NCBI GenBank assembly: GCA_032358165.1
Contig: JAALGY010000039.1
Location: forward strand, 310,001 to 374,000
Source of the DNA: Diplosphaera chodatii
Lineage: Eukaryota; Chlorophyta; Trebouxiophyceae; Prasiolales; Stichococcaceae
Direction of reading: 5' to 3'
Length of the DNA: 64,000 nt
Under the pieces are notes generated by a model. That model worked only from the letters and a program-made list of their open reading frames with translations, ran no database searches and had not been told where the DNA came from. Positions 1-64,000 of this stretch are shown one piece after another. The position numbers and the translations under genes are program-made. Each line of letters starts with the position of its first letter. Positions within the stretch are counted from its first letter, which is position 1.

Positions 1-449
1 TGCTCAAAAGCAATGTGTGGAGTTGCCTTGCAGCACATTGCTGGGCGATCCTGCAGTGGCTGCAGCACACAGACCAGCTGCAGGCCCATGACGATGCCAA
101 CATCTGCTCCTAGCTGTCGAGGCACTAAGACACATGACAGCCAGCCGTTGATGCCTGCTCTTGTGATTGTTGCGCAAGACCCACACGTCAACAGTTGCAT
201 GGACTCAAATGTCAGCATGGAAGCAACCGACTCACCGACTTGAACATGGTGCTGAGGCGTTTCTTGGGGGCGGGGCTCGAGCCTTGGGACCCCTGACCAC
301 CCTGCAGCATCCAGGCATCGCCCCATCAGCCCAGAGGGACTGCACCCTTGGCCGCACAACACACACTCGGTCCAACTGGCTAGCTGGGCCGGGCAGCAGA
401 GTGCATGCTTTGTAGAGTCAGGGCACACGGCTAATAGGATTAAAGGATT

Positions 450-3400
450 GCGCACCGGCGCCGAAGGCGGCGGGCCCACCGCCTCGACATTGATCGGCGA
501 CACGGTGGCCAGGGGGCGCTCGGTGCCGGCTCCGGCCCCTGCATAGCTGCCGCCGGCTGGGCCGCCGGCCGGGCCGCCGACCCCGCCGCCGCCGCCAAAC
601 CCGCCGCCGCCGCCGCCGCCGTCAGCGCCGCCGCCGCCGCCTCCAAAGCGCGAGCGGGGCCCCGTGCCATCGCCGCCAAACAGCTTGTCCAGCTGCGCCT
701 GGTCCACCTGGGGCAGAGGGACCAGATCTCGGGCCCCTGTGCAGCACCAGCTTCAGGCTGCGCTCAGAGCAGTGCATGTTGCTGCCACAGCTGAGGGGCA
801 ACCGCTCAGCGCAGCACAAGGGAATGCCCCTGAGCAGTTGCCCAACTGCCTGATGCCACAGGTCAGGAAGGTCACGCTGCTGTGTGCGGCTCCCCAAAAC
901 CATGTGGACTTGATGGCAGCATGCTCTGCTACTTAATCTCAGCACAACACCGCCCACCCCACATCACATAAGCCGGCATGCTCACCGCCGCCTCTGGGAC
1001 GGGGCCCAGGCTCGAGCGCCGCTCGGTGATGCGGGCCAGCCGCGGGTTGCGCGCGGACCTGGCGGCGCCGTCGGCGCTGAAGAAGCCGCTCCACTTCTGG
1101 CGCAGCCGCTGCACCGCCTCCTCCAGCGGCACCGCCGTCAGCAGGCCCTGTGGTGAAAGGGGAGCGTGTGTCGGGTGTGGGTGTGGTGTGCCACCATTTG
1201 TTAGCGCTGACTTGAGCGTGACTCGATGTGAGTCCGCAACAGCCTCCTTCAACAGCACTGCTGGCAGCAGGCGCTGCCGATATAGGGCGAGCAGGGCACC
1301 ACTGTGTAGGTGATAGACTCCCCATCAGGGGGTTAGTCAGCTCTTTCTGCATGATGCTTCTGCATCATGGCACGGTTGGCTGCCTGACAGAAACCTCTCG
1401 ACTGACCACCAACCCTGCCTCGAAGGGGTTGGCACTGAAGAGAACACGCAACATAGCACCCGGGGTGCCGCAGTGATGCATATGGCCAGTGCCAAGCCCC
1501 TGAGGCAGGGTGAAGTCGTGAGGGCGGTAAGAAGTCTTGCCAACAGCAACAAGGCACCATGGCAGCCTGGTGCCACCAGGCTGGCAGCCTGTGGGCCGCA
1601 CCTGCTCGTCGCGGCGGATGATGCCGTCGGCCAGCAGCGTCGCCAGGCTGCCCTCGATGGCGAAGTCCAGCTCCTCCCCGAAGCGCTGCTTCAGGTACGC
1701 CTCGCACTGCCGGTCCAGCTCCTGCACCGACAGCGCGCGGCCTGCGCTGACAGGAAACACTGCACTCAAGGAGTGCGCAAGGCCCCGTACTTCAACAACT
1801 CTGATACGCAGATCTGCAGCAGAAAGCAAGCAGCGATGTCGGGGATCCGCCTCCTGCGGACAGCCCTTGAAACCACCACAACGAACACATGCGCCCCATG
1901 AAGTGTGTCAGCCCAGGCGCTCGATGCTAATCAGAAGCTGGCACAGATGGATGTGGCTGACAGCACTGGTGCTGTACCTGTGGTGCTGGTCAGCAGGATG
2001 GTGTAGGCGAGCAGCACCTCCTTGATGTGCTGGTCGGTCATCTCCTCCATCAGCCTGCATCAGATGCTGGGAAAGGTGATTTGCATGCCAGCATCAGGCG
2101 GCGGTGCAGCATGCCGGCCGCGACTCTGCAGCAGGGCGGCCAAGGTGACCGTGATGGGCGGCACAAGGGTCTGCATCAGATGCTACGAGTCACTTGCATG
2201 TCGCCTTCGAATGGCAGTGGCGCAAGCCGGCTGATGTCAGCTGCTGCACCAGGGCACCCAGGGTGACCGTACTGCCGGCATAGGGGTCCATAGCTGGGTG
2301 CAACTGCTCAGCTCGACATGCGCTTGCTGTGATGCGGGGCCACTACAGACAGCCAGACTCTTTGAGACCTCAGGACTTAAGCGCAGCGCCTTGCACAGCT
2401 GCGCCGCCAACGGCTATCCCACTATTAAGAAATTTCCCCTATTCCTGGAACCCCCTCAGGCCAGACACCCACCTGAGCAGCACGCCCTCCTGGCTGTCGC
2501 GCGTCTTCTCGTACAGCCCCTTCGTCATCGCGTCGCTGATCGCCTGCCGCTGCATGTTGGCGCTGAAGTACACCTGCGCCGGCGTGAGGACAGTGGGCGT
2601 GCCAGGTTTGGGGCGGCAGGACACATCGAACCTACACAAATGGCACTTTCACACACTTGAGTTTTTGGGATGGTCAAGAGATGGTCAAAACCCTACCTGG
2701 GACGCACGGCCAGCCAGCAGGACGACGATGGACCCAATGAGGCTCATGCTGACCTTGCTCTGCATCGTCGAGGAGACAGGGTGTGAGGCTGTGAATGTGC
2801 ATATCCGTATGCTTGCGCACCAGACCTCAAGCCCCTACAATGCCTGCAGCCCCTACAATGCATGCAGGCGCCAAACATGACATGGCAACGTGTCGTGCTC
2901 ACGTCCCACAGGGTGACCATAGCCGCGACGAGGCCGCCGATGATCGTCACAGCCAGCTGCAGGATGGTCAGCGGCTTCAGGAAGATGGTCTTGTCCGGGA
3001 ATATCAGCTCGGTGTCGGCGATGGGAATCTCCTCAAACCGCTTGATGTGGATGTTGCGCCGCTGCAGCGCCTGCCGTGAACAAAGTACGATATATAATCT
3101 GGCGAACTGCTGCCATGTCTGCTGCAGTATAACGATGTGGCTGGATGTTCATTGGATTTGCAGCAGGTATCAGGCAAGCCATCTCTGCCACATCTGCCAC
3201 ACTGCGCCAACTTCACCGCCAGCAGTTGCGGCCCGCCCTACATGCAGCCTGCATAGGAGCAGATTCGGAGTAGTACTGTTTGAGTGCGGCACCTTATTGA
3301 AGTCTGCGTTGGGCGGGGGCGGCGGCGCAGCCTTCTCCTGCCCCGCCGGCGGCGGCGGCGGCTTGGACGCCGCCACATCCACCTGCATGGCAGCACGTCC

Positions 3401-6400
3401 CACGTCGCATTCTTTATCACCACCTGACATATGACTTCATATGCATCAACACTATGCCACGATATTGCTGCAGATGTACTGTGTTCATACAGTCAGGGTC
3501 CGCATGGAGCAACAGACGGCCGGGCTTCTGGGCTCTGGAGAGTTCACTGGTTCCCCAGTGAACTCTCCAGACCCCCCCTCCTTGATGTTCCACTGTGGTG
3601 ATGTGTCAGCAACCCTGCAAAGCTGTGAGCCACCATGAGCTGCGCAACACTGCAAAGCAACCTGCCCGGGAAGCACCTTGTTGCGGAACAGCACCACCAC
3701 GGACTTGAACTGCGGCTCGGTCAGCTGCAGCGTGGTGAACAGCTTGGTGAAGACGGTCTTGGCGTCGGGTATCTGGCGCTCCAGGCTGGACCGGTAGATC
3801 ACCTGCAAAACATGCGCATATGCTGGGACTGCCTGCATGTCATTCCAGGGTCACTCGCCTCCCTGACGCCCCAGAATGTATGCGGGTTGACCCTTCGAGG
3901 AAACTGGCAGCAGACATGGCTGGCAGACGCTGACCCTGTCGAGTTTCTGTCCAAAAACGCTGCTTCCATCCTGACATGATGCAGGTGGCCTGCGGCCGGC
4001 CGACCTTGGAGTGCGGGTGCTGCAGCTCCTGCGGCACCGGCTTCTGCGTGGTCTTGGACACGCCATCACCCATCTTCAGCACCGCCTGCATCATGCTGGT
4101 GTCGCCCAGCTGCAGGCGGAAGACAGCAGGTTGGCACCAAAAAGCTCAAGTCTCCTGCGACAGCTGTGCCTGCCCATGCACAACCCCGTGGCTAGTCCCA
4201 GCTTGAAGCTCAGGTGTGTTCAACATGCCTACGAACAGGATGCCCATGACTTGATGATGCTGGGTTGAGCGTCTGTGTTGCTCATATGCCCAGCATGTTC
4301 GTTCAACTGCTTGAGCTGGAGGGTGACCAGATTTTACCTGGGGGAAGTACTTCACCAGCAGGTTTCCCAGCGGCTGCGCTATGACGTAAGCGACCAGCAG
4401 GTCGATCTTCTCCGCAATGTACAAGCCGCTGGCGGTCGCCTGCAATGGCAGAATACCTCTGGCGCTCAGACGTGCTCAGCAGTGTCACCTCTGGCCATGA
4501 GCTCTGCACATCATCCCTTCGAGAGGGTCTCACCCACAGACACTGTTTGGTAGCACGGCCACGCAGGTAGCACACGGTGAGGCACTGCAGAACGATATCA
4601 CTAGCTGAGAGAGCACCGTGTCGACGCCGCGGTGGAAGACGAGGATGCGGTCGGATATCTCCGCCGCTTCCGCCTGCTCCCCGGGGTGCGCCGCCCAGAA
4701 GCGGCCCATCAGCGAGGTGTCGTTCTTGCTCCAGTCCACCTCCACGGGCATCGTGAACTGCGGACGGACAGCATCGAGGTGAGCGCCAAGCACCTATGCA
4801 GCGCCTGATGTCTGAGAGTGCAGTTCAGCAGCCAAGCTACTCCACCCGCTGGTCGTGTCACAGCCTGTTGTCGCTGTCAGTCTGAGCTGAGTCAGGGTGG
4901 CCAGCTGATGATGTCCTCGTGCTGCTTGTGACTCAGCGCAGAGACGCGCTCGGCGACCTCCCACTCTGCCCAGCATTGCCGCTGTGGTACGCCGACCCCA
5001 GTCAGGGTTCTGAACAGAGCAGCACCCACCGTGAACTCCTCCCGGTCGGCGGTCTCCCACTCCGCCTGGCTGAGCCGCTTGTAGTGCGCCTGGTACTACC
5101 CTTGGGAATTTGATTTAGGGTTTGGCAGTAACACCCACCGTGAACTCCTCCCGGTCGGCGGTCTCCCACTCCGCCTGGCTGAGCCGCTTGTAGTGCGCCT
5201 GGTACTACCCTTGGGAATTTGATTTAGGGTTTGGCAGTAACACCCACCGTGAACTCCTCCCGGTCGGCGGTCTCCCACTCCGCCTGGCTGAGCCGCTTGT
5301 AGTGCGCCTGGTACTACCCTTGGGAATTTGATTTAGGGTTTGGCAGTAACACCCACCGTGAACTCCTCCCGGTCGGCGGTCTCCCACTCCGCCTGGCTGA
5401 GCCGTTTGTAGTGCGCCGCCTCCATCAGAGCGTCGAACCCGCACACAAAGTCCAGCTCCTCCTGATCTAAGAACTCATCGGACGGCGGCTCTGCAGCATG
5501 CGAAAGCTGAACTGCTCATATCTGGACATACGCTCTCTGCACCACAGGGCATGATGTATGGTCTTTGTGTGTTAGTCCGCGACAGCTGCAGTACACAGCA
5601 TTGATGACCTCATGGCGCAGTGGCAGGCATATCTCTCTGCTTCGGCTTCCATGTGACGCAGGTGCTGTGCGCTCTCACCTTCGCGGTTGGCCAGCGGCAG
5701 CGGCTGCCGCGCTGCGGCGCACGCAAACGGCTGGAAGTCCTTCTTCAGCCGGCTGCGTGCATGAAACGATCTGGTCATAGACCTACGACGCTTTGAACAC
5801 TGCCACAGCCATGAGCAGACGTGGTAATGCCTTGCATGGAGTGACACTGGGACCGTCGCCTGCAACTTCTGTCAGGGACAAAAGCTTGACACCAGCATCA
5901 GGATGCTGCATTACGAAATCAGGCGGACAGCGGATCTGACGGGAGAGGCGCTCACTTGCGCACGTCCAGATACTCAAACTGGCAGGTGGACTCCACAAGG
6001 CGATGAAACGCCAGGAAGGTCGTCAGCTGCTCCGGCGGTATGTTCTCTGCACGGCAAACACGTTTGGATCTGAGCTGACGTCTGGGGTATACATCGACAT
6101 CTGGGACACTCCGACGCCTGCACATAGCTGCGCACGCCTTGAAGGCCTGCCGCAGGCCGCTGATAGGCTGCAGCAGGTGTGGGGACTGCTGACACATGCT
6201 TCACAGCTGACAAAGCAGATGCTAGCACATGAGTGGAGCAGCGATAACAGGGGGATGCGTCCTCGTTCGTCTACTGATCAACGATCGCCTTGCCACTCAC
6301 TTGCGAGCGCGCGGCTCAGGTCGGGCGCCGCCACGCCGACAAAGTGCTCCGGCGGGCACACTACCTTCTGCAGGCCCGGGTCGCTGGGCAGCTCCACGAA

Positions 6401-6493
6401 CGTCTGCGTGTGGCTCTGCACCATGGTGGCCGCCATGTGGCGCGGCAGCTGCTGAGGCCCTGCTACCGGGGCAAGCCCTTGCCGCTGCGGCAC
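450..6493 (-). CDS. DUF3754 (TMEM143-like) membrane protein, multi-exon
   Basis: About 16 exons. The clearest are 6301-6436, 5956-6046, 5679-5752, 5357-5490, 4602-4757, 4338-4439, 4005-4109, 3675-3803, 3293-3382, 2903-3070, 2697-2759, 2473-2631, 1978-2054, 1602-1741, 986-1147 and one ending near 707. Family landmarks in order: RLKKDFQPF; VEVDWSKND followed by ILVFHRGVD; RRNIHIKRFEEIPIAD then a hydrophobic ILQLAVTIIGGLVAAMVTL segment; MQRQAISDAMTKGLYEKTRD; EVLLAYTILL; and LSVQELDRQCEAYLKQRF. This is the known block order of DUF3754 proteins, which plants target to organelles; the biochemical role is unknown. A proline-rich insert (exon 3293-3382) and a poly-Gly tail (about 590-660) are additions. 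The start is either Met at 6493 or Met at 6436. The last exon's frame stays open to base 1, so the 3' end is not fixed. Neighbour: divergent from the acetyltransferase gene. Confidence 0.82.
3534..3571. repeat. Perfect 17-bp inverted repeat with 4-base loop, intronic
   Basis: Arms 3534-3550 and 3555-3571 are exact reverse complements around the loop TTCC. The element sits in an intron of the DUF3754 gene. Function is unknown; it could be a small insertion remnant or an RNA hairpin. Confidence 0.85.
5023..5417. repeat. 109-bp tandem repeat, 3.6 copies, carrying an exon end plus splice donor
   Basis: Units begin at 5023, 5132, 5241 and 5350, exactly 109 bases apart and almost identical; the only difference I noticed is one base near 5405. 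Each unit holds the last part of a DUF3754 exon (minus-strand peptide KRLSQAEWETADREEF), its GT donor, and about 40 bases of spacer that include TTTAGGGTTT. The fourth unit is continuous with the rest of the exon at 5357-5490. The near-identity implies a recent expansion. 109 is not a multiple of three, so extra copies cannot be added to the protein in frame. Confidence 0.9.
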
Positions 6494-7417
6494 GCCTCGC
6501 CTGGTCGCAGCCGGTCACTGCTGGTGCTGTAAAGCTGTCGCCTGCTCCTTGGTCCAATCGAGCCCTTGCTGCCGTGTGATTCCTGTGTTGCGGTCCGAAA
6601 TATTCTCCTGCAAGGCGGTGCTGGCGCCTGTGCTAACAACGCGCAGGCATGATCAGTGAAGGCACAGTGTTCGGGCGGCGACACATGATCACTTGTACCG
6701 CACAGTCCACGCCAGCTTCAACGGCACTCAGACCGCCACGATCGCAGTCGTGACAGCATGGGCAATGTCCAACCTTCCGAGATCGGATGTCGACACTGCC
6801 AAGCCGGAAAGTACGGCGTGGCTTTGCGCAGCTGATTGTATTGTTTCACCTTTTTTGTTTGCTCCCACTGTTGTTCGTGCTGCACAAGGTGTAATGTCGA
6901 CGACCTGCGTACCGCGGCTGCAAAGGCCTTGATATGGCGGGAAGCTGGCACGAAGCCCTACCGTGCAGCACGTGCAGCTTGCACTTCCACGGGTGCGTAC
7001 TCCGTTGTTTCACAACAGGATTGCTACAACCTTGCGGTCAGCATGTGTGACCAGTTTGATGCTGAGCAAGCAGTGCACGCAATGATACCAGTGTCGTGTC
7101 TGGTGGCGCCAGTGCCGCAGCCTCTGGCAGCAGGCTTGGTGCGCACTGCAGCACTCAAGTCGAAAACCTGTGGCCACCGCTTTCGGAATACTGCAGGTTT
7201 GCTGACACACATGATGGGGAATATGATACATGTCCACGGGCTGTCGATGCAGGCATGCAGCCGCAGCAACCGTGCTGGTGCCCATCCAACTGCCAGATGC
7301 CGCCGCATGTTCCACTGCTACAGGGCTGGCAAGCCCCTTGCCGTAAGCCGAGGCTCTGCTGATTAGCGCAGCCAGCCTAGCATTCACTCGCAGTCTCTGA
7401 TGCAAAGCGCTTTCACT
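6494..7417. other. Intergenic region, left part
   Basis: This lies between the divergent starts of the DUF3754 and acetyltransferase genes. I find no exon-like frame with splice borders. It should hold 5' leader and promoter of the minus-strand gene, but I recognise no specific element. Confidence 0.5.
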
Positions 7418-7877
7418 TAGGGTTGGGTCGAATACGCCTAGAGCTCTGGGAGACGCTACGATACGCTACACGTAGCGTAGCGTAGCGTCTTGAACCGTAT
7501 CGAGCTCGAGCGGCTGAAGTTTGCCAATACGCCTTGCAATACACCCTCAAAACGCCACCAATACGGGGCCCCAGTAAGCAAAGTGCCGCTCAAAGGTGTC
7601 ATATGTAGGCTTGTAGATGCACAGCAGCATTGGGCAGCAATCACAACGCGACTATGGCCCAGAAAGCAAGTGACATCATACTCTCACACCCACTTGTCGT
7701 AATTCTTGCCACAGTCCTAGTACTTCAGCAGGCGTAGCTATGGCACCACTACGTTTCCGATACGCGCGAAACCCGTATTTCCGTAGCCTGTCAAACGGGC
7801 AAATCGCCAATACGCTACGGAATACATACGCTACGCTGTAGCGTATTGGGCTGCGTAGCGTAGTCGACCCAAGCCTA
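7418..7877. mobile_element. Non-autonomous inverted-repeat element (MITE-like), 460 bp
   Basis: The left end TAGGGTTGGGTCGAATACGC (7418-7437) matches the reverse complement of the right end (7858-7877) at 18 of 20 positions. TTTCACT directly precedes the left end (7411-7417) and recurs at 7881-7887, three bases after the right end, suggesting a 7-8 base target duplication as in hAT elements. The subterminal parts are full of TACGCTACG-type words that form further hairpins (for example 7452-7489 and 7826-7866). No transposase frame is present. Assignment to hAT rests only on end sequence and duplication length. Confidence 0.75.
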
Positions 7878-8224
7878 CGGTTTCACTATTGTGACACGCC
7901 GCATCTCGCTGCTCAGAACGAGTGAACTGTTGAGATTATAGTTGCTGAACTAAGGGCATCCCACCTTCTGAGGGTTTCGGAAGCAGACCAGGGTCTGTGA
8001 GCGTGTCCGCCTGGCAGCAGATGAGCATGTGACCAAGTTCGTCTACGGCTTGTCTGCCACGCGCTGCATCCCAGCCTCTTGTTGAGAGGTAGCGTTGGTG
8101 TGTGGCAGCGCTGCCAGCACTGCAAGTAGGTGCCTCGTGCGAGCTGCACGTCGTTTTGCCTGCACCTAGGCAAGCTGGGTATAAGTGGAGCCGTGTACGT
8201 TCGAGCATTGAGGCAGGTTCCTAT
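7878..8224. other. Upstream region of the acetyltransferase gene
   Basis: About 350 bases between the inverted-repeat element and the first credible start codon of the acetyltransferase. It probably holds promoter and leader; I see no defined motif. Confidence 0.4.
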
Positions 8225-11200
8225 GCAGCACACGGCAGCGCCAGCAATGCATGCGCGCAGCGGTCAGGCGCAGCTCAGCTGCCGCCATGCCGCGGTGCAT
8301 GCGCAGCGCCTGGGCTCACCAGCGGCCCGCGACCTGGCGTCGCACTGGCACCACAACCTGCGCAGCACTGGCACGTGCCATGCAACCAGCAGCACTTCGG
8401 CAGGCGGTGACGACGCCCACATGCGCCACGGCTCTGGACACAGCACCGGCCCCGCGGCCTCCCAGGCATCCAACAGCAGCAGCGGCCAGCGGCAGCGGCA
8501 GCAGCCGTCCAGCCAGCCGCTGCCGGACCTGCCGAAGCGGCAGCGGAACAAGCTCAGCAAGGCGGACATCCACGGCGGGCAGTACCGGCTGCGGGGCAGC
8601 ACCGACTGGGTGGAGCCCTGGGTCACCCAAACCATTCCAGAGGAGCGGCTGCCCCGCTGGGAAGGTGAGACTATGGTAGGTCTGCCACGGCCCGCCATGG
8701 ACCGCTCAATGCATGGCCAGCTCTTGCAGCCCCAGCCCGTTGTCAGTCCCAGCCCCACACGCGGCAACTGACGCCATGCATGCCTCGATGGCATTCACGA
8801 TGGAAACCCCCACAGCTATCTTGCGCCTGCTGACTGTGCCGCCACTGGCAGCTGTCTCATCTCCAGAAGAACGCAGAAAACGGCTGCACGTCGTGCTCAA
8901 CCCTGAGCCCATGTGCTGCTGCAGAGTTCAAGCCGGTGTCGTCAGAGGAGCTGGATCGGATGGACAAGTCGACGGCGAATGCGATTGAGGCCGAGGCGGC
9001 CTGGAAGCGCAAGCCGTACCAACTGTCGCTGCCGCAGGTGTGGCAGGAGATCCAACGGGAGGCGCGCGAGCAGCTGGTGAGCTGGCGGCAGTATGTTCAA
9101 TCTGAAGGCGCTCTGCAAGGCAACAGCCAATAGATGGCTGTGCTGGTTGGTGGGATGGATCTTGTGAGCTTGAGTGCAGCAATGTGCACGTCCAGCATGC
9201 ACGTGCGGGTGCTGCAGCCTTTGCGGCTGATCAGCACAGCACGTCATCCGATGTGGCACACTCAACTTTGAGTGCTGCCACCACAGAGGCAGGAGCCGTT
9301 GCTGGCGGGCCCTGTGCATGACTATGCTTATGCACCCAGCGGTCGAAGCTGTGCACCGCTCTCGCAACCAGGAAAACCACTTCCGACAACTCTATACCCT
9401 GCCGCCGCAGAGGCAGGAGCCGTCGCTGGCGGGCTTCGTGCACAGCTACGTGCTGATGCACGAGCAGACGGGGCTGGGCCGCGCGCTCGCCAGCCTGCTG
9501 GCCAACAAGCTCGCGAGCCGCACGCTGCTGGCGGCGCAGCTGCAGGGCCTCTTCCTTCAGGCCTATGAAGAGGACGAGGTGAGAAAGATCTGATGGCTGC
9601 TACGATCTCGAACAGTGTGTCAGCAGCAAGGTTTCAGTGCCCTTTGAATAAAGCGCAGAGATGTTGACCGGTGATGGGTTGCGTAGTAGTATGTGCTGCC
9701 ACCGCACACAGCCAGCTGGTGCCACATCTGAAGCGGCTGCTGCACGACTTTCAACGAAGAGGGGCAGTTGCGGTAGGAGCTCGGGGCGGGTGGTAGCCGC
9801 CATTAATTGTATAAAAATTGCAACGGTGTACTGCTGCAGGAGCTGCTGGAGGCGTGCGTGGACGACCTGCACGCGGTGCGGGAGCGCGACGCGGCGTGCG
9901 TGGCGTACATCCAGCCGCTGCTGTTCTTCAAGGGCTTCCAGGCGCTGCAGGCGTACCGCCTTGCCCACTGGCTGTGGAGCCACGACCGCAAGGTACAGCG
10001 CTGTGCTATTGTCACCCTACTTGCACTGTAGGTCGAGGCTCTAGGTGCTGCAGGCGTACCGCTTCGCCCACTGGCTGTGGGGCCACGACCGCATGGTACA
10101 GCACCCTTCCTCCATTCCGGCTTGGCTTTCAGAGTTAATCACTGGGATGTCCTGTGACGTTCCTGCACTCGAGGTGCATAGTCGCCAACATCAGCAAGCC
10201 TGCTGGCATGTCATGTGCGCAGCTGTCGTCTTTTTCATGTAAGCCGTTCGACTGTAGCAGTTGCAGGAAGCGCTGAGAACATTTGCATGCACAGGCTCAT
10301 GTATTGGTGAGACTGTCCCCATGCTGGTTGCATGCTGAGTCTTACTCAACACGAGCATATGCCATGCCTGCAGAATCTGGCGGTGGCGCTGCAGAACCGC
10401 ATGTCCGAGGTGCTGCACGTGGACATCCACCCTGGGGCCAAGATTGGGCGCGGCATGCTCATCGACCACGCGACCGGCGTGGTGCGCACCTGCGTATGTG
10501 TTGAGAGGCCCCACGAGGGCCTCTTGCTCTACAACAAGCCTGGCCAGCTGCATGGCGGGCCAGTGTGAGCTCCACAATGCCAGATTGCTCCAGCGTCGCC
10601 AGATCCGAAAGCGCAGGCTGTTGCGTGTGCTGTCACACCACCTGCTTGCTGCCACAGCGCTGCTTATCACGGCGGGAATCTACGTGTCAGGTGATCGGCG
10701 AGACCGCGGTGATCGGCAACGGCGTGTCAATGCTGCACCGCGTGACGCTGGGCGGCAGCGGCGTGCGCGACGGCAAGCGCCACCCCACCCTCGGTGCGTA
10801 AGTCACTCGGGTGGTGCAGTGGCCCCTTTGACTGCACGCTTCGAACACACGCTGCGTCCTGCCAAGGACAGCTCAGTCAGCAGCGTACAGCGGCGGCGTG
10901 CACATGGCAGCATGTCCCCGTGTAGCTCCAGTTCTCAGTCTCACTGTAGCACATCAGTCCGCCGGTCTGAGAACCTTACAGTATTCAAAGGCTGGTAATG
11001 CTACGCTTGCAGGCGACGGAGTTCTGCTGGGCGCTGCGGTTAGCGTGCTGGGGCCCGTCACCATAGGCGCCGCCGCCAAGGTGGGGACTTGCTCTTCGGG
11101 ATGGTTGAACTTTCTTGCAGCATCATGTTTATGCGTGTGCGCACGCATACACTCCTTGCATATGTTCCCAGACGCCGGGCTTGGAGCCTGCCGCCTCCGT

Positions 11201-11403
11201 TGCAGCTTGGTGTATGCACATGCCGGCGGCCACCTCCACCTGCCCTGTGTCGCCCTCAGGTGGGCGCCGGCAGCGTTGTGACGATTGACCTGCCGCCAGC
11301 GTGTGTGGCGGTGGGCGTTCCCGCCCGCATTATCAAGACCAACCACAAGCCGCCCACCGACATGGACCAGTGCGACGACTATATCCACGACTACGTCATC
11401 TGA
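8225..11403 (+). CDS. SAT: Serine O-acetyltransferase, multi-exon
   Basis: Transfers acetyl from acetyl-CoA to L-serine, giving O-acetylserine, the carbon skeleton for cysteine. Exons: 8225-8664, 8925-9076, 9411-9588, 9840-9992, 10374-10481, 10691-10793, 11013-11080 and 11260-11403. The N-terminal SATase helical domain shows [21 protein letters not shown] and [30 protein letters not shown] split over exons. The left-handed beta-helix shows [56 protein letters not shown] and KVGAGSVV, with the catalytic His-rich stretch intact. The C-terminus (DDYIHDYVI) resembles plant SATs whose terminal Ile binds O-acetylserine (thiol)lyase. The first ~100 residues are basic, Ser/Ala-rich and could be an organelle transit peptide. 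An upstream in-frame Met at 8130 is possible. Two introns carry degenerate copies of neighbouring exon ends. Confidence 0.93.
9281..9335 (+). repeat. Degenerate copy of SAT exon 3 start (acceptor plus coding)
   Basis: The bases from CACAG/AGGCAGGAGCCGT onward at 9281-9335 repeat the start of the true exon at 9401-9455, including the CAG acceptor, and then diverge. The true copy encodes [18 protein letters not shown]; the copy reads [17 protein letters not shown]. The copy lies about 120 bases upstream in the same intron. Confidence 0.8.
10048..10103 (+). repeat. Duplicate of SAT exon 4 end with its own donor
   Basis: This repeats the end of exon 4 (9945-9997). The true exon gives [16 protein letters not shown] followed by GTACAG; the copy gives [16 protein letters not shown] followed by GTACAG, preceded by a CTGCAG acceptor. 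The peptide is still conserved, so it could be an alternative exon rather than debris. Confidence 0.82.
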
Positions 11404-11881
11404 GGAGGCAAACCGCCAGCCGCGAGCGCTGGCAGGCGTATAGAAGACTTGATAGCCATGCCGTTGTCTGCTGTTTGAGCTGACACCAATCAAACACGGC
11501 CGAGGTTGATGTAGGAGTAGCTCACAACAGATGGGAGTTGCTTGCATGACTTTACGAAGATGGGCAAAGCTCTGCAGCATGACCGTGTTGGGGCATGGTC
11601 TGGAGGAGGCTGACATCAGCGGGATCAGCCGCCCTGTGGGGGTTTATGACATGATTCGGCATCTGCTTCGGCACAGCTGCTAGCCCGCACCCCGGCTCGC
11701 CAGCTGCCACTGGCACCCTTTCGCATGTCGGACAGTATCTCTGGTGTCTGAATACTCAACAGCTGTACACTTGAACAGTGCTACTGCAGCACTCCACGCG
11801 CTCCACGCGTCGCGTAAGCCCCACAACCCCACACCTCAGCACTCCCGCCTGTGCCGCAGCCGGCACTTAACCCCCAACGCC
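11404..11881 (+). other. Intergenic region, SAT to BAR-like gene
   Basis: 478 bases between two same-strand genes, expected to hold the SAT 3' end and the promoter of the next gene. I see no exon-like frame. Confidence 0.45.
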
Positions 11882-14800
11882 ATGGGTGTCTTCAAGAAGA
11901 CCGCAAGTCCCGGTGCGTGCCCAGCAAGCGTTTGCTGTCCGCCGCACCAACCCAAGCCACTTTCATGCTTCCGCATCATTGTCACTGCACTAGCCCCTGG
12001 TACTAGAGGAAGGTGTCCGACTGGGAAGAAACCGCATAGATGGTTGCAAACGTCGTCAAGTGTCTGCCCCCGTCGCATGCCGCATGCCGTGCTCTTCCTG
12101 GGCCCGCTGATCGCTCGGTGCCCTCGGGGGATGTTTTGTCTGGTACCTGCAATGTGCGCCCAGCATGCTTGCATACACGCAAGGACAGCGTGCATGCAGC
12201 TGGTCTGCTCCACCACAGCTGCATGCGCAGGCCCGTCCTGCAGTGTACAGCAGCTGGATGCAATGTTCATGGCGGCGCCCGCCAGCTGTGCGCTCGGTGC
12301 TTCTGGAACCTCATCCCTTCCTCTCGTCGATGCATGACGCTGTGTACTGACTGTATCCTCCGCTCGTGCTGCGCAGGAGTGTTCTCCAGCTTCAAGGGCA
12401 CGCAGCACTCGGAACGGCTGCGCCTCACCTTTGATGAGGTCCAAGTGGTGCGTCGAACACCCACCGGCATCAATGCTGTGCTAACATGACAGCAGTCCAG
12501 CAGGGTGTTCCTGCAGGGACTTGCAACACAGAGGAGTGTGTGCACAGCACCGTAGCTAGCAGCGCTGGTGACCCTCTTGCACTTGCCCGTTGAGCTCGAA
12601 GCACGCCCCATTGCTGTTGGCAATGCTGACGACGCACAATCTCAGTCCTGCAGCCTGAGCACCGTGCGCTTTAGCGACTGAGCTCATGCCTGAAGCAGCA
12701 TGCCTGAAGCAGTCCTGCGCGTTGACCTCATCCCTAAATTTCTTGGGGTGGATGCCTGCAGTTCAAGCGGCAGCTGCTGAAGGAGGAGGCCGCTCTGCGC
12801 GTGTACTCCAAGGCCACCGATGGTGAGCTTCGTGGATCATCAGGGAATGACTGTGCACAGCTGATCGGCATGCTGTCCTGGTGCATATTCAACGCTTGGC
12901 GGGCACTCACAGAGGCAAGGTCTCACCGCTTGCACTGTGTGAGGTGGTCGCTGACCGGAATATGCACCATGTGACATGTTGTCTTTGCGTTACGACTGGT
13001 TGCCAATAGCTGCTACACTGTGCCGCGCTCAGCTCTGCAGACTGCACTACTGCCCAATGGTTGCTTGTCTGCACTGCTGCTCACACAAGCCAATGAGTCT
13101 CAACCATGCTGATGACGCAATCTCATGAGCCGACCTGTCACACAATGGCAGAGATTCTCAAGACGACGGACGACAGCCTGTCGGCGTTCCCCCGCGTGTG
13201 GCGCAAGGGGGAGGAGGGCGTGGGCGCCGTGCTGCCCGCGGAGGACATCACCAAGGCCGCGCCCACCTCCAAGCACCTCGCCGCACACCCCTCCCGCAAG
13301 TTCATGCTGGTGAGCGCTGCATCTCCACACCCCAAGTGCACCCTCAACCCTGCTTCAAGCGCACCCCCAAGAGCCTCCCCGTGCAACTCTCCAAAAAATG
13401 CATTCATCCTTGTGGGCTTCCAGTCGTCATTTGCAATCCTGTTCTGGTGCTGGATGAGCGGTGATACAACAGGATCTGCAGTGAGCAGGTTGTGCTGTCT
13501 GTGATTTCAGCCTGCTGAATCACAGGCATCACACCTCGAGCTTTGACAGATCCTGTTGCTTTGGCCAGCCTGCTGGCCGCATTGGCAGCTCTGCTTCGCA
13601 TCTGTCGATTACCATGCCACAATGCTGTGTCGCATGCGCAGTGTCACGAGGACACTACCTTTTTGTACACTTTGCCAAAGGCAGTGTCCTTCTGCTTCTA
13701 GCTGAGGCCCTGTCTCCCCCTGCAGGACCTGGACATGAGCATGCAGGACGAGGTGTACACCCCCCTGCAGCGCTGGCACAAGCAGTACAAGCACATCAAG
13801 GTGCGGCGGCGCCCTTAGCACATTATCACACCGTATCAGAACCTGTATTGTGCCCCGTCGTTAGGCTGCGCTCAACGTACACAGTATCAGGGGGTGGTGC
13901 ACAAGCACCCTGGTGTGTCAAGCTGTTTCGTGGAGTGTCACGGCCAGCAATCCACTGATAGCGCATTCTTGCTGATGCCGAATGTCACACCTGAACACAC
14001 AGGTGCAGATCTCCGCGGTGGAGGCCGCCCGCCACGAGTACGATGGCGCCCGGAAGGACGTGGCGGCCTGCCGGTGAGTGAAGCCTTCAGATGGGTTGTG
14101 GCTCACGAACGGTCAGCTTGCACAGGTCGGCTTGCACAGGTCCGCTTGCACAGCACAGCTATTAGCCCGTAGGCCAGTAGCGGCTTCGAATGCATCAGCG
14201 CCTCACGTGTGGTCACAACCGTGCTGCGATTCTACAAGCCACATGCTGCACATGCGTGCCAGCCGTTAGAGCAGAGGGTGCTGCGCTGCAGGGAGGCCAT
14301 CCTGAAGCACGCACGCAAGACCGACGGGAGGGAGGACCCCAACCTGAATGCGCACGAGTCGCAGGCCGAGGTCATCCTCGCCAGTGAGTCCCCCCCTGTT
14401 TCCTTGTGCCGCCGTCTCAGTGCCTGCTGGATGTCGAAACCTTTCTTGGCAGCGCCAAGCTCTTTGGACTGCACCACAGACGGAAGTGGGTGTTCGGCTG
14501 CTGATGAGATATGTTGTGGTTACACCGTTGTTGTGGCATCAACCGTAGCTGACCAGCTGGGGCACCTGTTCTGCAGCCAAGCGGGAGCGATACATTGCGA
14601 TTGAGCACGAGGTGCACAATGACCTGGTTGCGCTGGCGGCCGACTCCCAGGTGTGGACACCCTTTCTGCGTCCATTTTGTTCGACGAAGGCGACATGCCA
14701 GTGCGAAATGCCAGCTTGTGGCTCTCCGGTGTATGCCCTGCATTAAGAGACGCTCCATGCTGCTGCAAACATAAGGTACTGCCTGCAGCTACCAGTCACT

Positions 14801-16869
14801 TTGCCACCGGAATGCATTGCAGCGGCACTGCGCGCACAATCCCTTGGCAACAGCAAGCATAGCCAGGTGCTGCTGTTGGCCTGTGACGTATGTCAGCTGC
14901 ATATGGAGCTGTGGCATGATGAAAAATGACGTTGTGCAGGCGATGCTGGGGCTGGTGGCGCACGCGCTGCAGCTGCAGGCCAAGGCGCTGATGGATGCCG
15001 GCGAGTCGCTGCGCACCAAGGAGAGGGAGGTCAGTCGCAATTGGCAAGAACTGATTGGCAGTCTATCATATGGTAGCCGGTTGGCTATCAGCTCAGATCA
15101 GAAGTGCATGATTCAATGCAATGATATGGTGCTGTCAGGGGCATGGAGTGTGGTGCACTCCCTATGTGCAGCATCAATGACTGCCTAGCTGGGCTCTGTT
15201 GCCTCAAAGTTGATGGGCAATGCTACTGAGGCTGAATTAAGATACGCTGGATGTTCACGCTGCACTCTACTCGAGCGCAGCATGGTTTCCAGCACCTGTT
15301 CGGTTCAGCATCATTAAGCAGCTGTTAGCTGTCATTGCAAGCGTGCATGTGCACGCCCACCCCTGTTGTGCACGCAACAGATGGGGTGGGAGTGCTACAT
15401 CAGGACAAGGGCAGCATGGGTTGCAGGCTTCCTACTGAGTCGCTCAGCGTGTGCCCGTTGCGCAGATGCCCATCATCGAGCGCGAGTCCAGCGGCCCGCT
15501 GTCGCTGGGCACCGGCGCCTCGCTCGCGGGCAGCCCCATGAGCACCCCCGTCGGCACCCCCACCGCCGCGTCCCCCGGCGCCTACGGCGCCTCCTTCAAG
15601 TCCCCCGGCTTCGAGCAGAGCCCCCCCGTCACGCCCGTCGCCTCCACGGGGCAGACGGCCCACCTGCACCCGGGGCCCATCACGCCGCACGCGGCCAACA
15701 TGCAGGGCGCCCCGCAGCAGGCCACCCCGCAGCAGCAGGTCCCACAGCAAGTCCCGCAGCAGGCCCCTGTTCCGCAGCAGGGCGTCACCACGACGCCCAT
15801 GGGTGCCGAGACCACCACCGTCATCTCCGACTCCACGCCCGAGGAGGTGCGCGGTCCGCTGCAGCGTCTGTGTGTCTGTCTGTCAGGGGGCCATCGGCAT
15901 TTTTGACATCTGACAGCAGTTTGAGCAACCTATCTGGGATCACTGGCCAAGGTCGCCTGGTGTCTGGCAGCTGAAAATGGCAGCATTGCGGGCTGCTGCA
16001 CAGCTGGCAAGGCTCTGAGGACCTGCCTCCTGCAGGCTTGTTGCTGCACGCAATTCTCAAGATCGGGCGTTCCGCTGCGCAGGTGGCTCAGCGTGCCAGG
16101 GAGTTCAAGTCCCCGACGTCCAACCTTGGCGAGTCTGGCCGGGTGAGGCTTAATGTGTTCTTGTGTTCCATGGCTGTCTCACGAGCACGCTTTCCAATCG
16201 CTCCGTGATGCGCACCTGCCTGACCTGTCTGCTGCATCCCAGCTGCCAGCACACTGCTGTGGGCAGCTGCTGAGAAGACTCGCTGAGGCCAGCATCTGTC
16301 TGCTGTGGCCCTCGATATGTTCAAAGAGTGTCAGCGCACAAGACGCAGTCAAGTCATGTCAAGCACAGGCATGTTTAGGTGACCGTGAATCCTATCCCTA
16401 TTTTCGCTGCAGATGGGCCGCTTTGACGAGCAGGCGCAGTACGACAAGGAGAAGGCGGCCGAGACCGGCGGCATGGGCGACACCACCGCGCCCAACGCCC
16501 AGATGTCCAACATGTCTGTCAACGACAACGAGCAGCCGGCGGGCCAGGGCATGAGTGACTCTGTCACCGACCTGCCCTCGGCGCCGACCCACCCCGTGGT
16601 ACGTCTTCATACCATCGCACTTCGGCGCTAGCTGCATGGAGCACTCACCCAGCTTCCGGGCTTGCTAGTGCGGGCCTGCTAGTGCGTGCTCAGTTCGGAG
16701 TTAGTCTAAACAGTTGGGTCGGAGCCAAACAGTGGCTCAGTGTAGGCGAGGGTGTCTGCGCTTGCTGCTACCACAGGAACGGAGGGAGGAGGAAAAGCCG
16801 GCGCAGACCACCGCCGGCAGCATCATCAGCTCCATCTTCGGCACCCGCACAGCCGAGCCGGCGCAGTAG
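11882..16869 (+). CDS. BAR-domain-like membrane-remodelling protein, 13 exons
   Basis: Exons: 11882-11912, 12377-12447, 12762-12822, 13152-13309, 13725-13800, 14003-14073, 14277-14383, 14577-14650, 14940-15029, 15466-15846, 16082-16142, 16413-16598 and 16777-16869 (TAG). Phases agree throughout. The first ~270 residues are helical and charged, with FKRQLLKEEAALRVYSKATD, VYTPLQRWHKQYKHIK and VEAARHEYDGARKD, the pattern of a BAR domain (long antiparallel helices that sense or bend membranes in trafficking). Exon 10 is a low-complexity Ser/Thr/Pro stretch followed by PQQ repeats. The C-terminus has SIISSIFGTR, which could be a short amphipathic helix. The family call rests on helix pattern and the ARHEYD motif; a different coiled-coil family is possible. 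Confidence 0.68.
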
Positions 16870-17699
16870 ATGCTGATGGGGGTGTCAGGTCAGGCTGCAA
16901 GTTGCGCGGCATGTGTGCTGAGGGGTGCTGCGGTGCTAGGCTGCAGACTGCCAAGCAGCAGATGGCCGGTGAAGGGCAGCAGATGGCGGCGTGAAGACTG
17001 GCCATTTCGATGGAAGGTACTGCAGACTCGACACTCTGCATATAATTATGTGCAGAATTATAACACCAAGTACAAGATATGGTTGCAGCATTTGGCCAAA
17101 GCCATACGCAGCTCTGCAGCACCGCAGTTCTTATGCAACAACGCAATGCTTGGTGTGGTCACACAGCAGCACGATAGAATCGGGAGATGTTGGCTGGATT
17201 GAAAGCGACAGGATGTGTGCACAACCAGCGTTGTGCACCGTGGCAGCTTGTTCGTGGTCCAGTATCTGGCTGTTTGCTGCACTGCTGGTCTTGTGCGAGT
17301 ACTGTCCTCTCTACCCTGCTGTTACGGTACCCAGACTTGTACATTTCGTGCGTCATGCTGATGGCTGATTGGGAGCTTTAAGACGTGGACGGTGGTCATC
17401 ATTCTGTTTGTCGATGCTGTTATAAAGACGACGCAATGTTGGCTGCGTTTGCACGCTGGTTACCTCTGAGCAATAAGATGCATTGCGAAACGAGAGACGC
17501 ATGAAAACAGCATGCGAACATGCATCAAAGTGCCAGCATTCCAATCCTGTTCTTGCATATTTGTGGCGACGAAACAGTTGCAGTACATCGTTCTGTCCTG
17601 TGCATGCATCCATATGTGTAGTCCTGGTGGCTAGAGCGGCAGTGCAGTTGGGCGCCTGAGCCGCTGGCATCCCCAGAACGAGGTGATCAGTCCTGCCTG
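16870..17699. other. Intergenic region between convergent genes
   Basis: 830 bases between the stop of the plus-strand BAR-like gene and the stop of array copy 1 on the minus strand. AT-richer than the exons. It should contain both 3' ends. I see no gene in it. Confidence 0.5.
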
Positions 17700-20353
17700 T
17701 CAGTCGCCAGACTGTACTTTGCAGTCGTCTAAGATGTCGCCATGCCTGATGTCGTACTCTGCAAGTGTCGTCGACCCGCCAATTTGCATGCCATAGAAGA
17801 TGAGGACAACGTCGTGCCTCTGTTTGTTGGTCGTGGCACAGTACCACCTGTGCAAATCCTGCAATGCATGTGCGGCAGCGCAGTCCTCAGACACCTAGAC
17901 GGATCAGTGGCTGCAGGTCATGCAGATACCTCCATTGCTGAGGCCTGGCAATGCATTTGGGGTGGCTGGCTGCATACAGCTGCGAGTCCTCATGTCAGGT
18001 AGGTTACCTGGCTAGGACACTTACAGGCAGAACCACGGGTACCGCACCTGCGCAGCTAGATTGCGGGGCACCTCACAGGTCGTCTGGTAGGTGTGACCAT
18101 CCCTGTGACCATCCCTGATCAGAATGACTATGGACTCCACCTCATCGCCTGCCGCCTGCGTGCACACACCGAGTGGTCTTGGTACATCAGCATAGGGACT
18201 GGACAATGCTGTGCAGAATTGCCCTCGTGCTTACCCTCAGGGCAGTGCGGGACCTGAGACACGCTCACCACAGGACCGGCTGGAGGAGGCTCCAACTGTG
18301 CCTGTTGGTCTGCCACTTGCATGGCTGCTGCATCGGCTTGGGGCTGCTCCATTCCTGCCTGTGGGTGTGCCGCTTGGATGGCTGCTGCATTGGCGTGAGG
18401 CTGCTCCATCTCTGCGGGTTGGTGTGCCTCCTGCGCTGCCGCTGCAGCCGAGCGGTCTGCTGTGCCTGTCCTGGTGCGCTTCGATTGCTGCAGGGCCTCC
18501 TCCCCATGTCGCCGTGGGCGCCGCTGGCCGCTGCAGCGGGCTGAGTCCTGCGGGGGCGTTGAAGCTTCCTGCGCTTCCTGTGCTTCCTCCAGGGGCGTCG
18601 CCCCACCACCTTCCTCCAGCGCTTTGCTTGCCCTGATAGTGGCGCCCGCTGCTGCTGGGGCGTCAGCAGGCGGCTGGTTGATGCTCCGGTGGGTGGCCTC
18701 AAAGAGTGCTGTCGCAAGCGCCACAACCACCGGATGCGGGTACCTTGCGGGCGGAGGAACCGCTTGTTCTATTGATTGTTTTTGTATTTGTGGACGTCAG
18801 TTGCGTCGTCTTTACCTCACGCCTATCCATCGACTGTGTTTGTGATTGCACTCAAGTCCAGGCCCTGCATACGATGCAAGCAGCCATATAACCAACCTGC
18901 TGTCCGGCACAAACCCCGGCTCATTCCTCAGATCAATGGTGGCGTGCGGTGTCGGCCGCTGTTTGTAGGACAGCGACACTCGACGGCTGCTGCCAGCCTG
19001 CAACACCGATGGTATGCTATTGTACCTGAATGTGTCCCGATTTGAAGGAGGTTGGACACATGCCCCATGCACCGAGCTGCAGTAAGCAATTGGCTGCGAG
19101 GCCCCAGCGGTAGCAGGGAGGTGACAAAGCCCACCAAGCATAGGGAGGCGCTGTGCATGCCGGAGACTCTGTGCATCGCGGCTGGTATGCGGCCGGCTGT
19201 TGCAAACTGCAACGCATCCCCAGCAAACACCGCGACCTGGTTGGGCAGCAGGTCAACGCGCTGCCATGTGCCTGCCGAGGATTGCACCTGCAGTCCGGAT
19301 GCACCGCATAAACATGTAGAGCTGGCTGCGCAGGCACCTCATCACGACCTGCATGGATTGCTTGTGTGCAGGCAGAACGAACTAGATCAAACCGACTTCA
19401 ACTCGTGCAGATGACGCATTTTCAAAGCACTGATCACACCTGCAGGCCGGGGCCACTTTCACATACTAACGTCAGGAAGCCGCGGTCTGTGTGCTCCTCT
19501 GCAGCATGCCCAGTTGCCCTGCGGCATGCAAGTATGCAGCTTCGCACCAGCCCTTCACACCAGCGTTCAGCTGGCAAGCACCACATGTCCGCCAATCTGC
19601 TAGGAAACGACAGCAACTCCCGGCACAAGGATGCAAATTTATTGCTATTGCACTCATAAGAAATGTGCATTCAGGCCAGCTCACTGTCGTAGCGGATGGC
19701 CTGCAGAGTCGATGCAGGTGCAGTACCAGGCAGCAGCGGCGAGTCGTCCAGAGCACTCGCCAGTGCGTTACCCCGAATGCCCAAGCCCCACAGGCACACC
19801 CGCAGAACTGCCTCTGTGATGTTAGAAAAGCCGTCTGCCACCTGCGGTACAGCGGGCTTAGTCAGCACCCGCCTCACCAGAGCGCACAGTGCTGCAGCTG
19901 AGCATCTTTCATCATGCTGTGAAGCAACCAAGGCCACGGCGAACCGTGTGCTGCCCCCGAGATGATGAGGGCTGGGGGAGATGCGCACCGCAGCAAGCCA
20001 TGCATCCATTGAGCCTGGCGCCGTGGCCTGGCCCGGTGTGTACTCAAGCAGTGTCTTCAGCGGCAGGCGCTTCAAACCAGGCATCGCTGCGGCTGAGCCC
20101 TCGCATCTTAGAGTCCTGCTGTAGGCCATCTGGGCGCCCTGCGTAGGCCGACTACTTTGGTTATAGCATGGCTGCCCAGAACACATGAACACGGGGTCGT
20201 CGTGTGACGTACCTGTGCCGCAATGCTAATAGTGTCTTGTAACGTCAGCACGATGTATCTGTCCGTTCGCAGGGCGTGCTTCACAATGTGGCGAACACCC
20301 ATCCCATCCTCCCAAGGCATCGATGCAACTCCGGTGTTCACGCTCTTGATCAT
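17700..20353 (-). pseudogene. Array copy 1: 2OG-Fe(II) oxygenase with SUMO-like tail, exon 4 frameshifted
   Basis: Exons: 20213-20353, 19989-20138, 19685-19841, 19440-19518, 19135-19287, 18897-18997, 18235-18743, 18048-18148, 17700-17858. The oxygenase keeps EEHTDRGFLTL (His and Asp iron ligands), the distal His in RIPAAMHRV and the 2OG Arg in RRVSLSYKQRP. Exon 7 is extra long (509 bases) with three 19-residue repeats (AEMEQPHANAAA type) and SKRTRT as possible nuclear signal. The tail has SIVILIRDG and, in the last exon, DLHRWYCATTNK...IFYGMQIGGSTTLAEYDI, a divergent ubiquitin fold ending SGD-stop. Exon 4 is 79 bases against 80 in all but one paralog (74 in copy 4, which keeps phase), a one-base deletion before HTD that shifts the frame unless another acceptor is used. 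It may be a pseudogene or carry a sequencing error. The intron 4 donor is GT. Confidence 0.72.
18300..18430 (-). repeat. 57-bp coding tandem repeat in copy 1 linker
   Basis: About two and a half units of 57 bases encode 19-residue repeats, minus-strand peptides AEMEQPHANAAAIQAAHPQ, AGMEQPQADAAAMQVADQQ and a partial AQLEPPPAG. They lengthen the linker between oxygenase and ubiquitin-fold tail only in this copy. Confidence 0.8.
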
Positions 20354-21110
20354 GGCTGCAACGCAAGTTTCAACTATCAGACTAAAGCAGTCCTGAAGTA
20401 TCAAAGCAAAAGCAAACTGCTGATTGCAAGCAAGCAAATGGACTTGCAATTCAAATTTGAACCAGTCAGCAATGCATGTTGCTGATGCATGGATGCGTGA
20501 CCTTCAGCAGCTCGCTCGCTGGATAGGATGCCTGCGCGCTGCAGCAACGAAAGATCCGTCCTGCAACCTGCTCACAAGTTGTGCAACATCCCTGCTGTCA
20601 TGCTAGCTGAAGAAGTTTATGCGCCAGGCGTCTCACTGCACCACGGGGCCATTCACTTGGCTGAGCGCACGAGCTTTGCCGTTCAACAAGTCAAGGACCA
20701 CTCAATAGATCTGGCTTCAATGCACGTATGACTGGACATAACACCGGTCTCTTGATATTGCGTGAAGAGTCATGGCGCACCTCGACATTGGGCGCACTAA
20801 CGATCTTCGGCTGTGGCCAGCACAGTACCTTTACCAATGAAGCTTGTCACTTGCTGAGTCCACATCAGCTGTCAGCTTGCGGGAACGCTGTCACAAGCAT
20901 GAGCCAAAGCTGAGGTGGGCCGGCGGCGCTGTGGACCATCAGCATGACCTTACCGGTATGCGCATTGCAACCTCAACCAAGCACGTGCACGGTGCACCCG
21001 GAAGGCAGGTAACAAAGTGACAAAGTGCAAAGCGCGATCACCCGCACATGACACAGAAAGCAGCTTAGCAGCAACAGTCGACAGACTCCGGAAACAGCAC
21101 AGCTGACGTA
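20354..21110. other. Intergenic region, array copies 1 and 2
   Basis: 757 bases, expected to hold the copy 1 promoter and the copy 2 3' end. I find no exon with array homology and no other gene. Confidence 0.45.
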
Positions 21111-23656
21111 CTAGTCGCCCATTTGGCTTATCTCCACTTGGATGATATCCCCATCTTCGATCTCCTCATCAAGTCTGTGCCCCTCATCAAGGTCCAAACC
21201 CCCGCAGATGAGGCGCAGGTGAGTCAGTGAGCTGCGATCGATGCTCATCGCTCGACAGTATCTGTCCGCCACCTCCTGCGGCGTGCAAGATGGAGTTTTG
21301 AGATCAGGTGTACACAAGGCATGTTTGCATATACCGACTGGGATATGCAACCCACTGACTGCTGAGGACTTGTTGCAGGCATTGCCGCAGATAGGTGCAG
21401 ATGCACGCTCGTGCAGTGGTTGGTGTGCTTGCTGCCTCGTTGATGTCATGCCGCCATGTCATGCCCAGCAGTACACGATCATACCCGCAGGGTGTGGTGC
21501 CGGCCCGCCTTTATCCCAATCCTCCTGATACCGTCCACGTCTTCCATTGAAAAATGGATTCGCCGTTGTGCTGGCTGCGTAGACGCCTGCACACAGCAAA
21601 CCATGCCTGGCACATGCTTCAAGATGTGAGGCCAACTGCTCTGCAGACATTGGCAGGAGGCACTTGCCCATCTACCATGGCCACAACGGAATATTTACCT
21701 GCTGCGATGGTGAAAGCGGTTGCGTCGGCTGGTAGGTGGCCCCGTGCACCGGCTCTTGGCCCGAGGACTCTTCTGCGGAGGACTCTTCTGCTGTGCTGGT
21801 CCTGGCGCGCTTGGACCGCTGCAGGGGCTCCTCTGCTCCCTGAGACGAGCGCGGCCGCCGGCTGCTGCGAGCTGCTGCCTGCAGCTGCTCTGCTTCCGCA
21901 CCATCCTGCTCGTGCGGCTCGCCTGCATTGGCGAAGCTGCCCGGCGCCGAGGTGGCGGCAGGCGACAGGTTGCTGCTCCGGTGGGCAGTCGCGAACAGCG
22001 CTGTCGCATGCGCCACCGTCAGGGGGTGCGGATACCTGTTAGGCAGGGGAGCATGGACCTCACTGCGTTGCCGAACATACAACAGGCGCAACATCCCCCA
22101 AGGCACTGCGGCCAGGCATGTGCAGCAGATGTTCTGGCGGTGCGGGACAGCACATATAGGCAGCCCTACAGCAGACCTCTTGTTCGGCACGAAACCAGGG
22201 ACATTGCGCAGGTCAATGACTGCATACGACGCTGGCCGCTGCTGGTAGGCCAGCGACACGCGTGGGCTGCTGCCCTGCTGCAAGCAGCAGGACGCCTGAC
22301 TGTCCGTTCTGACAGGTGGGGTCTGAGCACTGTGAACACTGTGTTGCGTGCAGGTGTGGCAAGCTGCAGCATGCAGCGCAGCGCAGGTGCTGAGCGTGCA
22401 GGCGGGCGGGAGCACAATGTGCTGCTTACCTCGGACAGCATGACTCTGTGCTGTGCTGACGGGATGGCGCCGGCTGTTGCATACTGCAGGGCCTCGCCAG
22501 CAAACACCGCAACCTGGTTATGCTGGAGTGTGACGGGCTTCCATGCGCCGTCAAAAGGACGCCTCACCTGCGGCACAATGTATCGACTTTGCACCGACAT
22601 GCGAGGATGGCTGCGACAAACACACACCTGTTGTAGCACCTCATGGACATGTGGTGTATGCCCATGATGCCATCAGCATGAGCACAGTACATCTGCATGG
22701 AACGAAACCAAAGTAAGCCTACCTGCAGGCCAGGAGCACTCTGCCATTGTACGCTCAGCAGACCGGGGTCTGTATGCGCCTCAGCGGCGATGCCGTGCTG
22801 CCCTGTAGCATGCCAGAACCCATGGTAAGTGCTCAATATATGCAATTTAGTATTGCAGGCACTGTGTGAAACGCTATTCGTACCCAACTGACAGAGAAGT
22901 ACCACAGGACAAGCTGGCATGGTTGCCGAGGGTATCTGGCTCGTGTGCGTAGGACAGCTCACCGCTGTGGCTGGTGGCCTGCAGGATGGACGCAGGTACA
23001 ACACCCGGCATTGGCGGCGAGTCGTCCAGTACCCCTGCTAGCGCTGTGCCAGGCATGCCAATCGCCCGCAGGCAGACCCGCAACACGGCATCCGAAATGG
23101 CTCGAAAGCTGTTGGCAACCTGCAGCAATGCAGACAATACAACCCTTCCACCTTGTGTTCGATATCCAGAATGCGACTCAGCGCCACGAACAGGACGACC
23201 CAGTCCTTGACTCGGCGGCAAGAAACCCTAGACGAATGTGACAGCCCGGCATCTCGACTGCAGGGCTGCACACCCTGGGAAGCCACAGCTCCAGCGCATC
23301 CGGCACTGCGGCCTGGCCAGCTGTGTAGGTGAGCATTATATCCTGCGGCCGTTCCCGACCGGGCACGGCTGCTGTTGACTCCTGGCTGCTGACCACGTGG
23401 CTGTAGCTCAGCTGCAATCCCTGCGTGGCCCTCAAACTCGGTCACCTTGCGTGCTTCTGAAGGGACTGCGCAGGATGGACGCAAATGCGATTCGGGTTCA
23501 CACCTGTGTCGCGATGCTAACGCTATCCTCTACGGTCAGGACGACACATCCCATCTCTTGCAGGCCATACAGTACCACATCATGCGCCGGCTTCTCATCA
23601 TCCCAAGCTGCTGTCTGATAGTGATCTGAGCACCTCACGTTGATGATCGGCGCCAT
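21111..23656 (-). CDS. Array copy 2: 2OG-Fe(II) oxygenase with SUMO-like C-terminal domain (complete)
   Basis: Exons: 23504-23656, 23274-23420, 22963-23119, 22723-22802, 22430-22567, 22177-22277, 21699-22035, 21485-21586, 21111-21275. The total of 1380 bases gives 459 residues with consistent phase. N-terminal DIOX_N-like exon (MAPIINVR...AAWDDE), then EAHTDPGLLSVQW (iron ligands His, Asp), AIPSAQHRVML (distal His) and PRVSLAYQQRP (2OG Arg). A linker follows with SKRARTS and EESSAEESS acidic repeats. The tail runs from RRIHFSMEDVDGIRRIGIKA to VADRYCRAMSIDRSSLTHL, RLICGG and DEEIEDGDIIQVEISQMGD-stop. It resembles SUMO (a YCQRQG-like helix and GD.I.V end) but terminates GD, not GG. By family such oxygenases hydroxylate or desaturate small molecules or proteins; the substrate here is unknown. 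It is the best intact member; its intron 4 donor is normal GT. Confidence 0.85.
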
Positions 23657-25529
23657 ATTTCAGCAACGAGGTCGTGGCTTATAGACACCAATCAGACAGG
23701 ATGGACTCTGATGCACTATTCACTGCAAACGGACTGTGCTGCAAGCCGGATAGCCGGTCCAAGTTGAACGATCCGATGACCCATGAGGCCGTCAGCATCC
23801 AGCGAACCAGAGGTCATCGCCACTCTCAGTGTCTCCGCTGCTCACTTGTGCAGCAGCGCTCAAAGGCCGTGTATCTGCTGTATCATCATTACGATGATAT
23901 GTGAGCTCTAGGAACCGATCAAGTTTGATACAAGTGCCTCGCACATCTGGCACTGTGTTTGCCATGGCCCCTTTGCAGCAAAGAGCTTCAGCTAAGCCTC
24001 TTGTCCTGCGAGAGTTATTGTAAGTATATGTTGAAATGCCCAGCAGGTCAGCTTGATCATCCAGCAGGCGGGGATGCTGTTGGGGGTGACTACAGGTGTG
24101 CCGCACGGCATGTGGCGCTCCCATCTCCAGTGGTGTATGCCGACTCTCCTTATAAACATCATTTCTATGTGACACTGCACGTTCATGCGGGGTGGCCACC
24201 AATGGTTCACGCTGGGACACAGCACAGCGCTGCTGTGTTGCAATGATCTTGCCCTGCTGCACACATGGACACCCGTAGTGCATCATGCAGATGTGATGGG
24301 TGCCTACGCAACCGGCACAATATACAGCAGAGTGCATTCACATTGAGTACTTCTTTAGTCTCAACGCAGCTGATACGAGAGCTGCAGGAGCAGTGCCATG
24401 CAGCGGATTTGTACAGCCGCTAGAACTGCTTTGCTACCAGCTGACCACTGGCTTTATCTCCACGGAAAACGCGGAGGTGCTAAGCACGGACTTTATCATT
24501 GCAAAGATGCTGCAGGTTTTGCTATACAGCAGCAAATGAGAGCACAGCCACCGCCGGCAGCATCATCGGCTTCCTCTTAGAGCATAGCCATGGTGGCGCA
24601 GCCCGGGTGGCGCAGCCGTTGCCATCGCGAGGGAGCTGATGTGTAGGCACTGACGAATGGTGATGCCTCGAGTCTTGAAGCTGAGAACTGGCGCGCGCGC
24701 CTGCCACTGCTGCTGCAGGGGTGCGGACTGGCGCATGGCAGCTGTCTCGTGCTGAGAGATAGCTTGACCGGCATGAAGTTGGATTACCCTGCTGCTGGCA
24801 GGTGGCCATGTCAGTGCTGTTGGTGATGTGAGGACCACATCATGGGCAGTGTGCACTCATGGCCAGACAACCAGTTGCTAGCAAGAGTGCAGCGCTGTTC
24901 ATTGCATTTGATTCTATGCTGTATCAGTGCCCTACAGCAGGCCCTAATAGGTGGTTGTAAGAGCCGTTCCAACCTCTCTCAGCAGTGGCATATCTGCTCC
25001 ACTCGATCTGTGCAGTTGGCGCGCAGTGGTCACTGTTTGTTGTCTGCACCACTCTTGCTCGTTACTCCGACACGAATGTCACCAACGTGCATGCCAAGTG
25101 CATCTAGCTGGTGTGCTCCAGACTGCAGTGCTGACCTCGACCAGCCGCCGAAGCCGCATGTGCCCTTCGTTGTTTGTGTGATATGCCATTGCTCGACACT
25201 CTAAGGGCGTAAAAGGAATGTGTGATAGAGCATGCGCTGGGGGATGAGCTCACACGTACGCTAGATTAAGCAGGTCACCTACAGTACCATGCATGCACCA
25301 TTCAGCTGGCTAATGATGGATCATAATCAGGCAATCGATGCGTGCGCTCCACCATTGAGTATGTCTGTACCATATTGTTCCAGCAGCAGAGATGAGTTTA
25401 TGACTCTACACATACTGCGAGCTCACACATGTGGAAGAGGAGCCCTTTCACAGCGGTACACATCTCCCTGTTGGGTCTGGCTGAGCATACATATGGCACA
25501 GGGCTAAGCGTTCATCAGCGTGCGGCCAG
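23657..25529. other. Long intergenic region, array copies 2 and 3
   Basis: 1.87 kb, the longest gap in the array. Open frames here lack matching splice borders. At about 24547-24580 a short stretch (CCACCGCCGGCAGCATCATC and following) resembles the last exon of the BAR-like gene (16808-16841). No array exon is recognisable. Confidence 0.45.
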
Positions 25530-27894
25530 TCAGTCGCCTTTCAAAAACAGACAAAGATGGATGACCACCCCTGATTGCATCTTGAAATCGACTAATGTTC
25601 TCGTTGGATAGCTTGACATCTGCTGCCCAGCCCAGATCAAGCGCTGCTGATCAGGCGGTATGCCTTCCTTGTCTTGAACCGCCAATTCCAAGTCCTGCAT
25701 TGCAGCACCATTCAGTAGCACCGTAGGCACGTGTTTGCAAACAACACTCAGTGAAGCAGACCCTAGCAGCAATCCTTTGCGGATGTCGGCCAAAGCCAGG
25801 ATCTGCAGGAACCGGCGCGGGCGATCTATGACCCGTACATGGTTGAAATTACATGTAGCCACGGAATGTGTAAGCATGCACCTCCACTGTCGACGTCCGG
25901 TCCATCAACAAATTGATGGTCTTGCCTGTCAGAGTCTTCACGAACACCTGCATCTTTTGCTGCTGCGAGCTGCCATGCTCCTGCGTGCAGCCAGATGCCC
26001 CGAGTATATGTACGACGCGATGCCATGACAATGCTACACGCTCCAAGTAGGTGCTGTGGGGCCTGCCGAGGCTGCTGACCATGAGCTGAGCTGCCCGCAT
26101 GCTCGGCTTGTGAGACAGCAGGCGGAGGCTCTGCTGCATGAGATGATGCTGAATTCCTGACCTGATGTGGTGTGGTGGTCCTGGCGCGTTTACGGCGCTG
26201 CAGCTGCCCTGCTTCTCGGTGCTCTGCGCTTGCTGGCGGGTCATTGATGCTGCAGTGACTGGCCTCGAAGAGCGCCGTCGCATGCGACACAGCCAGCGGG
26301 TGGGGGTACCTGCAGAACCCCCGCCCATACATTGCCATGACCGAGTCCGAAGCAGCGTCCTGCCCCTCGTACGTTACACGTCATGTATGCAAGGCCAATT
26401 TCTGCATGCAATGCATGCAGCCGGGAAATACACCTGCTATCGGGCACAAAGCCAGGCGCATTGCGCAGATCGATGATGGCATGCTGGGCGGGCCTCTGCT
26501 TGTACGCCAGCGACACCCGTGAGCTGCCAGAACCCTGCAAACAGACAGGCTCGCATGTTGCAACACTGTCGATCAAGGGAGTGATCCGCTGCACGGATGC
26601 GCTGCGCTCTGTGGCATGCAGCGCAGCACAGTGCATGATAGTGATGGGTCCGTTGCACACCACTTCCTGGTAGGTCGTAGGCTCCAGCACGACTCTGTGG
26701 GTTGCAGCTGGGATGCGGCCAGCTGTTGCATGCTGCAGCATATCCCCGGCAAACACAGCAACCTGGTTGTGCGCAAGGTTCACCCGCTGCCACTCGCCTG
26801 CTGGAGAGTGTACCTGCAGCCAACGTGCGATAGTAGCCTCGGATGAGCATGTTTGATGTGCTACGGTCATGCAGTAGAGCTGCAGAAAGGTCGGAGGTTG
26901 CACACGGTTGTGCATGATGCAAACAAGCTCTGGCAATGCACGTGCATCGTCACATGGTGGTGAAACTAAACGTCGCCTTGCCTGCAGTCCAGGAGCGCTG
27001 TCCCAAACCACAGTCAACAGGCCGCGGTCTACGTGTGCCTCTGCGGCATTTGGCTGACTTCCTGCGACCCGAAACACAACCTGCTGTTTTGTTCTGCAGC
27101 ATCACGCTTGGCATCCGGCTCCAACTTGCATGCTTGCTGTCATATGTCACGTCAGCAGCATGCAGTAGCCATGAATGCTCTGCCACACACACTTAGAAGG
27201 TAGAGGAAGCAAAGCTCACGGCTGTAGCTGATGGCCTGCAGAAGGGACGCCGGTGTAACGTATCGCGTGTGCTCTGTGTCGTCCAGAACTCCTGCCAGGG
27301 CATTGCCTGGCATGCCCACTACCCTCAGGCACACCCGCAGCACGGCATCCGCAATGGCACAGAAGCTGTCTGCCACCTGCAAAGACACAGCCATTTGAGA
27401 GCTTCAGCCCCATGCACGCTGCCAAGTTGTCTTTGCGTAGTAATGTCGTTTCACATAAGGCACAGGCCCTGGTCAGCAGACCCGCCAATGTCTGCGCTGC
27501 CCCAGCAGCCTGCGCACCTTGGCGAGCCACAGCCCTCGGTACGAACGTGATGGTTCACCAGGTATGTAGTCCAGAAGCGTCTTATGGGGCAGCCGCTTCA
27601 TGAACCAAACAGCTGAATCCTGGCAGTCCACCAGATCGCTGTACGCCAGCTGCGTGCCCTGCGCGGTGATGATCTTGCTGTCACAATGTGTAACGTGCCG
27701 CATAGGCAATGCGCCTGCGTGCGCCTGATATCATCCGCCTGATATCATACCTGGGCCGCAGTGCTGACGCTGTCGTCCACCGTCAGCACAATATATCCAT
27801 GGTATTGCATGCCGATCCGCACAATGTCACGAGCGGTTTCATCACCCCACCCCGCTGAATCTCCGGAGTTGCTGACGCGAATGATCGGCGACAT
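25530..27894 (-). CDS. Array copy 3: 2OG-Fe(II) oxygenase with ubiquitin-like tail
   Basis: Exons: 27751-27894, 27518-27658, 27220-27376, 26982-27061, 26661-26813, 26434-26534, 26099-26309, 25882-25980, 25530-25694. Oxygenase motifs are intact: [34 protein letters not shown]. The linker has RRKRARTT, a possible nuclear signal. The tail is the closest to ubiquitin at its N-terminus ([13 protein letters not shown]), then DKEGIPPDQQRLIWAGQQ, ending LFLKGD-stop. The Lys48 position is Gln; the Ile44 position is kept. The intron 4 donor is GC (CAG/GCAAGG). The donor after exon 7 aligns with the paralogs' CAG/GT but reads CAT/GCGGGC; exon 7 would then be 211 bases, the length in copy 5, so phase is kept, yet this donor is weak. 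If it fails, the ubiquitin-like tail is lost. Closest relative: copy 4. Confidence 0.78.
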
Positions 27895-28044
27895 GACTGC
27901 AGGCCCCGGATGTGAAGTGCTGCAGTGATGACAAAGTGGAAATGGGGCTTGCAACTGATGCTGCATGAGAGCATGACGCCATTTGAATCACCGACCGACA
28001 GCTTAACCGTGTATTTATATAGGTAGGCCCCAAGGCATTGGAAA
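27895..28044. promoter_or_regulatory. Upstream region of array copy 3
   Basis: 150 bases between the copy 3 start codon and an insert of different composition. It includes an AT-rich TATTTATATAGG (about 28011-28022) some 120 bases upstream of the start codon on the minus strand, which may act as a TATA-type element. Prediction from sequence only. Confidence 0.35.
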
Positions 28045-28525
28045 TGTCTAATAGACTAGAGGTTTAAAGTAGGGTCACGGACCCGGCAAGGGGTTGGTAT
28101 TGTGACGATAAGGGTGTGAAGGGACAGCAAGGTGACGGCACGTGCCGCAGAAGCGGCATCAACAGCACGCACACGCACGCCAGGAGCGTCCGGCTTTGCG
28201 TGGGGCTTTATAGCACGACACAGTATCAGAACACCGTTAATGACGGGATCGCCGATGCCGCGCTGCTAAAATAGCTTTTTAGTGCCGACCGCCCAACACG
28301 GAGGCCAGCCACCGCGTGGTAGCTTGGCATGACGGTGGAGATTGCCCACGCAGAAGGGCCGCGCGTCGCGTGCAGCACTGCGGCCGGGGTGACCGCTTGT
28401 AACGTTTACGGGGACCGCGTGAGAGCAATACGAGAAATCCCAGTGAAGTACGGAGAACACGGGGTGGAAAGACGGGGTGCCGTGCTGAGAAAGCCGGCAA
28501 ACTACCAAAGGGATTAAGAGGTCCA
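28045..28525. mobile_element. Insert of unlike composition (possible solo-LTR or decayed element)
   Basis: This 480-base block lacks the frequent TGCA words of its surroundings and has runs such as AAGGGTGTGAAGGGACAG and GTACGGAGAACACGGGG. It begins TGTC and ends GTCCA, and it interrupts an array spacer that otherwise resembles other spacers. I recognise no coding frame or clear target duplication, so the element type is a guess. Confidence 0.35.
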
Positions 28526-28554
28526 CTGAAAATTGCTGTAAAACTGTTAGCCTT

Positions 28555-29015
28555 GGGGCAATCATCTGTTCACACCTTCACATCTGCACAGGAACAAGCA
28601 ATGACTGCACCATATGATGCTGACGCTGAATTCCCACAATGTGTCGCCCCCGCATCACGATTGGCTTGTAATGCTGAAGAAACATGCGGGCACTTCTTTG
28701 CAAACGTCACCAGCATTGGATGCATGCCGGCAACTGGACCAAGCATGCGATGATGACACAGGAATGAGCTGTGCTTGCTAATGCACCAGAGCTGACGAGG
28801 CTGCTGAACAGCTTGCACAGTGGGCAGTCGCTATTGACTAAAGGCACCTTTGAACCTTCAGCACCATGCCAAGATTGGTACTACATCCTACACTGGCTAA
28901 GCGGGAAGTACAGGTAAGCGGCAAAAGTCATCGTATGGCAGGCCTGTGGCAGCTCACTGCAACTCCTGCCGGTAGCTACAAACCCGGTCGCCTGCCATCA
29001 GCGCTCATTTCGCTG
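28555..29015 (-). repeat. Paralogous 3'-flank block, downstream of copy 4
   Basis: Shares clear blocks with 31500-31989 and, more weakly, 35040-35461, for example GAGGCTGCTGAACAGCTTGCAC, GGGCAGTCGCT, CACCTTTGAACCTTCAGCACCATG and CATCGTATG.CAGGCCTGTG. Each block lies just downstream of an array gene, so the duplicated unit was gene plus 3' flank. Confidence 0.75.
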
Positions 29016-31352
29016 TCAATCCCCGGTCAGTCTGATGACCAGAAGCACAACAGCCCCTGATTGAATGTGGTAGTGCGCTAGGGTCCCGCTGTCCTCGAGC
29101 TGCCGCCCAGCAAATATCAATCGTTGCTGATCGACCGGTATGCCTTCCAGGTGTTGTACAAGCTCCTTCAGCTCCTACAATTTAGATTATGGTTGCATGA
29201 GTGAGTAGAGTGCAATGTGCCTGAGGCCAGGTCATTCACGACACCGTGAGCAACTTCAGCAGTGGTTGCAATCCTTGCAAAGCAGACACCTGCACCAAGC
29301 TTTGTGCCTTGCAGGTCAGGTCCAAGTCTCTGCAGACAGACATCAGCCACAGATGCAGTCCACACCTCCACTGTCGCATCTTGATCAATGTCCGCAGTGA
29401 TAGTTTTGCCCGTCAGCGTCTTGACGTAGAACTGAATGGGTTGCTGTGCCACAGTGCTGTACCCCTGCAAGCAGATGCCAGATGCTTGCGATACTCAGCT
29501 TTATGAAGCCAGGACGATGCTGTCAACACAACAGGCAGTGTATGTTAAGGCATGCCAACACCGTTTGGCGGTGAGGCACCTGCTTGGCATGTGTGTCGTC
29601 ATAGGTTGGCTCGAGTTTTGCTTCACGCAGCGAAGCAGGAGACAAGCTGTGATCAGCTCCGCTTGTTCTGGCACGTTTGCTCTGATGCGGCTGCCTAGCA
29701 TGCTGGTTCCCTGCGCAAGCTGGCAGCTCGTGTATGCTTTGGTGAGTGGCCTCGAAGAGCGCGGTCGCATGTGCTACCACCAGTGGGTGGGGGTACCTAA
29801 AAGGCAAGGACAACAACAACCCTGGAAGTGACACTACACACGCTACCTCCTGCGACCTTGGGCACGCCACGCACTCTTATGTACATATGTGAGGATAGAC
29901 GCAAATGGCAATGCTGTCATGCCTGCTGTCTGGCACAAAGCCGGGCACACTGCGCAGGTCAATGATGGCATGCTGGGCAGGCCTCTGCTTGTACGCCAGC
30001 GACACCCGTGAGCTGCTGAAAACCTGCAGCAAACAGGCTGTCACTCTTCACCTGGCTGTCGAGTAAGGGGATACTCTGCTGCATGGATGCGCTGCGCTTT
30101 GTTGCATGCAGCCCTGGACTGCCAATGGTCCCATCTCGGCACCGCAGGCTGGTAGGTCGTAGGTTCCAGTACGACTCTGTGAGTTGCGGCTGTGATGCGG
30201 CCGGCTGTTGCATGCTGCAGCATCTCGCCGGCAAACACAGCAACCTGGTTGTGGTCCAGACTCACGTGCTGCCACTCACCTGCAGGAGAGTACACCTGCA
30301 GGCAATGAGCCCAAGCAGCTTCGGGTGAGCGTCCTTACATTGATACAACAGTGTAGTGTGGGTGCATGAAGATTGAACGATGTGCAAGGTCTGTACACGA
30401 TGGGAACCAACTCTGGCCCTGCATCGTCCTCTGGTGACCTGAATGTTGCCTTGCCTGCAGTCCAGGAGCACTGTCCCACACCACAGTCAGCAGGCCTGTG
30501 TGTGCCTCTGCGGCATCTGGCTGACTTCCTGCACGAAAACGATGAAGTCTCCTGCTCTGTTCAAAAGCAGCACGCTTGGCACGAGACTTCGATCTGCATG
30601 CTGTGTCTCACGGACATTGCAGCATGTGTCAGCCATGACCGCTTTGCCAAAAGTGCTTGGGAGCTAGAGCTTGCAAGCAGCTCACTGCTGTAGCTGATGG
30701 CCTGCAGAAGGGACGCCGGTGCGACGCATGGCATCGGCTCTGTGTCATCCAGCAATCCTGCCAGAGCATTGCCTGGCATGCCCACTCCCCTAAGGCACAC
30801 TCGCAGCACGGCATCCGCAATTGCACAAAAGTTGTCTGCAACCTGCAAGAGTACAGGCGATCAGAAGGCTCCAGATGAACGCCTCAGGGGTACAGGGGTG
30901 CTGCTGGGTGGTGATGTACGCTTTCTGGCGGGCCACAGGCCTTAGCTGGCATGCACATCCTGCGCTGCCCCAGCAGGCTGCGTACCTTAGCAAGCCACAG
31001 GCCTTGATATTGCCTCGAAGGTTCGCCACGCCTATAGTCTAGTAGCGTCTTATGGGGCAGTCGCTTCAGGAACGGAACAGCTGAGTCCTGGCAGTTTACG
31101 AGATTGGCGTATGCCAACTGCGTGCCCTGCGCGGTGACCAATCCCTCTGTGATGACTTGTGTTTGTGCTGCACAACGAAGCTGCATGCATGCATTGCCAG
31201 CCATGTACCTGTGCCGCAAGGCTGACGTTGTCGTCAACTGTCAGCACTACATATCCACTGTCTTGCATGCCCATCCGCACAAGGCCACGAGCGGTTTCAT
31301 CACCCCACCCCGCTGATCCGGCTGAGGTCTCAACGCAGATGATCGGCGACAT
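29016..31352 (-). CDS. Array copy 4: oxygenase lacking the iron-binding Asp, ubiquitin-like tail intact
   Basis: Exons: 31209-31352, 30986-31126, 30686-30842, 30455-30528, 30143-30295, 29923-30023, 29580-29796, 29366-29464, 29016-29174. The 1245 bases give 414 residues in frame. Exon 4 is 74 bases instead of 80: six bases (GAC CGC) are missing, so EAHTDRGLLTVVW becomes [11 protein letters not shown]. The Asp of the HxD iron triad is gone while everything around it is conserved. The distal His (ITAATHRVV) and the 2OG Arg ([11 protein letters not shown]) remain. The linker has QSKRARTS. The tail is strongly ubiquitin-like: [16 protein letters not shown], then [20 protein letters not shown], ending IRLTGD-stop; the Lys48 position is Arg. 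Introns 4 and 6 have GC donors. By family logic it is a non-catalytic oxygenase fold carrying a Ubl. Confidence 0.82.
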
Positions 31353-31989
31353 GGCTGCAGACCCCAAGCTGAAGTGTTGCAATGATGCGAGGGTGGAAAA
31401 ATGAGGCTCGCAGTGCTGGTGTGCTGCTGCATGACACAATTTGAATTCCCGGTTGACAGCTGTCATGTGTTCACAGCTTCACACTGCAGAGTGCAGACTT
31501 CACTGCTTCACACCTCCGCAGTTCGCAGACCTCACAGGCACGAGGAATGACTGTAGCATGTGAAGCTGATGCTATTTCTCCACAATGCGTCGCTACCGCT
31601 CGCGGCTGCATCACCATTTTCTGGTGATGCTGTGCAGACTGCGCAGCGCAGTACCATCATGTGAACATGCAGTGCACTACTCTGCAGGCCTTCCCAAGCA
31701 TTGCGTGCCGGCGATTGGCCAAGCATGCGCTGTTGATACAGTGGCCAGCTGCCACATGCTTGGTGATGCACTAGGGCTGATGATGAGGCTGCTGAACAGC
31801 TTGCACGGTGGGCAGTCGCTGTCCACATTGATCACAGGCACCCCTGAACCTTCAGCACCATGACAAGATGCTGAGACATACACTGGCTTATATGACACGG
31901 AGGCCATCGTATGACAGGCCTGTGCCAGCTCACTGCATTTACAGCTAGCTACAAAGCCAGATCGCCTGCCATCAGCGCCCATGTCGCTG
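31353..31989 (-). repeat. Spacer with paralogous 3'-flank block, downstream of copy 5
   Basis: From about 31500 it aligns in blocks with 28555-29015 and 35040-35461 (for example CTGCTGAACAGCTTGCACGGTGGGCAG and CCTGAACCTTCAGCACCATG). The rest should hold the copy 4 promoter. A minus-strand frame at 31677-31997 is open but its peptide is not conserved in the sister blocks, so I do not call it a gene. Confidence 0.7.
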
Positions 31990-34368
31990 TCAATCACCCC
32001 TCAATCTGAGTACCACATCCAAAACAGCCCCCGATGGGATGTTGTACTGTGCCAGGGTCCTGCTGTCCTCGAGCTGCCGCCCAGCGAAAATCAGTCGTTG
32101 CTGGTCGACCGGTGTGCCTTCCATGTTGGCGATGAGCTCCTTCACCTCCTACATTCAGATGCAATGCATGAGTGAGTAGAGCGCGATGTGCGTGAGGCCA
32201 ACTGAATCACCACACCCTGAGCAACTCCCCCAATGGGTTGCAACCCTTGCAAAGCAGACATTTGCACCAAGCTCTGTGCCTTGCCAGCTCAGACCCATGT
32301 TTCTGCAGACATGCATCAGCCATGAATGTGCCGTTCACACCTGCAAAGTCGCGTGTTGATTGATGTCCACAGTGATAACCTTGCCATTCAGCTTTTTGAT
32401 GTAAATTCGGGTGGTTTGCTGCGCCACATTGTTGTACCCCTGCAAACAGCCAGACGCCAGATGCTCACGACACGCAGCTGTATGAAGCCCACGCAATGCT
32501 GCGAGCACATCAGGCAAGGTGCCTGTTGGGGCATGCTCACACCGACTGGTTGTGAGGAACCCACCTGCTCGGGATGTGTGTGGGCGCACGTTGGTTCGGA
32601 TTTTGCTTCATGCAGCGGGGCGGAAGGCATTTCAGCTCTGCTGGTCCGAGCACGTTTAGGATGATGTAGATGCCCAGCGTTCTGGTCCTCTGCGCCAGCT
32701 GGCGCCTGGTTGATATCCAAATGAGTGGCCTCGAAGAGCGCTGTCGCCTGTGCTACCACCAGTGGGTGGGGGTACCTAGATGGGAAAGACAGCAACGTTC
32801 TGAGCAGTGTGGCACACGCTACTGCTTGCAACCTCTGTGCATGTCAACTGTCTTGTGCGCTACACGTGTAGCAATGCGTGTGCATGCGTCGCTGATAGCA
32901 ATGCATCGTGCCTGCTGTCTGGCACGAAGCCGGGCACACTGCGCAGGTCGATGATGGCGTGCGCAGCCGGCCGCTGCTTGTAGCACAGCGACACCCTCGG
33001 ACTGCTTGCCCTGCTGACGGCAGAAGAAGTCACACCACAGCACTCGGCGGTCTGTTCGCCAGTTGAGACTAGATGGCTTTCGTCTGCTGCCGAATGCCAG
33101 GGCTGGCATGCTGCCAGATGCATGCCATGCACATGCAGCATGAAATGACATAGAGTCAGCTGTACAGCGGCAGGGTGTGAGTCTCACCGCATCCTGCAAG
33201 ACTCTGTGCTGCGTGGCTGGTATGGCTCCTGCTGTGGCGTGCTGCAGAGCCTCCCCAGCAAGCACAGCAATCTGATTGTGCTGCAGCACGAGAGGCTGCC
33301 AGCTGTTGTAAAAAGCACTGTACACCTGCGACAGCATGGCTCACCTATGCTTAGGGAAACATGTAGCACAACTTCAGCACCTTGCAGTATGTCAAAACCG
33401 TGCGCATCGTGCGCATTTCTGAATGCTGCCTATGCAGTAGATGCATGAGATGTAACCGCTCTTGCCTGCAGACCAGGAGCACTTTCCCATATCAAAGTCA
33501 GCAGTCCGCGGTCCGTGTGCGCCTCAGCAGCAGAGCCCTGCTGCCCTGCAACTAAACGTGACATGCAACGGATCACCCCCGCCGGCAGTCATGCATGCTG
33601 TCGATCGACTCGTCAGATGCCCCGAGAGGACTGCAAGACCTGTTTGCGAAGGGTCTCCAAGACCCTGTGCATGCAGGGCAGCGCACCGCTGTAGCTGATG
33701 GCCTGGAGGAGGGATGCAGGTGCAACGCCCGGCATGGGTGGTGAGTCGTCCAGATCTCCTGCCAAAGCGTTGCCCGGAATGCCTACAGCACGCAGACATA
33801 CCCGCAGCGCTGCATCCGCAATGTCTCGAAAGCTGTCTGCCACCTGCAGCACAGCCAGCAGGTCGCCACTGCGCACCGTGAGCTGCTGCAAAGGTGCACC
33901 TGTGATTCGGTTATCAGCAAGCAGTGCGAGATTGCAGTATTGCAAAGAGGCGAATGGTGGCGCACCCTGGGAAGCCAGGACTTGACCAGGTCTGGCGCTT
34001 CGGCCTGACCTGCTGTGTACTCCAGCAGCGTCTTGTGTTGCAGCCGCCTGAGGCCGGGCATTGTTTCAGCTGACGCCTGGCTAGTGACGACATTGCTGTA
34101 GCCCAGCTGCAACCCCTGCATGTCCAAATAGTCAGGTTGCACTTTTGCAGATGTGACCATCATGCACCGCGGTCAGCAGTCACCAGGTAGAACCATGCAA
34201 CGACCAGCATCCTACCTGTGCAGCCAGGCTGACACTGTCATCTACTGTAAGCACGCAGCATCCCATGTCTTGCAAGGCATCCAGCATTATGTCTTGTGCC
34301 TCTGCTTCATCGTCCCATGGTGCTGTTTCAGCCTGATCCGAGGCGCTCACGCTGATGATTGCCGCCAT
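31990..34368 (-). pseudogene. Array copy 5: oxygenase with ubiquitin-like tail, one-base insertion at exon 6
   Basis: Exons: 34216-34368, 33966-34115, 33687-33843, 33466-33545, 33188-33325, about 32912-33013, 32565-32775, 32341-32439, 31990-32148. Motifs: EAHTDRGLLTLIW, AIPATQHRVL, PRVSLCYKQRP; linker PKRARTS. The tail is the best overall ubiquitin match in the window: IYIKKLNGKVITVDI, then [20 protein letters not shown], ending LRLRGD-stop. The Leu8, Ile44 and Val70 positions are kept, Lys48 is Arg and the last Gly is Asp. At the start of exon 6 an extra A (CAGGGCAAGCAG against CAGGGCAGCAG in copy 2) breaks the phase between exons 5 and 6 with any CAG acceptor I can see. It is either a pseudogene, an unusual splice or a sequence error. 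Introns 4 and 6 have GC donors. Confidence 0.72.
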
Positions 34369-34742
34369 TACTGCAGCGCAATTAGAAGCTGAGGTACAAG
34401 CGAAGTGATGCAAATGCGGCTCTGCGTGCGAACGTGTCGGAGACTCGGAGTGAACATGAAGAGCGATGTGATCAGTGCAAACTCACATTCTCACAGGTCA
34501 TTTGCTTGTTCTTGGGGACAACCCAGCAGCACGCGTCAAAATGCCCTGGTGATCGCGTTGTGAGTACCTGCAACCGCTGTCGGCCTGCTTCGCGCTGCAT
34601 CGCCAGCATTGGCCCACTGATGACATTGAGCAATGCGCAGCGCTTTGGCAGCCACCTAGCCTTCCATATGGCTTGGCGGTGATCTGACAGCGTGCAAGCT
34701 CCTCGTCAAGAGTTTGAAGCAGTGCGAGGAACAGGGTTGCCG

Positions 34743-34800
34743 CTTTTGCCTGCCTTTGAGGCCTTCGAGGCCCTCGACGTCTTCGAGGCGCTGATGGCGG
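34743..34800. repeat. Degenerate 9-bp minisatellite (TTCGAGGCC type)
   Basis: Repeated TTYGAGGCC / CTCGACGTC / TTCGAGGCG words in phase, about 390 bases upstream of the copy 5 start codon. Similar in period and core (TCGA) to the minisatellite upstream of copy 7. Confidence 0.6.
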
Positions 34801-34861
34801 TGCTGGATGTGGCACCTTTCGATGCATGTGTTTACACCGGATCACGTCCCTACAGTCTGAC

Positions 34862-34934
34862 CTTGCTCGCAACCGCAATCGACGCGATGCGCCACACCTT
34901 GCTCGCAACCGCAATCGACGCGATGCGCTACAAC
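34862..34934. repeat. 36-bp tandem duplication
   Basis: Two nearly perfect head-to-tail copies of a 36-base unit beginning CTTGCTCGCAACCGCAATCG, ending in GATGCGCCACAC and GATGCGCTACAA. Confidence 0.85.
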
Positions 34935-35461
34935 TGTGGGGTAGCAACGCTGTCCAGCAGCGCACCCTGCTAGCCAATTTGCAAACTGTGGATGTGCTGG
35001 CGGCAATGCACAGCCAGATCCGACAGGCAGCGCAGCAACGTGCCATATGACGCTGACGGAAAGTGTCGCTCGCTCTTGCCGCTGCATCACAATGGTCTTA
35101 AGATGGTGTGCAGCCACCTTGAAAAAAGTGCGCCATTTTGCAGGCCTTTCCGCAACATTGCATGCCAGCAGCTTGACAAGTGTGCGCTGTTGGCATAGCA
35201 GTGAGCTGCTGGCACATGGCTGCTCATGCATTAGGCTGCTGATGAGGCTGATGATCAGGTTGCACAGCGGGCAGGCGGTGCCACTGTGTTGATTACAGGC
35301 AGCTTTGAGACTTCAGCCATGCCGAGATTGGATGAGACAGATGTCAGCCGACATGACACGAAGTTCATCGTATAATAACAGGCCCGTGACAGCGTATATA
35401 CTGAAGACTGTACGGCTAGCTACAAGCGTTGTGGTCTGATGACATGGTGGTGTTCTGCGGG

Positions 35462-37770
35462 TCAGTCACCGCATAGTCTCAGAACCAGATGCAAAATTGC
35501 CCCCGAGTGGATCTGGAACTCTGCCAGGGTCCTGCTCATCGGGTGAAGCTGCTCCCCAGCGTAAATCAGTCGTTGCTGCCTGGGCGGTATGCCGTCCACT
35601 TGCTGTATGAGCTCCCGCAGCTCCTACACCTCACATGCAATGCCTCACTGAGCATAACATGCTCGCAGTGTCCACACCCCTGAGCAACTGTACCAGAAGT
35701 TACGGTTTTGCACAGCAAGCATTTGCACAGATTTCCGTACGTCATTGCAAGAAACCATGCCTCTGCAGATATGCATCAGCCACAGATGCGGTGCACACCT
35801 GCAAAGTTGCATTCTGGTCAATGTTTGCAGTGATGTCTCTCCCCGTTAGTGTCTTGACGCAAATTTGAATGGGTTGCGGCACTCAAGTGCAGTACCCCTG
35901 CATGTAACCAGATACCAAATGTTTGCAATTGTCAGCTGCGTGACGCCAAGACGATACTGTTGACACAAGAGACATGTGCCCTGAGGCATGCTGACATTGA
36001 CTGGCCGTGAGGTCTTCACCTGCTCGGCATGTGTGTAGTCGCACTCTGGCGTGGGGTGTGCTTCATGCAGCGAACTGGAAGACGAGCCATCATCAGCGCT
36101 GCTGGTCCTAGCACGTTTGGATTGGTGCCGCTGCCCTGCATGCTGATCTTCGGCACCAGCTGGCGGCTGATTGATGCTTTCGCGGTCGGCCTCAAAGAGC
36201 GCTGTCAAATCCCGTATAAATATTGGGTGCGGGTACCTACAGGGCGGGGCATCCACAAACGGCGTGACATACACTGTTCAGCTGTGGCACCGACTGCATG
36301 CTTCTCAGAGGGTGCACCCCAAGGTGCAGAAAGCCAGCTCCACGTGTGGTGGTATCAGCAGCGCATCGCACCTGTCGTTTGGCATGAAGCCAGGCATACC
36401 ATTCAGGTCAATCTTGGCGTGCGCTGCGGGCCGCTGCTTGAAGGCCAGTGACACCCGTGGCTGGCTGCCCACCTGCCGCAACCAGGTGAGCCACCTCGGT
36501 GTGACAAGAGAGCAATGCATTTATAAATATGCGCAGCGAGCTGTGGCATACAGCACAGCCCAGGGCAAAGCAGGGTTGAGTGCGCACCACAGCCTGAACG
36601 CATGAACCAGGCCGTAGCACGACTTGGTGGACTGCAGCTTTGATCTGGCCAGCAGTTGCGTACTGAAGTGCATGGCCGGCGAACACAACGACCTGGCTCT
36701 GCTTGAGCTGAACAGGATGCCACTCGCCTGCTTCAGAGAGCACCTGCAGTCGAGGTGCGCGACCAGATCAGGTTGCAAGCGCCGCAGCATTCCCAGGACG
36801 ATGCCCATGGCCGCATATGGCAATCTGAGGCTTTGGCATGTTTCTGGAGGTCGACTTGCCTGTAGTCCGGGAGAATCCTCCCATACCACAGTCAGCAGGC
36901 CGCGGTCTATGTGTGCCTCTGCAGCTTCTGCCTGCCTGCCTATCAACATGCATATAGCCTTTTGGCGATCATGGTGGGTGCTTTGTGCAAGCTTTTCTGT
37001 GCATGCGTCCTCAAAAAACACGACACCAGGACCGCACTCTTATGAGCTGCCTGCTATGCACAGCTGTTGGGACCTCTGTCCATCTGCATGCATATCAGCT
37101 CACCACTGTATTGGATGGCCTGCAGTAGTGACGCGTGTGCAGTGCTTATCGGCCGAGGCTCATCCAGAATGTTTGCGAGAGCATTGCCCGCCATGCCCAA
37201 TGCTTGCAGGCACGCTTCCAGTACAGCATCCGCAATGCCAGAGAAAGCGGCTAAAACCTGCAGCAGAGCGGGCAGCCCAACACTTCAGCCTCACATGCAA
37301 TGCTGCCGATATGCGAGTCCACAGCAGTGTGATCTTCGTGGATTGCATAGATTTTACTTGCCAGACAAGGTTTTGCGGCATCGCAAACGGATTCCACGTG
37401 CGCACCTCAGCGCTCACATTGCCTTCCTCAGGATACTGGTCCAGGATGACCTTGTGTTGCAGCCGCTTCAAAAATCGTTTTCGTCTAGCCGCTGCTGGAT
37501 CCTGGCGCTTGATGAGGTTGCTATATGCCAGCTGCGCAGCCTGCATTGCCAACAAACCTAATCACGCTGGCGCGCCGCAACAGCCCAGAGGAAAGGTGCA
37601 CGCAGAGAGCCAACGCATACCTGGGCGGCCTTGCTGACACTGTCATCTACGTTCAATACGACGTATCCATCTTTCATCATGCCGGTCATCAGCACGCCAT
37701 GAGCACCTCTATCGCCCCACCCCGCCGATAGCGATCTCGTGTGGCAGCTGACACGAACGATTGGCGACAT
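35462..37770 (-). pseudogene. Array copy 6: oxygenase, stop codon just before the ubiquitin-like tail
   Basis: Exons: 37621-37770, 37406-37540, 37104-37257, 36860-36939, 36588-36743, 36372-36472, 36020-36236, 35799-35897, 35462-35623; lengths keep phase. The oxygenase keeps EAHIDRGLLTVVW, the distal His (QIKAAVHQVV) and PRVSLAFKQRP; linker QSKRARTS. Exon 8 begins GGG TAC TGC ACT TGA where copies 4 and 5 have GGG TAC AGC ACT GTG and GGG TAC AAC AAT GTG. The TGA (35883-35885) would end the protein at the linker, although the downstream ubiquitin-like sequence ([33 protein letters not shown], ending LRLCGD-stop) is well preserved. A downstream AG in this exon would shift the phase. It probably yields a tail-less oxygenase, or the stop is recent. 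The intron 4 donor is GC. Confidence 0.76.
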
Positions 37771-39436
37771 GCTGCAGGTCCACCTCGGGTTTCAGGAACA
37801 AGGACCTCATAACACGCTGTGTCCTTGCAAGCAACAAGAGTGAGGTTCTATGGCGTGCTGCACATCTGCACAGACATCTCAGATCTGACTCCTGCTTCGG
37901 AAGCTCATTTGCAACTGTGCCATTTGCGCAATAGAGAGAGATGAAGGCAGCACGCCGACGAGCTTGAACAGCCTGTGATGCATGCCTGTTGTCCTCTGAG
38001 CTGATAGCAGGCTTGGCTGAGGATTCTGCCAATTGGCATCGTGAACATCCACTGCGCTTGAGCGAGCGCAGGCCTGCAGCGATGTTTGAGAGCTCTGTGC
38101 CAAACTATGCTACAAACGTTTCCGGGTTTGCAAGTTGTTTGACTCTTTCAGGAACGTGCGACATCTCCTCAGCGGCCGGTTGGCAGTGGCGCATGCGATG
38201 CATCAAGTTTTTACTGTGTGTGAGCGAAGGATCTAGCTTATAAGCGAAGTTTGAGCGTCTTCTGGACGTGTCAGCGTAGATTGCAGTACAGCTTGACTTC
38301 CGTGATATGCGATGCAGCCGCTTCAACTGCTGTGAGTTTTCCTTAGGCCGCGGCGCTTCGCGCCAGGCGGCATGTACCATTAGGATCGGTCATCATGCGG
38401 ACCTCACCCAGACGGAGAAATCTTCTGCATACAGATATGCATGAGGGGCATGCAGGATAATGCAAACATCAGTTCAGACACATCGATGGTCGATGCTGTT
38501 GCACAGAGCCGCAGATATGCAGTAGCCTGCTCTCCTGCCGCAGCGGTCCATCGTCATGCGTGTTGCTGCACAAGTTTCAGGGCCGCCCTCTCGCCGACAG
38601 GCGGTTGGGAGTATGGTCTGCTGAGCATCGTGCCTGCACGGCCAATGACCTCCGCAGGGGGCCACAGGCGTTGATGCTGCATGCTCAGCACAGGCTGTCG
38701 CCACTGCACCTGCTGTATCGACTGGCTCCCGAGCCGCTGCCGGGTGCCAGGTGTGTGTGTTGCCAGAAGCATCTGACGGTTGCTGCCACTAGAGCTGCTG
38801 CCGCCACGTTATGCAATCCATGATGAAACGAGCACGGACGTCTCAATGCTGGCATGAAGTGCAGATAGATATTCAACGCATCTAGCTGCTGCTGGCACCA
38901 ATGGAGAGCAACCAGTTCACTCGCTGCGGCGGGTACACTCGCTGCTACTGCGGGGGCGATGGAAATGCTGACGGGAGTACCGCAGTTGCTGTGGCAGTGG
39001 TGGCGTGGTGGCTAACGATCTGGTCGGAGGCAGCAGAGCATTGGCAGCATGCAGCCCCAAGCCAGGAAGGGGAGGAGGCACTCATCCTCGTGGCCCAGAT
39101 TGCTAGATATACATCGCAGCGGCACAGCCGGCACAGCCTGCTTGCCTGTTGTCAACCCATCCATGCACCGCAAATGGGCGAGTACTGTTGCTGCTCTGTC
39201 CAAAGATGTATACAAACAGCATGCTCGCACTCCAGCATCGTTTCAAGGTGCTCTGCAAGGTGGAGGTGAACAGCTACATATGCTGATACCAAGCGAAACA
39301 CCGCCGTACTTGCATTTTGTCCAGCGATGCCTGGCAAGCGCTCACTAGACAGCCTATGTGTTTGGGGCGGCACAACCATGCATTCAGCGGGCATTGTCAG
39401 CATGTGCATTGTTCAGGCACTGTTGTATACGCTGTT
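37771..39436. other. Intergenic region, array copies 6 and 7
   Basis: 1.67 kb. Open frames are present (for example around 38560-38823) but none matches array exons or carries convincing splice borders. It should contain the copy 6 promoter and the copy 7 3' end. Confidence 0.45.
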
Positions 39437-41953
39437 TCAGTCGCCAATCAGTCTGCCATGCAGATGCATGGTGGAATCTGGCTGAACGTTCAGGTCGGCC
39501 ATTGTCCACTGCGGGTGCGCCATTATGGCTGTCCCCCCCGAACCTAACCAGGTCTGACCAGGCGGCACGCCCTCCTTTTCACAGGCCATCTCATGCAGCA
39601 TCTGCACCCGACAACAGCATTCAGGACAACGTGTGCAAGAGCAGAACATCACCCGCTGCCAGGCCCAAATCCCGTGTAGCAAGTGCCATCAAAGGCATAC
39701 ATCCTTCAGCAGCATGCGACGTGCTTCCTATATCCATATGCATTGGCTCCATCACCATGTTCGGCCAACATGCCACGCGCAGTCAGAAAAGTTCTGCCCA
39801 GGTACCTGAGCTGTGGTATGCCGGTCTACGTGCAGGACCAGGGTCCGGCCTCTGATGTAGGATTTGACAAATACGTCAAACTTCTCTGGCTGCTCCATGC
39901 TGCCGCAAGTCTGCATACAGCCAAAGTGCTCGATGAGTTCTGGCATGATCCGCAGGACCATGCCGGTTGCAGGTGCATGATACAAGCAAGCTGCCCTCGG
40001 ACCCGCCCGGCGGGCCCACAACAGGTGGCCTTGCGCTGACCACCTGCTGGGCACGTGGGCACTCCTCCGCAGGCCCGGGCTTCGCCTCTTGCAATGACGG
40101 TGGATCCAGGGATGGGCCTGCTGGGCTGGTCATGGCACATGCAGCCTGCTGCACCTGCGCTGTTGCGTGGTCCTGTGCGTCAGCCGGTGGCTTGTTGATG
40201 CATTGCTGCTTTGTCTCGAACAGCGCTGTGGCATGCGCCACCACCAGCGGGTGTGGGTACCTGGATGACATAATGAAGCTGGTACCAATACAAATGCCGT
40301 CGTGTATGCAGACTGCACCGCATATGTTAGGGCGGGCTTTCCGCAGCCGCTGTGTCTCATGCATGTGCGGGACCAGGCATGCAAATAGTGCAAGAGTCGT
40401 CGGCAGCAGTCGACTCACTTGCTGTCTGGCACAAATCCTGGCACGTTGCGCAGGTCGATGATGGCATACGGAGCTGGCCGCTGCTTGAAGGCCAGTGACA
40501 CCCAAGGGCTGTTGAGACCCTGCAGCAAGCAGGAAACCATGCATAAATGTGTCCTCTAAAGACGAGCATTGCAATCACGCACAGGACCGGCCAGCTGTAG
40601 CATGAGCCATGACAATGCTTGGTAGATGATGGGTTCAGGAGCCGCACCACAGCCAGAGGGGTTGACGGCTGGAGCACGACTCTGCTGTGTTTGGCAGCGG
40701 GGATGCGGCCGGCTGTTGCATGCTGGAGCGCTTCGCCAGCAAAGACAGCAACTTGGTTGGTCTCCAGCATGACGTGCTGCCAGTGGCCTGCTGTCGAGCA
40801 CACCTGCGGTTTAACACGTAGAGAGGATCTGATAAGGGTTGTGCGTGCTTAATCAGTTGCGGCAACGTGAACAGGTTCAGCTGGGTCAATGCACATGACA
40901 ATGCATGCCGCCGTTGATGGAATGCAACTATGACACTATTGAGGTTGGAGAACTGAGCCTTGCCTCCAGTCCGCGACTGTTGTCCCACACGACAGTCAGC
41001 AGGCCACGGTCTGTGTGTGCCTTTGCAGCATGCGTCTGCTGCTCTGCAATATGCCATATGGCCTTGTTACAGTGTTTCAGGCAGCACAGCAGCATCTACC
41101 GCCATCTATCAGCATGCTCACATGGTGTCACCACGCCAGCATCAAGGCATGAGCTCCAGGATACAGCCATGACTGGTCTGCCACAGCTCTTGGGAATACA
41201 GCATGGAGAGCGGCTCACGGCTGTAGCTGATGGCCTGCAGCAGGGAGCCCATTGCAATGCTTGGCATTGGCGGCCAGTCGTCCAGGACTCCCGCCAGAGC
41301 GTTGCCTGGCATGCCCAGTCCCCGCAAGCACGCCCGCAGCACGGCATCCGCAACGCCAGAAAAGCCGTTGGCAACCTGCGACAGGCAGGCAGTCGCCTCC
41401 ATTGCCGCTTGCTGCTGGCACGTGCATGCATGCACAAACGCTATGCTGGTATGTAGGCCAGGCTTGCACAGGCCATCAAATCCTGCTCTGCCTTGGATCT
41501 CCCTTGGGATCGAGAAGTTGTATGGGCTGCGCACCTCAGCAAGCCAGGGTTCGACATAGGCTGGCGCTGTGGGATGACCCCATGTAAACTCCAACAGCGT
41601 CTTGTCCTGCAGCTGCTGCAGGCCAGGCGGCACCGCCGCGCCTGCCTCCTGTGAGGTCACAAGGCTGCTGTACGCCAGCTGCGCGCCCTGAACAGTCATA
41701 ATGTCTGGTCACGCCTGAAGCTCGATGTCCGGCGGTCCTGCAACATCCCCAAGACTAGTCCAGTATCGTACTCAGGGTACTGCATGCTGAAACTGCCTAT
41801 GTTCAGTACCTGTGCGACCAGGATGACACTGTCGTCCAGAGTCAGCACGACATATCCATCGTCTTGCAGGCCAGTGCGCACAATTTCCTGTGCAACATTA
41901 TCGTCCCATGCTGCTGACTGTTTGCTGTTGCTCACGTCAATGATCGGTCGCAT
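39437..41953 (-). CDS. Array copy 7: oxygenase with Arg-to-Trp at the 2OG site, diverged ubiquitin-like tail
   Basis: Exons: 41810-41953, 41535-41687, 41219-41375, 40964-41043, 40648-40803, 40419-40519, 40044-40260, 39806-39910, 39437-39601. The 1278 bases give 425 residues in frame. N-terminal MRPIIDVS begins the DIOX_N-like part. HxD is present (KAHTDRGLLTVVW) and the distal His lies in RIPAAKHSRVVL, with one extra residue. The RxS motif that binds the 2OG carboxylate reads PWVSLAFKQRP: Trp (TGG) replaces the Arg found in the six sister copies. The linker lacks the KRAR patch. The tail is the most diverged of the ubiquitin-like set (FDVFVKSYIRGRTLVLHVD, then CEKEGVPPGQ, ending GRLIGD-stop). 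The intron 4 donor is GC (GAG/GCAAGG). It is the most upstream member in the direction of transcription. Confidence 0.82.
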
Positions 41954-42744
41954 GGTTGTTGGAGACTTCATGGACATGACAGCAGGCGATGGAGCTTGAT
42001 GTACGAGGTGCTGTGACAATGCACAAAATTGTCTTTAGAGTGGAGCCGACAGCTCATGGGACATCAAGCACGACGACTGTACCTATCTGCAACACAACTG
42101 GAAGTGCAACACGCGTGCCGACGGCTGTGGGCCCGATACTGTGGCAGTTTCTGGTCGTGCTGCAGGACAGCCTCGATCGCCTCGATCGCCTCGAGGACAG
42201 CCTCGATCGCCTCGATCGCCTCGATCAGTCATCATCCTGGGCGCTCATCAGCATACTGTGCATATGCTGCAGGATGTAGGAAGCCAGGAAGCAGATGGGG
42301 CACTGTGCTTACAGATGTCCGCCCACTGGGCTGGCAGCAGTCAGTCATGTTATTCACATTCACATGTGGGTGCTTGAGGACATACGACCACGAGGTTCAG
42401 AACCGATGCTGGCCACCATGTGCATTGCTGCCTTTGCTACCTATACACTTGAGTTCATCTGGCTGGTGCCAGCGGCGGCGTGTAGCAAGCTGGTATGCGC
42501 TGCCTAAAACCTGCTCTGCCTACTTGCCCCATCTTTGCAATGGGATGGGGCAAGCCACAATGGGGCAAGCTGCTGTGCTGACCGCAGATGTGCGCATGAA
42601 CCTAAAGTGATGGACGCTGAACACCCGATACACAGCCATTTTCTGCTGTGCTGACATGGATAAATGAACACCAGTGCAGCTGGATGCTGGCTGGACTCTC
42701 AACAGCAGACTCGCAGCAAAAGCTGCTGCTGACATTGTTAGTTG
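41954..42744. other. Intergenic region upstream of array copy 7
   Basis: Lies between the copy 7 start and the kinase stop, with both genes on the minus strand. Contains the CTCGATCGC minisatellite. No exon is recognised. Confidence 0.5.
42165..42230. repeat. 9-bp minisatellite CTCGATCGC, about 7 units
   Basis: CTCGATCGC units in two runs separated by CTCGAGGACAGC, about 210-280 bases upstream of the copy 7 start codon. A plus-strand open frame through it (LDRLDRLEDSLDRLD) has no support as a gene. Confidence 0.85.
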
Positions 42745-45700
42745 TCAGAGGCTGGATCGAGCAGCACTGCCACTCAGGCTGCGGCGGCTGGACTCGCCAG
42801 TGCTGATGCTGCGGACATAGCCGTGGCCGTGGGTGATGCTGTGATGACTGTAGCTGGATGGGAAAGTTGATCCTGCGGTGTCGCCGCTGTCTCCAGGCAG
42901 CGGAGACGCCAGGGCCTCGCAGAACAGCTCGTCGAACTCCTCCAGCCTGCAGAACAGAATGTACAATTGATAGGCACACCCTCTTCATCCTTCAAGTATT
43001 TGTCAAACACTTATTGTGCTCGTTTTTCTCACACATGTGAGGCCAGTGTTCTGTGACAGGTGGGTGTCTAGCGTTGGGTCCCAGACTCTGCCATCACAGG
43101 GGTGCAGGGTCCGTTACCCATAGGGCTGCGGCGGGGTGTCCAGCAGCCCGAAGCCGCCGTCCTCGGCTGCGGCAGCCTCGAAGCCTTCGATGTGCGCGGC
43201 GCAGGAGGCGTGCAGGCGGCGGAACACCTCCCGGGCCAGCGGGCGGGCGTCCTGCGGTGACACAAACAGAGCATCACCCAACCCGTCAGTGATCACAAGT
43301 TACGCTGAAAAGTCTGAAGTCGCAGATCTGGCCAGCGGGCGAGTGTCCTGTCTGCAGTAACATAGCGTGTGGATGTGGCCCGCGTCTCTAACGCCATCAA
43401 GTTAAAATCTGACCAGTGCAAGTTGCTAGGTAGTGTGTCAGCGCTCCAACATGCAGCTTGGGTGCGTCAAGTTGCCAGTGCCCAAGTCAGGCAGCTGAGA
43501 GGCAGGCAATGCTGGTACAGAGGTGTTGTACAGGTACATGGAGGCGCCCTGCAAATAGCCTAGGCACGCAGTAGCACAGTGAAGCAGCTGAAGTACTTCG
43601 CTAGCAGCAGCAGCTTTGCATATGGCATGCGGTGCGTTGTTTGCAAGCTTGTCAGCACCATCATCCTGACAAGCTGGCATATCAGCACCTTGCCGTGTGC
43701 ATGTTACCACCTTCAAAATGTCAACGGTATGAATACTGACGCTTGCCGAACAGCAGCAGCCGCACCAAAACCCATGCACCAGGTCTCAGGCAGCAGCTAC
43801 TACGAAAAGTCTCACAGGTGCAAAGGTGGTGCAGTCGTTGATGAGGTCGATGATGTCGTTCGGGCAGTCGCGCGGCGCCTGCGGGACTGCCAGGCGGCCG
43901 CGGGAAACCGGCGCCTGGCGGGTGACCATCTGCAGTTGCACATGTCAAGACGCTCCGTAGGAGTGTGACACCGATTGTGGCTTGCACAGCGAAGTGCACG
44001 TGCACATAAGACCCTTATCATGAAAACTGGATGGTAGCGCTGTGTGGCGGCCTGTGCACCTCTTGCAGCACGACGCCGAAGGAGAAGATGTCGCTGGCCG
44101 TGCTGACCTGCATGGGAAGCGCAGTTGCCTCCTCAGCAAAATGCCAAACGAAGTGTGCACATCACCTGTCATGCAGCACATCGATGAAGACAACGCCGAT
44201 ATGGACCGCACAACTATGTGCGTGATATAGTTTTGTACAATGCAGAGTATCCACAGACTGAGCCAGCACCTGCTGGTTCAGCAGCATCTCCGGCGCAGCG
44301 TATGCAAATGTCTGCAGCACATACAGTAAGCATCTGAGGGCCCTGACCGCTGAAAATGCCATACGCTGGTGCAGCCTGCCCCGTAGCCCGGGCGTCACAC
44401 CTGCTGCGTTGTACATGCAGAATTGCAGTGCATAGAATGGCTGCTTCTGAACCAGATGTGCACACACAAGCGCCACAGCAGCACTGCGCACCCATTCCAT
44501 CACGTTCGAGTGGTGGGTGACGTTGTCCAGCACCCGTGCTAGACCCACATCGCCCACCTGCACATCAGACATGTCACTACCTGGAGCAACCCGCCCTGGC
44601 ATATGCCCATCTGCACATTGCTGTCGCACCGCCCAGCAGTACACCCTGAGGTGGGCTGCTGGGCGGGGTGCTGTGCTGCTGTGACAGCGCACATGAGCAT
44701 GCCACAGCCTGACCTTGGCGGTGTCTCGGGCGGCCGACAGCAGGATGTTGGAGGTCTTGAGGTCGGTGTGCACCACCTGCACCGCACAACGCCACACCTG
44801 GGGCTCCTCACATTTCGACTGTGGCGGGACTCCGCCACAGGCTGCAAGGGCGGCGGCAGTCGGCTGGATGCAGTTGCCACGCGCAGCGCAGCACGTGCTG
44901 GTCACCCTAAACCCTAAACCCTAATGGCACCTCGTTGGAGTGCAGGTAGTGCAGCGCGCGGGCGACGTCCAGCGCGATGCGGTGGCCCAGGTGGTACCAC
45001 CCCAGGGTGGGGCTGGCCGGCAGCGCCCGGCACAGGTCCCCGCCTGCAGTTGGCAGTGGGTGCGCACAAACTCATACACAGTGTGTGAAGGAGAGGGCTG
45101 CTGAGCAGTGGCCGGTACCATTGCTGGGTCCTCTGCAAGTTTGGAGGCCCCCTGGCCAGCTCAATTCTGCACCCAAGCACGCTGTTGACCATGTGCCTAC
45201 AATGTGCCTGTCGCAGGCCACATGGATGCAGCGTGCAGTCCTTCGCTGCAACACGCCTCAGGACCAGCAGTGGGAAGACACGTACTGCAGAAGTTAGTGC
45301 AGCACGGCAGCAGGGTCTGGAGCGCACCTGCCATGTATTCCGGGGCCAGCAGCGGCGGCTCGCCGCCCACTCGCCATATGTATGTTTAGAAGGGACCCTT
45401 TACTTTCTGATGACCATAAACTCACACCTGCCATGTACTCCAGGACCAGCAGCGGCGGCTCGCCGCCGGGCTGCGGGCAGACCCCGTAGAACTGCACGAT
45501 GTTGCGGTCGTAGGACAGCCCCTTCAGCAGCGCCACCTCCTATGCACATGAGAAATGCACACATCTGCAGTCCTGAGTCGTGGCAAGTGCCGCTTCCAGT
45601 TGTTGCCTCCTGGATGCCGGTCTGTAGAGACTTCATCCACTGGTTGGCAAGCATGCAGAGTGCAGCCGAATTAGTCCCGGGGTGCACAGCTCGCTGGTCT

Positions 45701-48700
45701 CATGGGCTGCAGCTGCTGCCAGGCGACTTCTGATGTCCCTGGCACCCACGTCAAGGAACTTGTCGAGGTCGGTGGCGCCGGCGTGGCGCAGCTGCTTGAT
45801 TGCCACCTCCTGCACGCCCCGCAGGACGCCCTTGTATACCTGCGAGGTCGAACAAGGAAACTTGACACCCGTCCCGGCTGGAGCGCCTTGCGCAAGCTGT
45901 GAAGGTCGACCGTGCGCAGTATGCAGGTCCCATACTTGCGCCTCAGCCGCACGCAACCGCACAATGCAAGACGAGGCGGACAGCAGGTAAACATGTGATG
46001 GTCAGCCAGCTGCCCAACACACGCTGCCAGCATGGCATCCTCCTCACCCTGCCAAAGCCGCCGGAGCCCAGCAGCCAGGGGCTGCCGTCCGCCCGTGTGC
46101 CGATGACAAGGTCCTTGGCGGGGATTACCCAGCCTCGCAGCTGTCGATCCAGCTCGGCCATCTGGTCTTCAGAGCCTGCAGACAACGCCTGAAGCCTGTG
46201 ATGCACACGGGTCATGAGTCTCCTGCTGAGTTCATATCACTCGCATGCCAGCCCCCGGTAGTCATGTCGGTAACCTCTGCAGAAGAAGCAAAGCCAGCGC
46301 TCGGGTGCAGTCCGCAACCAGTGGCACAGAGCGATCAAAGGGTGGCAACACCACACTGGCGACATCCCGCGGCTCTGCACACACCACTACAGGGCATGCA
46401 GAGCTGACATCCGGACCACCGTGCAGCTGCAGCCTCACCGCTCTTATTGCCAACTTGGCGGCGCTTGGCTCGCACCACCAGAAGCATCGCTGCAAAGGCA
46501 CCCAGGCGTTAGAAACCGTCCTTCAAGACTACGTGCAGAGCTGGCACGAGTTTACCAAGGGGTTCGCAGCTTGCTGCGACACATCACGTGGAGCAACCAC
46601 GGATTTGTAGAACTATCACAAGTGCGAAGGATTTTTCGATACTACTTCCAGCAGTCACCCGGAACCAGCTCAAGGCACACATACTGCAACACCAAGAGCA
46701 TAGGATGCTGCGAGAGAAGCGTGAGCAGTGTCCACCTGCGCACACGGCGGCCAGGACACCGAGCGCAACGACCGCGCCGCCGACTGCGATGCCTGCAATG
46801 GCGCCGTGCGACAGGCCGGAGTGGCTGTCGGCGTGCGCCGCAGCAGGAGGCGCCGGCGGACCTCGGGGACCCGGCGGCTGCTCGCTGTTCACAGGGTCCC
46901 CAGGGCTGTGGGTGGAAACACCAGCCTTCAGGCCGCATGGTCGCTGTGCAACATCAGATGCACACATGCTGCGCTGTGACATCATGCGAACAAGTAACGG
47001 TGGGCATGATCTGGAGCTTGGACGTGGTGATCATCTTGCATCATATCGGGCAGCAGGCGGCAGATGACGATTGTTTGGGAGCTCCTACATGGCAAAAGGT
47101 GAGATGCTGCGGTTGGCCCAACCCGCCTCGCGTGCTCTGGGCACCTGCGAGGCAGAGTTGAGGCCGCAGGGTGGCAGAAAAGCAGGCATCCATTCTGGAC
47201 TGCCACTACTGCACGAAGCTGCATTCATGCAATGTTGATTGCAAACCATGACGTGCAAAGCACTTTGTCACTGCAGCTCAGTGCATGGCGCCTCGGCAGA
47301 ACAGGCGACAGGGCTCATCAGTACATCATCCTGGTTCAGGGGGCGTGCCTCACCTGAACGTAAGGCATCAGCTCCGGTGCCAGTGTGACAGACGACAGGC
47401 GCACAGTGCCCGGAATCCCAGCGAGGCCCAGGGCGCTGAGTCCCGGCGCCAGCTTGGCTGTCAAGTCCTGCAATCAGGAGGCTCGGGCTGAAAAGAGACG
47501 CACTTCAGGTCTGGTGCTTCTGGGTGCTTCTGGGTCACTGCATGTGCAGAGACATCCCGTGAATTCGTTGTGGAGGCCTTCAGAGCTGGACGCTATACAT
47601 CAGGGATTGCGAAAGCCGGTCACTTTTGTGCCGAGACAGACCACGGTCAAATGTCGGTGTTTCTATGTGCCACAAACCTTGACATGCCTCACCTGCGGCT
47701 GGAAGCTGCCGGGGCGGTGAGAGGTCTGGATGATCAGCGTGGCGTTGGAAGCAGGAAGCTGCGCAGCAGGCGCCTGCTGGATGCGCGTCACATTAGCGGC
47801 GATGATCTGGCAGTGCATGAGAAGATTCTGAGCGAATGCTGTCAAACGACAAACATAGATGTGCTGCTGACAAGAACTGGTGTCAGAGGGAATCTGCAAG
47901 CAGTTCAAGCAAATCACACGATGGGCATGGCAGAGTCATGCAGATGAAAGCATCACCCATCAGCAGCATGTATCCAGACCTGTGGCACAGAGTCATGGGT
48001 AGCCAGCAGCAGCGCAGTCTGAGTCGCTGTAGGCAGTGGCAGCACCCCGCCAGAAAACTGCGCCAGGCAGTGTACATGGCTTGCTGAAATGAAAGGTTCA
48101 ACTGCTGGAACGAACAAACGAGCATTGAACAAGAACTGCAGACATGTACAGTGCCCCTGCGTACGCTGCCAATGTGGCATCGACTGAACCGTTTCGTCAC
48201 CTCCACAAGACTCAGCCTACCTCCACGACGACCTTGAAGACGGACATCTGCATGTCCAGGAAGTCCCACGGCAATCGCAGCACCAGGATGATGCCGGCCG
48301 GCATTGCATTAACGCCCGTCGGCAGAAACTTGACCTGTAACATGGCATGGCAACGCACACAGCATGTGATGCCAGTCATGTGGAAGTCTCCCTGTTCTTC
48401 ATGGCAGCTGGCAAATTTTATCAACTGTGACCAGCTGACTACCCTTTGCAGATGCACCCATTTGCAGCGGTCGAGTGCTTCAGATTTTGTCAGATGTCGT
48501 CATTCCATCAGGCAAATGCAGTGAACTTTATCAAAGCAGAGCATGGTATTCACATTGTGTGAGGTGATGTTCTCAGATACCTGGTAGCCCTGTACGAACA
48601 TGGCCTGCGGCAGGTTGCCCCGCATCGCGACCAGGCCGCGCATGGCATTGACGCTGACGTAGGCTCCGAGACCACCCGAAAGGTGAAATACGACATCCGC

Positions 48701-50081
48701 AGCACCTGATGACACACAGTGGAGTTGTACCAGGCCAGTGCGGTATTGCGGTGGTGGTAGGCGTGCTGGACACAGGTCCAGCTGCAGATGCAATGATGAA
48801 GCCATGGACTGTGGCTTGCACCCAACAATCGTACCAGCATAGACGGTGTGATTGTCGGCACTTGCTGCTGCCGTGTCAGGTTGCAGGGCTGCCAGCCGGC
48901 GCGCCTGCACTTCCGCAAGGCCGCACGCTCAGCTGGGTGCAGGGGCATCCTTGTCGAGGCCTCTCAGCTCAGACAGCGTCAAACCCTTTGAAAGCAGCAG
49001 ATTGAGGTTGACAACCCTAGAGTGCAAGGTCTGGCCTGAGGTGCACAGGAGTACCTGCCGGCGGCGCATGGGGGCAGGTGCCTCTGGCGACCCAGTGATG
49101 GCTTTCTCCCAAGCGCAGAGGCAGATGAAGTAGATGCTGGCTCGACGTCGCTTGCGGTGACGATGGGAGCTGGTGCTGCGGGAGTGATGGTCATGTCGAC
49201 CTGCATGCAGGTTATCAGGCAGTCAGGCAGGCAAGGGTATGTCCTGCAGCCGGAAAACAATCCCCCTATAGCAGCAGAGAACACGCAGACAGAGCAGACA
49301 TCAGCAGCAAGCAGGTGCATGCTGCCAGCTTGATGACGGTGGCAACCACCTGCAGGTGGAACAGGCTGCCGAATGCCTGCATGGCAGCCTTCATCATTGC
49401 CTGCCGAATGTTGGTCGTGATGTTTCCCATCTGTGGCCCGATGACGCGATAGGAATCCTGCAAATAAAGCTGCACTCAAGCGTGGCGACCCATGGCTTCG
49501 TGAGGCCTGAAACGTGGGCTGTTGCACTGCTTCACCAATGTACTGTCAGGTGGTCATCGTCGTATACTCACCACCCAACTACGAGTAGCTGCTGCTCAGT
49601 ACATACAGCGCTGTCATGGTGACATCTCACCGAGAAGAACGGCACGACCTCGTTGCCGGTCAGCTCCCCTGGCTGCAGGATCTCTTCGATCGAGATGATG
49701 CCGGGGTCACCTGCAAACAGCGTGGCATGCCGCTGCAGGGCGTAGGTTGTATAGCTACACACATCCCCTCGATGCTGGTGTTCTTGGCAAGAGTCGGAGG
49801 TCTGGAACAGGTGAAAGGTTCTGTTTGTTGCAGCTGCTGGTGAGAGCAAGCATACAGCATTGCAAACCGCGAAAACAGGCCCTGTGCATCAGGCTGCGCT
49901 CACCTGAAGGAGTGTCTGGTCCCGCTCCCGGGGCGGGTGCAGGCGCAGGCGCTGCACTGCAGCAGCCGGCCAGCACGGCTGCCAGCAGCACGGCAGCGCC
50001 CCAAGCTGTAGGGCGCCGGCGCCTGCCGCAGCAGCTTGGCATTCTGTCTGGCAGATGCTGTGGTGCTGACGACGAGTGCAA
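42745..50081 (-). CDS. Receptor-like TKL protein kinase (non-RD), multi-exon
   Basis: The first exon (low end 49904) encodes MPSCCGRRRR, then AWGAAVLLAAVLAGCCSA, a signal peptide, and an Ala-Pro run. Extracellular exons follow at 49631-49710, 49350-49457, 49055-49200, 48588-48705, 48221-48334, about 47692-47830 and 47354-47466; I do not recognise their domain. A transmembrane helix (GAIAGIAVGGAVVALGVLAAV) lies in the exon near 46750-46920. The kinase domain has GSGGFGR/VYKG (P-loop), VAIKQL, LVLEYMAG, VVHTDLKTSNILL, GDVGLARV, AYAAPEM, SDIFSFGVVLQE and ARPLAREVF. The catalytic Lys and both Asps are kept, but HRD is HTD and DFG is DVG. The C-terminal tail is Ser/Gly-rich, with TGA at 42745-42747. 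Likely a plasma-membrane receptor kinase; the ligand is unknown. Met 50081 or Met 50042 are alternative starts. Confidence 0.82.
43231..43356 (-). repeat. Duplicated exon start (acceptor side) in kinase gene
   Basis: GGCCAGCGGGCGGGCGTCCTG at 43233-43253 is the acceptor end of a true exon (minus-strand QDARPLAREVF). GGCCAGCGGGCGAGTGTCCTG at 43331-43351 repeats it about 98 bases away in the intron, again next to a CAG. Confidence 0.7.
44904..44923. repeat. Interstitial telomere-type repeat (CCCTAAA)n
   Basis: Twenty bases of CCCTAAACCCTAAACCCTAA. On the minus strand the kinase exon encoding ALHYLHSNE ends with donor GTGCCA, and the TTAGGGTTTAGGG run starts directly behind it, so the repeat occupies the first bases of the intron. 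The motif is the Arabidopsis/Chlorella-type telomere unit. Confidence 0.9.
45328..45476 (-). repeat. Duplicated exon end with donor in kinase gene
   Basis: The stretch 45328-45373 repeats 45428-45473 (the exon end encoding GGEPPLLVLEYMAG plus its GT donor). The copy, 100 bases further into the intron, reads GEPPLLAPEYMAG-like with one base offset and keeps a GT after GGCAG. Confidence 0.78.
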
Positions 50082-51093
50082 CGCAATCTGCTCGCAGTGC
50101 CTCCCACTTTAGTTTCCTGCGGTCTTGAGGCACGTTGCAGTGGCAGGCACTCGCTGGCTGATTCTCGACTTGCCTGCAAGCAATGAGTCAGCACCTCAGC
50201 AGGAACATGCAATGCTGCAGGCGTATACACAACTGCTCGGGCAAGCCGCCAGTCATTTTTTGCTGCAATGCGCAGTTGCCAGGCTTGCAGTCTCTGTGAT
50301 CACAATACATTCTGCTGTTTGGCACATGCTGCAAACACAGTGTTTGAACAAAGACGTGCTCCGATCGCGATGATCTGCTGCAACATGTGCCATCCGTTGC
50401 CGTTGCGGCCATCAGCAACAGTCTCAATGACTGCAAGCAGAGCAACATGCACCAACGCGCAGGCAGCTAACACTGCAGTGCACTTCTGCAGCGACTCTCT
50501 GCCGAAGACGATGGTGCGCACCTTGGAGCGACACCCGCCAGTATTTCCGCCACTGCCGCAGCCCAACGTCAAGGTTGTGGATGGATCATGCAGCGTCGTG
50601 CCGTCGGGTGCCATGCAAGTGCCGGGAGGAGTAGCTTGTGCAGCTGCTCGCAGCCGTCAGAGGGGGCATAATGTCATATCGGGGGTTTAGAGTCTGCTGC
50701 AGGGCCTCCGCTGCGTGCTGCCAGCTGTATGCGTATTACTTCGGCCACTACTGTCTGGTGGCATCAAGAGGCAGCCCATGAGTGGTACATAGGAGTTGGC
50801 GCCCTGAGCAGGGCTTGTGTTATTGCAGCGGAACACCAATCTGCCTTGCTGTCAACGGTGTATGCTTGGCATCAGGCGAAGCGTCTCCATCTGTGGTGCA
50901 CCCTTTCCTCACATGTGAGCTTGTGTACACAAGCTTTCAGAGATGATAGTGCCGCGTTTGCACAGTCATTGCCTACATCTGACAACTCCATCAGTGACTC
51001 CTTTACTGTCACACATTTTGACCCATGCTCCGCTGCAGTAACCAGTGTCACAGTCTCAATCGGATACAGAACGTGTCTGACAGGCTGAATCCG
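50082..51093. other. Intergenic region, kinase to helicase 3' end
   Basis: Holds the kinase promoter and the helicase 3' flank. A minus-strand segment at about 50515-50610 (CMAPDGTTLHDPSTTLTLGC, then GGCRSK followed by GTGCGC) looks like an exon of a secreted protein. A hydrophobic run follows in frame (CTAVLAACALVHVALLAVIE). It could be an upstream kinase exon or an unrelated small gene; I cannot decide. Confidence 0.25.
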
Positions 51094-54000
51094 TCATGCG
51101 CGGTCTCGCTGCAGTGTTGCTTCCTCCGCCTCGAGCACCTTTGCCGCTGTGTCCACCAGCCTGCTGCCGCCAGCGCTGGCTGCGTTCCCTCTCCCGCTGC
51201 TGCCGCCCACGAGCTGCTCCAGGGACGCTTCCAGGCCGCTGCGCAGTCGCCGAACCAACACCGCTGCCTATGAGAGGTAGAGGGAAGCAGGTTGCTGAGG
51301 ACTACAGGTAGATGTGACATGTGCCAGCCAAGGGCAGCGAGAAAAGTTGCAACCGGATAGCAGGCATCTAGCGACCACTACATGCCGATGCAGGGACAAA
51401 GGTGCCCCGCATACGGCGGGTTTGCTTGTGACTCATCCTACCATGCGGTGGTGGGCGATACGCATCCCAATGGACTGGACACTCCTGATGGACTGAAAGG
51501 TAATCTTGTTGCTGTTCCCAGCATGACACATGGACACCCAACCATGTGTCAACAGGGTACCTGGGCAGGCGTGCGGAACCGCAGCCAGCCACCCAGCGCC
51601 ATGTAGCCGCTCTCATGCGCCACGTCTAGGTTCCCGGCGCCAAACAGCGCCAGCGCCAGCGGCGACGCCGCGGTGGCGTCCCTGATGAATGTGCGGCTGG
51701 TTTTTACCTGTGTTTGGGACAGCAAATGTAGAACGCTGGAGCAAAAGTTGCAAGCGAGGTCGTATGGCCAACAAATTTGTACTCATTTGTATATGGCAGC
51801 ACGTCGCAGGCACTGCAGGCTGATCATCAAGCATCTCAGCTGATGGCAGTGCTGCCATCAGCTGAGATATGCCTCCAAATCCAGCATGTAGTGCAACTGC
51901 CTGAATTGATCTCAGGATATCGCGTAGAAGATTAAGCGATGATCAGGGTATCAGCAACAGGTGTGCACTCCTCAAGGGGCGTGCACAGCATACAGGCAGC
52001 GCGGCTGCCACGATCCAGCAGCAGATTGTCGCCAGATGTGAGGCACACCACAAGCAGGCAGTAAGCTGCTGTGGCAACATCAGGTGTGCACTGAGCTGTA
52101 CGCCCAGGTCCCACCTTTTCCAGGTACACCAGGAACGGCCGGTGGAAGCGCGGCGCCTCCAGCGGGTGCAGCACGGAAGCGGGATGCAGCGCCACCTCCG
52201 CCACGCCGTCGTTCCAGCCGGGCCGCCCCGTGGTGTGTCCCTCCGCCATGACCGCGATGTTGGGGTACAGCGCGCCGGCAAGCGCGGCCTTCACCTGTTG
52301 ATGGACATGTGCTTGGTTTGCAAGTGACACAGGTGAAGATGTGGGCATATATCCGCTACATGTGGTGCCTCTGCTAGTTCAAAGCTACGCAAAGACCTTT
52401 CTCTTGGCACACACTCTCCATTGCTGAGTGCTGATGTCAGCACTGAGACCCGCCTGGAGCCTGCCAAAGATCGACCATCTGCCTTGATGCAAGCCTGGTG
52501 CCATTAGCACGCACCACTGCTGGGCTGTCGGCGTGGCGGTTCCATGGCGCGGAGGCGTCATCGCACCCGTCTGCGCCGGCGCCGCCGCTGCCCGCCGTCG
52601 CCTCCGCCGGCACCAGCCCCGCGTCCGCCAGCATGCGCGCGAACTGGCCGCGCATGTCCGCCAGCATCTCCAGCGTCGGCTCGTTCAGGAACCTGGCAGA
52701 GTGCCGCGTCGGGTTCAGCAGCTACATGAGGGAGCTCTTGGTGTTTGAGCGGGAAGATACATGGAAAGATATAGCCACACGGTGCTTACAGCGTCACAGC
52801 ATGCCAGGTGCATTGCAGACGTCATTGTGTATAAAGAAGGTACATGACGCCAGTCTTAAGGAAAGTGGTTGCAGCTGCTTACTTTGAGCGCGCATATGCG
52901 GAGGCGGCCTGCCGCCCCTCCCGCCCCCGCCGCCGCCGCAGCGCCAGCCACTCGGCCATTGCCGCGGCGTCTAGCAGGTGGTCACTCTGCTGCCCAGCAG
53001 CCAGGGTTTTAGACCCTGGGATTTGCAACACAAGCATTGGGTCATACCGAAGTGGCCTGCGTGCATGATGGCAAGCATCTGCCGCCAGCCGCTCCAAAGG
53101 CAAGGACCTGCTCTAGTGAAAGCATGCTAGTCATTTAAAGACTGCCTCGAAAAGCAGCAAAACCCAGCAGGTACGTCAAACAAAAGTCGGCTCGTATGTG
53201 AAGTCCATCTGAACATTGCCAGAGCACAAGCTGTGAAAGGGGCACCACCAACTGACTGGCCACATGACGAAGCTTGCAGGAAAACCTGGTTGCTCGGCGG
53301 TGGAAGTAGTTGTTAACTCCGCCAATCATGCTGAATTTGCTACCAGCTTGTTCAGTGGCCAGTCTGCTGTTTATGAGCCCCTCAGATCGACGAGGTGTGC
53401 AGTGCATCGTATACAGGCTCCTTGGGGGTTACCTGCGGCGCACATCGCCCTGCGCACGCGGTTCGCGGCGTCCTGCTGGTCGAAGGGCGGCTGGAAGGGG
53501 GACTTGTGGGAGGCGGCCGCCGCGATGGACAGGCAGGGCGCCAGGCACCCCAGGGCCGCCGCCAGCACCAGCAGCTTGCCGATCTTGGCGTCCACGGGCA
53601 GCGCTGCCAGGTGGCGGCCTGCGGAAATGCCCAATGTGAATGTCAAATCGTGGGCGTGCTCTAGACTTCAGTCGCTGCGGTAAAACGTTGATAAGGACCA
53701 CGAGGCGTGCTGGGGGTGTGGCCCGTCTGTGTGCAGTTGGGCACTGTTCACAGCAGGCTGAGGCCCACGACATCTGGTGCCGAGGTACCGCTGTCAATAG
53801 GCCCAAATTACTTTCCCACAGACGGGTTTGCTTTGTGCTTTGCTTCGTGAAACAAGGGCCTAAGTGCTGGCTCACAGTGACAGCATTTCTGCAGCGGCAA
53901 GTTGACGATCAGTTAGTTGCTTCAGCATTGCACAGTGGACCTGCTCGAGCTGTACATTGCCACAGGCGACATGCACGACATACTAAACGATGTCAGCTGC

Positions 54001-57000
54001 TCGTCACCCGTCGACGCCCTTGCAGCTTTGCCAGTTGCATACAGTTGCCAGTATGCAGGAAGTATAGCGCACCAAGGGGTGTGAGCTGCTCGTCGGCCGT
54101 CAGTGCGCCGACGTCCCGCAGCGTCGCCAGGGCGCCGTCCACCGCGGCGGCCGGCGGCGGCTGCAGCACGGTGGCCAGGAAGGCGGCCGCGCGCCCCAGG
54201 CCCAGCAGGTGGATCTGCAGCACCAGCTCCTCCAGGGGGACCCGCACCATCTCCGGCGCCTGCAAACATGATTTGGGCACACCTTGCAAAACATGTACAT
54301 GGCGTCATGGTGCCTTGTTCTAGATGAAGGGCAACATGCTATGTGCTTACGCTGCACACATGACACAGTGAGGTGCTTATCTTCCATCAGAACAGCAGAG
54401 CACCCAGCTACATTGACACCCAGCAGAGCTTCGATGTGACTTTGGAGCTCAGTCTTCCATGCCGTGCACCTGGTATGGCCGCAGGCTCTCGTAGCGGTCC
54501 CTGGTGAACAGCGCATAGCAGACGCCGGGCCGCACCCGCCCCGCACGCCCCGACCTCTGCCGCGCGGCTGCCTGCAGGTCAGACGTACAAACCTCTCGAG
54601 TGTACTCCTCATTTTCACGCCTGTGCACAAAGGGCTTTCATGTCGAAGCTGCAGAGCGTGCGGACCAGCACCGTCATGTGCCTCTACCGCATGACCTTGT
54701 CGAAGCGCTTGGTAGGCAAGATATGCAAGACCCTGGCATCCCTGAGACTGCACCGCCGGTTCATCACCTTCCTACACTTGAGGTCTTCCACTTCCACGTC
54801 TCAAGTGTAGGCGAAGTGGTGTCACAGGCGCTGCAGAAGGGAACCATAATCTAGTGCCGGTCACGTGTGGCGCACTATCGCAGTTGCTGACCGCACCTGA
54901 GATACAAAGTCTTCGACCAGCAGGCTCATGCCACGCGCCGCATTGTGGCGCCGCTCCTTCAGCTTGCCGCTGTCCACGACGTACACCACATCCGAGATCG
55001 TCACGCTGGTCTCTGCAGTCGGCCAGGGCACCAGCTGGCTTTCGTCGTGTGTGGGAGACCATTGGCAGGTGATCTTAGGCGGGCTTGCAGGCGCTGTTGT
55101 GCAAGATGGTGTGAGGCTTGTGGGCGAAAGCGGTCACCTGCGATGTTGGTGGCCAGCACCACCTTGCGTACCCCTGGCGGCGGCACCTGCATCCCAGCGT
55201 CAGTGCAACTAAGTCCTTTTGACATCGATGAGAAGCACTTCAGTGCCGCGCAGGACGACGCTCACAACCGCCTGCTGGCTGTCATAAATGCACAGCCAGC
55301 GACATGCCAACAAGCTGTGCGGTGTTTCCAACAGCCAGTAGCTACTTCCAGACACCTGGAAGACGCGGCGCTGCTGCTCGGCGGACACCGACGAGTGCAG
55401 CGGCAGCAGCCAGGCGGCAGCCTGCGGCGCCCGGAAGCGGGAAGCGGCCGCCAGCAGCTCGTGCGCCTTGCGGATCTCCGCCATGCCTACACATGGGCAG
55501 AAGGACTTTGAGCCTGCTGAAGGCAACAGTCACAGCCCACAGGCGACAATGAGGGCAGGGTGCAGGTGGACGTGGGCACTGATACTATAACAAACCGCAG
55601 CGCTAGCTTTTCACTGCAAGAGCTCGTGCTGAGAGCACACGCTGCTGCATGATGGCACAGCGCTCCGGCATCCAGTTTGCAACAGCAAATTCACACCAGC
55701 ACCTGCAACAGCTGGCCTATGTTGAGTATTGCATTCTGCCTACCTGGCAGGAACACCAGGACGGCGCCCTCCGGCTGGGTGGCGTCGATGTGCAGCACCA
55801 CCGCCTCAACAAGCTCATAGTCAATGGCCGCCTCCGCCAGCCGCGCCAGGTTCGCCCTGCGACCGACAGAAGATTCAAGCACTCTGATCAGAAGCAAGTC
55901 GACCCAGTTGCGAGGGCCTGTGATCTGGCAAACTGCAACAGGCTGCAGGGAGGGCCAAGATCACAACGACTCCAGAGCCTACAGAACCTGCCACTGCTCA
56001 CAGGGCTCCCTGGCCAGCTGGTTCTGCACTGCATGGGCACTTTACTGACACAGGGACAACACAGGAAAGGCTGCCGCTGGCGGCGGCGCACCTGGCGGCG
56101 GCGCTGTAGCCGTCATAGGCCTCCGGGTCATAACGCCGGTTGAGCGGGCCCACATCTGCCTCGTCATCGCCCCACCCCGCCTGCACGGACAGATGGCAAG
56201 TGCAGGTGCACATGTGCGATTGGCGGATGCCGTGTTGACAGCAGCATGAATCTGAAGGTGCTGATGGCTTCCCAGCCAGTTATCACATGAGGCAGAACTG
56301 GCACTCTGTGTGTGGCAGTGCAGCTCTGAATATCATTGGGCTGATCCCGTGCAACAGAGCCCACGTCTACCAACATGAGCATTGGGGGGAGCACACGCAT
56401 GCTTGTTGCGACCAAACAGGCAGCTCAGGAGGCGCTGTCATCCGTGGGAGGTGCGAGAAGGCCAGCATCCGCGCCTGCACCAGGCGCTGGTCGCGCTGCG
56501 CGACTGCCGCGCCGCCGGCCCTGCGCCGCCCGCCGCCGACGTGCAGGGCTGCCGGGGAGTCGGGCGCCAGCCGGTAGCCGGTCGCCTCGTACGCATCCTC
56601 CAGAAACAGCTGCGGAGCCCCACACGGCAGGTTGGTGCATAGTGTGCGCAGCTCATGCTGACAGCCCAGGGGATTGTGCCGGGTGTGTGAGTCACGTGCC
56701 ATGGTAGCCTTAGCACCTGATCACAGCCGGCAGCTACCTGCACCGTTGTGCAGTCCACCTGTATCCTGTGCCATGAGCTCACAACTTTACTGAACATCCC
56801 TGTGTATACGTTCCTGCTCTCACCTGCTGCACAGGGAACGTCCTGCCGCCGGCCGCCAGCGTGGGCACCCCGGAGCTGCCCCCAGCAGCGGCGCCAAAGT
56901 ACTGCGCAAACAGGCCCGCGTCCAGGGTCGCCGACATCAGAATGACCTGCGGGCAGTCGAACGGATCTGTAGAACCATTCTTAGGCTGACCACGCAGCTA

Positions 57001-60000
57001 CTTGCTTGATAACAGCACGTTTGATGGCCTCATACATCAGGCCCAAGTTGCTACACTTAAACCTTCATATGTACTTGTGAGTCGACTTCTGCGGAGCGGC
57101 GCGTATCACATCAAAGAGAGTAAGTGCCTATGCAGTGGGCCAAGGCGGGCATCTCAGCCTGTACAGCATGTAATCACAGTAAGGACGCGGTATTTTGCAC
57201 CTTGAGCGGGTTGCCGGCCGCCCTGCGCTGCGGGACCAGCCCCCGCAGCAGCGCCATCAGGAAGTCTCCCTGCAGCGTCCGCTCGTGCACCTGCGCGCAG
57301 TGAATCACAGGTCTTAAAGCATGTTGGAACCCCTCTGATCAATCCTCGTCTCCCAACAACGCACCCTGCAGCAGGTTCTGTTTCCTCCCTTTTCATTGCA
57401 GGATGTCATTAAAGCTTGCACTGGGACGGCTTACCTATCCTCCGCCGGTTCAGCAAGTGGTGCGTCAACTTTCAGACGGCCGCGTACCTCGTCCACGATG
57501 ACGTGGGACACGGTGGCGAGGCCCGGGTCGCCGGCCAGCCGCCGCAGCAGGATGCCGGTGGTGCAGAACAGCAGCCGCGTGTCGGACGTCGCGGCTGCGT
57601 CCAGCCGCACGTGGTACCCGACCTGCAGATTTTTGGGGAAACAGGAGCTGGTGTCCAGGAACAGCGGCGCTGTGCAGCTTGTCAAACTCGCAGGGCTAGC
57701 TTATATCACTGTTGACAGCTTGCAGCAAGTGTGCAGTGAGGTATGGACAGTCACGGAGGCCGGCCCTGCTCTGATGTCATGCAAGGCCAACATGCGAGCT
57801 GATTGCTGAAGTCACTGCCGTGTGAACGACACGTCAGTTTGAAGGTCAGCTGCTGCTGAGTCAGATACAGCATTTGGCAAAAAAGTTGCACTATGCAAAA
57901 GCCACAAGATTCGCAAATTGAACCCACCCTGGAGCCGCGCCTGCCCGGGGGCGGCTCCCCGCGCTCGTCCGCCACCCGCTCCGCCACGGAGATGGCGGCG
58001 ATGCGCCGCGGCTGCGTGCACACCACGCTGCACGCCGCACCACTTCCTGCTTCCGCCGCCGCCTCCAGCAGGTACTGCGGCACCTGCACCCAACACGAAC
58101 GACCGTCAGTATGATCAACCAACCCAGCCAAGGGTCCGCGATGTCTGACTAGAAAGTCAGACGGGTGCTGCAACACCGTCTGCTTGCCTGCTTGTCATGG
58201 CTGCATTTGACTTGTAGGGCAGAATGGGTCAGACACGTTGATGCATATGACGCGCAGTCCGCCGCCGTGCCTGCGTGGTTTTGCCGCAGCCGGTGTCGCC
58301 GCTGACCACCGCCACATCCGCCTGCTGCAGGGCCTCCAGCAGCGGCGCGCGGATCTCCGCCACCGGCAGCCCCGCCCGCTGGGACTGCCACCTGCGTGGC
58401 CAGACATCGCAACCTGCTTCTATGGTGAGTCAGGAACGCTCAAACCACGAGCCAACGTCCGGCGCTCTACACAGTTAGAGCTCAGGCAGCAACATCGTGT
58501 AGCTGTCTGTGTGCGTGCTGCTGGCTGACCAAGCAGCCGGCGATGTGCCGCCCATCTCTATACACTGGCAGCCATGGTCACGCTGCTAAGCATCATGGGT
58601 ATGGGACCAAACTGGAGGTAGCGGGCCCGCCTGACAAGGGGCGGTTAGCAACCGAGAGCTGATCATCAAGCACGTGATGCCTGGCGGGTTCCAGTGGACT
58701 GCGGATGCGCAGCAATGACAGAAAAGTGCATTCCCTCCCCACCCAGACATGCGAGGTCTGTTTCCATCCTCTAAGCCGCACAATGCATCTGGTTCTTGCC
58801 TGACAGGCGAGCAGGGTGGATGCACGATCAGCAAGCCCCATGCCGCGGCTCGCTTGCAGCAGAGAAACTTATCAGCTGCTGGGCTGAAGGACATCGAAAT
58901 TCCAGAAGAGGTCTGCAGGCACCCACTTCTGACCAGCTGCAGATCCGCGAAAGGCTGCCAGCTCGTCTGCCAGACGCCGCGACTCGGCCGCATCAATGTT
59001 GACGTTCACTGGTCGCCGCATCGCCACCTGCTCAGCAGTTGGCATGACGCGTTTCATGATCAATGCGCTTGGTGCGTGCTTAGCCTCGGCAGAGCAAACT
59101 GTGGCAGTCATGCTGGACTGACATGTGTGCAGCTTTGCCAGCAGTACTGCATGTAGTGCGCAGCACTGGTCTCGTGTGCACATGAAGCAGTCCTGTGCAG
59201 CGCTGGCTTGCTCACATTTGGGTCAACAGCCGCTGACTTGTCCGAGGTGGCCTGTGCGGCGCTGTTTCTGCTGCTCCCCTTGCTGCCGCAAGACTGCTGC
59301 TGACGTGCCTCCACAGCCGATGCAACCTCCTCCACGAGGGCGTCCCTGCCCGACTGCGAGTCTGCATGCGCTGTGGCTGGGCCTGCAAAGGCAACACTAC
59401 TGTTGATTTCACTTTAAGCCTGGTGAAGGCTTGGTGGACCAACACATTGCCTGTGCCAGTAACATCAGTGCATGCGATTTTGTCTGGTCTGCATAGAGCA
59501 GAGGCCCAGAGCCGACTTGGATAAAGTTTGAGAGTCTGGGTATGTACGTGCCATACATGGAACGTTAACTTCTGAGCTTGACAGCAGCATGGTCGTTAGC
59601 CTGTCTGACGTTGCACCACATAATGGACAGTCAGCTGTGGGCCTGGAAACTAGCAGAGCATTGGACAGCCACTTGCCTGCAGTCGCCAGCTGTGCCCACA
59701 GCCGATGAAAGCCCGGCGTCAGTCGGGTAGCTAGCATGCTGCCCTGCTCGGCGTCCAGCAGCCCCTGCAGCGCCGCCAATGCCGCCGCCGACTGCGCATC
59801 CTGCAGCGTGCAGCGACAGCAGTCGGCACAGCGTACCACTTTCGTTCATGTCCATTGACTTCCAATGGATGACCTGCCGGAATAGGTTGTGCTGCTGGAC
59901 AGAGACACCTGACTGACACCCACATCTTTCACGGGGGTCGGCCTTCGTGCCAGGCTTTGGGTATGCTAGGTTGCGCATGTGCCCATGCTCAAACTTGTGC

Positions 60001-63000
60001 AAACAGGCAGCACATTGCTCCTTTATGGGATGCTGTGTCAAGTGGCCTGGCATGTAGTTGGCCTGCTAGCACGTGTTTACTTCACCAAGAAACTAGGGTG
60101 CCTCAGTAGGATAGTACCTTACTGCGGCACCGGATTCACTGAGCAGCTGGATGTGTGACAACAACTCACATTAATGGTTGCCCAGCCGTCTGCTGCTTCT
60201 GGAAGCTGGAAGGTGCGCGGTGCTGCTGCTGCCTTGCGACCGCCGCCACGGCCACCACCTGCGGTTCAACAGGCGAAGTTGACCTACTGCTTGAGGTGTT
60301 TGATCAAACCAGGTTTTGGTCCCATCACGACGCTGCAAAGTGTCACGCCAGCAGTGGCCGCTGCTGATCGGGGTGCTTGTTGGGTTTTCTGGTGGTGATG
60401 TGACACTTGGCACCTTTCCTGCCGCCAGAAGCCGCTGCAATGGTCACCGTGTAGCGCAGCAGCCCGGGCGGCGGGTCGGCTGCCTGCTCTGCTACCACTG
60501 CTGCCATGTCCGCCTGCCGTCTCAACGCGTGCGAGATTAGCGGACAAGGTCCAGCTGAAAGCACGCAAAAACACCTGACAAGGTGCAGGGAGTGTGTGCT
60601 AGTGTGCATGGCGGTCCAACGACTTGGCAGCACCTGCGCATCCAATGCCTCTGCTGGTGAGGCAGTGCCAGCCTCCTCGGCCTTGGCCAGCGCCCGTGCT
60701 GCTGCATCCGCCGCCGCCTTCGCCTGTGCGGGTTGTTGAGCGGATCTACATTCGTTCTGCGATAGGCATGTGGCCACCGCACCGCACGCATGCAGTAAGA
60801 TGCCTCGTGGCGTGACTAACCTGTGCTGCTACCTTCAGAAGGGTCTCCAGCCTGTCGCCGCGACCGCCGCCCGGCGGCAGCTTGCTGAACTGCGGCGGCG
60901 GCAGCCCTGTAGCAACATACACCTCTTGATCTCAGGGTCCACGAGCAGGCAAGGGTCAGCTTACCCGACAGAGCTACTTCATCGTGGATGGCAAGAGATG
61001 CCAAATTCGGTCGGCATTCAAACCCTGATGCAGCAATGCAGCAGATACAGAGGCAGTCTGCCTGCACACCTGCTGCTGCGCAGTGCTGCTGCAGGGTGGG
61101 CTTCGGCTGCTTGGGCGGCTCTGCTGGCGGCGCAACTGCTGCTTTGCTGCCTGCAAGCATGGCAATGCTCTGCAGGCCGACGCGCATCGTCCACACCCTA
61201 ACACAATCTCGGTGGGAGTATTCTGTGCAACCCGGGCCACAAATCTTCAGACAGTATGCAGCACCAGGTGCAGTGACAACCTGCGGACTGCCGCCATACC
61301 GCTGCCACTGGCAACAGAATGGTACGTGCACCACCAGGACACGCCTCACTCAAACCCTCTGAGTCACGGCATATGATGCATACCAATTCTTCTGATGATT
61401 CTCTTGCTGCGCCAGTTGTGGCGGCAACACTGGTGCAGCTGTTTCCCATGCCGTACGACTCGACTCCTTGCACATAAGCTAGAGGTGGTCTTGCTCCCAT
61501 CCAAGGGCCTACCTTTCTGCTTCTTCTGCTGCGCCATCCGTGGCTTGGGCTTTGGCGTCAGCACGGGCGCAGCCGACTCCCACGCCGCCCCGCCAGCATC
61601 CTCGTCAAACAGGCCGCCCGTGAACTCGTCTTCGGCCTCTCGGATAGCCCCGTTCACCTGCTCCAGGGACTGAGAACTGCTGCTGTGGGGGTGACATTGT
61701 AAATGTGTGATGCATTAAACGCATGGGCATTGGTGTTTTTGCTGGCAGCTGCTCTGTGGCTGTGCGTATCAGGTGTTGCGGGCTCGGCATCCGAAACAGC
61801 AGCATGCCTGCTGCATGGGCGCAGCCTCGGCATTATGCTGGTGTCAGTTCCCGCTGCCATGCAAAGACGAACTGTACAGTCACACACCTGCGCCGGCTGT
61901 GCTGGTTGCCGCACGGCCGAGTCATCGTCCTGCCAGTACGCTGCATCTGCGTAGACGTCCACATCTGCAGCACCAGCTGGCGCCGAGGCTGCTGGAAGCA
62001 GCTGGTCAGGCACGCCATCGTCGTCTGCTCCTGGCGGTGCTGCATCTGTCTCTGCTGCTGAGTCAGCGGCCTCGGCTGCACCTGGAAAGTCGTCGGCTGC
62101 TGCAAGACCCGCAAACATGGCATTGTCATCCACGTCCTGCTGCTGCTGGGCCGCTTCTGCGCGTGACTCTGCACCTGTGCTGCCAGCCTGCTGAGCGTCT
62201 GCCTGATTGCTGCCAGCATCGGTCGTGGAGGCTGCGGCTGTTTGCTGCTGCTGCTCCTGCTGCTGCAGCCAGTCTTCTGTAATGCCTGCAGGCAGCAGGC
62301 GTATTCTGCGCTGATTGTGCTTGGCGAAACAGGGTATGCCCGAGCCTGTGTGCAGGCAATAGTTGTGCACACCATGCTGAGTCGACATCGATCCACCGCT
62401 GAAAGAGTGCATTGTTGCACTCCAGCAACATGAATCATGCCCACACAGCATTTGGAAGCAGAGGTGACACACGGTACAAACTCCCTACTGCTCTGCTACT
62501 GATGTCGTACAGCACATGTTGCTGTTTTGTTGGTTCATCTGACCAATCCGATAGATCAGGGCAGTAGGCCTGACGGTTCAGCAGGTAGAGCACCGGCACT
62601 CAACCTCCGATCACAGCCTGAGCTACCAACCAATCGGGGAAAGTTACACAGCTTACCCAGCTCGGCCATTTCCTGCTTCAGGCCGCGGATCATCTCCCCC
62701 GCCGCCCGCTGGCGGCCCTTGTCCCCGTCCGCCTTTGCCCTAGCCGCCTCGCCTTTCGCCGTGGCAAACTCCTCCGCCACCAGCCGCTTCCGGGTCTGCA
62801 TGCGCCGGGCAAATAGGTTGCAAACATTGCACACGATGCACAGCGTCTTCCTAAAGTGACCGGCAAGGTCCTGCAGAGCCAGCAGCACAGTGTTGAGATG
62901 TTCTTTGCGATTCCTTGCAGTTTCGATAGCCTGTCAGCCTGTCAGACGAGGTGGATGTGCAACCACAGTCGGCAGAGTAGGGCACACTTCAGATCACATT

Positions 63001-64000
63001 TACGCCCATTAGGTCACAATGATTGAGGCTGCATGATACCCTCACCTCGGGTGGCAGCGCCGCGCGCTTGCGATCGGCCTTCCGGCGCTCCAGCTCCCGC
63101 GGATCCGCAAACAGCTCCCAGTCCTCGATGGAGCCGTCGGCCTGCACTCCGCAGCAGCACAGGTTGTGCGGCTGGCGCTGAGACTCATCAGGCGCTCTTG
63201 TTGGACACGCACGTCAGCGCGCTTGCTGGCGCGAGGGGCTTTGTTGTGCGTATGTGCAGACCTTGCTGCAGGATCGGGTCAGGCTGCCACTTGCTGCTGG
63301 TGCCCATCGGCACAGTGCACGATTCTTCCAGCATGTATTGTCCAGAAACCTCAATTCTCACCTCGGAGGCGGACGCTTCAGAGTCCGAGGACTGCTGCAT
63401 GTACTGCTGGATCCAGCGCTTCTGGTCGGACTGCGCACGCGGCGCAGCCGCGTGCCCACTGCCGTCACCGCGGCCTGCGCAGCTGATCCCACCCCTGGCT
63501 GCTTCACCATTTACTCCTGCTGCAACTGGCGCAGATTGTGGCGCCGGCGGCGGCGCAGCGGCTGCGCCTGCTATGTCCCTGTCCACGCCATTGCTCTGCC
63601 TGTTTCAAAGAAACAGACGACCATGACGTCATCTGCGCTCAGCCCTGATGTCGGCATGCCATCTGTACATTGAACAAAGACATCAACACCATGACATGCT
63701 ACCCTGCGCTAAGACGCCGTACACAACACGAAAGCCAAAACATGCTGTGTACAGGGTTAAAGTGCAGGGTAGCATGCTGCAGGACAGGGTTCCGTGAGTA
63801 GCAGGTTGGGACGGCAGGACAGCGGTTCTTGAGGCCTCAGGCTTGACCTAGCTGCCGCTGCCGCCGCCGCACGGGATGCATCGCCGGGGGCGATGATGCG
63901 GGCCGGCGCCGCCGCCACCTCGCCCTGGGCCCCGGCCGCGAAAGCCCTCGGCAGCTCCTCCGGTGCCAGGTTGACGCACAGCCAGTCCAGCGCCGCTTCC
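51094..64000 (-). CDS. DHX29/DExH7-type DEVH-box RNA helicase, 5' end beyond window
   Basis: N-terminal part: [15 protein letters not shown] (63850-64000) and [21 protein letters not shown], then [18 protein letters not shown], hallmarks of DHX29 and plant DExH7. An acidic Gln-rich exon (61890-62290) and [11 protein letters not shown] follow. The helicase core has [11 protein letters not shown] (Walker A, near 58280), [30 protein letters not shown] (DEVH, split by an intron at 57295), [18 protein letters not shown] (56827-56945), VLATNIAG and [12 protein letters not shown] (54570). Downstream come the winged-helix/ratchet ([19 protein letters not shown]), HA2 ([17 protein letters not shown]) and OB-like ([18 protein letters not shown]) exons; TGA at 51094-51096. 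DHX29 binds the 40S ribosome and unwinds structured 5' leaders during initiation; the DExH7 group is related. At least 25 exons. The right window edge truncates it. Confidence 0.9.
51833..51868. repeat. Perfect 17-bp inverted repeat with 2-base loop, intronic
   Basis: ATCTCAGCTGATGGCAG, then TG, then the exact reverse complement. Lies in an intron of the helicase gene. This near-perfect palindrome resembles the intronic hairpin at 3534-3571 in size but not in sequence. Confidence 0.88.
54771..54811. repeat. 11-bp inverted repeat, 19-base loop, intronic
   Basis: CCTACACTTGA at 54771-54781 and TCAAGTGTAGG at 54801-54811 are exact reverse complements, in an intron of the helicase gene. Confidence 0.8.

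Follow-up and report, generated by a model that had tools for sequence, protein, structure and literature searches.

A tandem array of predicted oxygenase genes with ubiquitin-like or SUMO-like tails, and conflicting histories of bodies and tails, in the green alga Diplosphaera chodatii

The window is a stretch of 64,000 nucleotides from Diplosphaera chodatii (contig JAALGY010000039.1). At positions 17,700-41,953 of the window, a nine-exon gene is present in seven copies (A-G), all on the minus strand, from the ATG of G at 41,953 (the first copy) to the stop codon of A at 17,700 (the last copy). Every copy has the same order: an IPNS-type 2OG-Fe(II) oxygenase body, a linker, and a beta-grasp tail. 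About 210 kb from the array there is an eighth, inverted copy (H), with its exon order unchanged. The linker carries a basic KRxR motif in seven of the eight copies, G being the exception. The features are as follows (ORF lengths are for full spliced ORFs in hand-built models):

39437..41953, minus strand: copy G, nine exons, ORF of 425 aa; ubiquitin-like tail at 39806-39910 and 39437-39601; Trp in place of the Arg of RxS; no KRxR
35462..37770, minus strand: copy F, nine exons; ubiquitin-like tail at 35799-35897 and 35462-35623; in-frame TGA near the start of exon 8
31990..34368, minus strand: copy E, nine exons, ORF of 428 aa; ubiquitin-like tail at 32341-32439 and 31990-32148; non-ancestral exon 6 acceptor; B-like body and D/F-like tail
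31353..31989, minus strand: spacer E-D, homologous just past the stop codon to spacers F-E (34369-35461) and D-C (27895-29015)
29016..31352, minus strand: copy D, nine exons, ORF of 414 aa; ubiquitin-like tail at 29366-29464 and 29016-29174; a two-codon gap removes the Asp of HxD; C-like body and E/F-like tail
29958..29970, minus strand: best breakpoint in copy D, within exon 6, where similarity switches from C-like (97 of 115 informative sites before it) to E-like (58 of 89 after it)
25530..27894, minus strand: copy C, nine exons, ORF of 395 aa; ubiquitin-like tail at 25882-25980 and 25530-25694; motif residues complete
21111..23656, minus strand: copy B, nine exons, ORF of 458 aa; SUMO-like tail at 21485-21586 and 21111-21275; motif residues complete
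17700..20353, minus strand: copy A, nine exons; SUMO-like tail at 18072-18155 and 17700-17858; 1-nt frame conflict between exons 3 and 4

An earlier, sequence-only reading had proposed seven consecutive minus-strand genes with a shared nine-exon structure and domain order, and the coordinates fit. Using exon pieces of copy C and tail pieces of B and G as queries, tblastn found exons 1-7 in all seven array copies; in six of them it also recovered one or both tail exons (B and G through their own pieces). For the tail of A and for exon 8 of B and E, we relied on reading the sequence instead of on tblastn. The splice boundaries were picked by eye. In these hand-chosen models, the 64 introns (eight in each of eight copies, including H) are 74-213 nt long; 57 are GT-AG and 7 are GC-AG, which is a sign of consistency and not an independent test. 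The exon phases had also been described as consistent. Under the chosen models, that does not hold for A (the frame conflict), F (the in-frame TGA), or E (which needs another exon 6 acceptor). No RNA families were found at the gathering score.

We scanned the five full ORFs (B, C, D, E, and G) against Pfam. All five have a match to 2OG-FeII_Oxy (PF03171) above the gathering score, and PF14226 (the N-terminal domain of the IPNS-type or DOXC-like class) was not detected in them. The HxD...H iron ligands and the RxS motif, which had been attributed to the whole array, are complete in A, B, C, E, F, and H; the exceptions are D and G, as listed above. Matches in the PDB include 5c3p (4.2e-9), 3on7 (4.8e-9), GA3ox (1.1e-7), and GA2ox (3.2e-7). 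The bodies share HxD...H...RxS and PF03171 with the IPNS-type (DOXC-like) oxygenases, such as thymine dioxygenase, the gibberellin oxidases, and IPNS-like dioxygenases of metagenome contigs, but they are only weakly similar to them, carry a fused tail, and have no detected PF14226. The bodies are predicted to use iron and 2-oxoglutarate.

The tails are of two kinds. Scanned alone, all eight exceed the gathering score, for ubiquitin (PF00240) in C-H and for Rad60-SLD (PF11976) in A and B. In the full ORFs, the second domain above the gathering score is ubiquitin in C, D, E, and G and Rad60-SLD in B, so in these five hand-built models a single ORF holds both domains, as expected for the oxygenase-Ubl fusion that had been proposed. 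The proposed ubiquitin-fold tail needs to be qualified, however: Pfam ubiquitin is found in C-H, but the tails of A and B are closer to SUMO than to ubiquitin. (Z scores against the genome's own SUMO and ubiquitin are 8.9 and 1.0 for B and 5.8 and 4.3 for A, which is a narrow case.) Also, all eight copies end in Gly-Asp-stop, and none has the Gly-Gly of conjugated modifiers. With Gly-Asp instead of Gly-Gly, the tails have the look of docking domains that are part of the protein, and not of modifiers. The tails of C-F retain the equivalents of Leu8, Arg42, and Ile44 of ubiquitin, which have a role in its binding to partners. The tails diverge more than the bodies do. Across exons 8 and 9, pN/pS ranges from 0.46 to 0.87 over the 28 pairs and so never reaches 1; of six pairs tested, five show significant purifying selection on these codons.

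Several known proteins have similar components. The shuttles Rad23, Dsk2, and Ddi1 contain their own ubiquitin-like domain, which is not conjugated, but in the array the tail is C-terminal and the body is an enzyme, and we found no match to a UBA domain in the five full ORFs at E values up to 0.5. The Rad60/NIP45 family has built-in SUMO-like domains, and the tails of A and B match Rad60-SLD, but here the body is an oxygenase, and elsewhere in the array the tail is ubiquitin-like. Ubiquitin-ribosomal protein fusions and polyubiquitin also place a ubiquitin fold within a longer protein, but there the ubiquitin is freed after Gly-Gly, whereas in the array the fold is C-terminal and ends in Gly-Asp. 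Finally, the available part of PMC1949818 describes a cytochrome b5 with a fused ubiquitin-like domain, which is again a Ubl inside another kind of protein, but with a different partner domain; a 2OG oxygenase fusion is not named in that part.

Are the tail exons really part of the oxygenase genes? In principle, they could be small separate genes that merely follow each oxygenase gene. The tail of C does begin with a Met at the ubiquitin position, and read-through of intron 7 reaches a stop codon in every copy. But A, D, and E lack an in-frame ATG from which a separate gene could start, both upstream of the tail and among the initial 12 codons of exon 8, which disfavors separate genes. Furthermore, in the chosen models the tail exons follow an intron's length away and match in phase, and the body-tail order is kept in H. 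Across 85.6 Mb, at least 67 matches to PF00240 and at least 35 to PF11976 have E ≤ 0.001 (these overlapping lists include the array), and with so few matches, the presence of a tail so close (a few hundred bases) to each of the eight bodies is not due to chance. We consider separate tail genes to be scarcely credible, and we expect that the fused genes are spliced and expressed. (TGTAA, an algal polyadenylation signal, occurs within 400 nt past the stop codon in two of the eight copies, which is uninformative as a test of transcript ends.)

Another concern is decay. Six of the eight copies have a lesion, have lost a catalytic residue, or need an altered splice site, and B and C are the only ones that look clean. 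The array could be mostly a relic, in which a once-useful fused gene multiplied by duplication and is now falling into decay, leaving one or two working copies at most. Besides these defects (lesions of the frame or a stop, missing motif residues, or an ancestral splice site that has gone), this would fit with the first iron-ligand His being missing from the C24 relatives. However, pN/pS for the bodies is 0.33-0.61 in all 28 pairs, and in copy D, despite its broken HxD, the 414-aa frame is still open and the tail is under constraint. Errors in the assembly may account for some of the single-base flaws. Overall, we think that a mostly relic array is rather unlikely.

We then compared the histories of the bodies and the tails, which conflict in the trees. 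The body tree groups C with D and B with E, while the tail tree groups D, E, and F together and A with B; each set of groupings is rejected by the other part of the gene. B and E have sister bodies, yet B has a SUMO-like tail and E has a ubiquitin-like tail. The copies are mosaics; D combines a C-like body with an E-like tail and shows a change in similarity inside the gene. Introns 2-5 are common to C and D, and introns 6-8 are common to D and E. The stretch from exon 7 of E to exon 6 of D aligns end to end with the stretch from exon 7 of D to exon 6 of C (79% identity over 2786 nt). Just 3 of the 28 pairs of spacers or flanks have a match, and the spacers F-E, E-D, and D-C are 74-82% identical over 419-426 nt. 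D also sits between E and C, as expected from one unequal crossover. Recombination between neighboring genes is most likely the cause of the different histories, and unequal crossing-over of head-to-tail neighbors near the body/tail boundary would be its simplest form.

Our preferred explanation is that the array encodes oxygenases with a non-conjugated docking tail and that bodies and tails were re-paired by unequal crossing-over. We give this a probability of about 0.45. It builds on the domain order, the two kinds of tail, and the Gly-Asp ends, as seen in the gene models. A tail ending in Gly-Asp would escape conjugation and likely serves as a fixed docking domain, bringing the enzyme to readers of ubiquitin or SUMO, probably in the nucleus. 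The recruitment suggested earlier, to ubiquitin receptors or the proteasome, may be part of this. A new tail on a body would then be a new address, likely with other partners.

Alternatively, the tail might determine turnover instead of location, by handing the enzyme to the proteasome, so that the oxygenases would be short-lived. The retained Leu8, Arg42, and Ile44 equivalents in C-F and the linker that precedes the tail are compatible with this, and the proteasome subunit Rpn1 is bound by the UBL domains of Rad23, Dsk2, and Ubp6 (available part of PMC8008175). But this idea leaves the SUMO-like tails unexplained, and we view it as improbable. A role for the tail within its own protein, as an autoinhibitory lid or a stabilizing part with no outside binding, seems very improbable: the body-tail order is constant in all eight copies, as such a role would predict, but the tails diverge more and sit on bodies from other lineages, which would upset a matched interface.

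If the tails do dock, then this would be an enzyme family whose choice of partners is altered by recombination between neighbors, with the hybrid D caught along with its breakpoint. More broadly, the array might generate combinations of enzyme and address, with crossing-over at the body/tail boundary swapping docking tails for ubiquitin or SUMO readers and, over evolution, re-aiming one catalytic family at different nuclear protein networks. This is possible but doubtful. In addition, related bodies with different tails (B versus E) offer a natural experiment on the benefit that an oxygenase draws from a ubiquitin-like or a SUMO-like tail.

Both the oxygenase body and the beta-grasp tail are well known by themselves; we found no fusion of the two in the collections and papers that we searched. 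No such fusion was found in body-only protein searches (in one of which scoring was restricted to the 7995 candidates with the most words in common), in contig scans of IMG/VR and GTDB, or in the literature searched. A search with the whole protein, for which we considered the best 120 of 4006 matches, was swamped by polyubiquitin and cannot exclude a fusion. As for a viral or prokaryotic origin, the 65 pattern matches in IMG/VR contigs and 120 in GTDB contigs (two short patterns per scan) yielded no confirmed cases with tblastn. Recent capture of the genome's own polyubiquitin is not supported either: Pfam matches in polyubiquitin break near codons 31-37, but the array tails are split after the codon-24 position. 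In two other Ubl genes (L041 and L042), the matches begin near codon 20; by eye, these look like other Ubl proteins. We did find one close relative, a metagenome fragment that matches exons 1-3 and has extra stretches where introns 1 and 2 sit.

Copies were located in the window (G000:C33:310001-374000 of an 85.6 Mb genome in 55 contigs) by tblastn, with exon pieces of copy C and tail pieces of copies B and G as queries, and gene models were built by hand from the splice context around the exons. With 56 matches to the chlorophyll a/b-binding family, the genome belongs to a photosynthetic eukaryote, likely a green alga. As the sequence-only reading had claimed, there are seven minus-strand copies (lettered A to G by rising coordinate; transcription order G-F-E-D-C-B-A), each with a nine-exon model. 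We also considered three other features:

C33:115.9-118.2 kb, strand opposite to the array: copy H, separated from the array by about 210 kb and keeping the full set of nine exons
G000:C24:637000-655000: L038 and L039, two more distant relatives of the body, with exons like e3-e7
window 44,162-44,917, minus strand: an open frame that weakly matches a protein kinase (Pkinase, E 8e-4, under the family cut-off)

In the hand-built models, exons 1-6 encode the oxygenase body, exon 7 a YPHP segment and the linker, and exons 8-9 the beta-grasp tail, whose coding part is interrupted after the point corresponding to ubiquitin codon 24. The introns (74-213 nt) are in phase 0, save introns 3 and 6, which are in phases 1 and 2 respectively, and intron 7, at the body-tail junction, is 98-181 nt. 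Among the 64 modelled introns, 57 are GT-AG and 7 are GC-AG. (The GC-AG sites are at fixed places: intron 4 in C-G, and intron 6 in D and E. At these places A, B, and H carry GT.) The linker carries KR[AT]R in seven of the eight copies, counting H, the exception being G; KRxR may be a nuclear signal. The longest linker exon by far is exon 7 of A (window 18,254-18,743; 163 codons), which holds mutually similar MEQPxA-type segments, as though short repeats had expanded the linker.

We then examined the integrity of the copies. B, C, D, E, and G have complete open reading frames, all above the Pfam gathering score for 2OG-FeII_Oxy (PF03171) and for either ubiquitin (PF00240) or Rad60-SLD (PF11976). 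The earlier claim of consistent exon phases does not extend to every copy: A shows a frame conflict of 1 nt where e3 meets e4, E requires a non-ancestral acceptor at exon 6, and F has an in-frame TGA close to the start of exon 8. H has a 7-bp tandem duplication within exon 5. Similarly, HxD...H...RxS had been claimed for all copies, and the iron ligands and RxS are all present in A, B, C, E, and F (and H); D lacks the Asp of HxD, and G has Trp in place of the Arg of RxS. By visible criteria, two of the eight copies, B and C, are free of flaws. Some of the single-base flaws may be assembly errors.

Body pN/pS is 0.33-0.61 across all 28 pairs (Fisher p ≤2.5e-8 in the 4 pairs tested) and that of e8-e9 is 0.46-0.87 across all 28 (significant in 5 of 6 pairs tested, p 0.037 to 1e-4; A-B, the pair with SUMO-like tails, 0.87, p 0.24), with the flawed copies A, E, F, and H counted under chosen readings. 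These results imply that the body and the ubiquitin-like tails, to which the conclusion is limited, evolved under constraint.

Trees from codon alignments of the body (e1-e6) and of the tail (e7-e9) disagree. The body tree groups C+D (100/99) and B+E (100/99), and the tail tree groups D+E+F (99/98) and A+B (95/95). The body rejects D+E+F (p-AU 7e-61) and A+B (0.0012), and the tail rejects C+D (0.011) and B+E (0.0041), but these p values are optimistic because the clades were chosen after the distances had been inspected. Exons 8-9 alone recover identical groups, with non-significant rejections (0.113, 0.073).

The introns are a second line of evidence, beside the trees, for a mosaic history. 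In 600 comparisons of non-homologous introns, the maximum score was 17. Between C and D, introns 2-5 score 24, 42, 34, and 41, introns 1, 6, and 7 score 10, 8, and 11, and intron 8 scores 21. Between D and E, introns 6-8 score 20, 49, and 103, and earlier introns score 8-13. Introns 7 and 8 score 42 and 43 for D-F and 32 and 44 for E-F. Scattered scores of 18-26, above that maximum, occur in 10 of the 24 other pairs, mostly in introns 3-5.

How might D have arisen? In a head-to-tail array, unequal crossover between an E-like gene and a C-like neighbour would place a gene with the body of C and the tail of E between E and C, and would leave a copy of E's downstream spacer 3' of the hybrid. D does have E and C as its neighbours. 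When spacers and flanks were compared in 28 pairs, only three matched (FE-ED, FE-DC, and ED-DC, named by the copies on either side; 74-82% over 419-426 nt), and the similarity begins ≤36 nt past the stop. Also, the stretch from E exon 7 to D exon 6 (2853 nt) aligns end to end with that from D exon 7 to C exon 6 (3363 nt), at 79% over 2786 aligned nt. The position of D, the spacer matches, and this alignment are as one unequal crossover predicts. The best breakpoint falls within exon 6 of D (29,958-29,970): before it, 97 of 115 informative sites are C-like, and after it, 58 of 89 are E-like. (The DC spacer, window 27,895-29,015, exceeds its ED homologue in length by about 480 nt.) F goes with D and E in its tail and its spacer, and its body is like that of neither, so further exchanges beyond D's crossover are likely.

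In our best reading, the tail would be a fixed, uncleaved docking domain borne by the oxygenase, and unequal crossing-over would exchange tails between bodies. The partners, substrate, and cellular place of the predicted oxygenases are ones that we infer. In the open-access literature searched, we did not find a comparable fusion; the nearest one there joins a Ubl to cytochrome b5 (PMC1949818). The parts are of known kinds, and what is new is their combination and its shuffling.

Finally, we looked for relatives. In both L038 and L039, the first iron-ligand His is replaced by Thr (EATVDRG). A Ubl tail was not found there within the 18 kb examined (tail matches had E of 0.08 or worse), and neither PF00240 nor PF11976 has an entry at this locus among the genome profile matches listed. 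These genes may form a sister lineage that is altered or inactive. In a word-based search of 5.8 billion protein sequences, the sole close relative was P0133 (E 3.3e-32), a protein of 223 aa on a 3.5-kb contig. It is collinear with copy D (identities of 23/48 in e1, 20/37 in e2, and 36/52 in e3), with insertions of 28 and about 42 residues where introns 1 and 2 fall, and we read it as a probable unspliced translation from the same gene family in another organism. P0133 ends after e3, so it covers no tail region. The other seven of the eight matches in its search are IPNS-like dioxygenases (E 5e-7 or worse). In another protein search, with 12 matches, the only organism-named one is bacterial (Thioalkalivibrio). 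Among solved structures, relatives of the body are thymine dioxygenase (4.2e-9) and gibberellin oxidases (1e-7, 3e-7).
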